DNA from: Corynebacterium sp.
GTDB taxonomy: Bacteria; Actinomycetota; Actinomycetes; Mycobacteriales; Mycobacteriaceae
Length of the DNA: 48,767 nucleotides
Direction of reading: 5' to 3'
NCBI GenBank assembly: GCA_030527885.1
Contig: JAUMZY010000013.1
Span: 1-48,767 of the forward strand
Notes under the pieces: generated by a model
The model's input: only the letters and a program-made list of their open reading frames with translations
Told to the model about the DNA's origin: nothing
The model's database searches: none
Program-made: the position numbers and the translations under genes
Shown: piece by piece, positions 1 through 48,767 of the stretch
Layout of the letters: every line of letters starts with the position of its first letter
Position numbering within the stretch: position 1 is the first letter of the stretch

Positions 1-244
1 AAGTACACAATCCTGTTTTTGGTAAGCAGGAATAGTTTTTCTCAAGCCGGATTGTTTTTCTAAAGCCGGCTGGTGCCCGGTTAGTTGTTGCCCCGTTGGC
101 TGTTGCCCGGTCGGCGCCGCTGATTCTGGTTGGCGGCGCGCAGACCATCCCCGTTCTATCTCTTGTTTTTCGCTTTTGTTTTACCCCGTTTTGTCCCATT
201 TTCCGCTCACTTTATAGTCCCCCACCCCATGTAAGGAACTCATC
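1..244. other. Leader region upstream of hpaD, no gene seen
   Basis: All three forward frames entering from the left edge close within about 60 bases, and I see no convincing reverse gene. The stretch has short imperfect direct repeats (AAGCCGG near 44 and 64, and GTTGCCC-type repeats at 85-112) and a T-rich run at 160-200. A Shine-Dalgarno sequence (AAGGA at 233-237) precedes hpaD. Whether the hpaD promoter lies here or hpaD is read through from an upstream gene cannot be decided. Confidence 0.5.
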
Positions 245-1321
245 ATGACTGACATCAAAGTACCAAATATCCTGCGCTGCGCCGCCATGGAAATTGTGGT
301 TACCGACCTGGCCAAATCCCGCGAGTTTTACGTAGACACGCTGGGCCTCGTGGTCACCGAGGAAGACACCAACACCATCTACCTACGCACCTACGAGGAA
401 TTCATTCACCACAACTTGATCCTGCGCAAAGGTGAGGTGCCGGCAGTCGCAGCATTCTCATTCCGGGTGCGCTCCCCAGAAGACCTGGACTTGGCGGAAC
501 AGTGGTACCAAGCCCGCGGCTGCACAACCATCCGTAAGAAAGACGGATTTGTCAAAGGCTGCGGCGATTCGGTGCGGGTACAAGACCCATTGGGCTTCCC
601 TTATGAATTCTTCTACGACACAGAGCACATGCAACGCATGTGCTGGGACTACCACAAGCAAATTCCTGGCGCTTTGGTGCGACTGGACCACTTCAACCAA
701 ATCACCCCAGACGTACCCACCGCCGTGAAATACATGGAAGACTTGGGATTCCGCACCACTGAGGATATCCGTGACGATGACGGAACCGTGTATGCCGCGT
801 GGATGCGTCGTAAGCCAACCGTGCACGACACGGCCATGACCGGCGGCGACGGCCCCCGCATGCACCACATTGCCTTCGCCACCCACGAAAAGCACAACAT
901 CATTGCTATTTGCGACAAGTTGGGTGCATTACGCCAATCCGACGCCATCGAGCGCGGCCCGGGCCGGCACGGCGTTTCCAACGCTTACTACCTGTATCTG
1001 CGGGATCCCGACGGGCACCGAGTGGAAATTTACACGCAGGATTACTACACCGGCGACCCCGATAACCCAGTGGTGACCTGGGATGTGCACGACAATCAGC
1101 GTCGTGACTGGTGGGGCACCCCAGTTGTGCCTTCATGGTATCGGGATGGCTCCCGAGTCCTAGACTTGGACGGCAACGTGGTGGACTTAGTGTCCCGCAC
1201 ACATGCCTCTGAGCTGGAACAAACCATCGGTGCGGACGGATTCTCCTATACACGCAAGGATGATAATGCAGAGATGCCGGAATGGAGACAAGGCGAATAC
1301 AAGCTCGGACACCAACTATAA
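245..1321 (+). CDS. hpaD: 3,4-dihydroxyphenylacetate 2,3-dioxygenase
   Basis: Extradiol ring-cleavage dioxygenase (358 aa) of the vicinal oxygen chelate fold, opening homoprotocatechuate to 5-carboxymethyl-2-hydroxymuconate semialdehyde in the cytoplasm. The metal triad is visible as H149 (in RLDHFNQ), H208 (in RMHHIAF) and E261 (in HRVEIYT). From memory the Brevibacterium fuscum enzyme uses H155, H214 and E267, a constant offset of six; its second-sphere H200 and Y257 fall on H194 and Y251 here, so the whole active site appears intact. There are two glyoxalase-like modules, N-terminal at about 12-125 and catalytic at about 146-265, plus a C-terminal tail. The start has AAGGA eight bases upstream. 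hpaH follows after 48 bases, so the two are likely co-transcribed. Family certain; substrate inferred from the hpaH-hpaI neighbours. Confidence 0.93.
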   Translation: MTDIKVPNILRCAAMEIVVTDLAKSREFYVDTLGLVVTEEDTNTIYLRTYEEFIHHNLILRKGEVPAVAAFSFRVRSPEDLDLAEQWYQARGCTTIRKKDGFVKGCGDSVRVQDPLGFPYEFFYDTEHMQRMCWDYHKQIPGALVRLDHFNQITPDVPTAVKYMEDLGFRTTEDIRDDDGTVYAAWMRRKPTVHDTAMTGGDGPRMHHIAFATHEKHNIIAICDKLGALRQSDAIERGPGRHGVSNAYYLYLRDPDGHRVEIYTQDYYTGDPDNPVVTWDVHDNQRRDWWGTPVVPSWYRDGSRVLDLDGNVVDLVSRTHASELEQTIGADGFSYTRKDDNAEMPEWRQGEYKLGHQL

Positions 1322-1369
1322 CCAGTCCTGATCAGCCTTAACTAGCCCACGGCGGCTGGAGGAGACGCA

Positions 1370-2155
1370 ATGTTAAGCAAAGAACAACTCATCAGTATCG
1401 CCGATGAGCTGACCCAAGCGGAACGCAACCGCACCATGATCCCACTGCTGACCAGCCGGTTTGATGGCATGACCGTGGAGGATTCCTACGCGGTGCAAGC
1501 CGAATGGGTTCGCCGTGGGGTTGCAGCTGGCCGCCGCCTCGTGGGCCGAAAAATTGGATTAACGTCCAAAGTCATGCAAGAAGCCACCGGCATCACAGAA
1601 CCGGACTACGGCGCAATTTTCGCCGATCAAGTTTTCGAAAACGGGGCGGTGATTGACCATGGACAGTTTTCCAACGTTCGCATCGAAGTAGAGTTAGCCT
1701 TCGTGCTGAAGGATTCTTTGGCAGGACCCAACGTTTCAATTTTCGACGTCCTACGTGCCACGGAATACGTGATGCCGGCCTTAGAGATCCTATCCTCCCG
1801 CATCGAAATGCCCGGCCGGACCATCGTTGATACCATCGCCGACAACGCCGCATTGGGCGCAATGATTTACGGCGGCAATCCCGTTGCCTCGGATGGCATC
1901 GACCTCCGGTGGGTATCAGCACTGCTTTACCGTAATGAAAGTATCGAAGATACCGGTGTAGCTGCGGCAGTGTTGAACCATCCCGCCATGGGGGTTGCCT
2001 GGCTGGCCAACAAACTTCACGCACATGGCGATACGCTAGCGCCGGGGGAGATCATTTTGGCGGGGTCGTTTACCAAACCAATGTGGGTGTATCCCGGGGA
2101 TACCGTTCATGCCGATTATAGTGAGTTAGGGGCCATCACATGCCGTTTCCAGTAG
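1370..2155 (+). CDS. hpaH: 2-oxohept-4-ene-1,7-dioate hydratase
   Basis: Metal-dependent hydratase (261 aa) of the fumarylacetoacetase-like MhpD/HpaH group, adding water to the dienol product of the homoprotocatechuate pathway to give 4-hydroxy-2-oxoheptanedioate. Visible family blocks are GRKIGLTSK near residue 63, the acidic metal-binding block VRIEVELAFVL at about 103-113, PALEILSSR near 137, and DTIADNAALGAMIYGG near 153-168. Length matches the family (about 260-267 aa). The ATG has a strong GGAGGA ribosome binding site. The last 16 bases overlap hpaI in another frame, so the two are translationally coupled. The closely related 2-hydroxypentadienoate hydratases (MhpD) are the main alternative; the flanking hpaD and hpaI favour HpaH. 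Confidence 0.9.
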   Translation: MLSKEQLISIADELTQAERNRTMIPLLTSRFDGMTVEDSYAVQAEWVRRGVAAGRRLVGRKIGLTSKVMQEATGITEPDYGAIFADQVFENGAVIDHGQFSNVRIEVELAFVLKDSLAGPNVSIFDVLRATEYVMPALEILSSRIEMPGRTIVDTIADNAALGAMIYGGNPVASDGIDLRWVSALLYRNESIEDTGVAAAVLNHPAMGVAWLANKLHAHGDTLAPGEIILAGSFTKPMWVYPGDTVHADYSELGAITCRFQ

Positions 2156-2922
2156 AGTTGCCGCAAACATTTAAGGCACAACTTGCCGACGCTACCCGCC
2201 CCCAAATTGGCATGTGGATCAGTTCGGGTTCACCCGTGAATGCGGAAATCGTGGCATCCGCAGGTTTCGACTGGTTGCTTATCGACGGCGAACACTCACC
2301 GTATGGATTAGAAACCATTTGCGAACTTTTACGTGCCACAGATGCCTATCCAGCCAATCGGGTGGTGCGCCTACCTTATAACGACATGGTGCTCATCAAA
2401 CAGTACTTGGACTTAGGTGCCCAAAACCTCATGATCCCAATGGTCTCTGATGCGCACGAGGCAGAAGCAGCTGTGAGCGCGATGCAGTACCCGCCCCGGG
2501 GTGTGCGTGGGGTGGGGAGCGCTTTGGCGCGTTCCTCCCGGTGGAATGCTGTGCCGGATTACCTGCATAAAGCTGCGGATACCATCAGCTTGACGGTGCA
2601 GATTGAATCCGCGACGGCCGTAGAAAATGCCGCTGAGATTGCGGTGGTTGAAGGGGTGGATGCTGTGTTTGTGGGGCCTTCGGATTTAGCCGCCTCCATG
2701 GGGTACCTGGGGCAGCAAACTCATCCAGAGGTGGTGGAAGCTGTCGCACATACTTTCGCAGCAGTGCGGGCGGCTGGCAAACCCGTAGGGGTGAACGCTT
2801 TTGACCCGCAGCAGGCTCAACAGTATCTGGCAGATGGCGCATCTTTCATACTGGTGGGTGCTGATGTTCAAACATTAGCCACCACGGCACGAGCATTAGC
2901 TGATCGGTTTAACGGATCGTAG
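2140..2922 (+). CDS. hpaI: 4-hydroxy-2-oxoheptanedioate aldolase
   Basis: Class II pyruvate aldolase (260 aa) of the HpcH/HpaI family, cleaving 4-hydroxy-2-oxoheptanedioate to pyruvate and succinic semialdehyde. Catalytic and metal residues are visible as H52 (IDGEHSPYG), R77 (VVRLPYND), E156 (VQIESATA) and D182 (GPSDLAAS). From memory the E. coli enzyme has H45, R70, E149 and D175, a constant offset of seven. The ATG lies inside the end of hpaH, so translation is probably coupled. Codon choice changes along the gene: C-ending codons dominate the first third and G-rich codons the rest. No hpaE, hpaF or hpaG is seen nearby, so the pathway is only partly encoded here. Confidence 0.92.
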   Translation: MPFPVELPQTFKAQLADATRPQIGMWISSGSPVNAEIVASAGFDWLLIDGEHSPYGLETICELLRATDAYPANRVVRLPYNDMVLIKQYLDLGAQNLMIPMVSDAHEAEAAVSAMQYPPRGVRGVGSALARSSRWNAVPDYLHKAADTISLTVQIESATAVENAAEIAVVEGVDAVFVGPSDLAASMGYLGQQTHPEVVEAVAHTFAAVRAAGKPVGVNAFDPQQAQQYLADGASFILVGADVQTLATTARALADRFNGS

Positions 2923-2996
2923 GTTTTATAGCAGCGACATGCGTATGTGGTGTTTCCAGTACAATGCGAGGTTACAGCGAGTCAGAGGAGACAATG

Positions 2997-3232
2997 ATGG
3001 GTGCGGAACAAAAACCTACAGTGAAGACCGATGCCTATTTTCTGCCTATGATGTCATGCTGGATTCCGTGCGTTACCTCAAGGTTGCTTATTTTCATCGG
3101 GGCATGGCTGCCACGACTAAGGCTGAAGAAACCTGGTGGGATGAAAAATTTTTGATTCTCGATAAGCTCCCAACAGAGTTATTAGACTCTGATCCAGAAG
3201 AATTATTGCAGGTCACGGTTAGTCACTGCTGA
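2997..3232 (+). pseudogene. Small unknown gene broken by a -1 frameshift
   Basis: A good ribosome binding site (AGAGGAG at 2984-2990) leads to ATG at 2997 and the start MGAEQKPTVKTDAYF. That frame then degenerates and stops at 3155. The overlapping frame reads on smoothly as SAYDVMLDSVRYLKVAYF and ends in LLDSDPEELLQVTVSHC with a stop at 3232. Adding one T to the T4 run at 3038-3041 joins the halves into one protein of about 78 residues. I do not recognise the family. Either a recently broken gene or a base-calling error. The product, if restored, would be a small cytoplasmic protein rich in acidic residues at the C-terminus. Confidence 0.45.
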
Positions 3233-3268
3233 ATTAGAAGCACTGGGCGGTTCTGCAGGAAATGAAGA

Positions 3269-3302
3269 AGAGGCGCTCAACCCATGATCGGGGAGCGCCT
3301 CT
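3269..3302. terminator. Perfect 10-bp hairpin after the hpa region
   Basis: AGAGGCGCTC at 3269-3278 is the exact reverse complement of GAGCGCCTCT at 3293-3302, with a 14-base loop. There is no T-tract on either side, so it is a terminator-like or RNA-stabilising hairpin rather than a textbook intrinsic terminator. It lies 37 bases after the broken small gene. Confidence 0.45.
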
Positions 3303-3434
3303 GAAGCGGGGATGGGGATACAGACATGAGATTATTGTAGAAAATGGCAACAAATGTGTGATCCCCATTTACAGCCTTAAGGCTAGCGCACTGTTAATAA
3401 TTGTCAAGCGGACATGTTAAAACTCATTGGCAAC

Positions 3435-3806
3435 TTAACCAGCGGTTTCTTGGTCAAAGCGCTCCCGGGCTTCCAGTACTTCTGATATGTGTTCTTCAGT
3501 CCAGGTAGTTAATGCCGCAAGTGGTTCGAATAATGTTTCGCCAAGTGGGGTTAGCTCGTATTCAACCCGTGGCGGTATTTCGGCAAAAGCGTGACGCGCT
3601 ACGAGTCCGTCCCGTTCCAATGCTCTTAATGTTTCTGTGAGTACTTTGCTGCTGATGCCTGTCACTGTGGTTTTGATATCGCTAAACCTGCGTGAGCCGT
3701 CATGTAAGGAGATCACGATCATTGCTGTCCACTTATTGGCGATTCGGGCCAATGAGGTACGTGATGGACAGGTTTCTTGCAGGACATCCCAAGATGTGTT
3801 GGACAT
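3435..3806 (-). CDS. HxlR-family winged-helix transcriptional regulator
   Basis: Regulator of 123 aa. The conserved N-terminal cysteine stands in ETCPSRTSLARIANKWT (about residues 11-27), followed by the winged helix with GSRRFSDIKTTVTGISSKVL and LRALERDGLVAR, then EYELTPLGETLFEPL. These are classic HxlR/MarR-like features, and members often sense electrophiles or oxidants through that cysteine. A GTG at 3809 is an alternative start; ATG at 3806 was chosen because an AAGGAAAGAG sequence lies suitably upstream. It is divergent from the SnoaL-like gene at 3909, and the shared intergenic region carries inverted repeats that could be its operator. Target inferred, not shown. Confidence 0.88.
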   Translation of the reverse strand: MSNTSWDVLQETCPSRTSLARIANKWTAMIVISLHDGSRRFSDIKTTVTGISSKVLTETLRALERDGLVARHAFAEIPPRVEYELTPLGETLFEPLAALTTWTEEHISEVLEARERFDQETAG

Positions 3807-3826
3807 CACTCATCTCTTTCCTTTTA

Positions 3827-3860
3827 GTTACTTTGAGGTAACAGGATACCAATGGTTACC
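3827..3860. promoter_or_regulatory. Inverted repeats between HxlR regulator and SnoaL-like gene
   Basis: Two overlapping inverted repeats sit in the divergent region: GTTAC (3827-3831) with GTAAC (3838-3842), and GGTAAC (3837-3842) with GTTACC (3855-3860). HxlR-type proteins bind dyad sites near their own genes, so this is the natural candidate operator. No binding evidence is available. Confidence 0.4.
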
Positions 3861-3908
3861 ATCGGCGCTGTACTGCCCATATCCGTTATTTCCATGGGAG
3901 GTTTCATC

Positions 3909-4307
3909 ATGAGTGATAAAACACCAATTGATATCGTCACCGCTTACTTTGCGGCTCTTGCTGAGGGGAGAGTAACTGATGCTCTTGCGCTATTTCATCC
4001 ACAAATTCAGTGGCATCAACCAGGTGACAATCGGTTTTCTGGTGTCCATATTGGTCCGGAAAATGTGGATGCCTTGCTGGGTGGAATGATGGAGGTGAGC
4101 CAGGGGTCGCTTGTTGTCGTACCGACCGGGCCACTGATGGGTAATGGCGACTTTGTGGCTGTGCCGGTGCGGTTCACCGGGCACCGGGATGGCGCCAGCC
4201 TAGACCAACCAGGCATGGATCTCATTACTGTTCAGAATGCTTACATCACTGCTGTACATTTGTTTTCTTCCGATGGCCCGGCAGAGGATGAGTTTTGGGG
4301 GAGTTAA
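3909..4307 (+). CDS. SnoaL-like / nuclear transport factor 2 fold protein
   Basis: Small protein of 132 aa with the SnoaL/ketosteroid isomerase-like pattern: an N-terminal helix (DIVTAYFAALAEGRV), then ALALFHPQIQWHQPG, then the curved sheet segments VAVPVRFTGH and DLITVQNAYITAVHLF. Such proteins act as small-molecule isomerases, hydratases or binding proteins; the substrate is not predictable. ATG 3909 has a perfect GGAGG six bases upstream, which favours it over an upstream in-frame start near 3852. It is divergent from the HxlR regulator, which probably controls it. Its stop codon overlaps the stop of the convergent MFS gene in the four bases TTAA (4304-4307). Confidence 0.75.
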   Translation: MSDKTPIDIVTAYFAALAEGRVTDALALFHPQIQWHQPGDNRFSGVHIGPENVDALLGGMMEVSQGSLVVVPTGPLMGNGDFVAVPVRFTGHRDGASLDQPGMDLITVQNAYITAVHLFSSDGPAEDEFWGS

Positions 4308-5491
4308 GTAGCAATTGGGTCTTTCCGCGATATTTTCTCCAGTAGCGTCAAACACCCGCACGCTACCAGCAATAGTGCTGCGAGCGTACAGAGGAGCGTC
4401 GAAAAGCTTAGGTGCAGTTGTGCGGTGAGCGGTCCTAGGCTGGCGCCGACGAATAACACTGCGCCATTGATGGCCATGCCGCCGGCGCGGTAGGGGGCTG
4501 ATGTTTCGCCGAAAAGGGTGATCATAGTGGGCACGACCAAAGCAATGCCTACGACAAACACCAAGCTAGATGCCGCAATTCCCCATAGTGTAGAGGCTAG
4601 CAATGCTTCTAGTGCCAAGCCGAGTGCGGCGATGAGGAAACTGATGCGGGCAACGTTGATGATGCCGAGCCGCCGGGTGAAAAAGCCAATTGTGAGGGCG
4701 ACAAACATGCCGGGGAGGCCGACGAGTCGCAGCCAAATCAATTGGGTGGGGGAGCTGCCGAGGGTGGTTAATTGGGTGCCGAGGGCGGTGTACATGGCGA
4801 CGAAGCTCAGCAGTACGGTGAGGTGCGCGAGGCAGAGTAATTGCACTCGGGGTTTCAGGAATAGTTGCCCCACGACTGCGAAACTTTGTGCGAGTCGATG
4901 TGCGGTGTCGGTGCGGGGGAGTTCTGCCATGTTGCGGGCGGGGAGGAGGAGCGCGCAGCACAGAGCAAGGATGGCGCTGCTGATGGCAAAGACTGCCCGC
5001 CAGGTGTCGAATGTGAGGTTGAGGGTGGCTGCGAATACTTGGCCGAAAATGCCGGCGACTAGAAATGCGGTGGACATGGCGCCGATTGCGAGGGGCCGGT
5101 GTCGGGGTGGGGTGGCTTCGGCGAGGTAGGCAAGCGCGATGGGGGCGAAGCTGGCGGCGGCGAATCCTTGGATGCCGCGGAGGGCCGCGAGGGTGCCTAG
5201 GTTGGGGGCTGCGCTGCAAAGTGCAGTGGTGGCGACGAGCAAGATCATGCCGATGAGCAGTACTTTTTTGCGGCCGTATCGGTCGGAGAGTGGGCCCCAC
5301 ACGAGGAAGCCGAGGGCGTAGCACAGGCTGAAGGCGATCGAGAGTGCGAAGGTGGCGTTGCCTTGGAGGTTGGTGCTGACTGGTGTGATGAGCGGGATGG
5401 CTAGGTAGAGCTGTGTGAGCACCATGAGGGCGGTGCCGATGAGGAGCACCACGGTGAGTGGGGTGGCGGGGTAGGTGGGGGACGTGGACAT
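4304..5491 (-). CDS. MFS transporter, drug:H+ antiporter type
   Basis: Inner-membrane transporter of 395 aa with about 12 hydrophobic helices. The loop 2-3 signature is GPLSDRYGRKK, and PPRHRPLAIGAMS follows helix 4-5. It resembles the Bcr/CflA and YnfM branch of the major facilitator superfamily that exports drugs or metabolites using the proton gradient. The start at 5491 (MSTSPTYPATPLTVV) is preferred: an earlier in-frame ATG would add a charged leader lying over the operator region. It is divergent from a TetR-family regulator, with two inverted repeats in between, so expression is probably repressed by that regulator. The substrate is unknown. Confidence 0.87.
   Translation of the reverse strand: MSTSPTYPATPLTVVLLIGTALMVLTQLYLAIPLITPVSTNLQGNATFALSIAFSLCYALGFLVWGPLSDRYGRKKVLLIGMILLVATTALCSAAPNLGTLAALRGIQGFAAASFAPIALAYLAEATPPRHRPLAIGAMSTAFLVAGIFGQVFAATLNLTFDTWRAVFAISSAILALCCALLLPARNMAELPRTDTAHRLAQSFAVVGQLFLKPRVQLLCLAHLTVLLSFVAMYTALGTQLTTLGSSPTQLIWLRLVGLPGMFVALTIGFFTRRLGIINVARISFLIAALGLALEALLASTLWGIAASSLVFVVGIALVVPTMITLFGETSAPYRAGGMAINGAVLFVGASLGPLTAQLHLSFSTLLCTLAALLLVACGCLTLLEKISRKDPIAT
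4396..4407 (+). repeat. Dispersed 12-mer GCGTCGAAAAGC, copy 1
   Basis: Exact copy on the plus strand, inside the minus-strand MFS gene, where the coding strand reads Ser-Phe-Ser-Thr-Leu. Confidence 0.85.
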
Positions 5492-5504
5492 GTAAAACCT
5501 CAAT

Positions 5505-5522
5505 TCCAACTTTTTGGTTGGA
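5505..5522. promoter_or_regulatory. Upstream half of the TetR/MFS operator pair
   Basis: TCCAAC (5505-5510) and GTTGGA (5517-5522) form an inverted repeat with a 6-base spacer, 13 bases upstream of the MFS start. It shares the TCCAAC core with the stronger palindrome at 5549-5570, suggesting two sites for one repressor. Confidence 0.55.
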
Positions 5523-5548
5523 GTTGAGTGTAGCACAGGCGAATCCAA

Positions 5549-5570
5549 TTTCCAACTATTTAGTTGGAAA
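5549..5570. promoter_or_regulatory. Palindromic operator of the divergent TetR regulator
   Basis: TTTCCAACT (5549-5557) and AGTTGGAAA (5562-5570) are a perfect 9-bp inverted repeat with a 4-base spacer. It is placed between the divergent MFS and TetR genes, as expected for a TetR-family autoregulatory operator. Binding is inferred from position and symmetry. Confidence 0.65.
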
Positions 5571-5693
5571 TGTGGTAAACCAATGATGAATCAACCACGC
5601 CGCCAACCACACAGCCACCCCCACCACCAACCGAACCACCCGGTAAACTGCAAGAAGCACCAACAACACAGACCACACCGTTTAAGGACACAC

Positions 5694-6287
5694 ATGGCTT
5701 GGGACACCGAAGGAACCAAAAAGAAAATTCTTGACGCCGCACTCATAGAATTCGCCAACCATGGGCCAGACGGCACCACCATCGCCAAAATCGCCACCAA
5801 AGCCGGCGTCAACAAAGAACGCATCTACAACTACTTCGGCGACAAACACCAACTCTTCACCCAAGTACTCCGAGTTGAACTAGCCAAAGTAGCCCAAGCC
5901 GTCCCCGTCACCTCCTTCGCGACCGAAGACATAGGCGAATGGGCCGGCAAAGTCTACGACTACCACTGCACCAGCCCCGAACTAAACCGCCTCATGCGCT
6001 GGGAAGGCCTCTACTTCGACGAACAAGTACCCGACGAAGAACTACGCCGCACCTACTACAGCCGCAAAACCCACGCCGTCGAACTCGGCCAGGAAGCCGG
6101 CATCCTCACCACCGACATCGACGCCGATCACATCGCCTTCCTTGTGCTAGCCATCGCCGGCTGGTGGTCCGCCGTCCCCCAAGTAGCCCGCATGTTCACC
6201 GGGCCCGACACCAAAGACGAACACGAACGCCGCCGCGCCGTCGTTATTCAAGCTGCTCGCCGCATAGCCGGCATGGATGCTGCATAG
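5694..6287 (+). CDS. TetR-family transcriptional repressor
   Basis: Regulator of 197 aa. The N-terminal TetR helix-turn-helix is clear at about residues 10-55 (ILDAALIEFANHG, then TTIAKIATKAGVNKERIYNYFGDK), followed by an all-helical ligand domain. ATG 5694 has AAGGA about five bases upstream; an in-frame reading from 5514 would translate through the operator and is unlikely. This leaves an unusually long leader of about 120 bases after the palindrome at 5549-5570. Coding-strand third positions are almost all C, unlike the flanking genes. Likely represses the divergent MFS exporter and itself; the inducer is unknown. Confidence 0.9.
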   Translation: MAWDTEGTKKKILDAALIEFANHGPDGTTIAKIATKAGVNKERIYNYFGDKHQLFTQVLRVELAKVAQAVPVTSFATEDIGEWAGKVYDYHCTSPELNRLMRWEGLYFDEQVPDEELRRTYYSRKTHAVELGQEAGILTTDIDADHIAFLVLAIAGWWSAVPQVARMFTGPDTKDEHERRRAVVIQAARRIAGMDAA

Positions 6288-6310
6288 AACCACGCCGCCT
6301 TATATGATTT

Positions 6311-7057
6311 TTGATCGTGGGCGATGTAGATACCTTAATTCGGAACCTGTACCAGATTTTTGACCTCACCGGAGTCGTACTCAACGGCATCATCGGCGGC
6401 ACCATTGCCAGACAGCGAAACTTCGACTTCGTCGGCTTCGTCTTCCTTGCGCTCTTCTCTGCGCTCGGCGGCGGCATGCTCCGCGACGCACTCATGCAAC
6501 GCGGCACAGTGGCCGCAATCATCGACCCCACCTACCTGCTCTTAGCCTGCTCCGGCGCACTCATCGCCCTCGTCACCGACCTCAAAGGTCGACACTGGGA
6601 ATACTTCAAAGTACACGGCGACGCCATTGTGCTCGGGGTGTGGTCCGTCACCGGCTGCGTCAAAGCCCTGCTTTTCAACATGCCATTAGTCTCCGCTGTC
6701 TTCATGGGCGTGCTCACCGCCGTGGGCGGCGGCATGATCCGCGACGTCGTCACCGGCCAAATTCCCAGCATCTTCGGCGGCGGCACTCTCTACGCCGTGC
6801 CTGCAACCATCAGTTCTATAGCCATGACGCTGTTTTACGTCGCCGACTACCGAGCCCTTGGAATGATGATCGCCCCACTGATCGGCGCCGGGTTGGCTAT
6901 CGTTGCCTACTGGAAAGGTTGGGTCCTCTTCCGTAGTAGTGAATGGGCGCCGGTGAACATGACCGCCGCCCAATTGCGTGAACTCATTAAACGTTCCGAG
7001 AAAAAAGGCTGGAAGAAAGGCCGAAAATCAAAAAAGAAAACCGAAGGGGAGTTTTAA
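6311..7057 (+). CDS. TRIC-type cation channel family membrane protein (UPF0126)
   Basis: Membrane protein of about 248 aa with the two-fold repeat of the UPF0126/TRIC family. Each half has three helices and a glycine-rich motif: SALGGGMLRDALMQRG near residue 55 and TAVGGGMIRDVVTGQIPSIF near residue 140. Bacterial members form trimeric K+-permeable channels in structural studies; the physiological role is unclear. The C-terminal tail is strongly basic (KKGWKKGRKSKKK). The start is uncertain: TTG 6311 or GTG 6317, neither with a clear ribosome binding site, so translation may be leaderless. It follows the TetR gene by 23 bases. Confidence 0.85.
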   Translation: MIVGDVDTLIRNLYQIFDLTGVVLNGIIGGTIARQRNFDFVGFVFLALFSALGGGMLRDALMQRGTVAAIIDPTYLLLACSGALIALVTDLKGRHWEYFKVHGDAIVLGVWSVTGCVKALLFNMPLVSAVFMGVLTAVGGGMIRDVVTGQIPSIFGGGTLYAVPATISSIAMTLFYVADYRALGMMIAPLIGAGLAIVAYWKGWVLFRSSEWAPVNMTAAQLRELIKRSEKKGWKKGRKSKKKTEGEF

Positions 7058-7085
7058 CCACACGAAGCCATCACGGATCGGTAAC

Positions 7086-7982
7086 ATGCGTACTATGACC
7101 GATGCGCTCAGCCCAATACTCGACCGGCACTTATCACAGTGGCCCGTCGACCACGTGGCTGCCGCCGTGATCGGCCCCGGCGCAACCAGCGCGACCGAAG
7201 CCGCCAACCCGACCGAAGCACCTACCACAGTCATAGCCTGCGCCGGGAATGGCGCACAAGTTTTCGAATTAGCATCAGTCACAAAGCTGCTGGCGGCTTA
7301 CGGCTTCATGGTGGCCCTCGAAGAGGGCGTTTTCGACTTAGACACGGTGATCTCACACAATGGCGCTACCGTACGTCATTTATTGTCTCACGCCGGGGGA
7401 GTGGGGTTCAAGAGCACCGACTCCATCAAGCCCATCGAACAGCGCAGAATCTATTCCTCTTATGGCTTCGAACTGTTGGCTGATGCCGTGGCGGCTGAAA
7501 GTGACATGTCGTTTGCTGAGTATCTCACCGAGGCGGTCTTTGTGCCGTTGGGGATGACCGCCACCGAATTATGGGGTTTGCCTGGACATGAGGCGCGCTC
7601 TACCGTGGATGATCTGAGTGCGTTTGTGCTTGAAGTTCTCACGCCGACGCTGATAGATCCCAGTACTGTGCACAGCATGTTTCAACTCCAGTACCCAGAT
7701 TTGAATGGCATTGTGCCTGGCTATGGCATGCAGAAGCCGTGTCCGTGGGGATTGGGCTTTGAGATCCGGGGGCGTAAGCAACCGCATTGGACGGGAACCA
7801 CCATGCCGGAAGATACTGTGGGGCATTTTGGTCAATCGGGTACGTTTGTGTGGCTGCATCCGGGAACTCAGCGGGCAATGATTGTTTTAACCAATCGTGA
7901 GTTTGGGGAGTGGGCGAAACCGGTGTGGCCTGCGCTCAATGATGATATTTGGGCTAATGTGTCGTTAACCACTACTGCCTAA
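7086..7982 (+). CDS. Serine hydrolase, beta-lactamase class C-like fold
   Basis: Protein of 298 aa without a signal peptide, so probably cytoplasmic. The SxxK motif is S64-V-T-K67 in FELASVTKLLAA. A second motif tyrosine is found in RIYSSYGFELLADAV, and the third motif region is HFGQSGTFVWLHP (H-x-G type). This matches the beta-lactamase/esterase family (PF00144) that includes esterases and peptidases. ATG 7086 was chosen; a further ATG at 7095 is possible, and the longer in-frame reading overlaps the TRIC gene. Codons change from C-rich to G/T-rich at about 7,380. Substrate unknown. Confidence 0.85.
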   Translation: MRTMTDALSPILDRHLSQWPVDHVAAAVIGPGATSATEAANPTEAPTTVIACAGNGAQVFELASVTKLLAAYGFMVALEEGVFDLDTVISHNGATVRHLLSHAGGVGFKSTDSIKPIEQRRIYSSYGFELLADAVAAESDMSFAEYLTEAVFVPLGMTATELWGLPGHEARSTVDDLSAFVLEVLTPTLIDPSTVHSMFQLQYPDLNGIVPGYGMQKPCPWGLGFEIRGRKQPHWTGTTMPEDTVGHFGQSGTFVWLHPGTQRAMIVLTNREFGEWAKPVWPALNDDIWANVSLTTTA

Positions 7983-7995
7983 ACCTTAAACTATA

Positions 7996-8037
7996 ACTTT
8001 AAAAATAGGGTTTAAAGTGCAACTTTAGAGTTGCCAC
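7996..8037. repeat. Two adjacent inverted repeats in the 7983-8167 gap
   Basis: ACTTTAAA (7996-8003) pairs with TTTAAAGT (8011-8018) across seven bases, and immediately beside it GCAACT (8019-8024) pairs with AGTTGC (8029-8034) across four. The second stem can be lengthened with one bulge. They may be a terminator or a regulator site; no T-tract follows. Confidence 0.45.
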
Positions 8038-8118
8038 TGGGGGTAAAGTTGTAGTTGAATCGTAAGTAAACCAAAGTGACGCATGTTTCCTTATGATACT
8101 AAGACAAGGCCGTTGGGG

Positions 8119-8135
8119 AAGACGATCCTCGTCTT
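8119..8135. repeat. Short 7-bp hairpin before gene at 8168
   Basis: AAGACGA (8119-8125) and TCGTCTT (8129-8135) are a perfect inverted repeat with a three-base loop, 33 bases before the start of the next gene. Possible leader hairpin or regulator site. Confidence 0.35.
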
Positions 8136-8167
8136 GGCGGGAGTAGATTTATTCCTGTCTTCAATCA

Positions 8168-8494
8168 GTGAAGAAACGGTTACTTACAGTGGAAAAAGAA
8201 GTGCAACGCATCGCCGTTTTGCATGTACATGGTATGCCCCGAGTATGCCGTGCCCGTGTTGAACAGGCGATGTTTGATGTCATCACCTCAGAACCCATGT
8301 TAGCAGCACCCGGCGCCGATGCTTTAGAAGCCAGCTGGTGCACCAAGTGGCAGCCGTCTTGTATAGCCAACGGTGCCGTAGATTGCCGACAGGTACTAAG
8401 CGGCACCGGTAAAGAATTAGATATATTCTCCGGGGTCCTCGACCTCATGGCCGGAGAATATGGCTTCAAAGCATACGTGGAGCTCGTTGGTTAA
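8168..8494 (+). CDS. Hypothetical protein
   Basis: I do not recognise this 108-aa protein. It begins at GTG 8168; a second GTG at about 8189 (VEKEVQRIAVLHVHG) is possible, and neither has a strong ribosome binding site. The sequence has three cysteines in the middle (EASWCTKWQPSCIANGAVDC), which could bind a metal or form disulfides, and ends with DLMAGEYGFKAYVELVG. There is no signal peptide or membrane segment. Its stop overlaps the stop of the convergent acyl carrier protein gene in the bases TTAA (8491-8494), the same arrangement as at 4304-4307. Coding is supported by the smooth codon use and lack of any better reading frame. Confidence 0.6.
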   Translation: MKKRLLTVEKEVQRIAVLHVHGMPRVCRARVEQAMFDVITSEPMLAAPGADALEASWCTKWQPSCIANGAVDCRQVLSGTGKELDIFSGVLDLMAGEYGFKAYVELVG

Positions 8495-8790
8495 GTAGCT
8501 GATTGCTCGCAATAGTGCAGCACATCAGCAACGGTACGCATAGCACGATAAACCTCGGCGTCAGTTTTAACTCCGAAGGCTTGTTCGCAACGTACCGCCA
8601 ATTCAATGAGGTCTAATGACTGCAAGCCTAGATCGTCAACAAGCAAAGCTGCATCGGTAATGTTCTCACCGGGCACCCCGGTTAGCTTCGCCAGCAATTC
8701 ACGCAATTTAGTTGCAACGGTGACTTCAACAGGAGTTGTGGGAGTGGCAGTGGCATTAAGTGCAGCGAGTTGTTCTTGAAGGGAAGCCAT
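8491..8790 (-). CDS. Acyl carrier protein
   Basis: Acyl carrier protein of 99 aa. The phosphopantetheine attachment serine is S58 in DDLGLQSLDLIEL, followed by helix III (DAEVYRAMRTVADVLHYCEQ). An N-terminal extension of about 20 residues makes it longer than E. coli ACP (78 aa) and more like the actinobacterial AcpM type. It would carry acyl chains for fatty acid synthase II-like or secondary pathways. No fatty acid synthase genes are nearby, so it is an orphan ACP in this window. It is divergent from the alpha/beta hydrolase at 8890. No strong ribosome binding site is seen before the ATG. Confidence 0.88.
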   Translation of the reverse strand: MASLQEQLAALNATATPTTPVEVTVATKLRELLAKLTGVPGENITDAALLVDDLGLQSLDLIELAVRCEQAFGVKTDAEVYRAMRTVADVLHYCEQSAT

Positions 8791-8889
8791 AATTTGACCA
8801 TAGTCGAGGAATCACGGTCGCGGCGATAACTTGTGAACATCACGCTGCCAGCGTTCCCGCGCCCCGGTTTGGACGGTAGAGTGGAAACC

Positions 8890-9852
8890 ATGGTGTTTGC
8901 TCGTGTTGCCAAGAAATTTCGAGACTGGAGAATCGCCCGCAATACTCGCGGTCAAGAATTCAAACCCCCGCAGTTCAGTCAAGGACACCGCGTAGGAAAA
9001 CTCCGCTACTACACCGAGGGCGATGAGAATGCCCCTGTCACCTTGGTTTTCATCCACGGCTACACCCTGGCGGCCCAAGCCTGGCACATGCAAATAGCTG
9101 CCCTCGCGGATCAAGCTCGCTGCATCGCCATGGATCTGCGCGGACACGGAAAATCGGATGTATGTCCGATAGCGGAATACACCATTGATGGCGCTGCCGA
9201 CGATGTCATGACTGTTCTCGATGATGCTCACATCACCACTCCAATCATCCTGATTGGTCACTCCCTGGGCGGCATGGTGCTGCTTAACTTCTTACATCGC
9301 TACCCACAATTTCGCCTTCTCTGTAAAGGCATCGTGCTGGTATCTACCTCCGCACAACCGTTCGCCGCCGAAGGCGTAACTAAACTACTCAAACTACCCA
9401 TCGTGAATTCCATCCGCGACATGGCTGAAGCAAACCTCGAAGAAGCCCAGGGCGTGCGTACCGCTGTATCCGAACTGGTAGTACCCATGGTGGAAGCTAC
9501 CGCAGCGCTCGCGGACGAAGAAAAAATGCGGCACCTACACATGCAGCTTATCGACAACACCCCGTTATCCTCTGTCATCGGATTCCTCGATGACTTGCAA
9601 GAACAAGACGAAACCGCCGCCTTGCAATACTTACAGGACGTTCCAGGGCGCGTACTGGTCGGCGCAGATGACGTATTCACTCCCGTGACCAGCTCCCAAT
9701 ACATTGTTAACCACTGGCCTGCCGCCACTCTCACTGTTGTGCCAGATACCGGCCACATGCTGCCGCTGGAAAACCCCACCGTAGTCAATGCTGCCATCAT
9801 GAACCTCCTTACCGAAGTCGCCACGAAGAAAGCTGTTGATGTAGCTGATTAA
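8890..9852 (+). CDS. Alpha/beta hydrolase
   Basis: Alpha/beta-hydrolase fold protein of about 320 aa. The oxyanion-hole region is VFIHGYTLAAQAWHMQ, and DLRGHGKSD is also present. The nucleophile elbow GHSLGGM, an acid near VGADDVFTP and the catalytic histidine in PDTGHMLPLE complete the triad in the right order. Likely an esterase or lipase-like enzyme on an unknown substrate. The start at ATG 8890 (MVFARVAKKFRDW) leaves about 100 bases for a divergent promoter; GTG 8833 is an in-frame alternative. The stop at 9852 is followed after two bases by the ATG of the LssY_C gene, so they form an operon with the secreted-protein gene beyond. Confidence 0.87.
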   Translation: MVFARVAKKFRDWRIARNTRGQEFKPPQFSQGHRVGKLRYYTEGDENAPVTLVFIHGYTLAAQAWHMQIAALADQARCIAMDLRGHGKSDVCPIAEYTIDGAADDVMTVLDDAHITTPIILIGHSLGGMVLLNFLHRYPQFRLLCKGIVLVSTSAQPFAAEGVTKLLKLPIVNSIRDMAEANLEEAQGVRTAVSELVVPMVEATAALADEEKMRHLHMQLIDNTPLSSVIGFLDDLQEQDETAALQYLQDVPGRVLVGADDVFTPVTSSQYIVNHWPAATLTVVPDTGHMLPLENPTVVNAAIMNLLTEVATKKAVDVAD

Positions 9853-9854
9853 CC

Positions 9855-11179
9855 ATGGATTATCCCGTTCCCAAGCATTATCCCCAATACAAATCACCAC
9901 CCAAAAAAGTAGCTGGTGGCCGCAGGTTCTCGATCTATGCCGTCCTCGATGCCAGCTTCATTGGCGTCGCCCTGGTTCTTGCACTGTGGTTGGCATACAT
10001 CCTGCTAGTGGGTTCCATATCATGGTCCTTTAGTTCACTCATTCTTCTCACGTTCGCCTGGGCTACCTTGGCCTATCTGGCACTACCACGCATGCACCAG
10101 CTATTCAGCCTGCTCTATGTGCCTAACTACTTCATCGGCCGCACCAAAACTGTCGATGGCATTCTCGGCGACCCGGTTAATCTTGCCATCGACGGTACCG
10201 AAGCTGACATACACGCCGCCATGCAACATGCCGGCTGGACCTTAGCGGACCCGATCACCTTGCGATTCTTTTGGAACATCATTGCCTCCTCAGTCTTTCG
10301 CCGCTCCTACCCCAAGCCCCCGTTTCAGATCTTTATCTTTTTGACAAGAAACATGACTTCGCCTACCAGCAAGAAGTAGATGGCAGCGCCTCTCAACGCC
10401 ACCATGTGCGTTTCTGGAAAGTACCCGATGGTTGGGTGCTTCCCGGTGGTCACCGTGCCGACTGGTTGGCTGCCGGCACCTATGATCGTGCCGTTGGCCT
10501 GTCCATTTTCACCTTCCAAATCACCCACAAAGTTGATGCTGATACCGACTTGGAACGCAACTACATCATCAACACTCTGCGTTTCAGCGACCCCAATATC
10601 ACCGTCAAAGTAATCAAAGATTTCTCCACCGCCTACCACCAACGCAACGGCGGTGGCGACAAAATTAACACTGACGGTGACCTCCCTATTATCAAATTCC
10701 AAGACGCTGCTCACCGCACCCCGCTGCCAGCGCTTCCGGAATCTCGGCCTAAAAAGGACTACGCCGATCATGGAGTACCCCCTGTCGCACTTTTAGCCAC
10801 TGGTGTCTTACTTATTATGAATGTCCTATGGTTGATATCACTATGGATGGAACCAATAGATGAAGGTCGTGAATCACTAGATATGTTGCTGATGTTTCTA
10901 GGAATTGAAATAGTACAATTCCTCACCTACATTGGCACTTTACTGCGCCACCGTTGGGCGCACATCGGCCTCATGTCCTTCTGCGTGGTTGCTGCCGTTC
11001 GTGCCCTCATCGACCTCAGCTTGGAAACCACATCCTTTCTGTCAGTGAGCTTCGCATTCCTTTCCGTATTCGTTGTCCTGGGTGTGAGCGGTGACAAAAC
11101 TCGGGAATGGGTATCGAAGGAACCCAAAACGTCGATAAGTGAACGCCTAGCCCTCATCCGAAAGAACCAATCACGATGA
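9855..11179 (+). pseudogene. LssY_C-domain membrane protein, frameshifted
   Basis: The first part (to 10379) has two membrane helices (about residues 30-75) and a domain reading FIGRTKTVDGILGDPVNLAI. The frame is then lost. The overlapping frame continues with the hallmark of the LssY C-terminal family: APVSDLYLFDKKHDF, RQRHHVRFWKVPDG-like SQRHHVRFWKVPDG, then GGHRADWLAAGTYDRAVGL. Four further helices follow before the stop at 11179. Adding one C to the C5 run at 10317-10321 gives a continuous protein of about 441 aa (YPKPPVSDLYLF at the junction). LssY-family proteins are membrane proteins often near phosphatases or hydrolases; the role is poorly known. It starts two bases after the hydrolase stop. 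Either truly broken, phase-variable, or a base-calling error. Confidence 0.75.
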
Positions 11180-12059
11180 AAAGACCCCTGCTCACCGCAC
11201 TCATAATCACCACCATCGTGCTAACCCCCAGTGCCGTCGCCGCTCCCAACGCCTCGACCAAGGCTCCGACTACTACGGCGCCAACTTCACCGGCAGCACT
11301 GACATCAGCAAAGCCGAAACTACTATCACCTCACTTGGTTGGGTTGGCAACTGGAACTACACTGCCGACGGCGTCCATGCCGCTGAAACCAGTACCGGCT
11401 CTTACCTCAACCAATTGGGCGCCTATAGCCTGCCTCGCGAACTCAGCCTCGACGCTGACAATCGCATTCCCCAAACCATAAAGGCTACCGGCCTGAAAAC
11501 CACCAACACCGTCCGCCATTCCAACGTGACTAAAGACAAACCCATTTCGAAAACAAATACGAAATGGGTGGACCGGCAAGACACTAACGGTGACATCTAC
11601 GGCCTCTACGATATCCCCGACCAGTCTGCCGCACAGAAATACACCCTGAAATTCTGCAACACTTCAAGCAACTACCAGGGCCGCATGTACATCGACCTGT
11701 GGCAAGGCAGTGACTGGGTGCGCTTCAACTACGAGCCCGAAAACGGCTGGTACAATGTCAAAACCCGTGCCGGTGAACTTGACAACAACAAGAAAGGCCA
11801 AGCCGCAACGCACTATTATTACGATGGGTTGCTGGGCAACGGCAACGGCTACAGTGCCCAATCATTGGTCCAAGACCAGCAAGAGATCACGCTGCAGGTG
11901 TACACCGACACCACCTCCGTCGAATTTGTATTCCCTAACGGACAGATCTACACTGTGGCGCGCTTCTCCCAATCCACCAAACAAGATTTCAAGGTCTTCA
12001 CCGAAGACCCCACCGGCAACAACACTGTTGACATCGAGGTCAGCAACCTAGGGCTTTAA
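11176..12059 (+). pseudogene. Secreted protein of unknown function, frameshifted after the signal peptide
   Basis: ATG 11176 overlaps the preceding stop (ATGA). It opens a typical Sec signal peptide, MKRPLLTALIITTIVLTPSA followed by VAAPNAS, with a likely cleavage after AVAA. That frame then turns into low-complexity threonine/alanine and stops at 11481. The neighbouring frame is clearly the mature protein: DQGSDYYGANFTGSTDISKA, then GWVGNWNYTADGVHAAETS, continuing to 12059. One base missing between 11255 and 11256 explains the break (TC-N-GAC restores Ser-Asp). The restored product is about 294 aa and rich in Gly, Asn, Tyr and Thr. I do not recognise the family. It is co-transcribed with the hydrolase and LssY_C genes, suggesting a shared envelope function. 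Confidence 0.65.
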
Positions 12060-12119
12060 CTAGCTTATCGACGCCTCCAAGTCGGCGCGGGTTGTTGGCT
12101 GGTGCGCAGCCTCACCAAC

Positions 12120-12910
12120 CTAAAACCCAATGTGAACAACATACATCGCCTTGGCGCGCTCAAACTCCGCAAAAATCATGCGATGTTTACGCGGCACCAA
12201 CCGCCGCGGACCAGATTCCACATAATCCAAAAATTAAACACCACGTGATAATCCCGAATCCGGTCACTCCAATCCTGCGGCTCATATGGATCCTTCACCT
12301 TAAATGGCATAGCCGTTGGCATGCCATTGCGGGCAATCTGCTTTTCACTCTGCGCCATAATCATCGGGGACTCTGTGTCATACACCAGTCGACCCCCGGA
12401 AACGTTTCCCCAAACGTTTTCACCAGCGCCGCCACATCAGTCACCTCCAGGTAATAAAACACCCCGGCGCCACAGCAATCACCCCATGAGAACCATCTAC
12501 CTTCGTCAGCCACTCGTGGTCTGTAACGGAGTAGGGGAGACCCACTTCTTTATCATCCTTCGTCAGCCACCGGTTACGCATTTCAATGACATCTGGGAAA
12601 TCCAGGTTATAAATAGTGCATCATAATCCGCTAAGTCAACCGTGAGCCGATCCAAGCCACACCCAATGTTGACGACTGCAGCCTGAGGATGATCCTGCAA
12701 ATACTCGGTGATGTCCTTGACAGTTTGCGTGTGGCGGAGACCATATACCAGCGCTGAGAATGTATTGAGCGGTTGCGCAGGCGTGCCTTCCTGAGCGGCG
12801 ATGTCAGCGGCCTGGTGTGCCCAAGGGGCAGAAAACAATAAGGGCCATTCCTTGGCTGCTTGGGCGCGACCAAGCAGGGGATAGAACAAAGTGTGCGATA
12901 CGTCTTGCAT
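12120..12910 (-). pseudogene. Decayed tandem copy of the O-methyltransferase
   Basis: The first 97 residues are intact: MQDVSHTLFYPLLGRAQ, then VVNIGCGLDRLTVDLADYDA, closely matching the intact gene at 12933-13727. After that the match continues in alternating frames (NLDFPDVIEMRNRWLTKDDK, LPYSVTDHEWLTKVDGS, VYDTESPMIMAQSEK, MPFKVKDPYEPQDWSD). It ends at a stop at 12120-12122. Four missing bases account for every break: near 12620, near 12468, in the C5 run 12393-12397 and in the A5 run 12229-12233 (plus-strand view). A good GAGGAG ribosome binding site survives upstream. It is a direct tandem duplicate, 22 bases downstream of the intact copy, and almost certainly inactive as read here. Confidence 0.85.
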
Positions 12911-12932
12911 GATGGATTTTTCTCCTCACTTA

Positions 12933-13727
12933 TTAGTAATCAACACGGACGAAATACATGCCGCGGCGGAGTTTCACCATCAAGAAAATCAATCGAAAAC
13001 TAACAGGCAGTTTCGAACGTAACTTCGGATCAAGGTAGTCCAGAAAGTTGAATTCCACGTGTACGCTTTTCACCGTGTCACTCCACTTTTTTGGGGAGTA
13101 AGGGTCCTTGACTTTGAACGGCATGGTGGCGGGAGTGCCTTGCTTCACCAACATTCTCTCACTACGGGCAGTCATTTCAGGTGATTCCGCATCATACACC
13201 ATGCGACTACCTGGGAAGGCTTTCCCGAAAGCATCAATGAGCGCCGCAACATCCTCAATTTCTAGGTAAAAGAATACTCCACCAGCCAGAGCAATCACCC
13301 CGTTGGAACCATCCACCTGGGTCAACCATTCATGATTAGTGGCCGAGTAGGGGAGATCTATTTCATTATCAGCCTTGGGCACCCAACGGTGCCGCAACTC
13401 AATGACATCCGAAAAGTCCAGGTTATAGATGGTGCAATCATAATCGGCCAAATCCTGGGCAAGAACATCTAGGCCGCAGCCGATATTGACCACGGCCGCG
13501 CCGGGGTGCTCTGTTAAGTATTTCTGGGTTTCCTGTACCAGAATAATGTGTCGTAGGCCGTACACCAGTTCGGGAAACCCATTCATAGGTTGGGCGGTCG
13601 TGCCTTCCTTTTTGGCGATTTCGGTGTATTGGTGGGCCCAGGGGTCGAGGAATACGTCGGGCCACCGGGTACTAGCTTGAGCTCGACCAAACAATGGATA
13701 AAACAGTGTTTGAGAGACGTTGTCCAT
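12933..13727 (-). CDS. SAM-dependent O-methyltransferase, leucine carboxyl methyltransferase family
   Basis: Protein of 264 aa of the PPM1/LCMT/TcmP family. The SAM-binding motif I is VVNIGCGLDVLAQDL at about residues 70-85, with YNLDFSDVIELR following and a later VYDAESPEMTARSER. Members methylate carboxyl or hydroxyl groups of small molecules; the substrate cannot be told. The start at 13727 (MDNVSQTLFYPLFGRAQ) is chosen because it aligns with the start of the decayed copy; an in-frame ATG at 13781 lies across the terminator hairpin. No clear ribosome binding site is seen. An intrinsic terminator separates it from the upstream membrane-protein gene, so it likely has its own promoter. Confidence 0.83.
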   Translation of the reverse strand: MDNVSQTLFYPLFGRAQASTRWPDVFLDPWAHQYTEIAKKEGTTAQPMNGFPELVYGLRHIILVQETQKYLTEHPGAAVVNIGCGLDVLAQDLADYDCTIYNLDFSDVIELRHRWVPKADNEIDLPYSATNHEWLTQVDGSNGVIALAGGVFFYLEIEDVAALIDAFGKAFPGSRMVYDAESPEMTARSERMLVKQGTPATMPFKVKDPYSPKKWSDTVKSVHVEFNFLDYLDPKLRSKLPVSFRLIFLMVKLRRGMYFVRVDY

Positions 13728-13752
13728 GATATCTAAGCTTAGTCTAAAATAA

Positions 13753-13778
13753 GGGCACAGGGAGTGGTCCCTGTGCCC
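13753..13778 (-). terminator. Intrinsic terminator of the 13860-14363 gene
   Basis: GGGCACAGGGA (13753-13763) and TCCCTGTGCCC (13768-13778) form a perfect 11-bp stem with a four-base loop. On the minus strand the hairpin is followed by TTATTTTAG, a fair U-tract, so it terminates the upstream minus-strand gene. Confidence 0.75.
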
Positions 13779-13859
13779 CAAGGTGTGGTTATTCCTGCAT
13801 GTTATGCGGACATGTGAGCCGAAACACTACCAATAATGATGGCATTAATAATGCGTGGT

Positions 13860-14363
13860 TTATGGGTTGGTAGTGGTGTTGTCATTGGTTTGGTTGGTGT
13901 GGGTGGACATTGCTTTGGTTTGTTCCATGGGTTGGGTGGTTGCGGCGTCGAACTTGGTGGCGCCGACGCTGACGAGCACTGCCACCACGAGGAAGAGAAT
14001 CCATTGGCCTTGTTTGGCGTAGTCCATTTTGTTGCGACCTTTAGAAAACAGGATCGACAGCAGCCAGAACAGCGCGTACCCCAGGAACCAGAAGAACAGT
14101 GCGCTGAGGAGGGACACATTGACTTCCATGAATTTAAAACCCATGAGAATCAATAGTGCCGCGGGCAGGAGTAGGTCGATGCTGCCCATTTGGAAGACCG
14201 CGCGGCCGTTGAGCCATGCGGTGAATTTTTTATCGCCGTCCTCATCGTCGTTTCTTTCGGGTCGTAGCTTTGCATATGCCGCGTTGCCCCAAATGATGTG
14301 ATAACCAAAGGTTAGGAGCAAGAGGACACCGGCGATGGAAAAGAGAACATGGGATATTGTCAT
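13860..14363 (-). CDS. Four-helix membrane protein of unknown function
   Basis: Protein of 167 aa with about four hydrophobic segments: residues 4-24, 55-76, 80-102 and 120-138. A charged loop (KLRPERNDDEDGDKKF) follows the first helix. The C-terminal tail is hydrophilic and rich in Thr, Asn and Gln. I do not recognise the family with certainty. The ATG is at 14363. The gene lies between the terminators at 13753-13778 and 14454-14495, so it is a single-gene transcript. Confidence 0.7.
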   Translation of the reverse strand: MTISHVLFSIAGVLLLLTFGYHIIWGNAAYAKLRPERNDDEDGDKKFTAWLNGRAVFQMGSIDLLLPAALLILMGFKFMEVNVSLLSALFFWFLGYALFWLLSILFSKGRNKMDYAKQGQWILFLVVAVLVSVGATKFDAATTQPMEQTKAMSTHTNQTNDNTTTNP

Positions 14364-14453
14364 TGTGCCTCGTATCTTTGTGATCTATTCGTGATCTAGC
14401 CACACAGAATACGCCGAAACCTAGGCAGCGAAAAGCATTGGGGCAATGGTTAA

Positions 14454-14495
14454 CCCCGTCGTCGAAAAGTAGCAAATAACTTAACGACGACGGGG
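14454..14495 (-). terminator. Terminator-like hairpin after aceE
   Basis: CCCCGTCGTCG (14454-14464) is the exact reverse complement of CGACGACGGGG (14485-14495); the loop is 20 bases. It lies 10 bases beyond the aceE stop on the minus strand. The following T-tract is weak (TTAACC), so termination efficiency is uncertain. Confidence 0.6.
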
Positions 14496-14505
14496 TAGGA
14501 AAAAC

Positions 14506-17244
14506 CTATTGAACCTTGGTGGGGTTGGTCACATCAAATCGATATGCTGCCTCAGCGGCCACGGAACGATCAACCTTGCCCTCCAGCGACAACGCATTCA
14601 ACGCTGCCACCACCACGGATTCTCCATCAATATTGAAGAACCGGCGCGCAGCCGCCCGAGTATCCGAGAACCCAAAACCATCCGCACCCAAAGTGGTGTA
14701 GTCACCCGGCACGAACCGCCGAATCTTCTCCTGCAAATCACTAGCGAAGTCACTCACCGCAATATAAGGACCAGGAGCCTGCCTCAACTGCTTGGTAGCA
14801 AACGCTTCTTGCCGTTCATTCTCTGGGTGTCGCAGGTTTTCCCGCAGCTTATCGTGGCCTTCGCGGGCCAATTCCACCCACGACGTCACTGAGAAGATAT
14901 TAGCGCCAATGTTGTAATCATCCCGCAGAATATCTCGTGCCCGCAGAGCCTGCTGCATGCCAATACCAGAAGCCAGCAGGGACACCTGATGCTCGCCGAC
15001 TTCGGCCTTTTCATACAGGTAAATCCCCTTGTGCAGCCCTTCAACGTCCAGGTTCTCTGGCTCAGCTGGTTGGGAAACCGGCTCGTTGTAAATCGTGAGG
15101 TAGTACATTACGTTCTCACCCCGGCCGGGGCCATACATGCGGTCAATGCCTTCCCGCAGCAGGTGCGCAATTTCATAGGCAAAAGCTGGGTCGTAGGAAA
15201 CCACCGCGGGGTTAGTGGCTGCCAGTAGGTGGGAATGCCCATCCATGTGCTGCAAACCTTCACCCGTCAAGGTTGTACGGCCAGCGGTGGCGCCCAGGAT
15301 GAAGCCGCGGGTCATTTGGTCGCCCGCCGCCCAGAAGCTATCGCCTGTGCGCTGGAACCCAAACATAGAGTAGAAAATGTATAGCGGAATCATGGGTTCG
15401 CCATGGGTGGCATACGACGTACCAACAGCGATGAATTCCGCCGTGGAACCCGCCTCATTGATGCCTTCATGTAGGATCTGTCCATCCACCTTCTCAATGT
15501 AGGACAGCATCAAATCATGGTCCACAGGTACGTAATTCTGGCCATGCGGGTTGTAAATGCCCATGGTGGGGAACCACGAGTCCATACCAAACGTACGTGC
15601 CTCATCCGGAATGATCGGTACGATGCGCTTACCTAGTTCCGGATCTCGCATGAGCTCCTTGAACCCACGCACCACCGCCATGGTGGTGGCCACCTTCTGC
15701 TTGCCTGAGCCTTTGCGCAGACCCCGCAACTTATCCAAGTCCGGTACATGCAGTGGGGTGTAATTCACCCGGCGTTCCGGTAGGTAGCCGCCCAGTTCCT
15801 TGCGACGCTCCTGCAAGTACTTGATTTCGGGGGAATCCTGGCCGGGGTGGTAATACGGTGGCAAGTAGGGGTTTTCTTCCAACTGTTCGTCAGTGATGGG
15901 CACACCCTGCTTATCGCGGAATTTCTTCAGGTCATCCAGCGTGAGTTTCTTCATCTGGTGGGTGGCGTTGCGGCCTTCGAAGTTGTGGCCCAGGCCGTAG
16001 CCCTTGATGGTGTGCGCCAGAATCACCGTGGGGCGGTCCTTGGTTTCCAAGGCCCGCTTGTAGGCCGCGTAAATCTTGCGGTAGTCGTGGCCACCGCGGG
16101 GCAGCTTCCAGATTTCCTCATCCGTCCAGTTTTCCACCAGCTTGGCGGTGCGGGGATCCCGGCCGAAGAATTCATCCCGAACATACTTGCCATCGTTGGC
16201 TTTGAAGGTTTGGAAGTCACCGTCGGGGGTGATGTTCATGAGGTGCACCAACGCACCTTCCTTATCGGCTTCGAACAGTTGATCCCATTCGCGGCCCCAG
16301 ACCACCTTGATCACCGACCAGCCGGCACCCCGGAAGAAGGACTCCAATTCCTGAATGATCTTGGTGTTACCACGCACCGGACCATCCAACCGCTGCAAGT
16401 TACAGTTAATGACGAACGTCAGGTTATCCAAGTTATTGAGGGCAGCGATCTGAATCAGGCCGCGGGATTCCGGCTCATCCATTTCACCGTCACCCAAAAA
16501 CGCCCACACATGCTGATCCGAGGTATCTTTGATACCCCGGTTGTGAAGATAACGGTTAAAACGTGCCTGGAAGATGGCATCCATGGGGCCCAAGCCCATG
16601 GACACGGTTGGAAACTCCCAGAAGTCCTGCATGCCGTGCGGGTGCGGGTACGACGGCAACCCGCCCTGCGGCCGGGACACCTCCTGGCGGAACCCGTCGA
16701 GATCATCCTCCGACAACCGGCCCTCTAGGAACGCCCGGGCGTACATGCCGGGGGAGGCATGGCCCTGGAAGAAGACGTGGTCGCCACCACCAGGGTGATC
16801 CTTGCCACGGAAAAAATGGTTGAAGCCCACTTCGTACAGTGGGGCGGCGCCGGCGTAGGTGGAAATGTGGCCACCCACCCCAATTTCGGGGCGTTGTGCC
16901 CGGTGCACCATCACCGCAGCATTCCAGCGAATCCACCTGCGGTACCGCTTTTCAATTTCTTCATCCCCCGGAAAATCTGGCTCCATAGAGGTGGGGATGG
17001 TGTTGACATAGTCGGTGGATGTCATCGGTGGCAGGGCCACCCGTTTGGCTGACGCTCGTTCCAGAAGCCGCAGCATCAGATAGCGGGCACGGTCTGGACT
17101 AGATTGCTCTAAAAGTCCATCCAGCGAGTCCAACCATTCCTTGGTCTCCTCTGGGTCTGCGTCATTAAGATATGATGCGACACCATCGCGGATTAACGCA
17201 AAATTGGTGTCTTCGGTGCGCTTCCCGGTATTCGGGTCAGCCAT
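14506..17244 (-). CDS. aceE: Pyruvate dehydrogenase E1 component, homodimeric
   Basis: Thiamine diphosphate-dependent E1 of the pyruvate dehydrogenase complex (912 aa), decarboxylating pyruvate and acetylating the lipoyl domain of the E2 protein. The ThDP motif is [12 protein letters not shown] at residues 251-262, with the closing NN at 270-271. Other family blocks are [20 protein letters not shown] near 124 and [20 protein letters not shown] in the second half. The length fits corynebacterial AceE (about 920 aa). The start at 17244 ([12 protein letters not shown]) has GGAGGTG seven bases upstream; an in-frame start at 17403 is rejected. It is divergent from the DUF3052 gene at 17548, a pairing also found in mycobacteria. 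Confidence 0.97.
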
Positions 17245-17547
17245 TCCACACCTCCATGTAGATAAGTCGTTGAAACGATTAAGCCAAGTCACATTTCCCC
17301 GCGCAGGCGGGATGCGTAACGTGGCAACACTCCTTACTTTACGTGGCCGGGGGTAGTTTTTGTAGCGCGATGCTGGATTGCACCCATACGGGCCAACCCC
17401 CAACCACAGAAATCCTCACCTAAAAGAGGGTAAAGCTAAAAACAAGAAGTAAAAACCACAAATGCTGATTAAGAATTTACCGAAATTCCAAAAAAATTCT
17501 CGGATAAGGTGTAATACCGCAAATATTGCTTGTATCATCATCATTTG

Positions 17548-17988
17548 ATGAACGTTCAAGAATCTGAAGGGAAAAACACCACTCTGCCTACCGCCGCTGG
17601 GATCGCCAGTCGTTTTGGCGTAACCGCAGGAATGGTGGTGCAGGAAGTGGGCTGGGACGAAGACTGCGACTCCACGCTCAGTGAAGCCATCGAAGACACC
17701 ATTGGCTCCGAATTGCTCGACGAAGAAACCGACGACATTTGCGATGTCGTGCTGCTCTGGTGGCGCAGCGATGACGGCGACCTCGTCGATAGCCTCGTTG
17801 ACGCAGTCCGCCCCCTCACTGACACCGGCCGCGTGTGGCTACTCACACCAGGCACCGGGCAAGCCAACGCCCTAGCCCCCGGCGACATCGCCGAATCCGC
17901 CCAAGTCGCCGGCATGGTCCAAACCAAAGCAGAACGCTTCGGCGCCTGGCAGGGCAGCTGCCTCGTACGGCGAGGAAATAAACAATAA
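17548..17988 (+). CDS. DUF3052 family protein
   Basis: Small acidic cytoplasmic protein of 146 aa, the actinobacterial DUF3052 family (the Rv2240c type located beside aceE in mycobacteria). It begins with GIASRFGVTAGMVVQEVGWDEDCD, then DDICDVVLLWWRSDDGDLVD. VWLLTPGTGQ and QVAGMVQTKAERFGAWQGSCLV follow near the end. Function is unknown. ATG 17548 is preferred to a more upstream TTG at 17530. The intergenic space to aceE is about 300 bases and contains a short dyad (GAATTT 17473-17478, AAATTC 17483-17488) and a possible -10 box TAATAC near 17511. Confidence 0.85.
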   Translation: MNVQESEGKNTTLPTAAGIASRFGVTAGMVVQEVGWDEDCDSTLSEAIEDTIGSELLDEETDDICDVVLLWWRSDDGDLVDSLVDAVRPLTDTGRVWLLTPGTGQANALAPGDIAESAQVAGMVQTKAERFGAWQGSCLVRRGNKQ

Positions 17989-18052
17989 CCAGCGCTTTTG
18001 TAAGAGTTTGGTTTTGCTGTTAATATTTACCTCCGATGCTAACGCAGCGTGC

Positions 18053-18125
18053 GCGCCTTTAGCTCAGCTGGGAGAGCAGCTGGTTTACACCCAGCAGGTC
18101 GGCGGTTCGAGCCCGTCAGGGCGCA
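18053..18125 (+). tRNA. tRNA-Val (anticodon TAC)
   Basis: A complete cloverleaf can be drawn. The acceptor arm is GCGCCTT with AGGGCGC; the D arm is GCTC/GAGC; the anticodon arm is GCTGG/CCAGC with loop TTTACAC giving anticodon TAC; the T arm is GGCGG/CCGTC with TTCGAGC. The discriminator is A at 18125 and CCA is not encoded. It reads valine GUA/GUG-type codons. A plausible promoter (TAATATTT near 18020) lies upstream, and cobD starts 23 bases downstream. Confidence 0.96.
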
Positions 18126-18147
18126 CAATAACAGTAAGGCGGCGGCC

Positions 18148-19080
18148 ATGTCCATAGGAATCATCCTGGGCATGGCCGCCGACCGCATATGTGGGGATCC
18201 CCCCACCGCAATCCACCCCGTGGCACTCTTCGGCCGCACCGCCCACGCATTAGAACAAACATGCTACCGTGATTCGAAAGTCGCCGGCGTCGTGTTCCTC
18301 AGCACAGCCGTTATCCCACCCGTGGCCGCAACATACCTGCTCAGCCGCCGTTATCCCACCGCCACGCTGGCCTTCAGTCTCTTCTGCGCCCTCGGCGGCA
18401 CCACGCTCGAAAAAATCGGCGGCCGCATGGCCACCGCCCTTGACACCCACCAACTCGACGACGCACGGGAACTCATACCCTGGCTATGCTCCCGCGACCC
18501 CAACCAGCTCGACGAGCAGGGCATGATCCGCGCCACCGTGGAATCCCTGGCCGAAAACACCTCCGACGCCGCCATCGCACCCCTGTTGTGGGCCACCTGC
18601 GGCGCCCCTGGCGTGGTGCTGCACCGCCTCGTCAACACCCTTGACGCTATGGTCGGCTACCAGTCACCGCGCTACCGCAACTTTGGGTGGGCCGCCGCCA
18701 AACTTGACGACGCCCTCGCGTACCTCCCCGCCCGCTTCACCGCCCTGAGCCACGTCGGTTACGCCACCACCTGCGGCCGCAGTCGCGCAGCCTGGCGCGC
18801 CTGGCTTTTCGACGCCCCCAGCCACCCCAGCCCCAACGCCGGTCCCGTGGAAGCCACCGCCGCCGGTGCTCTAGGCACCACCCTGGGCGGCACCACCATC
18901 TACGCCCACGGCACCGAAAACCGCCCTACCTTGGGTAATGGCCCCGCCCCCACCACCGCCACCATCCGGGAAGCCATCACATTATCCCGGTGCACCCAAG
19001 TTGTTGCGGGACTAAGCGCAATAGCAGTGACAACGCTGCGCGGGCAGCGTCGAAAAGCACGGAAAAACCAGTTTTCTTAG
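18148..19080 (+). CDS. cobD: Adenosylcobinamide-phosphate synthase CobD/CbiB
   Basis: Membrane enzyme of 310 aa that attaches aminopropanol (or its phosphate) to adenosylcobyric acid in cobalamin synthesis. Family blocks are DRICGDPPTAIHPVALFGR near residue 12, ATVESLAENTSDAAIAPLLW near 130, and NTLDAMVGYQSPRYRNFGWA near 165. Several hydrophobic helices support the membrane location. ATG 18148 has TAAGG ten bases upstream; an earlier in-frame start would overlap the tRNA. Two copies of the 12-mer GCGTCGAAAAGC lie in this gene in opposite orientation (18804-18815 and 19047-19058), in different codon frames. Confidence 0.92.
   Translation: MSIGIILGMAADRICGDPPTAIHPVALFGRTAHALEQTCYRDSKVAGVVFLSTAVIPPVAATYLLSRRYPTATLAFSLFCALGGTTLEKIGGRMATALDTHQLDDARELIPWLCSRDPNQLDEQGMIRATVESLAENTSDAAIAPLLWATCGAPGVVLHRLVNTLDAMVGYQSPRYRNFGWAAAKLDDALAYLPARFTALSHVGYATTCGRSRAAWRAWLFDAPSHPSPNAGPVEATAAGALGTTLGGTTIYAHGTENRPTLGNGPAPTTATIREAITLSRCTQVVAGLSAIAVTTLRGQRRKARKNQFS
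18804..18815 (-). repeat. Dispersed 12-mer GCGTCGAAAAGC, copy 2
   Basis: Exact copy on the minus strand within cobD; the plus strand reads Leu-Phe-Asp-Ala here. It is paired with the oppositely oriented copy 243 bases downstream. Confidence 0.85.
19047..19058 (+). repeat. Dispersed 12-mer GCGTCGAAAAGC, copy 3
   Basis: Exact copy near the 3' end of cobD, reading Gln-Arg-Arg-Lys-Ala, in a different codon frame from copy 2. Confidence 0.85.
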
Positions 19081-19124
19081 AATTACGCGGCGTCATTGGG
19101 GGAATCCTGCTAAGCTGAGTGAGG

Positions 19125-19568
19125 ATGTATGACGACAGTGACACCAGCAAATTTACTGCAATTAAGCAGCCGGTGCTCGATCCCCGGGAGCGGCTCGTCT
19201 ACGAATCAGAGCAGCGCATCATCAACTGGCTCAACAGCAATGGCGCCAAATCTGTGCAACGCATCTGCCCCATCACGGAAGCCGAGACCCCCATACCCAG
19301 CACCATCCCCGACATCGTTGTCGACGATCGAACCGCTGTGATAAAAACCGTCCACTCCAAAGAATCCATCCCGAAACGCACCGCCTGGGCCGTCCTGCAA
19401 TCACGCATGCTGATTCTCGACGCCCGCGCCACCGACGGCACCAACCACATGGACGAAGCCGACATGGAAGCCGGAATGCAAGAAGCCGTGCGCGATTACG
19501 GGGCAAACCTCGACCTCATCATCACCTTCAACCACGATGCAACCCTCTTGTGGGAGGCCGAACGATGA
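19125..19568 (+). CDS. Hypothetical protein
   Basis: Protein of about 147 aa that I do not recognise. The sequence begins MYDDSDTSKFTAIKQP and contains RIINWLNSNGAKSVQRICPI and KTVHSKESIPKRTAWAVLQS. It is acidic, soluble and without a signal peptide or membrane helix. A GTG at 19119 in the same frame is an alternative start; there is no strong ribosome binding site, so it could be leaderless. The stop TGA overlaps the next ATG (ATGA at 19565-19568), so it is translationally coupled to the 110-aa gene that follows; the two probably act together. Confidence 0.72.
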   Translation: MYDDSDTSKFTAIKQPVLDPRERLVYESEQRIINWLNSNGAKSVQRICPITEAETPIPSTIPDIVVDDRTAVIKTVHSKESIPKRTAWAVLQSRMLILDARATDGTNHMDEADMEAGMQEAVRDYGANLDLIITFNHDATLLWEAER

Positions 19569-19897
19569 GCGTGCGCCCGTACATTGAAATACTATCCGGC
19601 CCCACAGCCGGCCAGGCGGCGGAAAAAATCGCCGAGATTCTCCACGCCACCAAAGAAACCAACGGCCAAGCTGAATGGTTCCCCCTCACCAGTGAGCACC
19701 GGCTCTACATTGTGCCCACGGTGGATAACACCGTGATTGGGTACCAAATCCACTCGCTGACTGATGCCGGCATTGATGCCCTCTACCAGCTCTTTACCAC
19801 ACTGAGCGAGCAAACTGATTGGCGTATTCAACTGGACTGGGATGAATTGGAATACTTGGATCCGGACTTCCCGTACCAATCATTGACTACTCCATAA
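19565..19897 (+). CDS. Hypothetical protein coupled to the preceding gene
   Basis: Unrecognised protein of 110 aa. It begins MSVRPYIEILSGPTAGQAAEK and shows EWFPLTSEHRLYIVPTVDN, then IDALYQLFTTLSEQTDWRIQ, ending with an acidic stretch (WDELEYLDPDFPYQ). No signal peptide or membrane segment. GGGAGG eight bases before ATG 19565 and the four-base ATGA overlap support the start. Together with the gene before it, it forms a two-gene operon between cobD and the convergent SURF1 gene. Confidence 0.72.
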   Translation: MSVRPYIEILSGPTAGQAAEKIAEILHATKETNGQAEWFPLTSEHRLYIVPTVDNTVIGYQIHSLTDAGIDALYQLFTTLSEQTDWRIQLDWDELEYLDPDFPYQSLTTP

Positions 19898-19937
19898 CCA
19901 TCGGGCACCCTATAACACAAGGAGTCCTCGGCAGCAG

Positions 19938-20960
19938 CTAGAAGCGATCCTGCTCCCGTTTGGCAAACCGCTCATAATGATTCGGATGCTGATTCCCGTA
20001 ACGCGAACGCTGCCGAGTAGGGGAGGGGGCCGCATCAACCTGCGCTGGTTCTTCCTGCTGCTTTGCGTGGTCCGATTTGGCGGTTTCGGCGACCGGAGCC
20101 GCATCTGTGGGCTCCGGGTCCGTACCAGTTGGGTTCGTACCAGCTGCCCCCGCAGCAGTTGCATCCGTCTGCGCCAGCAACGCCATTTCCGCTTCTTCTT
20201 CCCGCAGCCGCCGCCGCTCCTTGGTTTCCGACCAAATGAAATAACAGAAACCCAACGGCGCCATGATGCCAAACGCAATCCACTGGAACCCATAAGACAA
20301 ATGATTACCCCGATCCAATTTCGGAATCGGAATAAAATGCAATAATCCCGGCTGGCCATCCGAAAGCTGCGCATAATCCTTCGCCAACGAGAGATCTTCT
20401 ATCTCCCCAACCTGTTCAGTATTAATGCCATACACCTGCTTCGGATCCACATCCGTCCGCGGCGCAGTCTGCGGCTTTTGCTCATCAACCCGGGCATGCG
20501 CCACAATCGTCACCGTCCCCGTCGGCGCTGGCGGGATAACCGTTTCCTGCCCCGCCGTCGTCGGCTCAAACCCCCGATTAATCAGAATGACCTCGCCCGA
20601 CTCCAACCGGAACGGCGTCAACGCCTGCAACGCCGGCGTGGACTCCACCGGCCGCAGCCGCAAAATCACCTCATGATCATTAAGGTACTGCCCCGTGAGG
20701 GTGACCCGCATCCACTCCTGACTGTCCTTAATCGCCCCATCCGCCCCATAAATCTCCGAATAAGGTTTCGGATCCACATGGAACGCATCCTCAATGTGAT
20801 TATTGCGATCAACAATCTTGGCATCTTTATTCAACTGCCACGGGGACAAAATCGTAAAAGCCGCATAGGAAAAGCTCACCACCAGCAAGAACGTTATGAT
20901 CCACCCCGGCGAAAAAAACACCTTCCAGCCAGTAAGTGTGCTGCGGGATTGTCGTTTCAT
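19938..20960 (-). CDS. SURF1 family cytochrome oxidase assembly protein
   Basis: Membrane protein of 340 aa. The two transmembrane helices expected of SURF1 are near the N-terminus (GWIITFLLVVSFSYAAFTIL, about residues 21-40) and after the extracytoplasmic domain (FQWIAFGIMAPLGFCYFIW, about 235-253). Family marks include the LINRGFEP motif and the GFQW start of helix two. SURF1 assists heme insertion into cytochrome c oxidase. A long acidic, Ala/Thr-rich C-terminal tail of about 90 residues is cytoplasmic and variable. ATG 20960 overlaps the stop of the upstream phosphatase gene (TAATG), so the genes are coupled. Confidence 0.87.
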   Translation of the reverse strand: MKRQSRSTLTGWKVFFSPGWIITFLLVVSFSYAAFTILSPWQLNKDAKIVDRNNHIEDAFHVDPKPYSEIYGADGAIKDSQEWMRVTLTGQYLNDHEVILRLRPVESTPALQALTPFRLESGEVILINRGFEPTTAGQETVIPPAPTGTVTIVAHARVDEQKPQTAPRTDVDPKQVYGINTEQVGEIEDLSLAKDYAQLSDGQPGLLHFIPIPKLDRGNHLSYGFQWIAFGIMAPLGFCYFIWSETKERRRLREEEAEMALLAQTDATAAGAAGTNPTGTDPEPTDAAPVAETAKSDHAKQQEEPAQVDAAPSPTRQRSRYGNQHPNHYERFAKREQDRF

Positions 20961-21496
20961 TAGCGGCGACCTGATTGCTCGCTTAACTGTTCGGTAATCC
21001 ACGCCACGATGCCCGGCACCGCAGCCTCAATCTGAGTGCGCGTCGTCACAAAATCCGACTTGTAGCCGTAATACGGGTCCTCAACCTCAAGCTTCCCAGC
21101 AGCCACCGACTCCGGATCAAAACTACGCAACAACCTAATGCGCTCCGGATCCACCCCAAAATCCGTCACCCACTGCACATGCCGCGAATCCATAGCAATG
21201 ATGAGATCAGCGGCAGCATGGGAATCATCAAACTGCGCCGCCCGGTGCGAACTACCGTCATACCCAGCGCGCTTCAACTCCATCAAAGCCCGCTTGTCGG
21301 CACTCTCACCCACATGCCAACCACCAGTGCCGCACGAATCCACATACACCCGATCGGCCAACCCGGCTTCTTTAATCCCATGGTTAATAATCACATCACC
21401 CATGGGGGAGCGGCAGATATTGCCGGTACACACCACGGTGATATGCAATTTACGATTCGTCTGATGCGGAAAAATCCGGGGAGTTGTTGAAGACAT
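20960..21496 (-). CDS. Low molecular weight protein-tyrosine phosphatase
   Basis: Cytoplasmic phosphatase of 178 aa. The P-loop VCTGNICRSPMG gives the nucleophile C23 and arginine R29 (CX5R), and the general acid aspartate is in EDPYYG near residue 140. It would remove phosphate from tyrosine residues, or act in arsenate chemistry in some relatives; the P-loop followed by SPMG favours the tyrosine phosphatase class. ATG 21496 has an AAAGGA ribosome binding site. It overlaps the HAD gene by 47 bases upstream and the SURF1 gene by one base downstream, forming a tight three-gene operon. Confidence 0.9.
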   Translation of the reverse strand: MSSTTPRIFPHQTNRKLHITVVCTGNICRSPMGDVIINHGIKEAGLADRVYVDSCGTGGWHVGESADKRALMELKRAGYDGSSHRAAQFDDSHAAADLIIAMDSRHVQWVTDFGVDPERIRLLRSFDPESVAAGKLEVEDPYYGYKSDFVTTRTQIEAAVPGIVAWITEQLSEQSGRR

Positions 21497-22127
21497 TGAC
21501 AATTCCTTTCAATTCCGTCATGGTGTTGGCCACCCGATACGCTTTTTGCCATTCTTCCGAATTCCCATAGCCCCAAGAAACCAGCACAGTGGGGATCCCA
21601 AACTGTTGTGCGCCCTCAACATCATGCGATCGGTCACCAATCATGAGAATATTGGAACGCCCAACTGTAAGATTCATTGAATCTAGCACATACTTAATCA
21701 CATCAGCTTTGCTAGACCGCGAACCGTACTCCTGCGCACCCGCAATAAAATCAAAATACTGCGCTATGTCAAAATGCTTCAACATGGTGGTAGCAATCGC
21801 CTGATTCTTGCTGGTGGCCACGCACAACGTCAGGCCGGCTTCCTTCCACTGCGCCAAGGTTTCCGGCCAATGCGCAAACAAACTCGATTCTAACCAACCG
21901 CTGAGATCATAATGTTCCCGGTATAAATCCTTAGCAACCCGAATTTCCGTCGGGTCTAACCCCAATCGGGCAAAAGAATGATCAATAGGGGGGCCAGGAA
22001 TACTTTGCAGCCAGGCATCATCAGGAATCTCCATGCCCTGCGCCCGCAGGGTAGCAATGAAGGACGAACGAATGCCAGGATAAGAATCAATGAGTGTACC
22101 GTCAACGTCAATAAGTAATGTTGCCAC
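21450..22127 (-). CDS. HAD-family hydrolase, phosphoglycolate phosphatase-like
   Basis: Cytoplasmic phosphatase of 225 aa. HAD motif I is IDVDGTLIDS at residues 6-15 (nucleophile and acid aspartates), motif II is CVATSKNQ near 102, and motif IV is MIGDRSHDVEGA near 167. A helical cap follows motif I. It is closest to the Gph/YqaB type subclass IA; the substrate may be phosphoglycolate or a nucleotide. The start is GTG at 22127. The 3' end overlaps the next gene by 47 bases in a different frame, an unusually long overlap. Confidence 0.88.
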   Translation of the reverse strand: MATLLIDVDGTLIDSYPGIRSSFIATLRAQGMEIPDDAWLQSIPGPPIDHSFARLGLDPTEIRVAKDLYREHYDLSGWLESSLFAHWPETLAQWKEAGLTLCVATSKNQAIATTMLKHFDIAQYFDFIAGAQEYGSRSSKADVIKYVLDSMNLTVGRSNILMIGDRSHDVEGAQQFGIPTVLVSWGYGNSEEWQKAYRVANTMTELKGIVNVFNNSPDFSASDES

Positions 22128-22201
22128 GTGCTCAAGTTTGGCATTGATTCCCTACTTCTGTCATCTTTCTCAGCCGCGCAACGCTAGTAAAGTGAAAGAT
22201 C

Positions 22202-23242
22202 GTGAACCTGCCAGCCCAGCAACCACCCCGCATTCATGGCGATATTGCAGCCCGCGGCGCAGCCCTCGACTTCGCCGTCAACGTCGCCGCAACCACTCCA
22301 AGCTGGCTTATCAACGCTCTCAGCAGCCAACTTTCCCACCTAGCCGCCTACCCCGACGCCACAAAAGTCGCAGAAGTAGAAGCCGCAATTGCCGCCTACC
22401 ACACCATTCCCCCCGAACATGTGATGTTGCTTGCAGGAGCCGCCGAAGGCTTTGCTTTACTACCCACATTGTCGGTTAACCACCCCACCATCATTCATCC
22501 CGGATTCGCTGAACCAGACATCACCTTCACCACCGCCGGGCGCACCGTCCACCGAATAATCCTGCTCGCCCCCTTCCGCACCCTACCCCCCATCAACCAC
22601 CCCACCGACCTCATCATGATCGGCAACCCCACTAACCCCACCGGGGTGCTCTGGAACCCCACCGACCTAGCGGCACTCGCCCAACCCGGCCGCTTCCTCG
22701 TGGTAGACGAAGCCTTCATGGACATTGTGGGGGAAGAACACTCCATCATCCCTCACGTGCCCACCAACCCACAGATCATCGTGCTGCGCAGCCTCACCAA
22801 AACCTGGGCGCTCGCCGGCCTGCGCGTCGGCTACATGGTGGCAGACCCCGACACCGTCCTCACACCCCTACGGCAGCGCCGGGCCCACTGGCCGGTGGGC
22901 ACCCTGCAAATCGCGGCGGCGGAAGCCGTGTTCAACCGGGGCGTGCGGGAGCTGCCGGCCCGCAGGCAGGAGATGCAGGCGCAGCGGGCAGCTATGCTGG
23001 CGGCGTTAGGGGACATCAATTGGCTGCCAGTGAGCGAGTCGCATGCGCCGTTTGTGTTGGTGCGGCCGGGGGAGCGCACGCCGGCGCAGGCCAAGGAACT
23101 GTACGAGGCGTTGTTGGCCCAGGGCATTGCGCTGCGCCGATGCGATACTTTCCCTGGGTTAGGATGGAACTATTTCCGCCTCGCGGTGCGGAAAACCCCA
23201 CAGGTAGAATCCCTCATAACTGAGCTAAGGAGCATGTGCTAA
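22202..23242 (+). CDS. cobC: PLP-dependent aminotransferase-like enzyme, cobalamin CobC type
   Basis: Fold type I PLP enzyme of 346 aa, related to threonine-phosphate decarboxylase and histidinol-phosphate aminotransferase, and a likely source of the aminopropanol arm of cobalamin. The PLP lysine is K200 in LRSLTKTWALAGLRVGY; NPTNPTGVLW near 142 and FLVVDEAFMDIV near 165 are typical. The start is GTG 22202, with a weak GAAAGA upstream. Codons change from C-ending to G-ending near 22,880. The stop overlaps the start of the Nif3-like gene (TAATG). Function inferred from family and from cobD nearby, though cobD is not adjacent. Confidence 0.82.
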   Translation: MNLPAQQPPRIHGDIAARGAALDFAVNVAATTPSWLINALSSQLSHLAAYPDATKVAEVEAAIAAYHTIPPEHVMLLAGAAEGFALLPTLSVNHPTIIHPGFAEPDITFTTAGRTVHRIILLAPFRTLPPINHPTDLIMIGNPTNPTGVLWNPTDLAALAQPGRFLVVDEAFMDIVGEEHSIIPHVPTNPQIIVLRSLTKTWALAGLRVGYMVADPDTVLTPLRQRRAHWPVGTLQIAAAEAVFNRGVRELPARRQEMQAQRAAMLAALGDINWLPVSESHAPFVLVRPGERTPAQAKELYEALLAQGIALRRCDTFPGLGWNYFRLAVRKTPQVESLITELRSMC

Positions 23243-24393
23243 TGCCAGATAATTCCCCCGTTACCGTCGGCGATGTTGTTCGGGTATTGGATCAGGCCTA
23301 CCCGCCATATTTGGCAGAGAGCTGGGATAAAGTCGGCCTGATCTGCGGCGACCCGGCGGCAGAGGTGCGTAAGATTGCGCTGGCCTTGGACTGCACCCAG
23401 ACGGTGGCGGATGCTGCGGTGGCGGCGGGTGCGGATATGCTCATTGTGCATCACCCACTGCTGTTGCGGGGCGTGCACACCGTCGCGGCCAATACGCCCA
23501 AGGGCAAGGTTATTCACACACTCATTCGTAACGACGTGGCATTGTTTGCCGCCCACACCAATGCTGATTCTGCACGGCCTGGGGTGAATGATAAATTGGC
23601 GGAACTCGTGGGCATTACTGCCGGTAGGCCCATCAAACCCATTCGGTTTGGCCTGGATAAGTGGGGTGTGCAGGTGCCGGTGGCGGATGCGGAAGCCCTG
23701 AAAGCAGCGCTGTTTGCCGCTGGCGCTGGGGAGATAGGGGAGTATTCGGAATGCGCGTTCAGCTGGGAAGGGGCGGGGCAGTTTCGGCCGTCGACAAGCG
23801 CAAATCCGGTGATTGGAGCGCGCGCAGAGCTTACCCACGTGGCCGAAGCGCGGGTGGAGTTCGTGGCGCCGCGGCGGTTGCGGGAAACCCTCATGGATGT
23901 GCTGCGAACCGCACACCCGTACGAAGAAGTGGCATTCGATATTGTTGCCATGGAACCCACCCAACCCTTGGACACGGCGTATGGCCTGGGGCGGGTCGGG
24001 GAGCTGCCCGCGCCCATGCGTTTCGCCGACTTCGTTCAGCAGGTAGCCAACGCGCTGCCGGCGACGGAATGGGGCGTGCGGGCCGCTGGCGACCCCGACC
24101 AGCTGGTTCGTACCGTTGCCGTGAGTTCCGGCTCGGGCGATAGCTTTCTCGACGCGGTGACGGCGCTCGGGGTGGACGTGTATGTTACCTCTGATCTGCG
24201 GCATCACCCCGTTGATGAGCACCTGCGGGCCGGCGGCCCCCTCATCGTTGACACGGCGCACTGGGCTAGCGAATATCCGTGGACTTCGCAGGCTGCTGAG
24301 ATTGTGCAGGCTGCGCTGCCGCTTATCGACGTCGCAGTGTTGCCGATTCGCACTGATCCGTGGACTATTTCGGCTCACCCCACAACCGGCTAG
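23242..24393 (+). CDS. Nif3-like dinuclear metal center protein
   Basis: Hexameric metal-binding protein of 383 aa (YqfO/YbgI/Nif3 family). Metal-site motifs are IVHHPLLLRGV near residue 65, HTNADSARPGVNDKL near 105, YVTSDLRHHPVDEH near 312 and DTAHWASE near 335. The insert between the two halves (about residues 125-265) matches the longer YqfO form. GTP cyclohydrolase I type 2 activity has been reported for one relative, but the general role is unknown. ATG 23242 overlaps the cobC stop by one base; a GTG at 23236 is possible. The gene begins a run of three with a zinc-ribbon gene and an RNase H-phosphatase gene. Confidence 0.92.
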   Translation: MPDNSPVTVGDVVRVLDQAYPPYLAESWDKVGLICGDPAAEVRKIALALDCTQTVADAAVAAGADMLIVHHPLLLRGVHTVAANTPKGKVIHTLIRNDVALFAAHTNADSARPGVNDKLAELVGITAGRPIKPIRFGLDKWGVQVPVADAEALKAALFAAGAGEIGEYSECAFSWEGAGQFRPSTSANPVIGARAELTHVAEARVEFVAPRRLRETLMDVLRTAHPYEEVAFDIVAMEPTQPLDTAYGLGRVGELPAPMRFADFVQQVANALPATEWGVRAAGDPDQLVRTVAVSSGSGDSFLDAVTALGVDVYVTSDLRHHPVDEHLRAGGPLIVDTAHWASEYPWTSQAAEIVQAALPLIDVAVLPIRTDPWTISAHPTTG

Positions 24394-24403
24394 ACTCCAA
24401 GGC

Positions 24404-25123
24404 ATGTCTCTTATGAAATTAGACCCAGAGCAACAACAACTCCTTCTCGAATTAGCCACCGCCCAACGCATCCAAGCCACCGGCACCCAACCCCCCGAAC
24501 CTGAAGAAAAAATCGCCTTACAAACAGCCACCGCCGAACTGGAGAAATACCGCGCTGCCGCCGCATCCGCGCAGCTTGCTGTGGATGACATGGAGTTAGA
24601 AATCCTGCGCATCCAGGCCGATGAAACCAAACTGCGGCGCCGCTCGGCAGACGATAAAAAACAACTCACCGCCGCCACCGACCCCGAAAAACGCAAAGAT
24701 TTAGAAAAAGATCTCTACACCACTAAATCCCGCATCGGCGACCTGCTTAGCGAATTAGCTGAAGCGCACAATGAGATACACGCCTTACGCAACAATGCCG
24801 ACCTGAACAACCAGCGGGTGAAAGAAGCCGAACAAAAAGTGGCCGCCGCGCAAGCCGTCCTGGACGCCAACCCACCAGTTGACCCCGTGGTTGAACAGCA
24901 ACAACGCATCGCGTACCTCCGGGAAACCTTGCCGGCCAACATCATCGCGGAATACGATGCCCAGCGGCAAGAAAATTCCGTGGGCGTGGCCTCCTTCAAT
25001 GGGCGCAGTTGCGGCGGCTGCTTCATGGTGTTGCCGCCGAATGACATCACCGCCATCCGTACGGCAGCCCCGGATGAAGTGCCCCAATGCCCTGACTGCG
25101 GCAGCTACCTTGTGCGGGCTTAG
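24404..25123 (+). CDS. Coiled-coil protein with C-terminal C4 zinc ribbon
   Basis: Cytoplasmic protein of 239 aa. Residues about 30-185 are a long coiled coil rich in Ala, Glu, Lys and Gln. The C-terminus is a zinc ribbon with two cysteine pairs: CGGC (GRSCGGCFMVLPPN) and CPDC (VPQCPDCGSYLVR). This is the CT398-like/zf-RING_7 family, placed next to Nif3-like genes in many bacteria. The function is not known; nucleic acid or protein binding is likely. ATG 24404 is preceded by AAGG and lies 10 bases after the Nif3 stop; ATG 24413 is an alternative. Confidence 0.88.
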   Translation: MSLMKLDPEQQQLLLELATAQRIQATGTQPPEPEEKIALQTATAELEKYRAAAASAQLAVDDMELEILRIQADETKLRRRSADDKKQLTAATDPEKRKDLEKDLYTTKSRIGDLLSELAEAHNEIHALRNNADLNNQRVKEAEQKVAAAQAVLDANPPVDPVVEQQQRIAYLRETLPANIIAEYDAQRQENSVGVASFNGRSCGGCFMVLPPNDITAIRTAAPDEVPQCPDCGSYLVRA

Positions 25124-25135
25124 TGGGTGGACATC

Positions 25136-26293
25136 ATGAAACTCGTCATTGAAGCCGACGGTGGTTCCCGTGGTAACCCCGGGGTGGCCGGGGCTGGCAC
25201 CATCATCTACCACGCCGACGGCGCCACTGTGGTGCGCAAACTCGCCTACGTGGTGGGCACCGCAACCAACAACGTGGCGGAATACTATGGGCTGCTCAAC
25301 GGCCTCAAGGCCGCGCAGGAACTAGGCGCCACAGACCTGGATGTGCGCATGGACTCCAAACTCGTGGTCGAACAAATGTCCGGTAGGTGGAAAATAAAAC
25401 ACCCCGACATGAGGGAACTCGCCCTGGAATGCCAAACCATCATGCTCACCATGAACAAGGTGACGTTCACCTGGATTCCCCGCGCCGACAACGCCGCCGC
25501 CGATGCCCTGGCCAACCTCGCCATGGACGCCAATGAGGCCGGTTCCCCCGTTGGTTTCGTCCCCGTCGACGACCCCACCCCACAGCTAAGCGACGACGAT
25601 GGCATCGCCGCCACCGATGCGGAGAAACCATCACCAACCACATGGTTAGGCACTAACACATCTGCTACGCGCATGTTATTGCTGCGCCACGGCCAAACCG
25701 ACATGTCCGTGAAACGCCAATACGCCGGCCTCGCCGATCCACCCCTGACCCAACTCGGCAAGTGGCAAGCCAGCCGCGCCGCCCAACGCATCGCCGCCCG
25801 GGGCGAACTAGCGGCCATCATCTCGTCGCCGCTTATCCGCTGCCACCAAACCGCCAAAGCAGTAGCCGACCTCATGGAGATGCACGTCATCACCGACCCC
25901 GGGCTAGTCGAACTAGATTTCGGACGCTGGGACGGCCTCACCTTCGCCGAAGCCCACGAACAAGACCCCGAACTACATTCACAATGGCTCGCCGACCCTA
26001 CCGTGCCCACCCCCGGCGGGGAATCCCTCGTGCAAGCACACGAACGGGTCGAAGAAACCCGCAAGAAGCTCCAAGCACAATACGAAGGCCAAACCATCCT
26101 GGTGGTCAGCCACGTCACCCCCATCAAATCCATCGTGCGCCAAGCCCTGGGATGCTCCACCAGCATCTTCCACTGCCTGCACCTCGACCTGGCCTCATTC
26201 TCCATCGCGGAATTCTATTCCGACGGGCCCACCTGCGTGCGGTTAGTCAACGACACATCGCACCTCAAAACCACCCAAACCATGATAGGCTAA
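25136..26293 (+). CDS. Bifunctional RNase HI / histidine phosphatase fusion
   Basis: Two-domain enzyme of 385 aa like mycobacterial Rv2228c. The N-terminal RNase HI has D8 in IEADGGSRGNPG, E49 in NNVAEYYGL, D73 in VRMDSKLVVEQM and D123 near ADNAAADALA, so all catalytic acids are present; it cuts the RNA of RNA-DNA hybrids. A linker of about 45 residues leads to a histidine phosphatase domain with the RHG motif at 184-186 (LLLRHGQTD), ELDFGRWDGLTF and VSHVTPIKSI; in the mycobacterial protein this half has acid phosphatase or CobC-like activity. ATG 25136 has GGTGG upstream and follows the zinc-ribbon gene by 12 bases. rnpB starts seven bases after its stop. Confidence 0.94.
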   Translation: MKLVIEADGGSRGNPGVAGAGTIIYHADGATVVRKLAYVVGTATNNVAEYYGLLNGLKAAQELGATDLDVRMDSKLVVEQMSGRWKIKHPDMRELALECQTIMLTMNKVTFTWIPRADNAAADALANLAMDANEAGSPVGFVPVDDPTPQLSDDDGIAATDAEKPSPTTWLGTNTSATRMLLLRHGQTDMSVKRQYAGLADPPLTQLGKWQASRAAQRIAARGELAAIISSPLIRCHQTAKAVADLMEMHVITDPGLVELDFGRWDGLTFAEAHEQDPELHSQWLADPTVPTPGGESLVQAHERVEETRKKLQAQYEGQTILVVSHVTPIKSIVRQALGCSTSIFHCLHLDLASFSIAEFYSDGPTCVRLVNDTSHLKTTQTMIG

Positions 26294-26299
26294 ATCCGC

Positions 26300-26722
26300 A
26301 ATTGAGCCGACCGGGCGATTGCGGCCACCCGAACCACCACTAGCACGGCGGTAAGCGGGTTGCCGAGGAAAGTCCGGACTCCACAGAGCACGGTGGTTGC
26401 TAACAGCAACCCAGGGTAACCTGCGGGAAAGTGCAACAGAAAGTAAACCGCCCGGCCCCCTGGGCCAGGTAAGGGTGAAACGGTGTGGTAAGAGCACACC
26501 AGCGAGGTAGGTGACTACCCCGGCTATGTAAACCCCACCCGGAGCAAGGCAAGAATAGTGTACTCGACTACCAAGCCAAGTACGCTTGGGCAAACGCTAC
26601 TGGGCTGCTCGCCCAAAGTTTGCAGGTAGCCGCTTGAGGCTGTCAGCAATGACACGCCCAGATGGATGATCGCCACCGCACAAAACTGCGGCACAGAATC
26701 CGGCTTACAGGTTGGCTCAATT
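26300..26722 (+). ncRNA. rnpB: RNase P RNA, bacterial class A
   Basis: The catalytic RNA of RNase P, which trims tRNA 5' ends. The universal block GAGGAAAGTCCGGACTCC is at about 26366-26383, and the matching 3' block ACAGAATCCGGCTTACAG is at about 26693-26710. The ends pair as AATTGAGCC (26300-26308) with GGCTCAATT (26714-26722), closing helix P1. Internal features such as GGGTGAAACGGTGTGGTAAGA are also typical. The ends are estimated from this pairing and may differ by a few bases. Confidence 0.95.
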
Positions 26723-26776
26723 GCACCACCAACACCCAACCCACCTGGTTTGATACCACCAAGCGCCAAGCCGGCG

Positions 26777-26788
26777 GCGTCGAAAAGC
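26777..26788 (+). repeat. Dispersed 12-mer GCGTCGAAAAGC, copy 4
   Basis: Exact copy in the space between rnpB and the RNB exonuclease gene, 34 bases upstream of the ATG. Confidence 0.85.
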
Positions 26789-26821
26789 TAAACATGCGAA
26801 ATTCTGCAACAATAAAGCAGT

Positions 26822-28234
26822 ATGAAACTATACGCAGCCCAGCTGGACTTCCACGCCATCCTGACCGAGTTTCAACTCCACCCCGAATTTTCCTCCGAAG
26901 TACTCGCCGACGCTGACGCCGCCACCGACAGATACGCCTCCGAACGCATCGGCGCAACAGACATCAACCTCGTCACCATCGACCCACCCGGCTCCATGGA
27001 CCTCGACCAAGCAGTCTGCATCGAAGCAGGCGACGGCCAATACATTGTGCACTATGCCATTGCCGACGTCGCGGCCTTCATCATCCCCGGCAGTGCACTG
27101 CACGCCGAATCACTCCGCCGTGGGCAAAGCATCTACCTGCCGGACCAAACCATCCGCCTGCACCCACCGCAACTCTCTGAAGGCAAAGCCAGCCTCTTAC
27201 CAGACCAAACCCGGCCCGCCATCCTCTGGACCATCACCCTTGACAGCCACGGCCAATGGGCGGACTACCGCATCAGCCGCGCCCTCGTGCGGTCCCGCGC
27301 CCGCTTCACCTACGAAGAAACCCAAGCCGCCCATGAAGCCGGCACCCTACATCCCGCCATCGCCGCCCTGCCGGAAGTAGGCCAGCTACTACAAACCAGT
27401 GCGGTGCGTGCCGACGCCATCACCCTGAACTTCCCTAGCCAAGCCGTGCAACAAACCCCCACCGGACTCTTCGAACTCATAATCGAACCGCGGTTGCCGA
27501 TGATGGGCTACAACTCCGAAATCTCCCTCCTCGCCGGCAGATGCGCCGGCACCACCATGGCCGAAGCCGGCGTCGGCATCCTCCGCACCCTCGCCGACCT
27601 CGAACCCCACACCATCACCCAATTCTGGACCGAAGCCGAACACCTAGGCTTCACCGAACACCCAGAATCTATAGGCGAATTTCTCCGCATCCTCAACGCC
27701 AACACACCCCGCGGCATGGCCATTATGCGAGAAGCCCAAAAACTTCTCCGCGGCGCCGAATACCTCAACCTCGCCGACACCACACCCCAAGTCCACGCCG
27801 GCGTCATCCACAACAACGGCACCGCCAAACCCGAATACTATTCCCACGTCACCGCTCCACTCCGCCGACTCATCGACCGCTACGCCACAGAAATCGTGCT
27901 CAGCCTCCAGGCTGGTTCCGACATTCCCGACTGGGTCACCCAGGACCTACCAACCGTCCTGAACACCATGACCAGCAGCAGCCGACTAGCCGGTACCGTC
28001 GGCGCCGCCTGCCTAGACTACTGCGAAGCCGAAGTGCTCAAAACCTACGTGGGCCAACAATTCCCCGCCATCACGGTGCAAACCAACCCCCGACACCACA
28101 CCACCCGCGTGTTCGTTGATAACCCGCCGGTCTTCGCCGAATGCGACGGCGCCCTAACCGAAGGCGAACGGCACACCATCACCCTGACCGAAGCCGACCC
28201 CGCGCGCCGGGCAGTGCGGTTTAGCGCCGGGTGA
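26822..28234 (+). CDS. RNB-domain 3'-5' exoribonuclease
   Basis: Ribonuclease II-family enzyme of 470 aa, shorter than RNase R because the cold-shock and S1 domains are missing or reduced. The RNB domain begins at NLVTIDPPGSMDLDQAVCIE (about residues 50-69), where the aspartates bind Mg2+. It shows YIVHYAIADVAAFI and later EYYSHVTAPLRRLIDRYA (about 338-355), the conserved C-terminal block. It would degrade RNA from the 3' end in the cytoplasm. ATG 26822 follows a weak leader with no strong ribosome binding site. Coding-strand codons are mostly C-ending. It lies just after rnpB, so RNA processing genes sit together. Confidence 0.88.
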   Translation: MKLYAAQLDFHAILTEFQLHPEFSSEVLADADAATDRYASERIGATDINLVTIDPPGSMDLDQAVCIEAGDGQYIVHYAIADVAAFIIPGSALHAESLRRGQSIYLPDQTIRLHPPQLSEGKASLLPDQTRPAILWTITLDSHGQWADYRISRALVRSRARFTYEETQAAHEAGTLHPAIAALPEVGQLLQTSAVRADAITLNFPSQAVQQTPTGLFELIIEPRLPMMGYNSEISLLAGRCAGTTMAEAGVGILRTLADLEPHTITQFWTEAEHLGFTEHPESIGEFLRILNANTPRGMAIMREAQKLLRGAEYLNLADTTPQVHAGVIHNNGTAKPEYYSHVTAPLRRLIDRYATEIVLSLQAGSDIPDWVTQDLPTVLNTMTSSSRLAGTVGAACLDYCEAEVLKTYVGQQFPAITVQTNPRHHTTRVFVDNPPVFAECDGALTEGERHTITLTEADPARRAVRFSAG

Positions 28235-28326
28235 GCTGGTTGAGCCGGGGGTTGCGTTCTTCGCTGTGCCTTGTCCGTGCGGTAATCGCGTGGTGGCCAA
28301 GCCGGAAACCACAGCAGCGCGCCGGG

Positions 28327-29592
28327 TTAGATCAAGTCTGCTTTAGTGCCGGAGTGCAGCGGCATGACTAACAGCCTATCGTCGCTTAAATCCGCCATGA
28401 AATTAGCCGCCTGGGCGGCCGGCACCAACGCCACCACGGCGCTGGAAATGCCACTGTGGGTACTGCGGGCACTGTTGGCGCCACGACTGAGGCAGAGCTT
28501 CGCCACGTGATCATCCGCCCCCGTGATGCCATAAAGCGAATCCATGTTCGATTGGGATTCTGTGAGGGGTGGGTACAAAGCAGTGATGTCCCGGCCGCGG
28601 ATAGTACTGGCGATAACTCGAATGAGGTGCAACTCCGCATCGTGGAACTTCAACCAATTTTCGGCTTCAATGATGCTAGGCAGGTCGGCGCTGCCATGCA
28701 CTTCATGCTTGGCGCGCAACCAGTCGATCACACGCACCTGGGCGTCCGGGAGGGAGCGAATAGACTCAGCACCAAACGCCCGGGCGGCGTCGTTGATGAA
28801 GGTTTGGCGGCGGATAAGTCGCTCCGTATTCGCATCCATGAGCGGCGGGGCAACAAGCACCGCGGTGACCTGTTGGGAATCTAGAATAGGATTAGTGCGC
28901 TGCGTGGCTTCAGTAATGGAATAATCAGCGTAATTCACCACGTTAATGACGGTATTCTTACCCCGAAGGGTTGCCAAATAGCGGGCGCGCAGCGGCGGAA
29001 CACTGTGCGCTTGAACTGCCGCCTGGTAGCACGTGTCGGCGAGTTTCGCGCGGGTGGGTGGGGAGTCAATTTCCTCGGCGTTGTGCGTGAGCGCGAGGGC
29101 AGTCGCCACTTCAATGGCGGCATCTTCCCCAAGGCCCACAGCCGGCGGAATATCACTCATGATAGTGATGTCGAAGCCTTTAGCGTCGCGGCTGAGTAGC
29201 TGGCGTTGCACCAGCGCACCGATGAGGTGGGCAAGTACTTCAGCTCTGGTATTCGCCGCAGCAGTATCGGATTCAACAGAGGGGTCCACCACGGTGGTTT
29301 CCGTAGTTTCAGAGCTATACTCCTGGGCGGCAACATCGTACGTGTATTCGGTTACCTTGATGATGTGATCCGTGCGGGGGCTGATGGCCGCAGCAGCGCG
29401 GGCCTGGCAGAAACTCATCATGACGATGCCGCCGGCGTGGTCCGTGTGCTCGCCGATCAGCGACCACGTGGCGGGAGCGGTGGCAACAGCAACCGCAGGC
29501 TGCCCGGTGTTGTTCTTGTGGTGGGTACTCACCTCGGCACTGAGGTTGCTGCTGATGATGTCAGGATCCTGACTGGTGGGCCATACCGGCAT
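28327..29592 (-). CDS. Galactokinase-like GHMP protein with altered active site
   Basis: Protein of 421 aa with the N-terminal galactokinase signature WSLIGEHTDHAGGIV (residues 43-57), which places it in the GalK family. Other key parts are changed. The phosphate-binding motif, normally with a Ser-Ser-Ser run, reads PAVGLGEDAAIEVA (150-163). The CG-x-x-DQ segment holding the catalytic aspartate is replaced by HSVPPLRARYLATLRGK. The C-terminal TGAGFGG motif is replaced by SARSTHSGISSA. It may be a non-catalytic relative or have a different substrate. ATG 29592 (MPVWPTSQDP) was chosen; the longer in-frame reading to 29736 includes non-coding sequence. No gal genes are nearby. Confidence 0.75.
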   Translation of the reverse strand: MPVWPTSQDPDIISSNLSAEVSTHHKNNTGQPAVAVATAPATWSLIGEHTDHAGGIVMMSFCQARAAAAISPRTDHIIKVTEYTYDVAAQEYSSETTETTVVDPSVESDTAAANTRAEVLAHLIGALVQRQLLSRDAKGFDITIMSDIPPAVGLGEDAAIEVATALALTHNAEEIDSPPTRAKLADTCYQAAVQAHSVPPLRARYLATLRGKNTVINVVNYADYSITEATQRTNPILDSQQVTAVLVAPPLMDANTERLIRRQTFINDAARAFGAESIRSLPDAQVRVIDWLRAKHEVHGSADLPSIIEAENWLKFHDAELHLIRVIASTIRGRDITALYPPLTESQSNMDSLYGITGADDHVAKLCLSRGANSARSTHSGISSAVVALVPAAQAANFMADLSDDRLLVMPLHSGTKADLI

Positions 29593-29670
29593 GATGGTTG
29601 CTTTCTTGTGATCGTTGGGGTGGTTGGTTCTTTCACTAATGTAGTAGTAAAACCCGGCGCGGGTCGGTGC

Positions 29671-29682
29671 GCTTTTCGACGC
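29671..29682 (-). repeat. Dispersed 12-mer GCGTCGAAAAGC, copy 5
   Basis: Exact copy on the minus strand in the intergenic region between the GalK-like gene and the small gene at 29795. Confidence 0.85.
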
Positions 29683-29794
29683 GCCCAAGTCCCAGCCGCT
29701 GCATTTGGTCATCACCGCAGCCAATAACCGCACCATATGGAAGTGTTAAAATTGGTGCACAGTCATATTCTGTGTCTAAGAGAAAGTGATGATC

Positions 29795-29992
29795 ATGCAA
29801 GAAGAGGATCTGAAATACTATTACAACGCTGAAACCCACCAAGTGGAACAAGGTAAAGTTTCGGGCTACGACTCCCGCTTGGGCCCCTACGACACGCGGG
29901 AAGAAGCCGAACATGCGTTAGAAATCGCGCAGGCCCGCAACCGGGCCGCCGATGCCTATGATGAAAAAGAAAACGACTGGGGCAAGAAGTAA
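29795..29992 (+). CDS. Small SPOR-like hypothetical protein
   Basis: Soluble protein of 65 aa. DLKYYYNAETHQVEQGKVSG is followed by YDSRLGPYDTREEAEHALEI, which resembles the repeat unit of SPOR-type domains (a GPY motif followed by a helix). I recognise it as a conserved small corynebacterial/actinobacterial protein without known function. ATG 29795 is favoured by an AAGAGAAAG ribosome binding site eight bases upstream; ATG 29789 and GTG 29786 are in frame. It ends in a charged tail (DEKENDWGKK). The convergent CYTH-CHAD gene ends 24 bases away. Confidence 0.75.
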   Translation: MQEEDLKYYYNAETHQVEQGKVSGYDSRLGPYDTREEAEHALEIAQARNRAADAYDEKENDWGKK

Positions 29993-30016
29993 CCACCAAG
30001 AAGTAGTCTATTCTTC

Positions 30017-31549
30017 TTATTCCTGTTGCAGTCGCTTGTATGCCCGGGATACTGCACTGAATGCGGCGGGGTAATCCTGCAAAATCTGCCGGCTTAACTC
30101 CACTTCAGTTTCGTACAACACCCCATAAATGAAGGTGTTTTCGCCCCGCTGGAATGCTTGATCTGATTTCTTAACCAGTTTCTCCCGGGAGGTTACGCTG
30201 TCTTGGAAATCGCCCAGCACTTCCTGTAGGGCTTTGCACGCCTGGTACAACTCGGTGGTGTCTATGTCAGTGGCATCACCGACTGCCTCTGTGGTGTACC
30301 GCAGTTTCTTCGTCGCTTTGCGCACGTTGTGGAACTTTTGTTCCTGCTGCGGCCGCAACGCGGAATGCCCATCCCACGCCTTCATGGCTTTCTTGTGGCG
30401 CTTGGCCAGCACCTTGAAGCTATCCGCCAAGTGCGACACCAATACGCTTTCCGCCGGGGGAGTGTCCTCTGTTTCAGCCAGCTCGGGGTGGCTGATCAGA
30501 TCATCCAATTCGTTCAGCAGTTGTAAATACTTGTCGTCGTTGAGCGCCACCACGACACGTTGATGCGCGGCACCATATTCCGCAATCATGCTGTCGTACA
30601 ACTGTTTGGTGTTTTCCTCGTTGATGATGCCGCTGGGGTGCTGCTCACACAGGTCTTTAAACCGCTCAGCAATCATCTCAGCGTCCCGCGCCACCCCAAG
30701 AATCGTCGCTAGTTGCTTCAGCTGTTCCTCCACGTTTTTATGCTGATTACCAGCAAGAATCCCCGCGAAGCTCTGCAAATGGCTCCGCAGCTCCCGGGTG
30801 GCAACCCGCATTTGATGAATCGAATCCCACTCATCCTGCCGCACCCGCGGATCGTAAGCCAGCAGCTTATCCCGGTTCCGCTTCAACGCCGCCAACACCC
30901 CAGCGGCCGGCGAATTCGGGTCAATGTCCACGCTCGCCGGCTCCGTGGGCAAGTCCGCCCCCAACGCCATCGCCAGTTTCGAAGGGCTTTTCGACGCCGC
31001 GGCGCCAGCTTGTTTCAAGGTTGGTGTGGCACATGCGATAAACTTCGCCGGCGTCTCCGGGGTGATCTCTAACTCCCACTCCCGCCAGCTCGTGGGCGTA
31101 TCCGAAATCAACGACCTAGCAGTGACATGATCATCACAAAACTCCGCAATTACTTCACCGTCAGCATTGCCCAACAGGGTTTCTACCCGCTCATTATCCA
31201 CCTGCGCAATGGGCACCAATTCTTTACCGCGCGCAATTGAACGCACCATCGAATAGATTTCCGCCGGCACCCCATCACCCCCAACAATGGGGTGATGCAC
31301 TTCCAGCCGGCCGCCCTTACCAGGGAATTTAATATGCCAACCATCATCACTACCGCCAGTGCGGCGCCGCACCGTCACCTTAGATCGCGTCAAACGCAAA
31401 TCATCAGTATCAAAATACAACGCTGACAAGTGGTGGGTTCTGGTGGAAACAATTTTCTCCACCTGCGGGATTTCTAACAGATCGGGCACTTCCGTATCGG
31501 TGCTGACTGAAAATTTTGCTTCAACTTCCATCTGACTCTTAAGTCCCAT
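30017..31549 (-). CDS. CYTH and CHAD domain protein
   Basis: Protein of 510 aa. The N-terminal CYTH domain (about residues 1-200) has the metal/triphosphate motif MEVEAKFSV and basic strand TVRRRTGGSDDGWHIKFPGK. The CHAD domain (about 225-500) is helical and rich in histidine and arginine, with LLAYDPRVRQDEWDSIHQMR and KFHNVRKATKKLRYTTEAVG. CYTH domains hydrolyse triphosphates; CHAD domains bind polyphosphate, so the protein likely acts in polyphosphate metabolism. ATG 31549 or ATG 31531 may be the start. It is divergent from glnA2. It carries one 12-mer copy at 30986-30997. Confidence 0.92.
   Translation of the reverse strand: MGLKSQMEVEAKFSVSTDTEVPDLLEIPQVEKIVSTRTHHLSALYFDTDDLRLTRSKVTVRRRTGGSDDGWHIKFPGKGGRLEVHHPIVGGDGVPAEIYSMVRSIARGKELVPIAQVDNERVETLLGNADGEVIAEFCDDHVTARSLISDTPTSWREWELEITPETPAKFIACATPTLKQAGAAASKSPSKLAMALGADLPTEPASVDIDPNSPAAGVLAALKRNRDKLLAYDPRVRQDEWDSIHQMRVATRELRSHLQSFAGILAGNQHKNVEEQLKQLATILGVARDAEMIAERFKDLCEQHPSGIINEENTKQLYDSMIAEYGAAHQRVVVALNDDKYLQLLNELDDLISHPELAETEDTPPAESVLVSHLADSFKVLAKRHKKAMKAWDGHSALRPQQEQKFHNVRKATKKLRYTTEAVGDATDIDTTELYQACKALQEVLGDFQDSVTSREKLVKKSDQAFQRGENTFIYGVLYETEVELSRQILQDYPAAFSAVSRAYKRLQQE
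30986..30997 (-). repeat. Dispersed 12-mer GCGTCGAAAAGC, copy 6
   Basis: Exact copy on the minus strand within the CYTH-CHAD gene, reading Ala-Ser-Lys-Ser in the coding strand. Confidence 0.85.
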
Positions 31550-31615
31550 AACAAGATTTTAGCAGCGAAAACAACCCTTGTGGGGTGCAGCAGCAACCCA
31601 ACCCGCCACCGGAAA

Positions 31616-31627
31616 GCGTCGAAAAGC
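31616..31627 (+). repeat. Dispersed 12-mer GCGTCGAAAAGC, copy 7
   Basis: Exact copy in the divergent space between CYTH-CHAD and glnA2, 23 bases before the glnA2 ATG. Confidence 0.85.
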
Positions 31628-31649
31628 AAAGGCAGCTATCGTTAATCTT

Positions 31650-32990
31650 ATGGATTCTCAACAAGAATATGTGCTGCGTGCCATCGAAGAAGGCGACATC
31701 CGCCTCGTGCGCCTCTGGTTCACCGACATCTTAGGAACCTTAAAATCCGTCGCCGTCGCCCCCGCCGAACTCGAAAGCGCATTCGTCGAAGGCATCGGAT
31801 TCGACGGCTCCGCCATCGAAGGATTCTCCCGCATCTCCGAATCCGACACCATCGCCATGCCCGACCCCTCCACCTTCCAATTCCTCCCCCTCGGCGTGGG
31901 CGACGGCGGCATCAAATCCGCACGCATGTTCTGCGACATCCTCAACCCCGACGGCCAAGCCTTCTACTCCGACCCCCGCCACGTCCTGCGCCGCCAAACC
32001 CAAGCTGCCGCCGACGAAGGATTCACCTGCAAAGTCAGCCCAGAAATCGAATTCTACCTTGTAGAAAACCTCAACACCGACGGCCAACCCCCACGCCCCA
32101 CCGACGACGGCAGCTACTTTGATCAAGCCAGCCGCAGCCTCGCACCCTACTTCCGCCGCGACGCCATGCTCGCCCTCGAAGACATGGGCATCCCCGTGGA
32201 ATTCTCCCACCACGAAACCGCCCCCGGCCAGCAAGAAATCGACCTCCGGCACGCCGACGCCCTCACCATGGGCGACTCCATCATGACCTTCCGGTACGTC
32301 ACCAAACTCATTGCGCACCGCAACAACGTCAACGCCACTTTCATGCCCAAACCCTTCACCGACTACGCCGGCTCCGCCATGCACACCCACATGTCCCTCT
32401 TCGAAGGCGACATCAACGCCTTCCACGACCCCGACGCCGAATTCAGCCTGTCCCGCACCGGCAAACAATTCATCGCCGGCATCCTCACCCACGCCAACGA
32501 AATCTCCGCCATCACCAACCAATGGACCAATTCTTATAAGCGAATCCTCTTCGGCAACGAAGCCCCCACCGCCGCCACCTGGGGCGTTTCCAACCGCTCC
32601 GCCATGGTCCGCGTACCCACCTACCGGCTCGGCAAAGCCGAATCCCGCCGCGTCGAAGTCCGCTCCCCAGACTCCGCCTGCAACCCTTACCTAGCACTAG
32701 CAGTACTACTCGCCGCCGGGTTGCGCGGCGTTCGCGAAGGCTACGAACTCATCGAACCTGCCGAGGACGACATCGCTGCCCTCACCCGCCGCGAACGCCG
32801 CGCCCTCGGCTACGTCGACCTCCCCGCCAGCCTCGACCAAGCCCTCCGCGAAATGGAAAAATCCGACTTCGTCGCCGACATCCTAGGCGAACACGTATTT
32901 GAATTTTTCCTCCGCAACAAATGGCGCGAATGGCACGATTACCAAAAACAAATCACACCGTGGGAACTCCACAACAACCTCAGCTTCTAA
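31650..32990 (+). CDS. glnA2: Type I glutamine synthetase GlnA2
   Basis: Glutamine synthetase (446 aa), making glutamine from glutamate, ammonia and ATP. Family blocks are DGSAIEGFSRISESD near residue 52, KVSPEIEFYLVE near 130, GQQEIDLRHADALTMGDSIM near 195 and PTAATWGVSNRSAMVRVP near 305. The adenylylation loop with the NLYDLPPE-type tyrosine of GlnA1 is absent: the region reads RRERRALGYVDLPAS. This fits the corynebacterial GlnA2, which from memory is not adenylylated and is dispensable. ATG 31650 lacks a ribosome binding site, so translation may be leaderless. Codons are strongly C-ending. glnE starts 10 bases after its stop. Confidence 0.94.
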   Translation: MDSQQEYVLRAIEEGDIRLVRLWFTDILGTLKSVAVAPAELESAFVEGIGFDGSAIEGFSRISESDTIAMPDPSTFQFLPLGVGDGGIKSARMFCDILNPDGQAFYSDPRHVLRRQTQAAADEGFTCKVSPEIEFYLVENLNTDGQPPRPTDDGSYFDQASRSLAPYFRRDAMLALEDMGIPVEFSHHETAPGQQEIDLRHADALTMGDSIMTFRYVTKLIAHRNNVNATFMPKPFTDYAGSAMHTHMSLFEGDINAFHDPDAEFSLSRTGKQFIAGILTHANEISAITNQWTNSYKRILFGNEAPTAATWGVSNRSAMVRVPTYRLGKAESRRVEVRSPDSACNPYLALAVLLAAGLRGVREGYELIEPAEDDIAALTRRERRALGYVDLPASLDQALREMEKSDFVADILGEHVFEFFLRNKWREWHDYQKQITPWELHNNLSF

Positions 32991-33000
32991 ACTAGTGCAC

Positions 33001-36000
33001 ATGACCACACCACGCTCCTCCCGCAAAACCCTCCCCACCACCGGGGCACTCAGCCTCACCAACCCCAGAGCCATCAGCGACCTCACCTGGCTCGGCTGGT
33101 GGAACCAAGACAGCGTGGAAATCCTATGGGCACTCTCCGGTGCCTCCGACGCCGACCTCGCACTCAACTCCCTCGTGCGACTCATGCAAACCCTCGACGA
33201 ACTCCACGGCAACCACACCGACATCGACACAGAAATACGCACCAACCCCGCCTTCCGCGTCCGACTGTTTGCCTTGCTAGGAGCCTCCAGCGTGCTCGGC
33301 GACCACCTCATAGCCAACCCCGACACCTGGCGGCTGCTATGTGAGGATGCCCCCAGCAGAGAAGACATGCTGCACGAACTCCTCAGCTGCATCAACGCGG
33401 AACCCGCCGAGTACGAACCACCCGCACCCGACACCGCCACGGCAGCATTAAACCAAGTGGGAACATATCGCGCCGGGGTGGCCGCGGAGGAAGATGATGC
33501 GGTGCTGAAGCGGGTGTATCGCACGTTACTGATGCGGATAGCCGCCATTGATTTAGCGGGCACGTATCCGGAAAATTCCCGGCGGGTGGGGCAACCAGTG
33601 GTGCCGTTTAGTGTGGTGACGGCCCAACTGGCGGACCTGGCAGATGCAGCATTAACGGCGGCGTTAGCGGTGGCGATTCGCAGCGTGTACGGGGACGATC
33701 TGGTGGATGCCCAACTGGCGATCATAGCGATGGGCAAGTGTGGGGCGCGGGAGCTCAACTACATTTCCGACGTGGACGTGATTTTTGTGGCGGAGCCTGC
33801 AAGCACGAAAATAACGCGCGTGGCCAGCGAATTTATCCGGGTGGGCACGCGGTGTTTCTTCGCTGTGGATGCGGCACTACGCCCAGAGGGAAAGCGCGGT
33901 GCGTTAGTGCGCACGCTGGAATCACACGTGACCTACTACCAGCGGTGGGCGGACACGTGGGAGTTCCAAGCGTTGCTGAAACACCGGCCGATGACCGGGT
34001 TCATGCCGTTGGGGCAGGCCTACAGTGCGGCAATTTCGCCCATGGTGTGGCAGGCCAGCCAGCGGGATTCGTTCGTGTCCGACGTGCAGGCCATGCGGCG
34101 GCGGGTGCTGGAGAACGTGCCGGATAACATGAAGCAGCGGGAGCTGAAACTCGGGGAGGGTGGCCTGCGGGATGTGGAATTTGCGGTGCAATTATTGCAG
34201 CTGGTGCACGGCCGATATGACGAGTCGCTGCGTACATTGGCGACGGTGGATGCGCTGGCGGCGCTCATTGATTCTGGCTACGTGGGGCGGGAAGATGGCG
34301 CAAATTTGATCGAATCGTACGAATTTCTCCGGCTGTTAGAACATCGGCTGCAATTGCATAAGGTGAAACGCACCCACACGCTGCCGGCGAATTCTGATTA
34401 CCAAGCGCTGCGGTGGTTGGCGCATGCGGCTGGATTCCGTGGCCAGATGTCGCGTTCCAGCGTGGATCAAATGCTGGAAGAGCTGCGGAAAGTCCGGTTA
34501 AGTATCTCCTCGCTGCATAATAAATTGTTCTATCGACCGCTGTTGGATTCGGTGGTGAATCTTAGCGTTGACACCATTAAGCTGTCGGCGGATGGGGCGA
34601 AGGAACAATTGCGCGCATTGGGATATTTGTACCCCGACCGCGCATTCGAACATTTGACCGCCTTGGCGGCGGGGGCTAACCGGAAAGCCAAAATCCAGGC
34701 GATGCTGCTGCCCACCCTCATGGAATGGTTGTCCATGACGGCGGATCCGGATGCGGGCTTGCTGAACTACCGGAAGCTAGCAGACGCGGCGTTTGACCGC
34801 ATCTGGTTCCTGCGGTTACTCCGCGACGAAGGCATAGTGGGGAAGCGGCTGATGCGGATCCTGGGTAATTCGCCCTTCGCGTCGTCGCTGATCATTGCGG
34901 CCCCGGATGTGGTGAAGCAGCTGGGCGACGGGGCAACCGGGCCGAAGCTCCTGGAAACCAAAGCCGATACTGTGTCCACGTCGTTGGTGCGGGCGGCGTC
35001 GCGGCACGACGATCCGGATAAGGCCATCGCGGTGGCGCGGTCGTTGCGGCGCACGGAATTGGCGCGTATCGCATCCGCCGACCTGCTGGATCTCATGACG
35101 GTGCAGGAAGTGTGCCGGAGTTTGTCCCTCGTGTGGGACGCCGTGCTGGAAGCAGCATTGCGGGCGGAAATCAGCGCGTCGCTCACCGCAGAGAACTTAA
35201 CGACGCCGCCCGCCGAGATCGCAGTGATTGGCATGGGCCGCCTGGGTGGGGCGGAATTGGGCTACGGTTCGGATGCGGATGTGATGTTCGTGTGCGAGCC
35301 AGCCGATGGGGTGTCGGATAACGACGCCGTGCGGTGGGCCATTGGCATATGTGATCGAATGCGGAAACGCCTGGCGAAGCCTTCGGGTGACCCACCCTTG
35401 GATGTGGATCTGGGGTTGCGCCCCGAAGGCCGATCGGGCGCTGTGGTGCGCACATTGGAATCCTACCGGCAGTATTACGAGCGGTGGGGTGAAACCTGGG
35501 AGATTCAAGCACTGCTGCGGGCCGTATGGATCGCAGGTTCGAAAGACCTAGGGGAGCGGTTCATCACCATGATTGATACATTCCGCTACCCGGATGGGGG
35601 CGTGGGGGATAAAACCATCCGGGAAGTGCGCCGCATGAAGGCCCGGGTGGATAACGAACGCCTACCGCGTGGCGCCGACCGCAACACGCACACCAAACTG
35701 GGGCGCGGGGCACTGACGGACATCGAATGGACAGCGCAGCTGCTCACATTGATGCATGCGGATGCCATTCCCGAGCTGAAAACCCCCTCCACGCTGAAAG
35801 TGTTGGAAGTAGTGGCGCAGCACCAATTGGTGGAGCCGGATAAAGTACAGATGCTCATTGACGCCTGGTTGATGGCAACTCTGGCACGTAACGCCATCGT
35901 GTTGGTTCGGGGCAAGCGCATTGATCAATTGCCGCAACCCGGGCCCCAGCTGGCGCAAGTGGCGGGTGCGGCCGGGTGGAAGCCTGAGGATTCTCAGGAA

Positions 36001-36096
36001 TTTTTAGAGGATTACCTGCGGCTCACCCGCAAGGCGCGCAACGTGGTGGATGAGGTCTTCTGGGGCGAAGTGATATCCGATCATGATGATTATTAA
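33001..36096 (+). CDS. glnE: Bifunctional glutamine synthetase adenylyltransferase/deadenylase
   Basis: Large enzyme (1031 aa) that adds and removes AMP on glutamine synthetase I, responding to PII and glutamine. Both nucleotidyltransferase domains are seen: ELNYISDVDVIFV near residue 255 and GGAELGYGSDADVMFVCE near 750. Each is followed by a DxxLRPEG motif (DAALRPEGKRGALV and VDLGLRPEGRSGAVV). ATG 33001 lies 10 bases after glnA2; an in-frame reading from 32899 would overlap glnA2 and is rejected. Codons are C-ending for about the first 450 bases and G-ending after that, a sharp change inside an otherwise normal gene. Its substrate is expected to be GlnA1, encoded elsewhere. Confidence 0.95.
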   Translation: MTTPRSSRKTLPTTGALSLTNPRAISDLTWLGWWNQDSVEILWALSGASDADLALNSLVRLMQTLDELHGNHTDIDTEIRTNPAFRVRLFALLGASSVLGDHLIANPDTWRLLCEDAPSREDMLHELLSCINAEPAEYEPPAPDTATAALNQVGTYRAGVAAEEDDAVLKRVYRTLLMRIAAIDLAGTYPENSRRVGQPVVPFSVVTAQLADLADAALTAALAVAIRSVYGDDLVDAQLAIIAMGKCGARELNYISDVDVIFVAEPASTKITRVASEFIRVGTRCFFAVDAALRPEGKRGALVRTLESHVTYYQRWADTWEFQALLKHRPMTGFMPLGQAYSAAISPMVWQASQRDSFVSDVQAMRRRVLENVPDNMKQRELKLGEGGLRDVEFAVQLLQLVHGRYDESLRTLATVDALAALIDSGYVGREDGANLIESYEFLRLLEHRLQLHKVKRTHTLPANSDYQALRWLAHAAGFRGQMSRSSVDQMLEELRKVRLSISSLHNKLFYRPLLDSVVNLSVDTIKLSADGAKEQLRALGYLYPDRAFEHLTALAAGANRKAKIQAMLLPTLMEWLSMTADPDAGLLNYRKLADAAFDRIWFLRLLRDEGIVGKRLMRILGNSPFASSLIIAAPDVVKQLGDGATGPKLLETKADTVSTSLVRAASRHDDPDKAIAVARSLRRTELARIASADLLDLMTVQEVCRSLSLVWDAVLEAALRAEISASLTAENLTTPPAEIAVIGMGRLGGAELGYGSDADVMFVCEPADGVSDNDAVRWAIGICDRMRKRLAKPSGDPPLDVDLGLRPEGRSGAVVRTLESYRQYYERWGETWEIQALLRAVWIAGSKDLGERFITMIDTFRYPDGGVGDKTIREVRRMKARVDNERLPRGADRNTHTKLGRGALTDIEWTAQLLTLMHADAIPELKTPSTLKVLEVVAQHQLVEPDKVQMLIDAWLMATLARNAIVLVRGKRIDQLPQPGPQLAQVAGAAGWKPEDSQEFLEDYLRLTRKARNVVDEVFWGEVISDHDDY

Positions 36097-36226
36097 TGCC
36101 CCGGAATGTGCGCCGCGGGACATGGTTGACACGTGGCGCTTCCATCGGGTGAGTACCGGATGATCTGATCGGATAAGGGCAGGTCAATGCATTAGGGTGA
36201 CTGATAAATCAACCGATTGGATGATG

Positions 36227-36245
36227 TTAGGTATTCCTTGCCTTA
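36227..36245. promoter_or_regulatory. DtxR-type iron box upstream of hmuO
   Basis: The 19 bases TTAGGTATTCCTTGCCTTA match the DtxR consensus TTAGGTTAGCCTAACCTAA at 13 of 19 positions, including both TTAGG-like ends. It lies 69 bases before the hmuO ATG. DtxR represses hmuO under iron in C. diphtheriae. The same 217-base gap after glnE holds the promoter; no gene is seen in it. Confidence 0.6.
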
Positions 36246-36313
36246 ATAGGATTTTGTGTAGTAAGAATAACTGAGTTAACGCACTCGCTACTCACATCAT
36301 CAAGGAGAACCCC

Positions 36314-36958
36314 ATGACGCTTGCAGTCCAGCCCCTATCTGTGGAACTTAAGAGCTCTACCCGCGTAGCCCACGAGCGCGCCGAGCACTCTACTTTTATG
36401 TCCGACCTGCTTGAAGGCAAGCTCGACGCCCAAGCCTTCATTGCGCTGCAACAACAATCCTGGCTCATGTACTCCGCCTTGGAAGAAGCCGTTGCTGCGG
36501 TGCGGGAAACCGGGTTCGCCGCTGACCTGCTGGATCCAGTGCTGGACCGCAAGGCTTCCCTGGAGGCTGACCTGGAACTGCTCACTGGTGCTGATTGGGA
36601 AGGCAAAATCATTGCGTTGCCCGCCACCCTGGATTACGTGGCCCGCCTGAACGACATCGCCGCAACCGCCGATGGTGCGCGGCTGGTGGCTCACCACTAC
36701 GTGCGTTACCTAGGTGACCTGTCCGGCGGCCAGGTTATTGCCCGCATGGTGCAGCGCCACTACGGTGTGGCGCCGGAAGCTTTGAGCTTCTACCGCTTCG
36801 ATGGCATCCAGAAGCTCAAGCCCTACAAAGATAACTACCGGGCTAGCCTGGACGCATTGGAACTGTCCGATGCACAGCGGGCACAACTGTTGGATGAGGC
36901 CGCTGACGCCTTCATTTTCAACCACAACATGTTCGCCGATTTGGGCAAGCACGTCTAA
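36314..36958 (+). CDS. hmuO: Heme oxygenase HmuO
   Basis: Heme-degrading enzyme of 214 aa, converting heme to biliverdin, CO and iron. The proximal heme ligand H20 is in [10 protein letters not shown], at the same residue number as in C. diphtheriae HmuO. The distal helix is [18 protein letters not shown] at about 128-145, with the catalytic aspartate D135 and the conserved glycines. Length matches (about 215 aa). The ribosome binding site is AAGGAGAA before ATG 36314. A DtxR-like site lies upstream and a hairpin terminator downstream, so it is a single-gene, iron- and probably heme-regulated transcript. Confidence 0.96.
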
Positions 36959-36989
36959 ACAAGCACGTTTAAAACTAGGTGGTTTTGCG

Positions 36990-37014
36990 CGGGTCAGGCT
37001 GGTGCTCTGACCCG
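36990..37014 (+). terminator. Hairpin terminator after hmuO
   Basis: CGGGTCAG (36990-36997) and CTGACCCG (37007-37014) form a perfect 8-bp stem with a nine-base loop, 31 bases after the hmuO stop. The following TTTCGCATGTTT is only a weak T-tract. Confidence 0.6.
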
Positions 37015-37138
37015 TTTCGCATGTTTATGGTGGGCTATCAGGGTAAAAACCAGGGGATACCCCGATGCCAGGACGCCCAAATCACTCTAAGCTAGGTGGA
37101 ACAATAACAAAACTACTACCAGAAGGATTGTGATCGTT

Positions 37139-37438
37139 ATGGCACTTAGCTTCTCCATTGATCTATCAGGAGCCACCTTTGAGGAGCTCTCCACGTTCGT
37201 CGAAGCCCTCCACACCGCAGGCATGAAGAGCAATGCGGTGCTTAAGCTCGACGGCAGCAAGCTCGTCGCCACCGTGGAACCTGGCTCCACCGTCAGCGAA
37301 CCAGAGCGCAGCAGTGCTTCCCGCGTGTCCTACCCGGATGTGTTCCCCGGTTTCGGCGGCAGCATGGACTTCATGAAGTTCGGCGATGCCGCCTTGGATT
37401 CCCTGATTGAGGCATTGAAGTACCGTCGCGGCCGTTAA
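37139..37438 (+). CDS. Hypothetical protein
   Basis: Small soluble protein of 99 aa that I do not recognise. It begins MALSFSIDLSGATFEELSTF and shows EALHTAGMKSNAVLKLDGSK, a glycine-rich DVFPGFGGSMDFMKFGD, and a basic end (EALKYRRGR). The first half is compatible with a small alpha-beta fold; the FPGFGG stretch may be flexible. AAGGA at 37123-37127 lies 11 bases before ATG 37139; a GTG at 37130 is too close to it. It stands alone between hmuO and thrC. Confidence 0.72.
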   Translation: MALSFSIDLSGATFEELSTFVEALHTAGMKSNAVLKLDGSKLVATVEPGSTVSEPERSSASRVSYPDVFPGFGGSMDFMKFGDAALDSLIEALKYRRGR

Positions 37439-37540
37439 AAACCAGTGGTCGTCTTTTTAGGGCAGCGGCATAGTGATCTGTGCCGCTGCTTTACTTATGA
37501 AAATGCAGTAATACCCCCGTGGGGCGCTATGGTAGAAGCC

Positions 37541-38968
37541 ATGCGTTATATTTCCACCCGCGACGAATCGCGCACTGAAACCAACTTTAGCGATATCTTA
37601 CTGGGCGGCCTCGCCCCCGACGGCGGCCTGTACTTACCGGCGGAATACCCACAGATTAGCGGCGATACATTAAATAGGTGGCGCAAGCTGCTGGGGGAGC
37701 AAGGCTACCCCGCGCTCGCCGCAGAAGTCTTACAGCTCTTTATCGACGACATCCCCGCCGCCGACCTCAACGACATTGCCCACCGGGCCTACACCTTCCC
37801 CAAATTCGCCCATGCCGAAATTGTGCCCGTCACCCCCCTGGAGGACGGCCTCTACATTGGGCACCTCTCCGAAGGCCCCACCGCCGCCTTCAAGGACATT
37901 GCCATGCAGCTGCTGGGGGAGTTCTTTGAATACGAGCTACGGCGCCGGGGCGAAACCCTCAATATTTTAGGCGCAACCTCCGGGGATACCGGTTCCGCAG
38001 CGGAATACGCCATGCGCGGCCGCCCCGGCATCAAAGTGTTCATGCTGACGCCTGCCGGCCGCATGACTCCCTTCCAGCAGGCACAAATGTTCGGTTTGGA
38101 TGACCCCAACATCTTCAACATTTCCCTCGAAGGAGTGTTCGATGATTGCCAGGACGTGGTGAAGGCCGTATCCGCCGACGCCGACTTTAAGCGCGAACAC
38201 CACATTGGGGCGGTCAACTCCATCAACTGGGCTCGCCTCGTGGCGCAGGTGGTGTACTACATTTCTTGCTACCTGCGGGTAACCGACTCCAACGAGCAGA
38301 AAGTGTCGTTCAGTGTTCCCACCGGCAACTTCGGTGACATCTGCGCGGGCCACGTCGCAAAGCAAATGGGCGTGCCCATCGACCGCCTCATTGTTGCCAC
38401 CAACGAAAATGACGTGCTGGACGAATTCTTCCGCACTGGCGTCTACCGCGTGCGCTCTTCCGCAGACACGTTCGAAACATCGTCGCCGTCGATGGACATC
38501 TCCCGCGCCTCAAACTTCGAACGTTTCATCTTCGATCTGCTCGGCCGCGACGCCGCCCGCGTCGCCGACTTGTTCGGCACCCAGGTTCCCCAAGGGGGCT
38601 TCTCGCTTGCCGACGACCCCAGCTTCACCCAAACCAGCAGCACGTACGGGTTCCTCTCCGGATTCTCCACCCACACTGATCGCGTAGCAACCATCCGGGA
38701 CTGCTACGAACGCCTCGGCATCATGATCGACCCACATACCGCTGACGGTGTGAAAGTCGCCCGAGACATGCGCGACCAAGTAGACACTCCCATTGTGTGT
38801 TTGGAAACTGCGCTGCCTGTGAAATTCGCTGACATTATCACCGAAGCCACCGGCCAGCAACCCGATCTGCCCGAACGATTTGCCGCCATCATGCAGGCAG
38901 AACGCCACGTCACAGACCTGCCCAATGACGCCACTGTGGTTAAAGACTTCATCGCGGCAAACGGTTAA
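37541..38968 (+). CDS. thrC: Threonine synthase
   Basis: PLP enzyme (475 aa) converting O-phosphohomoserine to threonine. The PLP lysine is K118 in EGPTAAFKDIAMQ; GATSGDTGSAAEYAM near 142 binds the phosphate. The sequence follows the C. glutamicum ThrC closely as I recall it (MRYISTRDESR start, FSVPTGNFGDICAGH, NENDVLDEFFRTG, SPSMDISRASNFERF). The start ATG 37541 was chosen from that match; an in-frame start at 37445 would add 32 residues unlike the family. This long form with an N-terminal extra domain is the class II type of corynebacteria and enterics. hom and thrB are not adjacent. Confidence 0.95.
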   Translation: MRYISTRDESRTETNFSDILLGGLAPDGGLYLPAEYPQISGDTLNRWRKLLGEQGYPALAAEVLQLFIDDIPAADLNDIAHRAYTFPKFAHAEIVPVTPLEDGLYIGHLSEGPTAAFKDIAMQLLGEFFEYELRRRGETLNILGATSGDTGSAAEYAMRGRPGIKVFMLTPAGRMTPFQQAQMFGLDDPNIFNISLEGVFDDCQDVVKAVSADADFKREHHIGAVNSINWARLVAQVVYYISCYLRVTDSNEQKVSFSVPTGNFGDICAGHVAKQMGVPIDRLIVATNENDVLDEFFRTGVYRVRSSADTFETSSPSMDISRASNFERFIFDLLGRDAARVADLFGTQVPQGGFSLADDPSFTQTSSTYGFLSGFSTHTDRVATIRDCYERLGIMIDPHTADGVKVARDMRDQVDTPIVCLETALPVKFADIITEATGQQPDLPERFAAIMQAERHVTDLPNDATVVKDFIAANG

Positions 38969-39014
38969 ACTAAAAAACGCACCACGTCGACAAGCAACAA
39001 GAAAGGCACACACC

Positions 39015-39146
39015 ATGGCCCACGAACGCACAGCACCTGCGGAATACTTCAACGAATTCGACCCGGAGAAAATGGCAAAACAGTTGGCTGAACAACTAGC
39101 TGCCAAGAAAGCCGCCGAGGCCGAAGCAGACAAGGAAGCCGAGTAA
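39015..39146 (+). CDS. 43-residue peptide coupled to the Nudix gene
   Basis: A short gene with an AGAAAGG ribosome binding site. It begins MAHERTAPAEYFNEFDPEKM and continues as a Lys/Ala/Glu-rich helix (AKQLAEQLAAKKAAEAEADK). The stop TAA overlaps the Nudix ATG by one base (TAATG), a sign of translational coupling. I do not recognise a family. The amphipathic, charged helix could be a small partner or regulatory peptide of the Nudix protein, or simply a leader peptide. An imperfect 12-mer copy (10 of 12) lies upstream at 38984-38995. Confidence 0.6.
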   Translation: MAHERTAPAEYFNEFDPEKMAKQLAEQLAAKKAAEAEADKEAE

Positions 39147-39685
39147 TGCCCATCCCTGATTTCATTATCAAACTGCGGAAAAAGATCGGCACGGATGAAC
39201 TCTGGCTGCCTGGGGTTACCGCTGTGATTATTCGGGACGTGCCCGAAGGAGCGCCGATCACGGCGGTGCCTGAAGTGCTGTTGGTGAAGCGGTCTGATAA
39301 TGGTGATTGGACTCCCGTCACGGGCATTGCCGACCCCGGCGAAGACCCCCACCAAACGGCTGTTCGAGAAGCTAAAGAAGAAGTCGGCCTGGACGTGCAA
39401 GTAGAAGCCCTGCTAGGCGTTGGTGCCGTGGGGCCGGTCACCTACTCCAACGGCGACAATGCCCGCTACATGGATACTGCTGTGCGATGCAGCGTCATCG
39501 GTGACAGTGATGAACCCGTTATCAGCGATGATGAAAACACTGAGGCAGGCTGGTTCTCTATCATGCACATGCCCCCGATGAACCCCAGGTTCCGGCTCAT
39601 CGTCGGCGACGCCGTGGCGCAACTGCGCCGCCCCGAAGGATTCCGCCCCCGCATGGGCTACGTCAAACGAGACCGAACGCGCTAA
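39146..39685 (+). CDS. Nudix hydrolase
   Basis: Cytoplasmic pyrophosphohydrolase of 179 aa. The Nudix box is complete: G-x5-E-x7-RE-A-K-EE-x-G-L, seen as GIADPGED through VREAKEEVGLDV at about residues 59-82. The preceding GVTAVIIRD and LLVKRSDNGDW are the usual beta strands. The substrate (a nucleoside diphosphate linked to X) is not predictable; possibly a house-cleaning enzyme. Translation is probably coupled to the 43-residue gene by the TAATG overlap. A good intrinsic terminator follows at 39710. Confidence 0.9.
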   Translation: MPIPDFIIKLRKKIGTDELWLPGVTAVIIRDVPEGAPITAVPEVLLVKRSDNGDWTPVTGIADPGEDPHQTAVREAKEEVGLDVQVEALLGVGAVGPVTYSNGDNARYMDTAVRCSVIGDSDEPVISDDENTEAGWFSIMHMPPMNPRFRLIVGDAVAQLRRPEGFRPRMGYVKRDRTR

Positions 39686-39709
39686 CGCTAGTGGGATAAG
39701 GAATTTTTG

Positions 39710-39751
39710 CCCTGCCATGACTGCGATCATGGTGGGGTTTTCATATTTTTT
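39710..39751 (+). terminator. Intrinsic terminator after the Nudix gene
   Basis: CCCTGCCATGA (39710-39720) pairs with TCATGGTGGGG (39727-39737) through 11 base pairs, two of them G-T wobbles, with a six-base loop. A T-rich tract (39738-39751) follows, so this is a convincing rho-independent terminator. Confidence 0.8.
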
Positions 39752-39796
39752 ACCATTGGTGGCTGTGCGGGGGAGTGAGATCATGTGCTACGTTAG

Positions 39797-39813
39797 TTGC
39801 ATGCACATGAATG
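39797..39813. promoter_or_regulatory. Candidate MarR operator, autoregulatory site
   Basis: TTGCATGCACATGAATG lies 26 bases before the MarR ATG. Its reverse complement matches the sequence at 40320-40336 at 15 of 17 positions, so both are probably sites of the same regulator, one before the regulator and one before the efflux genes. Confidence 0.6.
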
Positions 39814-39838
39814 TAGTTTCGGTAGGGGAGTGAGCAGC

Positions 39839-40279
39839 ATGGCGTTACCAGGTGGATCATGGTCATTGATCGTCGCTGCTGTCACTGATATTGAGGCGCG
39901 TTTAGGTAAATGGCTCGTTGCTCAACATGGCGTGGGGCTCACGGAATATCGCGCAATCATGCAGTTGGCAGAAGCCCCAGAACGTGAACTGCGCATCACT
40001 GAACTTGCCGAGCGAGTGGGCCTGAATCAGAGTTCCGCCACGCGATTGGTGGGCCGCTTAGAATCCAAAGATCTTGCTTTTCGGGATACCTGCCCTGATG
40101 ACGGTCGAGGAGTGTACGCCGTTATTACGGACAAAGGTGTATCGCTGGTGCAGGATTTATCGGAGTCATACACCGAGAAACTCACCGATCTGTTGAATGC
40201 TTACACCAAGCATGGTTCAGGGCCGGATTCCCAAGCAATTCGGTCGGCATTTCACCACCTGGGTGATATGATCTCTTAA
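39839..40279 (+). CDS. MarR-family transcriptional regulator
   Basis: Regulator of 146 aa with the MarR winged helix: LRITELAERVGLNQSSATRLVGRLESKDLA-type recognition region (about residues 60-90, seen as ELAERVGLNQSSATRLVGRL) and wing DTCPDDGRGVYAVITDKG. The helices at both ends form the dimer interface. ATG 39839 has a GGGGAG ribosome binding site; an upstream in-frame start would overlap the operator-like site at 39797-39813. It is followed by two small multidrug resistance genes, with a matching operator-like site in the gap. Likely represses itself and the efflux pair and is released by a cationic or aromatic compound. Confidence 0.9.
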   Translation: MALPGGSWSLIVAAVTDIEARLGKWLVAQHGVGLTEYRAIMQLAEAPERELRITELAERVGLNQSSATRLVGRLESKDLAFRDTCPDDGRGVYAVITDKGVSLVQDLSESYTEKLTDLLNAYTKHGSGPDSQAIRSAFHHLGDMIS

Positions 40280-40319
40280 AGGTCTGCTCGTTGCCGGCCT
40301 TATATTTTTTATCCAAATA

Positions 40320-40336
40320 CATGCATGTGCATGCAT
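40320..40336. promoter_or_regulatory. Candidate MarR operator upstream of the SMR genes
   Basis: CATGCATGTGCATGCAT is nearly a perfect palindrome around GTGC and matches, in reverse orientation, 15 of 17 bases of the site at 39797-39813. It lies 52 bases before the first SMR gene. Confidence 0.6.
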
Positions 40337-40387
40337 TATTTATGGGTGTGTTGTCCATAACCACAACAACCAACTGAAAGGAACACC

Positions 40388-40707
40388 ATGTAATGGCTCT
40401 ATCTCACCATCGCAACCATTTTCGAAATCACCGTGGGCATCGCCGCCGGTAAAGCCCAAGGCTTCCGAAACATCCCCTGGACCATCGCCACCCTGGCAAG
40501 CGGCGCCGCAGCCACATTCTTTCTCAGCCGTGCCCTCCTCACCTTTGACGTCGGTGTCGGCTACGCACTATGGACGGCTCTCGCTGGCGTCGGCATCGTC
40601 ATCATCGGAGCTATCTTCCTCAAACAACAGCTCACCTGGAAAAACTCCTAGGAATCGCAGTCATTATCATCGGCGTCGTAGGCCTCAACCTCACCGAAAC
40701 TGCCTAA
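40388..40707 (+). pseudogene. SMR-family efflux subunit, stop at codon 2 and frameshift
   Basis: A small multidrug resistance protein can be read as WLYLTIATIFEITVGIAAGK, then four hydrophobic helices. Two lesions break it. ATG 40388 is followed directly by TAA (ATG-TAA-TGG), so codon 2 is a stop. Near the end, the reading frame is lost after TWKN at the A5 run 40640-40644; adding one A restores LLGIAVIIIGVVGLNLTETA up to the stop at 40705. The essential membrane glutamate of this family (in TIFEIT) lies before the only internal start, GTG 40433, so a restarted product would lack it. It would be the partner of the intact SMR protein that follows. Confidence 0.75.
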
Positions 40708-40740
40708 TCACCAACCCCAACCAAAGCAACAGGGAACACA

Positions 40741-41109
40741 ATGACAACACACACTAACCACCAGAAAACCACCGCACGATCCTGGACAGCACTCCTTATC
40801 GCAGGAATATTCGAAATTGGATACGCACTTAGCGTCAACGGCAGCCAAGGCTTCACCAACCTCACATGGTCAATCATCGCCATCATTTTTTTCCTCGGAA
40901 CCCTCTTTTTCCTCAGCGTGGCACTCAAACACATTGATGTAGGCATCGGCTACGCAATGTGGGCAGGTATCGGCGCAACCGGCGCAGCCCTCTTCGGCCC
41001 CGTTTTCTTCACAGAAACCTTCACCCTGAACAAAGCCCTATGGCTTGCTCTCATCATCGCTGGCGTCATCTGGCTCAAACTCGCAGACAGTGAAAAACTT
41101 GCCGCTTGA
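40741..41109 (+). CDS. Small multidrug resistance efflux protein
   Basis: Inner-membrane protein of 122 aa with four helices typical of SMR/EmrE transporters, which exchange protons for cationic compounds. The essential membrane glutamate is E25 in LLIAGIFEIGYALSV, and the GIGYAMWAGIGATGAALFG segment is the helix 3 signature. It has an N-terminal soluble extension of about 14 residues (TTHTNHQKTTARSW). It follows the broken SMR gene, as in paired systems (EbrAB or YkkCD type), and probably belonged to a heterodimer. If the first subunit is truly lost, it may act alone or be inactive. Confidence 0.9.
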   Translation: MTTHTNHQKTTARSWTALLIAGIFEIGYALSVNGSQGFTNLTWSIIAIIFFLGTLFFLSVALKHIDVGIGYAMWAGIGATGAALFGPVFFTETFTLNKALWLALIIAGVIWLKLADSEKLAA

Positions 41110-41134
41110 TACATACACCAAGAGGATACTTTAG

Positions 41135-41146
41135 GCGTCGAAAAGC
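41135..41146 (+). repeat. Dispersed 12-mer GCGTCGAAAAGC, copy 8
   Basis: Exact copy in the intergenic space 26 bases after the SMR stop codon, before a hairpin. A weaker match (10 of 12, opposite strand) lies at 41235-41246. Confidence 0.85.
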
Positions 41147-41198
41147 AAGCAACCAGCCCACAACAGCGGCACTGAAATACGTGTTACGCGCCAATTCC

Positions 41199-41231
41199 AG
41201 CGGCTAGGAGCACTCACGTGCTTCGGCCGCT
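41199..41231 (+). terminator. Two-tier hairpin after the SMR genes
   Basis: AGCGGC (41199-41204) pairs with GCCGCT (41226-41231), and nested inside AGCAC (41209-41213) pairs with GTGCT (41218-41222). TCTTTT follows at 41235-41240. It probably ends the MarR-SMR transcript. Confidence 0.6.
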
Positions 41232-41337
41232 GAGTCTTTTCGAAGCCCCCAACCCCACTCCCCAAATAGGTCTAACTGAGCAAAAATTTTATAATAACTA
41301 GAGACAAGCACCCCAACAGCTTGTAGGGTCATCTTTC

Positions 41338-42219
41338 ATGAGATGCCTAACTCTTACACCCAAAACTTATCGCACAAGAACCAACATAACCATAACAATT
41401 ACCACTCTTTTCCTCCTCGCAAGCACCATCATCCCTGCAGCGGCCACCAGCGTCGACATCGCTGCCGCACCAGCCCATACTCAAATCACCCTTATCAAAG
41501 ACAACGGCGAAATAACCGAAACCCCTGGCGCCCACGAATCCCAACCATCACTTTCCATCTCAAAAATCTACTTAGGCTACTGGGTGTTACAACACGGCGC
41601 AGTGGAAGACAAAGCCCTCGTGTATGAAATGATCCGCAGCTCCCACGACGGCATCCCCTCCAACCTCGATAGGAAATACAACCGGGCCATCCCCGACACC
41701 ATCAACCAATTCGGCCTGAAGGAAACCCACTATCGCGGCCGCTGGGGCAACATCACCACCAGCGTCCACGACATGGCTAAATTCATCCAAGCCACCCGCC
41801 GCGACCCAATTGCTCGCCCCATGATCGACGGCATGCGCAACCCCGCCGCCACAGCCGCCGATGGCTGCCCACAAAACTTCGGCACCGCCACTCTCCCCGG
41901 CATCGAGGGCACCAAATTCGGCTGGTCGGACAAACGCGACATTCACGCCACCGTCAGCTTCGGCTCAAACTATGTGGTAGCAGCCCACACGCACGGGCCG
42001 GCGCAACTGCATACCGACGACGTCCGCCGCGCTATCCACACCGACACAGCCGCGCCGGGTGTGCAGGAAATCCAGATTGGCAGCTCCATCATTCCGGTGG
42101 CCTCTGGGACAGAGCTGAAGACCCGTACTCGGTGCACGAAGACGGAGCAATTCTGGCGGGGTGTTCCGGACAACGCAGTTATTCCGCGGTATGTGCTGGA
42201 TTTGATTCCTGTGTGTTAA
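41338..42219 (+). CDS. Secreted serine beta-lactamase/penicillin-binding-like protein
   Basis: Protein of 293 aa with an N-terminal signal peptide (TNITITITTLFLLASTIIPA, cleavage likely after AAATS). SxxK is SISK in SLSISKIYLGYWV (about residues 73-76). The second motif may be SHDG in IRSSHDGIPSN, and the third may be TKFGW in GIEGTKFGWSDKRD in place of KTG. These suggest a DD-peptidase or beta-lactamase fold acting on the cell wall, though it is short. Two C-terminal cysteines could form a disulfide. A TATAAT box at 41290-41295 fits a promoter. A single-gene transcript seems likely. Confidence 0.75.
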   Translation: MRCLTLTPKTYRTRTNITITITTLFLLASTIIPAAATSVDIAAAPAHTQITLIKDNGEITETPGAHESQPSLSISKIYLGYWVLQHGAVEDKALVYEMIRSSHDGIPSNLDRKYNRAIPDTINQFGLKETHYRGRWGNITTSVHDMAKFIQATRRDPIARPMIDGMRNPAATAADGCPQNFGTATLPGIEGTKFGWSDKRDIHATVSFGSNYVVAAHTHGPAQLHTDDVRRAIHTDTAAPGVQEIQIGSSIIPVASGTELKTRTRCTKTEQFWRGVPDNAVIPRYVLDLIPVC

Positions 42220-42277
42220 CGTGAGCTGAAACGAGTCGCAAATCAGTGCGACAGTCAAGCCCAAGGACACACCAGAG

Positions 42278-42712
42278 TTGCAGTTACCACTCCATCCCTT
42301 AGCGGTGCATATCCCCATTGTTATTGTGCCGCTGGTAGCTGTTGGATTAATCCTGTGGGTGCTTGTGCCCAAGCTAGGGCAGTGGCTGCAATACTGGCTC
42401 ATGGGATTTGGATTGATTGGGTTTCTTGGCACGTATTGGTCCAAAGTGACAGGCGAAACCATGCTCAAAGAAATTGGGTTGAGCGTGGAACACCCAGGTT
42501 CCGTTGCGCAGCACATGTTTTGGGGCAACGCCATGGTGGCGGTATCTCTCGCCCTGTTTTTCAGCACAGTGTTGATGTGGTGGGTTAGCCTCACCACGCG
42601 GTCGTTTTGGTACGTGACATTATCGCAAATTTTATGTGTGCTCGTGGGGGTTGGGGCGATTTTGGTCACCACTATCACTGGTCACGCTGGTGCACAGTTA
42701 GTTTGGGGCTAG
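42278..42712 (+). CDS. DUF2231-like membrane protein
   Basis: Membrane protein of 144 aa with four hydrophobic segments. It begins MQLPLHPLAVHIPIVIVPLV, the histidine motif of DUF2231, and ends ILVTTITGHAGAQLVWG, the matching C-terminal block. Conserved histidines suggest metal or heme binding, but function is unknown. The start is TTG 42278 with AAGGA at about 42263-42267. The next gene, an antiporter, starts about 30 bases later, so they may be co-transcribed. Confidence 0.78.
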   Translation: MQLPLHPLAVHIPIVIVPLVAVGLILWVLVPKLGQWLQYWLMGFGLIGFLGTYWSKVTGETMLKEIGLSVEHPGSVAQHMFWGNAMVAVSLALFFSTVLMWWVSLTTRSFWYVTLSQILCVLVGVGAILVTTITGHAGAQLVWG

Positions 42713-42744
42713 CATACTTATCGATGCTTGACTATATTGTTCCT

Positions 42745-44100
42745 ATGAATGCAGTCTTGATCGCCGTTCTGGTGATGCTCATCCTCTCTGTAGTGCGGGT
42801 GCACGTTGTTATATCCCTGTTCATTGGCGCCCTCGTTGGTGGGCTGCTCAGTGGCATCGGACTCGATGCCACTATGATGGCTTTCCAAGATGGTTTATCC
42901 AACGGGGCGAAAATTGCCCTGAGCTACGCGCTGCTTGGTGCGTTTGCCATGGCTGTGGCTAGCTCCGGTCTGCCCGCTGCCTTGGCCAATTGGATCATGC
43001 AGAAGATCGGCAACACCGACGAATCGACAAATAAAAGAGCAGTCCTTATTACCAAATGGCTTATGATGGTTGGCATCCTGGCGATGTCCATCATGAGCCA
43101 AAATCTTATCCCCGTGCACATCGCCTTCATTCCACTGATTATTCCGCCGTTGTTGGGCGTGATGAATAAACTCAAAATTGATCGTCGGCTTATTGCCTGC
43201 ATCATGACCTTTGGCCTGGTCACCACCTACATGTGGATTCCTGTGGGTTTTGGTTCCATCTTCCTTAACGAAATCCTATTGGGCAATATTGAAAAAGCCG
43301 GGCTGGATGTGTCTGGCATCAACATCATGCAGGTCATGTCGATTCCCGCCCTGGGTATGATCGCCGGCCTCATCATCGCTGTGGTTTTCTCCTACCGCAA
43401 ACCACGAGTGTATGAAGATCGCCCCATTGAAGGCACTGCTGGCACTAAGTCGGAGGAAGTCTCCCGCTATAAAATCATCGTGGCCATTGTTGCTATTCTT
43501 GCCACCTTCGTGGTGCAAGTGGTAATGCAGGCCATGGATTCCAAAGCGGATTCCCTACTCATCGGTGCGCTCGTCGGGTTGGCAATTTTCATGGCAACCG
43601 GTGCCGTGAACTGGAAAGAAGCAGATGATGTATTCACCTCCGGCATGAAAATGATGGCCCTGATTGGCTTCATCATGATCACCGCACAAGGTTTCGCTGC
43701 TGTCATGACCGCTACCGGGCACGTTGACACCCTGGTTAATACTTCGGCGAATCTTTTCGGTGATAACAAAGCCATGGGTGCCCTGGCTATGCTAGTGGTG
43801 GGACTCATTATCACCATGGGTATTGGTTCGTCGTTCTCTACACTGCCGATCATCGCCACAATTCACGTGCCCCTGTGCCTAGCGTTGGGTTTTAGCCCCG
43901 CAGCCACCGTGGCAATCATCGGTGCTGCTGGTGCGCTTGGTGATGCCGGGTCACCCGCCTCAGACTCCACCTTGGGTCCCACCGCCGGCCTTAATGCTGA
44001 TGGACAACATGACCACATCCGTGATTCCGTGATTCCCACCTTCTTGCATTACAACCTGCCGTTAGTGGTATCCGGGTGGATTGCCGCCATGGTGTTATAG
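42745..44100 (+). CDS. Na+/H+ antiporter family protein, NhaC-like
   Basis: Inner-membrane transporter of 451 aa with about 11-12 helices. The N-terminal part (MNAVLIAVLVMLILSVVRVH, then LSGIGLDATMMAFQDGLSNG) and the C-terminal part (GAAGALGDAGSPASDSTLGP) match the Na_H_antiport family near NhaC. It would exchange sodium, or an organic acid, against protons. ATG 42745 is the typical family start; ATG 42724 is in frame and possible. No ribosome binding site is visible for either. It ends six bases from the convergent LCP gene end. Confidence 0.82.
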   Translation: MNAVLIAVLVMLILSVVRVHVVISLFIGALVGGLLSGIGLDATMMAFQDGLSNGAKIALSYALLGAFAMAVASSGLPAALANWIMQKIGNTDESTNKRAVLITKWLMMVGILAMSIMSQNLIPVHIAFIPLIIPPLLGVMNKLKIDRRLIACIMTFGLVTTYMWIPVGFGSIFLNEILLGNIEKAGLDVSGINIMQVMSIPALGMIAGLIIAVVFSYRKPRVYEDRPIEGTAGTKSEEVSRYKIIVAIVAILATFVVQVVMQAMDSKADSLLIGALVGLAIFMATGAVNWKEADDVFTSGMKMMALIGFIMITAQGFAAVMTATGHVDTLVNTSANLFGDNKAMGALAMLVVGLIITMGIGSSFSTLPIIATIHVPLCLALGFSPAATVAIIGAAGALGDAGSPASDSTLGPTAGLNADGQHDHIRDSVIPTFLHYNLPLVVSGWIAAMVL

Positions 44101-44106
44101 GCAGTG

Positions 44107-45657
44107 TTAGTTGATGCAGCGCGGCCCATTGCCGCCAGCATCAATGGTAGGGGAGGCGTTGTCCTCTCCCATGGCTTGGCCCTCTTGACCAACCACATTC
44201 GAAGCAGACGTGGAGGTTCCTCCAGAACTTTCAGTTCCCTCGGAATCGGCAGGGGCGGCAGCGGTCGGCCCGTCATAATCGGCAGCTGCAACCACGATGA
44301 TGGTGTTGTCGTCAAGCTCAGCACGAGCAACTACGGGTAAACCCAGTTCCTGCCCAATGGCAACAGCATTTTCATCGGTCTTGCTTGCAGCCATGACCTG
44401 CGACTGATCGTACAGGCCCGGCTCGGCATTGCCCGTCTCTGCTACCTCATAATTAGCCTTCTTCAACACACCAGCTATGCCTGTTGCAAGGCCTGTGGTG
44501 CCGGACGCATTCAACACTGTGATGTGTGCGGTTGATTTCGATTCGGTTTGGGTTTCTGAAGGGCGCTTAAGTTCTAACGCGCTGTCGCCCAAAAGTTGAT
44601 TGAAGAACTCATGCACCTGCTCCGGGTTGACCGTCACCACGGATTCCCCATTATCGCCGACACCATCAATAGAGGTCACGGGGATAGTACTGAATTTCAC
44701 GTTGCCGCCGGTCAGGTTCGACATCTGCACTGCCAACTGGGAGAGATCCCAACTGCTATCCAACGTGAGGGAGCGTTTGGCGGCATCCTGCAACTTGGAA
44801 AACGAATCCCCTTGCAGCATGTTTGTCGAAAGTATCTTCGATACGAGTGAGGCCATGTACGCCTGTTGCCGCACAATCCGATCCAAGTCACCCCGCGGCA
44901 ACCCATGCCGCTGCCGTACGAACGCTAAGCCCTGGCTACCGTTGAGAGTTTGCCGCCCCGCCGGGAAATTCGCCCCGGAATACTCATCCTCAACCGCATT
45001 ATTCAGGCACACTTCCACACCACCCACAGCATCCGTGAGCAGCACAAACCCCACCAAACCCACCTCAGCGTAGTGGTCCACACTAATGCCCGTGAGATCC
45101 GAAATGGCCGTGATTAAACCGGACTGGCCTGCCGTTTTGGCCTCTTTCTCCACCTCCGGGCTATCGGCCTCCCCGGATTCCAACAACCGGGTTTTCTCCG
45201 CAGCCTTGTGCCCCGAGTACACTGCATTGATCTTCGTATTTCCCAACGTATCGTCATGAATATACGTATCCCGAGGAATGGAAATCGCCGTTGCCGACGT
45301 ACCATCGTTGGGAATCCTAATCAGCATGATCGTGTCAGTGTTATCCGCCTCCTCATCCCCCGCATGCAAGAGTTCTATCTCCTCCGGGGTCAGCGGATTG
45401 CCCTCCGCATCCGTGCGGGAATCATTGCCCACCAGCAGAATATCAACAGCGCCATCAGCGGCGTCACCTTTGAGCTTCAAATCCGGGGGCTTAGGCCCGA
45501 ACCCGGAAATAACAAAATACCCCACCCCAGAAACCACCAGCATGATGGCGGCAAGCAGCGCAAGAAAAGCCTTGACCACAGGCGGCCCTTGCTGTCTAAT
45601 GCTGGGGCCGAAATTGGGCGGGGCTTGGGGCTGCTGATGATGGGGCGTAGCACTCAT
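44107..45657 (-). CDS. LytR-CpsA-Psr family protein with LytR_C domain
   Basis: Cell-wall ligase of 516 aa. A cytoplasmic N-terminal tail is followed by one membrane helix (FLALLAAIMLVVSGVGYFVI, about residues 31-50). The LCP domain has VDILLVGNDSRTD near 72, NTDTIMLIRIP near 105, ISIPRDTYI near 123 and RQRHGLPRGDLDRIVRQQAY near 250, the arginines and aspartates that hold the polyprenyl phosphate. The C-terminal LytR_C domain (about 360-440) contains ITVLNASGTTGLATGIAGVL. Such proteins attach arabinogalactan to peptidoglycan in corynebacteria. The end is a Gly/Ser/Thr-rich tail. No operon partner. Confidence 0.92.
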   Translation of the reverse strand: MSATPHHQQPQAPPNFGPSIRQQGPPVVKAFLALLAAIMLVVSGVGYFVISGFGPKPPDLKLKGDAADGAVDILLVGNDSRTDAEGNPLTPEEIELLHAGDEEADNTDTIMLIRIPNDGTSATAISIPRDTYIHDDTLGNTKINAVYSGHKAAEKTRLLESGEADSPEVEKEAKTAGQSGLITAISDLTGISVDHYAEVGLVGFVLLTDAVGGVEVCLNNAVEDEYSGANFPAGRQTLNGSQGLAFVRQRHGLPRGDLDRIVRQQAYMASLVSKILSTNMLQGDSFSKLQDAAKRSLTLDSSWDLSQLAVQMSNLTGGNVKFSTIPVTSIDGVGDNGESVVTVNPEQVHEFFNQLLGDSALELKRPSETQTESKSTAHITVLNASGTTGLATGIAGVLKKANYEVAETGNAEPGLYDQSQVMAASKTDENAVAIGQELGLPVVARAELDDNTIIVVAAADYDGPTAAAPADSEGTESSGGTSTSASNVVGQEGQAMGEDNASPTIDAGGNGPRCIN

Positions 45658-45820
45658 ACTGCTTCTAGGGTAGTCAATGAACCCAAGCTAGACCACGAGC
45701 TATACCTAGTGTCATGGGAAAAATGTGGGGGAATGAAGGTAGGAGAGGAGCTAAAGCGGGCTGCTTGGGCTGTGTGTCAGAGCATGCTAAATCACGTCGC
45801 CTACCATTCATGCCTACGCA

Positions 45821-46687
45821 TCATTCATTGTTGAGGCCTTCAGCAATCCGCACTGTCTCAACCGCAATTCGCGTTACTTTCGCAATCAAATCTACGATAT
45901 AGCGTGGATTACCAACTTCATCAGCCCAGTCATTTGGGTCGTTGATAATTCCGGATGCTTTATCTTTCTTGATCTGATAACGATCAATTAACCATGCTAT
46001 CGCCAAGCGCGATCCCAACATGTACTGCTCAGCTTCCGCCGGAATGTCTCGGATTGTAATGTGCTTGTTGTAGATCAGTGTTGTTGTATCATTGATATTT
46101 TTTCCAGTCTCTGGGTCTTTGATTTTTGCCCATTTCATCTTGGTGACTTTCCACGTATCTTGCTTTTCGACGTCTACAGTGGGCTTCATATCCAGAGTCA
46201 CTGGCCAAGGCTCTATATCCTCATAGTTGAGATGCAGATCCATTAGTTTTTGACCAGCTGTCGCTAACTGATCGAAGCGTGCTTGGTTAGTTGGGGTTTC
46301 AATATGCGGTAGCATTTTCTTCAAATCTTCTACATATTTTTCCCGATATTCGGTGTCATGTAGCTGCCCATAAACGAAATAGAAAATATCATCCTTGGTA
46401 ATATTTTTGCCAAGTTTTCCTTGGTAGATCGCTAGAATTTCATCAGTGATGTTATCAACACGGCGATACCTGTCTTTGATCTCACCCTCATGACCTGGCT
46501 TTGCGGATGCCTGGTTTTCTGCACTATAAAAGTCCAGTTCGCCTTCATTGGCCTTTACTGGTTCCCAGGTCCAGCGGGCGAAGAATTGAGCAGCATCCAT
46601 AAACAAACCTAAATTGGGAATCTGGTTTGTCCCTAGTACTGGGATGCTTGGTGTTTTTCGGACACTGTTGTAGGTCCTCGTGGTCAA
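45821..46687 (-). pseudogene. C-terminal remnant of a type ISP-like restriction-modification enzyme
   Basis: The 288-aa reading frame lacks any start-like N-terminus but matches the C-terminal end of large DEAD/DEAH helicase-methylase restriction enzymes (LlaBIII-like type ISP). Landmarks are TYNSVRKTPSIPVLGTNQIP, FFARWTWEPV, ITKDDIFYFVYGQLHDTEYR, and AGQKLMDLHLNYEDIEPWP. The full proteins are well over 1,000 aa, so the helicase, nuclease and methylase parts are missing. An in-frame stop (TGA) lies just before HDAPNRLTTRTYNS. Base composition is visibly AT-richer than the neighbours, in line with horizontal acquisition followed by deletion. A near copy of the 12-mer (11 of 12) is at 46162-46173. 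Confidence 0.8.
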
Positions 46688-47146
46688 GCGGTTTGGCGCA
46701 TCATGTACTCCTGTTCAACTTCAATGTGGTGTGCGATATCCCAGGAAAGAATGCAGCCATGGTGGGGGAAGCATTGTTTGCTGCATGGTTTGCATTAATG
46801 GGTTAACCCGACTGTCTTTGTAGCACATGTGGTGTTTACGTGCGGTAGTGTTTAGGCGACACTGGGATGCATAAATGATTTTTTATAGGTCTTTATAAGC
46901 GATTTAGCGGGGGTGAAGCTTATCAATCGCATTTTCGGATAAGTGCGGGCTAATAATGGTCTAAGACGTACTGGTAGTATGATATGTTTTCCTTAAAAGT
47001 GCTGTTCAGGGTATATCGCTTAGGTGTTCTATTGATACCCCCGTACTATTGGTAGGGGGTATACGCTGCGGTGATGCGTGTTGTAGAGTCGCGGATATTG
47101 GTGTTGCACATCAAAGTACGTTCTCTAATTTTTTAGGAGTTAAGTC
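46688..47146. other. AT-rich intergenic region
   Basis: No convincing gene is seen in these 459 bases. It has short AT-rich tracts (TTTTTTATAG near 46880) and the inverted repeat at 47035-47062. It separates the restriction-modification remnant from the secreted amidase gene and probably carries the promoter and leader of the latter; a TTAGGAG ribosome binding site is at 47134-47140. Confidence 0.5.
47035..47062. promoter_or_regulatory. Inverted repeat upstream of the secreted amidase gene
   Basis: ATACCCCC (47035-47042) and GGGGGTAT (47055-47062) are a perfect 8-bp inverted repeat with a 12-base spacer, 85 bases upstream of the amidase ATG. It may be a regulator site or a leader hairpin. 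Confidence 0.5.
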
Positions 47147-48579
47147 ATGAAGTCGAAACTTCGTTATATGACGCGGGGGGGGCGCTGATTCTGGCTGCTG
47201 GCCTCACCTTGGGTGCTGCTCCGGTAGCGTCTGCTGCTGGTGCCAGGGTAGATCTTGATGTGGTGACGAAGGTCGTGACCGCGTATCAGGATTTGTTGGA
47301 TTCGCATTGGACTGATGCGGGTTGTTCGCTGTCTAATTGTGTGAATGCTAGTAGTTCCGTGTTTGCCTCATCGGGGAGTAACGGGTCACAGCGGGGATCA
47401 AGCTTTGGGGGATCTTCGAAGAAGAAGCAGAAGAATCCCGGGGAGAACCCGAAATTCACCACAGAAGAAGCAAGCCTGTTGGATCTGCGCGATTTTATGA
47501 AAAAGACTGGTTTGCCGATTACCTCGGCAAAGAGCGAGATTCATGTTGCGAAAGCTGACATGACTGCGGAGGGGAAAGTCACCGTATCTGTTAATGTTGG
47601 TACGACAAAGACCTACGACGATGTAGAGAATCTGCCTAGTTATGTGGTGGATACGCATACGATGACGCTGGCTCCCAATCGGGAGAATCTGTTTGCTGTG
47701 GTAGAAGATACTGTTGACCCGTGGCCGGTGGAAGATCATTCGGTGGGGGAGTTGGAGAATGCTCCTACGGATCCGCCTGTTGAGACCCCGTTTGAAGCGC
47801 TTCTTGGCCACAAGGAAGGTCAAGCTCGTCAGGTAGCTCATTCTACGGATGCGACGTTTTCGTTACCGGTTTCTCGGCAACAAGATGATCCTGCTGCGGG
47901 CATGCATTTTGTTGCGGATGACGATTACAAACAACCGAAACCTGATGTGAAGAAGATGGTTGATTATGCTTTGGACTGGACTAGTGAAGCTAAGCAACCC
48001 CCAGAGAAAAAGGAAGATGTTATTAACTTTCTGTACCCCAACCATGATGGTTCGAATTGCGCGAATTTTGCTTCGCAAGCTTTAGATGCAGGAGGCTGGA
48101 AGCACAAATGGAGTCGTTCTCGGGGGGATGCTAACGCTTGGAATCCGGGTGTGCTTGGGCAGGGAGCAAGCTACACATGGACTCTGGCGCGAGATTTGTA
48201 CACGTATGTACAGCATCATGGTACTTATAAGCCTGTAACTATTGACTACGAACATGAACAGGCACGGCCAGGTGATCTGATTTTTACAGATTGGGATAAC
48301 GGTAAAGAGAATGGGATGGGCCACCCTGATAAGGTGATTGATCATGTGATGGTCGTGACTGGAACAGCAACATTGAAAGAAGCTTTTGAATTTCCTAATG
48401 ATGAGCCGAAAGGGCCTGAGGATAAGCTGTTGTTTACAGGACCGGTTACGAGAGTTTCAAGAATTTCTCAGAAGTCCCCTAATCGGCATAACCGGCCAAT
48501 TACTGAAACGTACCGCATTTTACGGACGAAATACCATGCTGATCCAGCACAAATGAGGTGGTTTGGTCTGAGTCTATAG
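47147..48579 (+). pseudogene. Secreted amidase-domain protein, out of frame in a G8 tract
   Basis: ATG 47147 has a good TTAGGAG ribosome binding site and opens a signal peptide (MKSKLRYMT) but runs into TGA after the G8 run at 47175-47182. One more G would continue it as RGGALILAAGLTLGAAPVAS, a perfect Sec signal peptide joined to the long frame that ends at 48579. The mature part has a variable Lys/Pro/Glu-rich middle and a C-terminal putative amidase domain (Amidase_6 type). The catalytic cysteine block is DGSNCANFASQALDAGGWK, and a histidine is in DKVIDHVMVVTG. It may cut cell-wall peptides. As read, translation could start only at TTG 47209, without a signal peptide. Base composition is AT-richer than core genes. 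Confidence 0.75.
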
Positions 48580-48646
48580 GGTCAAAGAATGACTTGTGTA
48601 ATTGATACATGGTGGTGTGGCACGATGCGCTTTTAGGAGTGGATGG

Positions 48647-48767
48647 TTGCTGCACCGCCTTGTGTTGATCGTAATTATTATAGGGTTGTTGATGATGCGT
48701 GATCGAAAGATGATCTGTCTTGTGTCCTTTCTTCTCATCATTGTGTTCGGGGTGGTTAGTGTAACCA
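48647..48767 (+). CDS. Start of a membrane protein, cut by the window edge
   Basis: The frame from TTG 48647 is open to the end of the window (about 40 codons) and reads LLHRLVLIVIIIGLLM, RDRKMI, then CLVSFLLIIVFGVVSVT. It holds two hydrophobic stretches separated by a charged turn. An AGGAG ribosome binding site at 48635-48639 is well spaced (seven bases) for the TTG start. Family cannot be told from this fragment. It lies downstream of the amidase gene, perhaps in the same transcript. Confidence 0.4.
   Translation, partial: MLHRLVLIVIIIGLLMMRDRKMICLVSFLLIIVFGVVSVT

What the first reader, a model, noticed from the sequence alone, without database searches (positions are those of the whole stretch)
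4396..41146. A dispersed exact 12-mer, GCGTCGAAAAGC, eight copies in under 49 kb
Exact copies are at 4396, 19047, 26777, 31616 and 41135 on the plus strand and 18804, 29671 and 30986 on the minus strand. Eleven-of-twelve copies are at 12063 and 46162 (minus strand). With independent bases at about 57% GC, fewer than 0.01 exact copies are expected in both strands. Four lie between genes (26777, 29671, 31616, 41135) and four inside genes (MFS, cobD twice, CYTH-CHAD), where they fall in different codon frames, so the signal acts at DNA level rather than protein level. It is not a palindrome, and seven of eight exact copies have a purine before it. Similar density and behaviour are known for DNA uptake sequences of Neisseria and Pasteurellaceae, Chi sites and FtsK-orienting KOPS; none is described to my knowledge for a corynebacterium with this sequence. 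It could also be a nucleoid protein or regulator site.
Basis: partly seen in the sequence, partly recalled or inferred. Interest (0 to 1): 0.8.

Follow-up and report, generated by a model that had tools for sequence, protein, structure and literature searches.

The report
Candidate DNA-uptake tag of Corynebacterium
A short DNA word is scattered hundreds of times over the genomes of most Corynebacterium species examined, in species-specific spellings, and looks like a self-recognition tag for taking up DNA from relatives, a kind of tag known to us so far only from two groups of Gram-negative bacteria.

Summary
The 12-mer is part of CGTCGAHAAGC (H = A, C or T): 14 copies in the window, 613 in the 1.64-Mb, 53%-complete genome (307/306 by strand; mirrored control 18). 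Of 242 genomes of the genus, 187 carry one of four dialects at 60 or more copies; 112, 58 and 16 lead with CGTCGAHAAGC, CGTCGKHAAGC and CATCGAHAAGC, one has the different word CGCGRCGTCAW 913 times, and in 55 I found none. In 387 genomes of the order outside the genus the excess is about twofold at most. Strands are even overall and by replichore in the one genome sampled (70/77). Copies favour intergenic DNA, are absent from 80 kb of plasmid-like contigs, and in one 20-kb locus pair at 82% identity 9 of 14 are unchanged (13-16% expected). RecC was found in none of 80 genomes. RecBCD-Chi, KOPS and a mobile repeat are therefore unlikely. Best reading: a DNA uptake sequence for natural transformation through ComEA/ComEC and Tad pili, with dialects as in Neisseriaceae. 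Against it: com and tad genes are also present in motif-free species, no receptor is known, and uptake is untested.

The parts
2277..2287 (-). core motif CGTCGATAAGC, inside ORF 2140-2922 (HpcH/HpaI aldolase)
4397..4407 (+). core motif CGTCGAAAAGC (12-mer from 4396), inside the 3' part of the MFS ORF 4304-5548 (-)
12063..12073 (-). core motif CGTCGATAAGC just after the end of ORF 11415-12059, called intergenic (convergent)
18804..18814 (-). core motif CGTCGAAAAGC inside cobD (CobD/CbiB)
19048..19058 (+). core motif CGTCGAAAAGC (12-mer from 19047) near the 3' end of cobD
23789..23799 (+). core motif CGTCGACAAGC inside ORF 23236-24393 (DUF34/NIF3)
24321..24331 (-). core motif CGTCGATAAGC inside ORF 23236-24393 (DUF34/NIF3)
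26778..26788 (+). core motif CGTCGAAAAGC (12-mer from 26777) between RNase P RNA (26303-26723) and the RNB-domain gene 26822-28234
29671..29681 (-). core motif CGTCGAAAAGC at the 5' end of the mechanical ORF 28327-29736 (-) (galactokinase-like), perhaps before its true start
30986..30996 (-). core motif CGTCGAAAAGC inside the CYTH-CHAD gene 30017-31549 (-)
31617..31627 (+). core motif CGTCGAAAAGC (12-mer from 31616), called intergenic, between the CYTH-CHAD gene and a glutamine synthetase gene (mechanical TTG start 31578)
38985..38995 (+). core motif CGTCGACAAGC, called intergenic
41136..41146 (+). core motif CGTCGAAAAGC (12-mer from 41135), called intergenic
46162..46172 (-). core motif CGTCGAAAAGC (5' base A instead of G) inside ORF 45821-46687 (-) (Type ISP specificity domain)
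38605..38615 (-). minor form CGTCGGCAAGC (dialect II spelling); 115 dialect II copies in the whole genome against 15 for the control

Best explanation
The word is a DNA uptake sequence: a short tag that a surface or envelope receptor of the natural-transformation machine prefers. Incoming fragments that bear it are taken up and recombined more often. Copies therefore accumulate and are maintained by biased transfer (molecular drive), wherever the local function of the DNA tolerates them. Related species keep their own spelling, which favours DNA of their own kind. Shown here: the word, its abundance, strand symmetry, placement, conservation in one pair of related loci, dialects, restriction to the genus among the genomes examined, and the presence of comEA-comEC and a tad pilus operon. 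Inferred: that uptake is what selects it. Further inferred: that the filament is the Tad/Flp pilus and the receptor a pilin, ComEA or an unfound protein.
For: Abundance: 613 copies in this genome; 78 against 0.134 expected for the 12-mer in 446,623 bases. Sharp core: single substitutions of the 12-mer give 0 or 1 copies at nine fixed positions, beside 78. Strands even: 38,219/38,229 over 242 genomes, 70 leading/77 lagging in G026 stretches. Intergenic excess 2.1-fold here (87 of 177 placed copies) and 1.7-fold in G026 (47 of 145); convergent gaps densest. Antisense coding copies sit mostly in one protein-tolerated frame (36 of 42 here, 51 of 58 in G026). All 14 close pairs (up to 80 b) are inverted. 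Four dialects: 187 of 242 genomes at 60 or more copies (the fourth), including a switch in G071 (913 copies of CGCGRCGTCAW, 14 of the usual word). In 20 kb aligned at 82% identity, 9 of 14 aligned copies are unchanged and the other 5 differ by one base. Zero copies in 80 kb from four plasmid-like contigs, 23.6 expected. ComEC and a PF00437 pilus-type ATPase in 80 of 80 genomes, comEA in 59 of 60 loci, tad genes recognisable in 20 of 20 loci. Flp pili are needed for transformation in the actinobacterium Micrococcus luteus (PMC6370729, passages).
Against: ComEC and the PF00437 ATPase are found in motif-free genomes as well, and tad genes are recognisable in the motif-free ones among the 20 loci, so the machinery does not predict the word. 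Of 80 ComEC matches only two show an internal stop, one in a motif-free genome (G167) and one in a word-bearing genome (G252). No receptor was identified. The paper listings that I saw showed no natural transformation of a Corynebacterium (the second listed 15 of 70 papers). Over-representation alone is not proof: the cyanobacterial word GGCGATCGCC is given as 5648 copies against 5 expected (PMC1939737, passages). Close inverted pairs are not in clear excess over random spacing (8 against a mean of 4.9; 6 against 3.7). van Passel reports one orientation as commoner inside genes for uptake sequences (PMC2346458, part 1 of 3); here the orientation counts are 48/42 and 40/58, no consistent bias. 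One-mismatch copies are not depleted: in this genome 350 against about 170 for the control, 115 of them dialect II and 17 dialect III spellings.
Confidence: 0.68

Rival explanations
1. A Chi-like recombination site read by a helicase-nuclease (RecBCD, or AdnAB in actinobacteria), protecting chromosomal DNA.
For: Dense, dispersed, conserved in the locus pair, and absent from the plasmid-like contigs sampled. AdnAB was not searched for, so an AdnAB version stays open.
Against: RecC (PF04257) found in 0 of 80 genomes. No strand bias relative to replication in G026 stretches. The fold excess (582-fold for the 12-mer) is far above that given for E. coli Chi (1008 seen, 151 expected; PMC1939737, passages). 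An 11-base Chi would be unusually long (recalled).
Confidence: 0.1
2. Binding sites of a chromosome-organising or nucleoid protein (such as an occlusion, domain or loop factor).
For: Copies in 19 of 20 stretches spread over G026 and in all 21 stretches of this genome, both strands, intergenic preference, none in the plasmid-like contigs sampled.
Against: Re-spelling among species of one genus, including a different word at similar density in G071, would need recurrent co-evolution of hundreds of sites. The word is non-palindromic, and I found none of the four spellings at 60 copies in 55 of 242 genomes.
Confidence: 0.1
3. Orientation signal for FtsK (KOPS) or another replication-polarised word.
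For: High density.
Against: 70 leading against 77 lagging in the stretches of G026 (p 0.62).
Confidence: 0.02
4. A dispersed mobile or extragenic repeat, or a transcription terminator element.
For: Many copies lie close to gene ends, density is highest in convergent gaps, and close pairs are inverted.
Against: About half or more of the placed copies lie in coding DNA (90 of 177 here, 98 of 145 in G026). Flanks carry only weak preferences. In the aligned pair, the copies present in one species only correspond to a single substitution in the other, not to an insertion (1 of the 15 copies of L201 lay outside the alignment).
Confidence: 0.03
5. A highly iterated word of another, unknown kind, comparable with the cyanobacterial GGCGATCGCC (HIP1, name recalled) and tied to methylation or mutation bias.
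For: Such words reach similar over-representation (5648 seen, 5 expected; PMC1939737, passages).
Against: Not a palindrome; the core is sharp; conservation in the locus pair is of this word and not of CpG-rich words in general (CGNCG control words: 13% unchanged of 257).
Confidence: 0.07

Closest known systems
DNA uptake sequence (DUS) of Neisseriaceae and its dialects (PMC3630211, abstract and passages)
   Same: Short non-palindromic word, very many copies, intergenic occurrence with inverted pairs, dialects that follow species.
   Different: Unrelated sequence; Gram-positive actinobacteria with a mycolic-acid envelope (recalled); Tad/Flp pili instead of type IVa pili; no ComP counterpart identified; function untested.
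Uptake signal sequence (USS) of Pasteurellaceae (PMC2346458 part 1 of 3; PMC1939737 passages)
   Same: Short core with weaker flanking preferences; more than one version inside one family; copies inside and between genes.
   Different: Different word; the weak preferences here are G/C-rich and upstream, not AT tracts downstream; no consistent orientation bias in genes here; no uptake assay.
Chi sites
   Same: Dispersed, over-represented, chromosome-associated.
   Different: No strand bias in G026, no RecC found, longer word, much larger excess.
GGCGATCGCC word of cyanobacteria (HIP1, name recalled)
   Same: Extreme over-representation.
   Different: A palindrome; the present word is not.

Membership tests
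DNA uptake sequences (DUS/USS) | short non-palindromic word in great excess | tested here: met
   613 in 1.64 Mb, control 18; 78 against 0.134 expected for the 12-mer in 446,623 b
DNA uptake sequences (DUS/USS) | no overall strand bias | tested here: met
   38,219/38,229 in 242 genomes; 70/77 by replichore in G026 stretches
DNA uptake sequences (DUS/USS) | intergenic preference | tested here: met
   2.1-fold here and 1.7-fold in G026, with a rough gene caller
DNA uptake sequences (DUS/USS) | frequent inverted pairs | tested here: inconclusive
   14 of 14 close pairs inverted, but their number is near random
DNA uptake sequences (DUS/USS) | one orientation commoner inside genes | tested here: inconclusive
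   48 sense/42 antisense here, 40/58 in G026
DNA uptake sequences (DUS/USS) | related species share the word or use dialects of it | tested here: met
DNA uptake sequences (DUS/USS) | scarce on foreign or mobile DNA | tested here: met
   0 in 80 kb from four small contigs of G026 and G097 against 23.6 expected; small sample, plasmid nature taken from contig size
DNA uptake sequences (DUS/USS) | host has a transformation machine | tested here: met
   PF03772 and PF00437 in 80 of 80; tad genes in 20 of 20 loci
DNA uptake sequences (DUS/USS) | the word goes with the machine | tested here: inconclusive
   machine genes also present in word-free genomes, so there is no contrast
DNA uptake sequences (DUS/USS) | DNA with the word is taken up preferentially | not testable with these tools
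   needs an experiment
DNA uptake sequences (DUS/USS) | a sequence-specific receptor such as ComP | not tested
   no candidate singled out
Chi of RecBCD | RecC, the Chi reader, present | tested here: not met
   PF04257 in 0 of 80 genomes; the E. coli control rings
Chi of RecBCD | orientation bias along the replichores | tested here: not met
   one genome, sampled
KOPS | strand polarity toward the terminus | tested here: not met
   one genome, sampled
mobile or extragenic repeat | copies arise by insertion with shared flanks | tested here: not met

The most novel reading that the evidence does not exclude
The tag comes in dialects that differ by one base or, in one species, have switched to another word. 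If so, sequence-specific DNA uptake arose outside the Gram-negatives, on Tad/Flp pili, and the genus is naturally transformable.
Probability: 0.62. Interest if true: 0.92.

Novelty: new variant of a known kind. Interest (0 to 1): 0.85.

Why it matters
Uptake tags are known to us only from Neisseriaceae and Pasteurellaceae (recalled; PMC1939737's abstract, seen in the listing, names the same two), and why they exist is disputed. An independent set of dialects in 187 of 242 genomes of one genus, with a documented switch, would let the drive and self-recognition ideas be tested. It would predict natural transformation in C. glutamicum, where genetics relies on electroporation (recalled), and a barrier or channel for gene flow among the human-associated species.

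Tried and rejected
First I read the distribution of the usual word as presence against repeated loss (tree of holA, comEC and comEA, 60 loci). This was wrong in part: several motif-free genomes of that tree use dialect III or IV, so loss counts from that tree are not reported. ComEC and the PF00437 ATPase as presence/absence markers: present in all 80 genomes, no contrast. A word search in five motif-free genomes (about 109 kb each) gave a clear new word only in G071; G172, G014 and G010 had best z of 10-12.5, and G085's z of 20 goes with a repeat found mostly in one stretch. The reversed-sequence control is invalid because it mirrors each hit, and is not used. Five more genomes then thought motif-free (one of them, G088, proved to be dialect III) were scanned only for one-base variants of the word, not for new words. 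Close inverted pairs: not above random. Naming species through TadA returned seven Corynebacterium loci among the 80 kept; three of them (C. haemomassiliense, C. urinipleomorphum, a MAG) carry 9-11 copies of the usual word in 21 kb, a shorter MAG locus 3 in 14.8 kb, and the other three 0 or 1. The paper search for the letters CGTCGAAAAG found 128 papers, 20 of them listed; by titles and abstract starts those 20 look unrelated; I opened none.
Full report
Observation. In the whole genome (1,635,886 bases, 25 contigs, 53.4% complete) the 12-mer occurs 181 times, 92 and 89 by strand, against 4 for the word read backwards. In the window plus 20 stretches of the same genome (446,623 bases) it occurs 78 times against 0.134 expected from an order-3 Markov model.

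What the word is. Changing one base of the 12-mer at a time shows a core CGTCGAHAAGC. In this genome the other bases give 0 or 1 copies each at nine fixed positions of the core, beside 78; at position 6 they give 1 to 5; position 7 is A, C or T and rarely G. The base before the core is G in 58%, and weak G/C preferences reach about 14 bases upstream. G026, a related genome, gives a similar picture (0 to 2 at fixed positions, beside 39). The core is not a palindrome. It occurs 613 times here (307/306; control 18), one per 2.7 kb, and 14 times in the window, plus one copy with G at position 6. One-mismatch copies are not depleted: 350 here against about 170 in the control, of which 115 are dialect II and 17 dialect III spellings.

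Genus and beyond. Among 242 genomes of the same genus the core ranges from 2 to 1309 copies, while the mirrored control is about 2 to 31 by my reading of the table. A one-mismatch search in 51 genomes showed that many low genomes hold a re-spelled word. Genus-wide counts of CGTCGKHAAGC and CATCGAHAAGC, and of CGCGRCGTCAW, found by scanning the motif-free genome G071 and counted, give this division by the largest count at 60 or more: 112, 58, 16 and 1 genomes, and 55 without (three of these at 40-59). The first two forms often coexist, so that line is gradual. G071 has 913 copies (459/454) of its own word and 14 of the usual one; the other 241 genomes have at most 56 of G071's word by my reading of the table. 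Near-misses are in clear excess in G167 (646 against 162) and G077 (498 against 190) and about 1.7- to 2-fold in G067, G149 and G159, so more dialects may be hidden in the 55. Outside the genus, 24 genomes hold 0-5 of the 12-mer. In 387 genomes of the same order but other genera, CGTCGDHAAGC is at most about 2.2 times its control by my reading of the table, against 22 times here (728 against 33). In 73 loci of titled records outside the genus (1.34 Mb) the four words occur 6, 4, 4 and 6 times against 5, 20, 0 and 9 for mirrored controls.

Placement. With a rough gene caller of my own, 87 of 177 placed copies here are intergenic (another 4 at stretch edges) though about 77% of the bases are coding; in G026 47 of 145 (2 at edges) with 81% coding, that is 2.1- and 1.7-fold (p 3e-14 and 1e-4). 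Density is highest in convergent gaps, 2.0 per kb against 0.89 in tandem gaps, 0.79 in divergent gaps and 0.26 in coding DNA here; in G026 0.94, 0.72, 0.36 and 0.30. Coding copies are of both orientations (48 sense/42 antisense; 40/58), and antisense copies sit mostly in one frame that reads Leu-(Phe/Val/Ile)-Asp (36 of 42, 51 of 58). Sense copies lean to the last fifth of genes (17 of 48, 18 of 40). All 14 adjacent pairs closer than 80 bases are inverted, but their number is not above random. In 19 stretches of G026 the copies are 70 leading and 77 lagging; one stretch of odd skew, without copies, was left out. Four small contigs of G026 and G097, taken as plasmids from their size, have none in 20 kb each, 23.6 expected in all.

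Maintenance. The tad locus of G026 and that of a titled Corynebacterium MAG (L201) align over 20 kb at 82% identity. Of 15 copies in L201 (core or K form), 14 are aligned; 9 are identical in G026 and 5 differ by one base. Random 11-column windows are identical in 16% and CGNCG control words in 13%. Of 11 copies in G026, 9 are identical and 2 differ by one base. The changed copies differ by substitution, not insertion. This is one locus pair.

Machinery. ComEC (PF03772) and a pilus-type ATPase (PF00437) are found in 80 of 80 genomes, chosen as 40 low, 8 intermediate and 32 high by the usual word; two ComEC matches hold one internal stop each (G167, G252). Of 60 comEC loci, comEA and holA were found in 59 each. 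In all 20 tad loci, ssd, tadA, tadB, tadC and three small frames have BLAST matches (weakest E 0.001, in G010); the gene names and the term pilin-like are mine by position and resemblance, no family search was run on them. So the machine for uptake exists throughout the sample, and does not separate tagged from untagged species. A Flp pilus is required for transformation in Micrococcus luteus (PMC6370729, passages). RecC (PF04257) was found in none of the 80.

Interpretation. Size of excess, strand symmetry, placement, absence from the plasmid-like contigs sampled, maintenance and dialects together match uptake sequences (PMC3630211 abstract and passages; PMC2346458 part 1 of 3; PMC1939737 passages) better than any other known kind of word that I considered. 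The decisive property, preferred uptake, is untested, and I know of no natural transformation in the genus.

Print search. The listings of ten searches (those of 14, 32 and 66 were capped at 20 of 128, 20 of 22 and 15 of 70) showed, by title and abstract start, no paper describing an uptake sequence or this word in Corynebacterium; papers outside the library were not seen. PMC1590033 and PMC2267715, passages only, list C. diphtheriae in their tables; in the passages seen, PMC1590033 discusses uptake sequences for H. influenzae and P. multocida.

Noticed in passing
L040:14087-14549 and further in L040, L041, L042, L044, L045 (contig C9 of the window's genome): A second over-represented family: hairpins of about 64 nt with outer arms TAAGCTCCCWTTCC...GGAAWGGGAGCTTA, four units in a row in L040; no Rfam match at gathering score in L040 and L044.
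   Followed up: partly
window 26303-26723 and 18053-18125: RNase P RNA (class A), and a tRNA gene that overlaps the start of the mechanical cobD ORF 18049-19080, so cobD probably starts later.
   Followed up: no
window 45821-46687 (-): C-terminal specificity domain of a Type ISP restriction enzyme.
   Followed up: no
L057 (G026 contig 1, 900001-920000): A stretch of opposite GC skew and higher GC with no copy of the word, perhaps an acquired island.
   Followed up: no
G480, G576, G044, G330, G396 (other genera of the order): About twofold excess of CGTCGDHAAGC over the mirrored control, far below Corynebacterium levels; may be codon usage.
   Followed up: no
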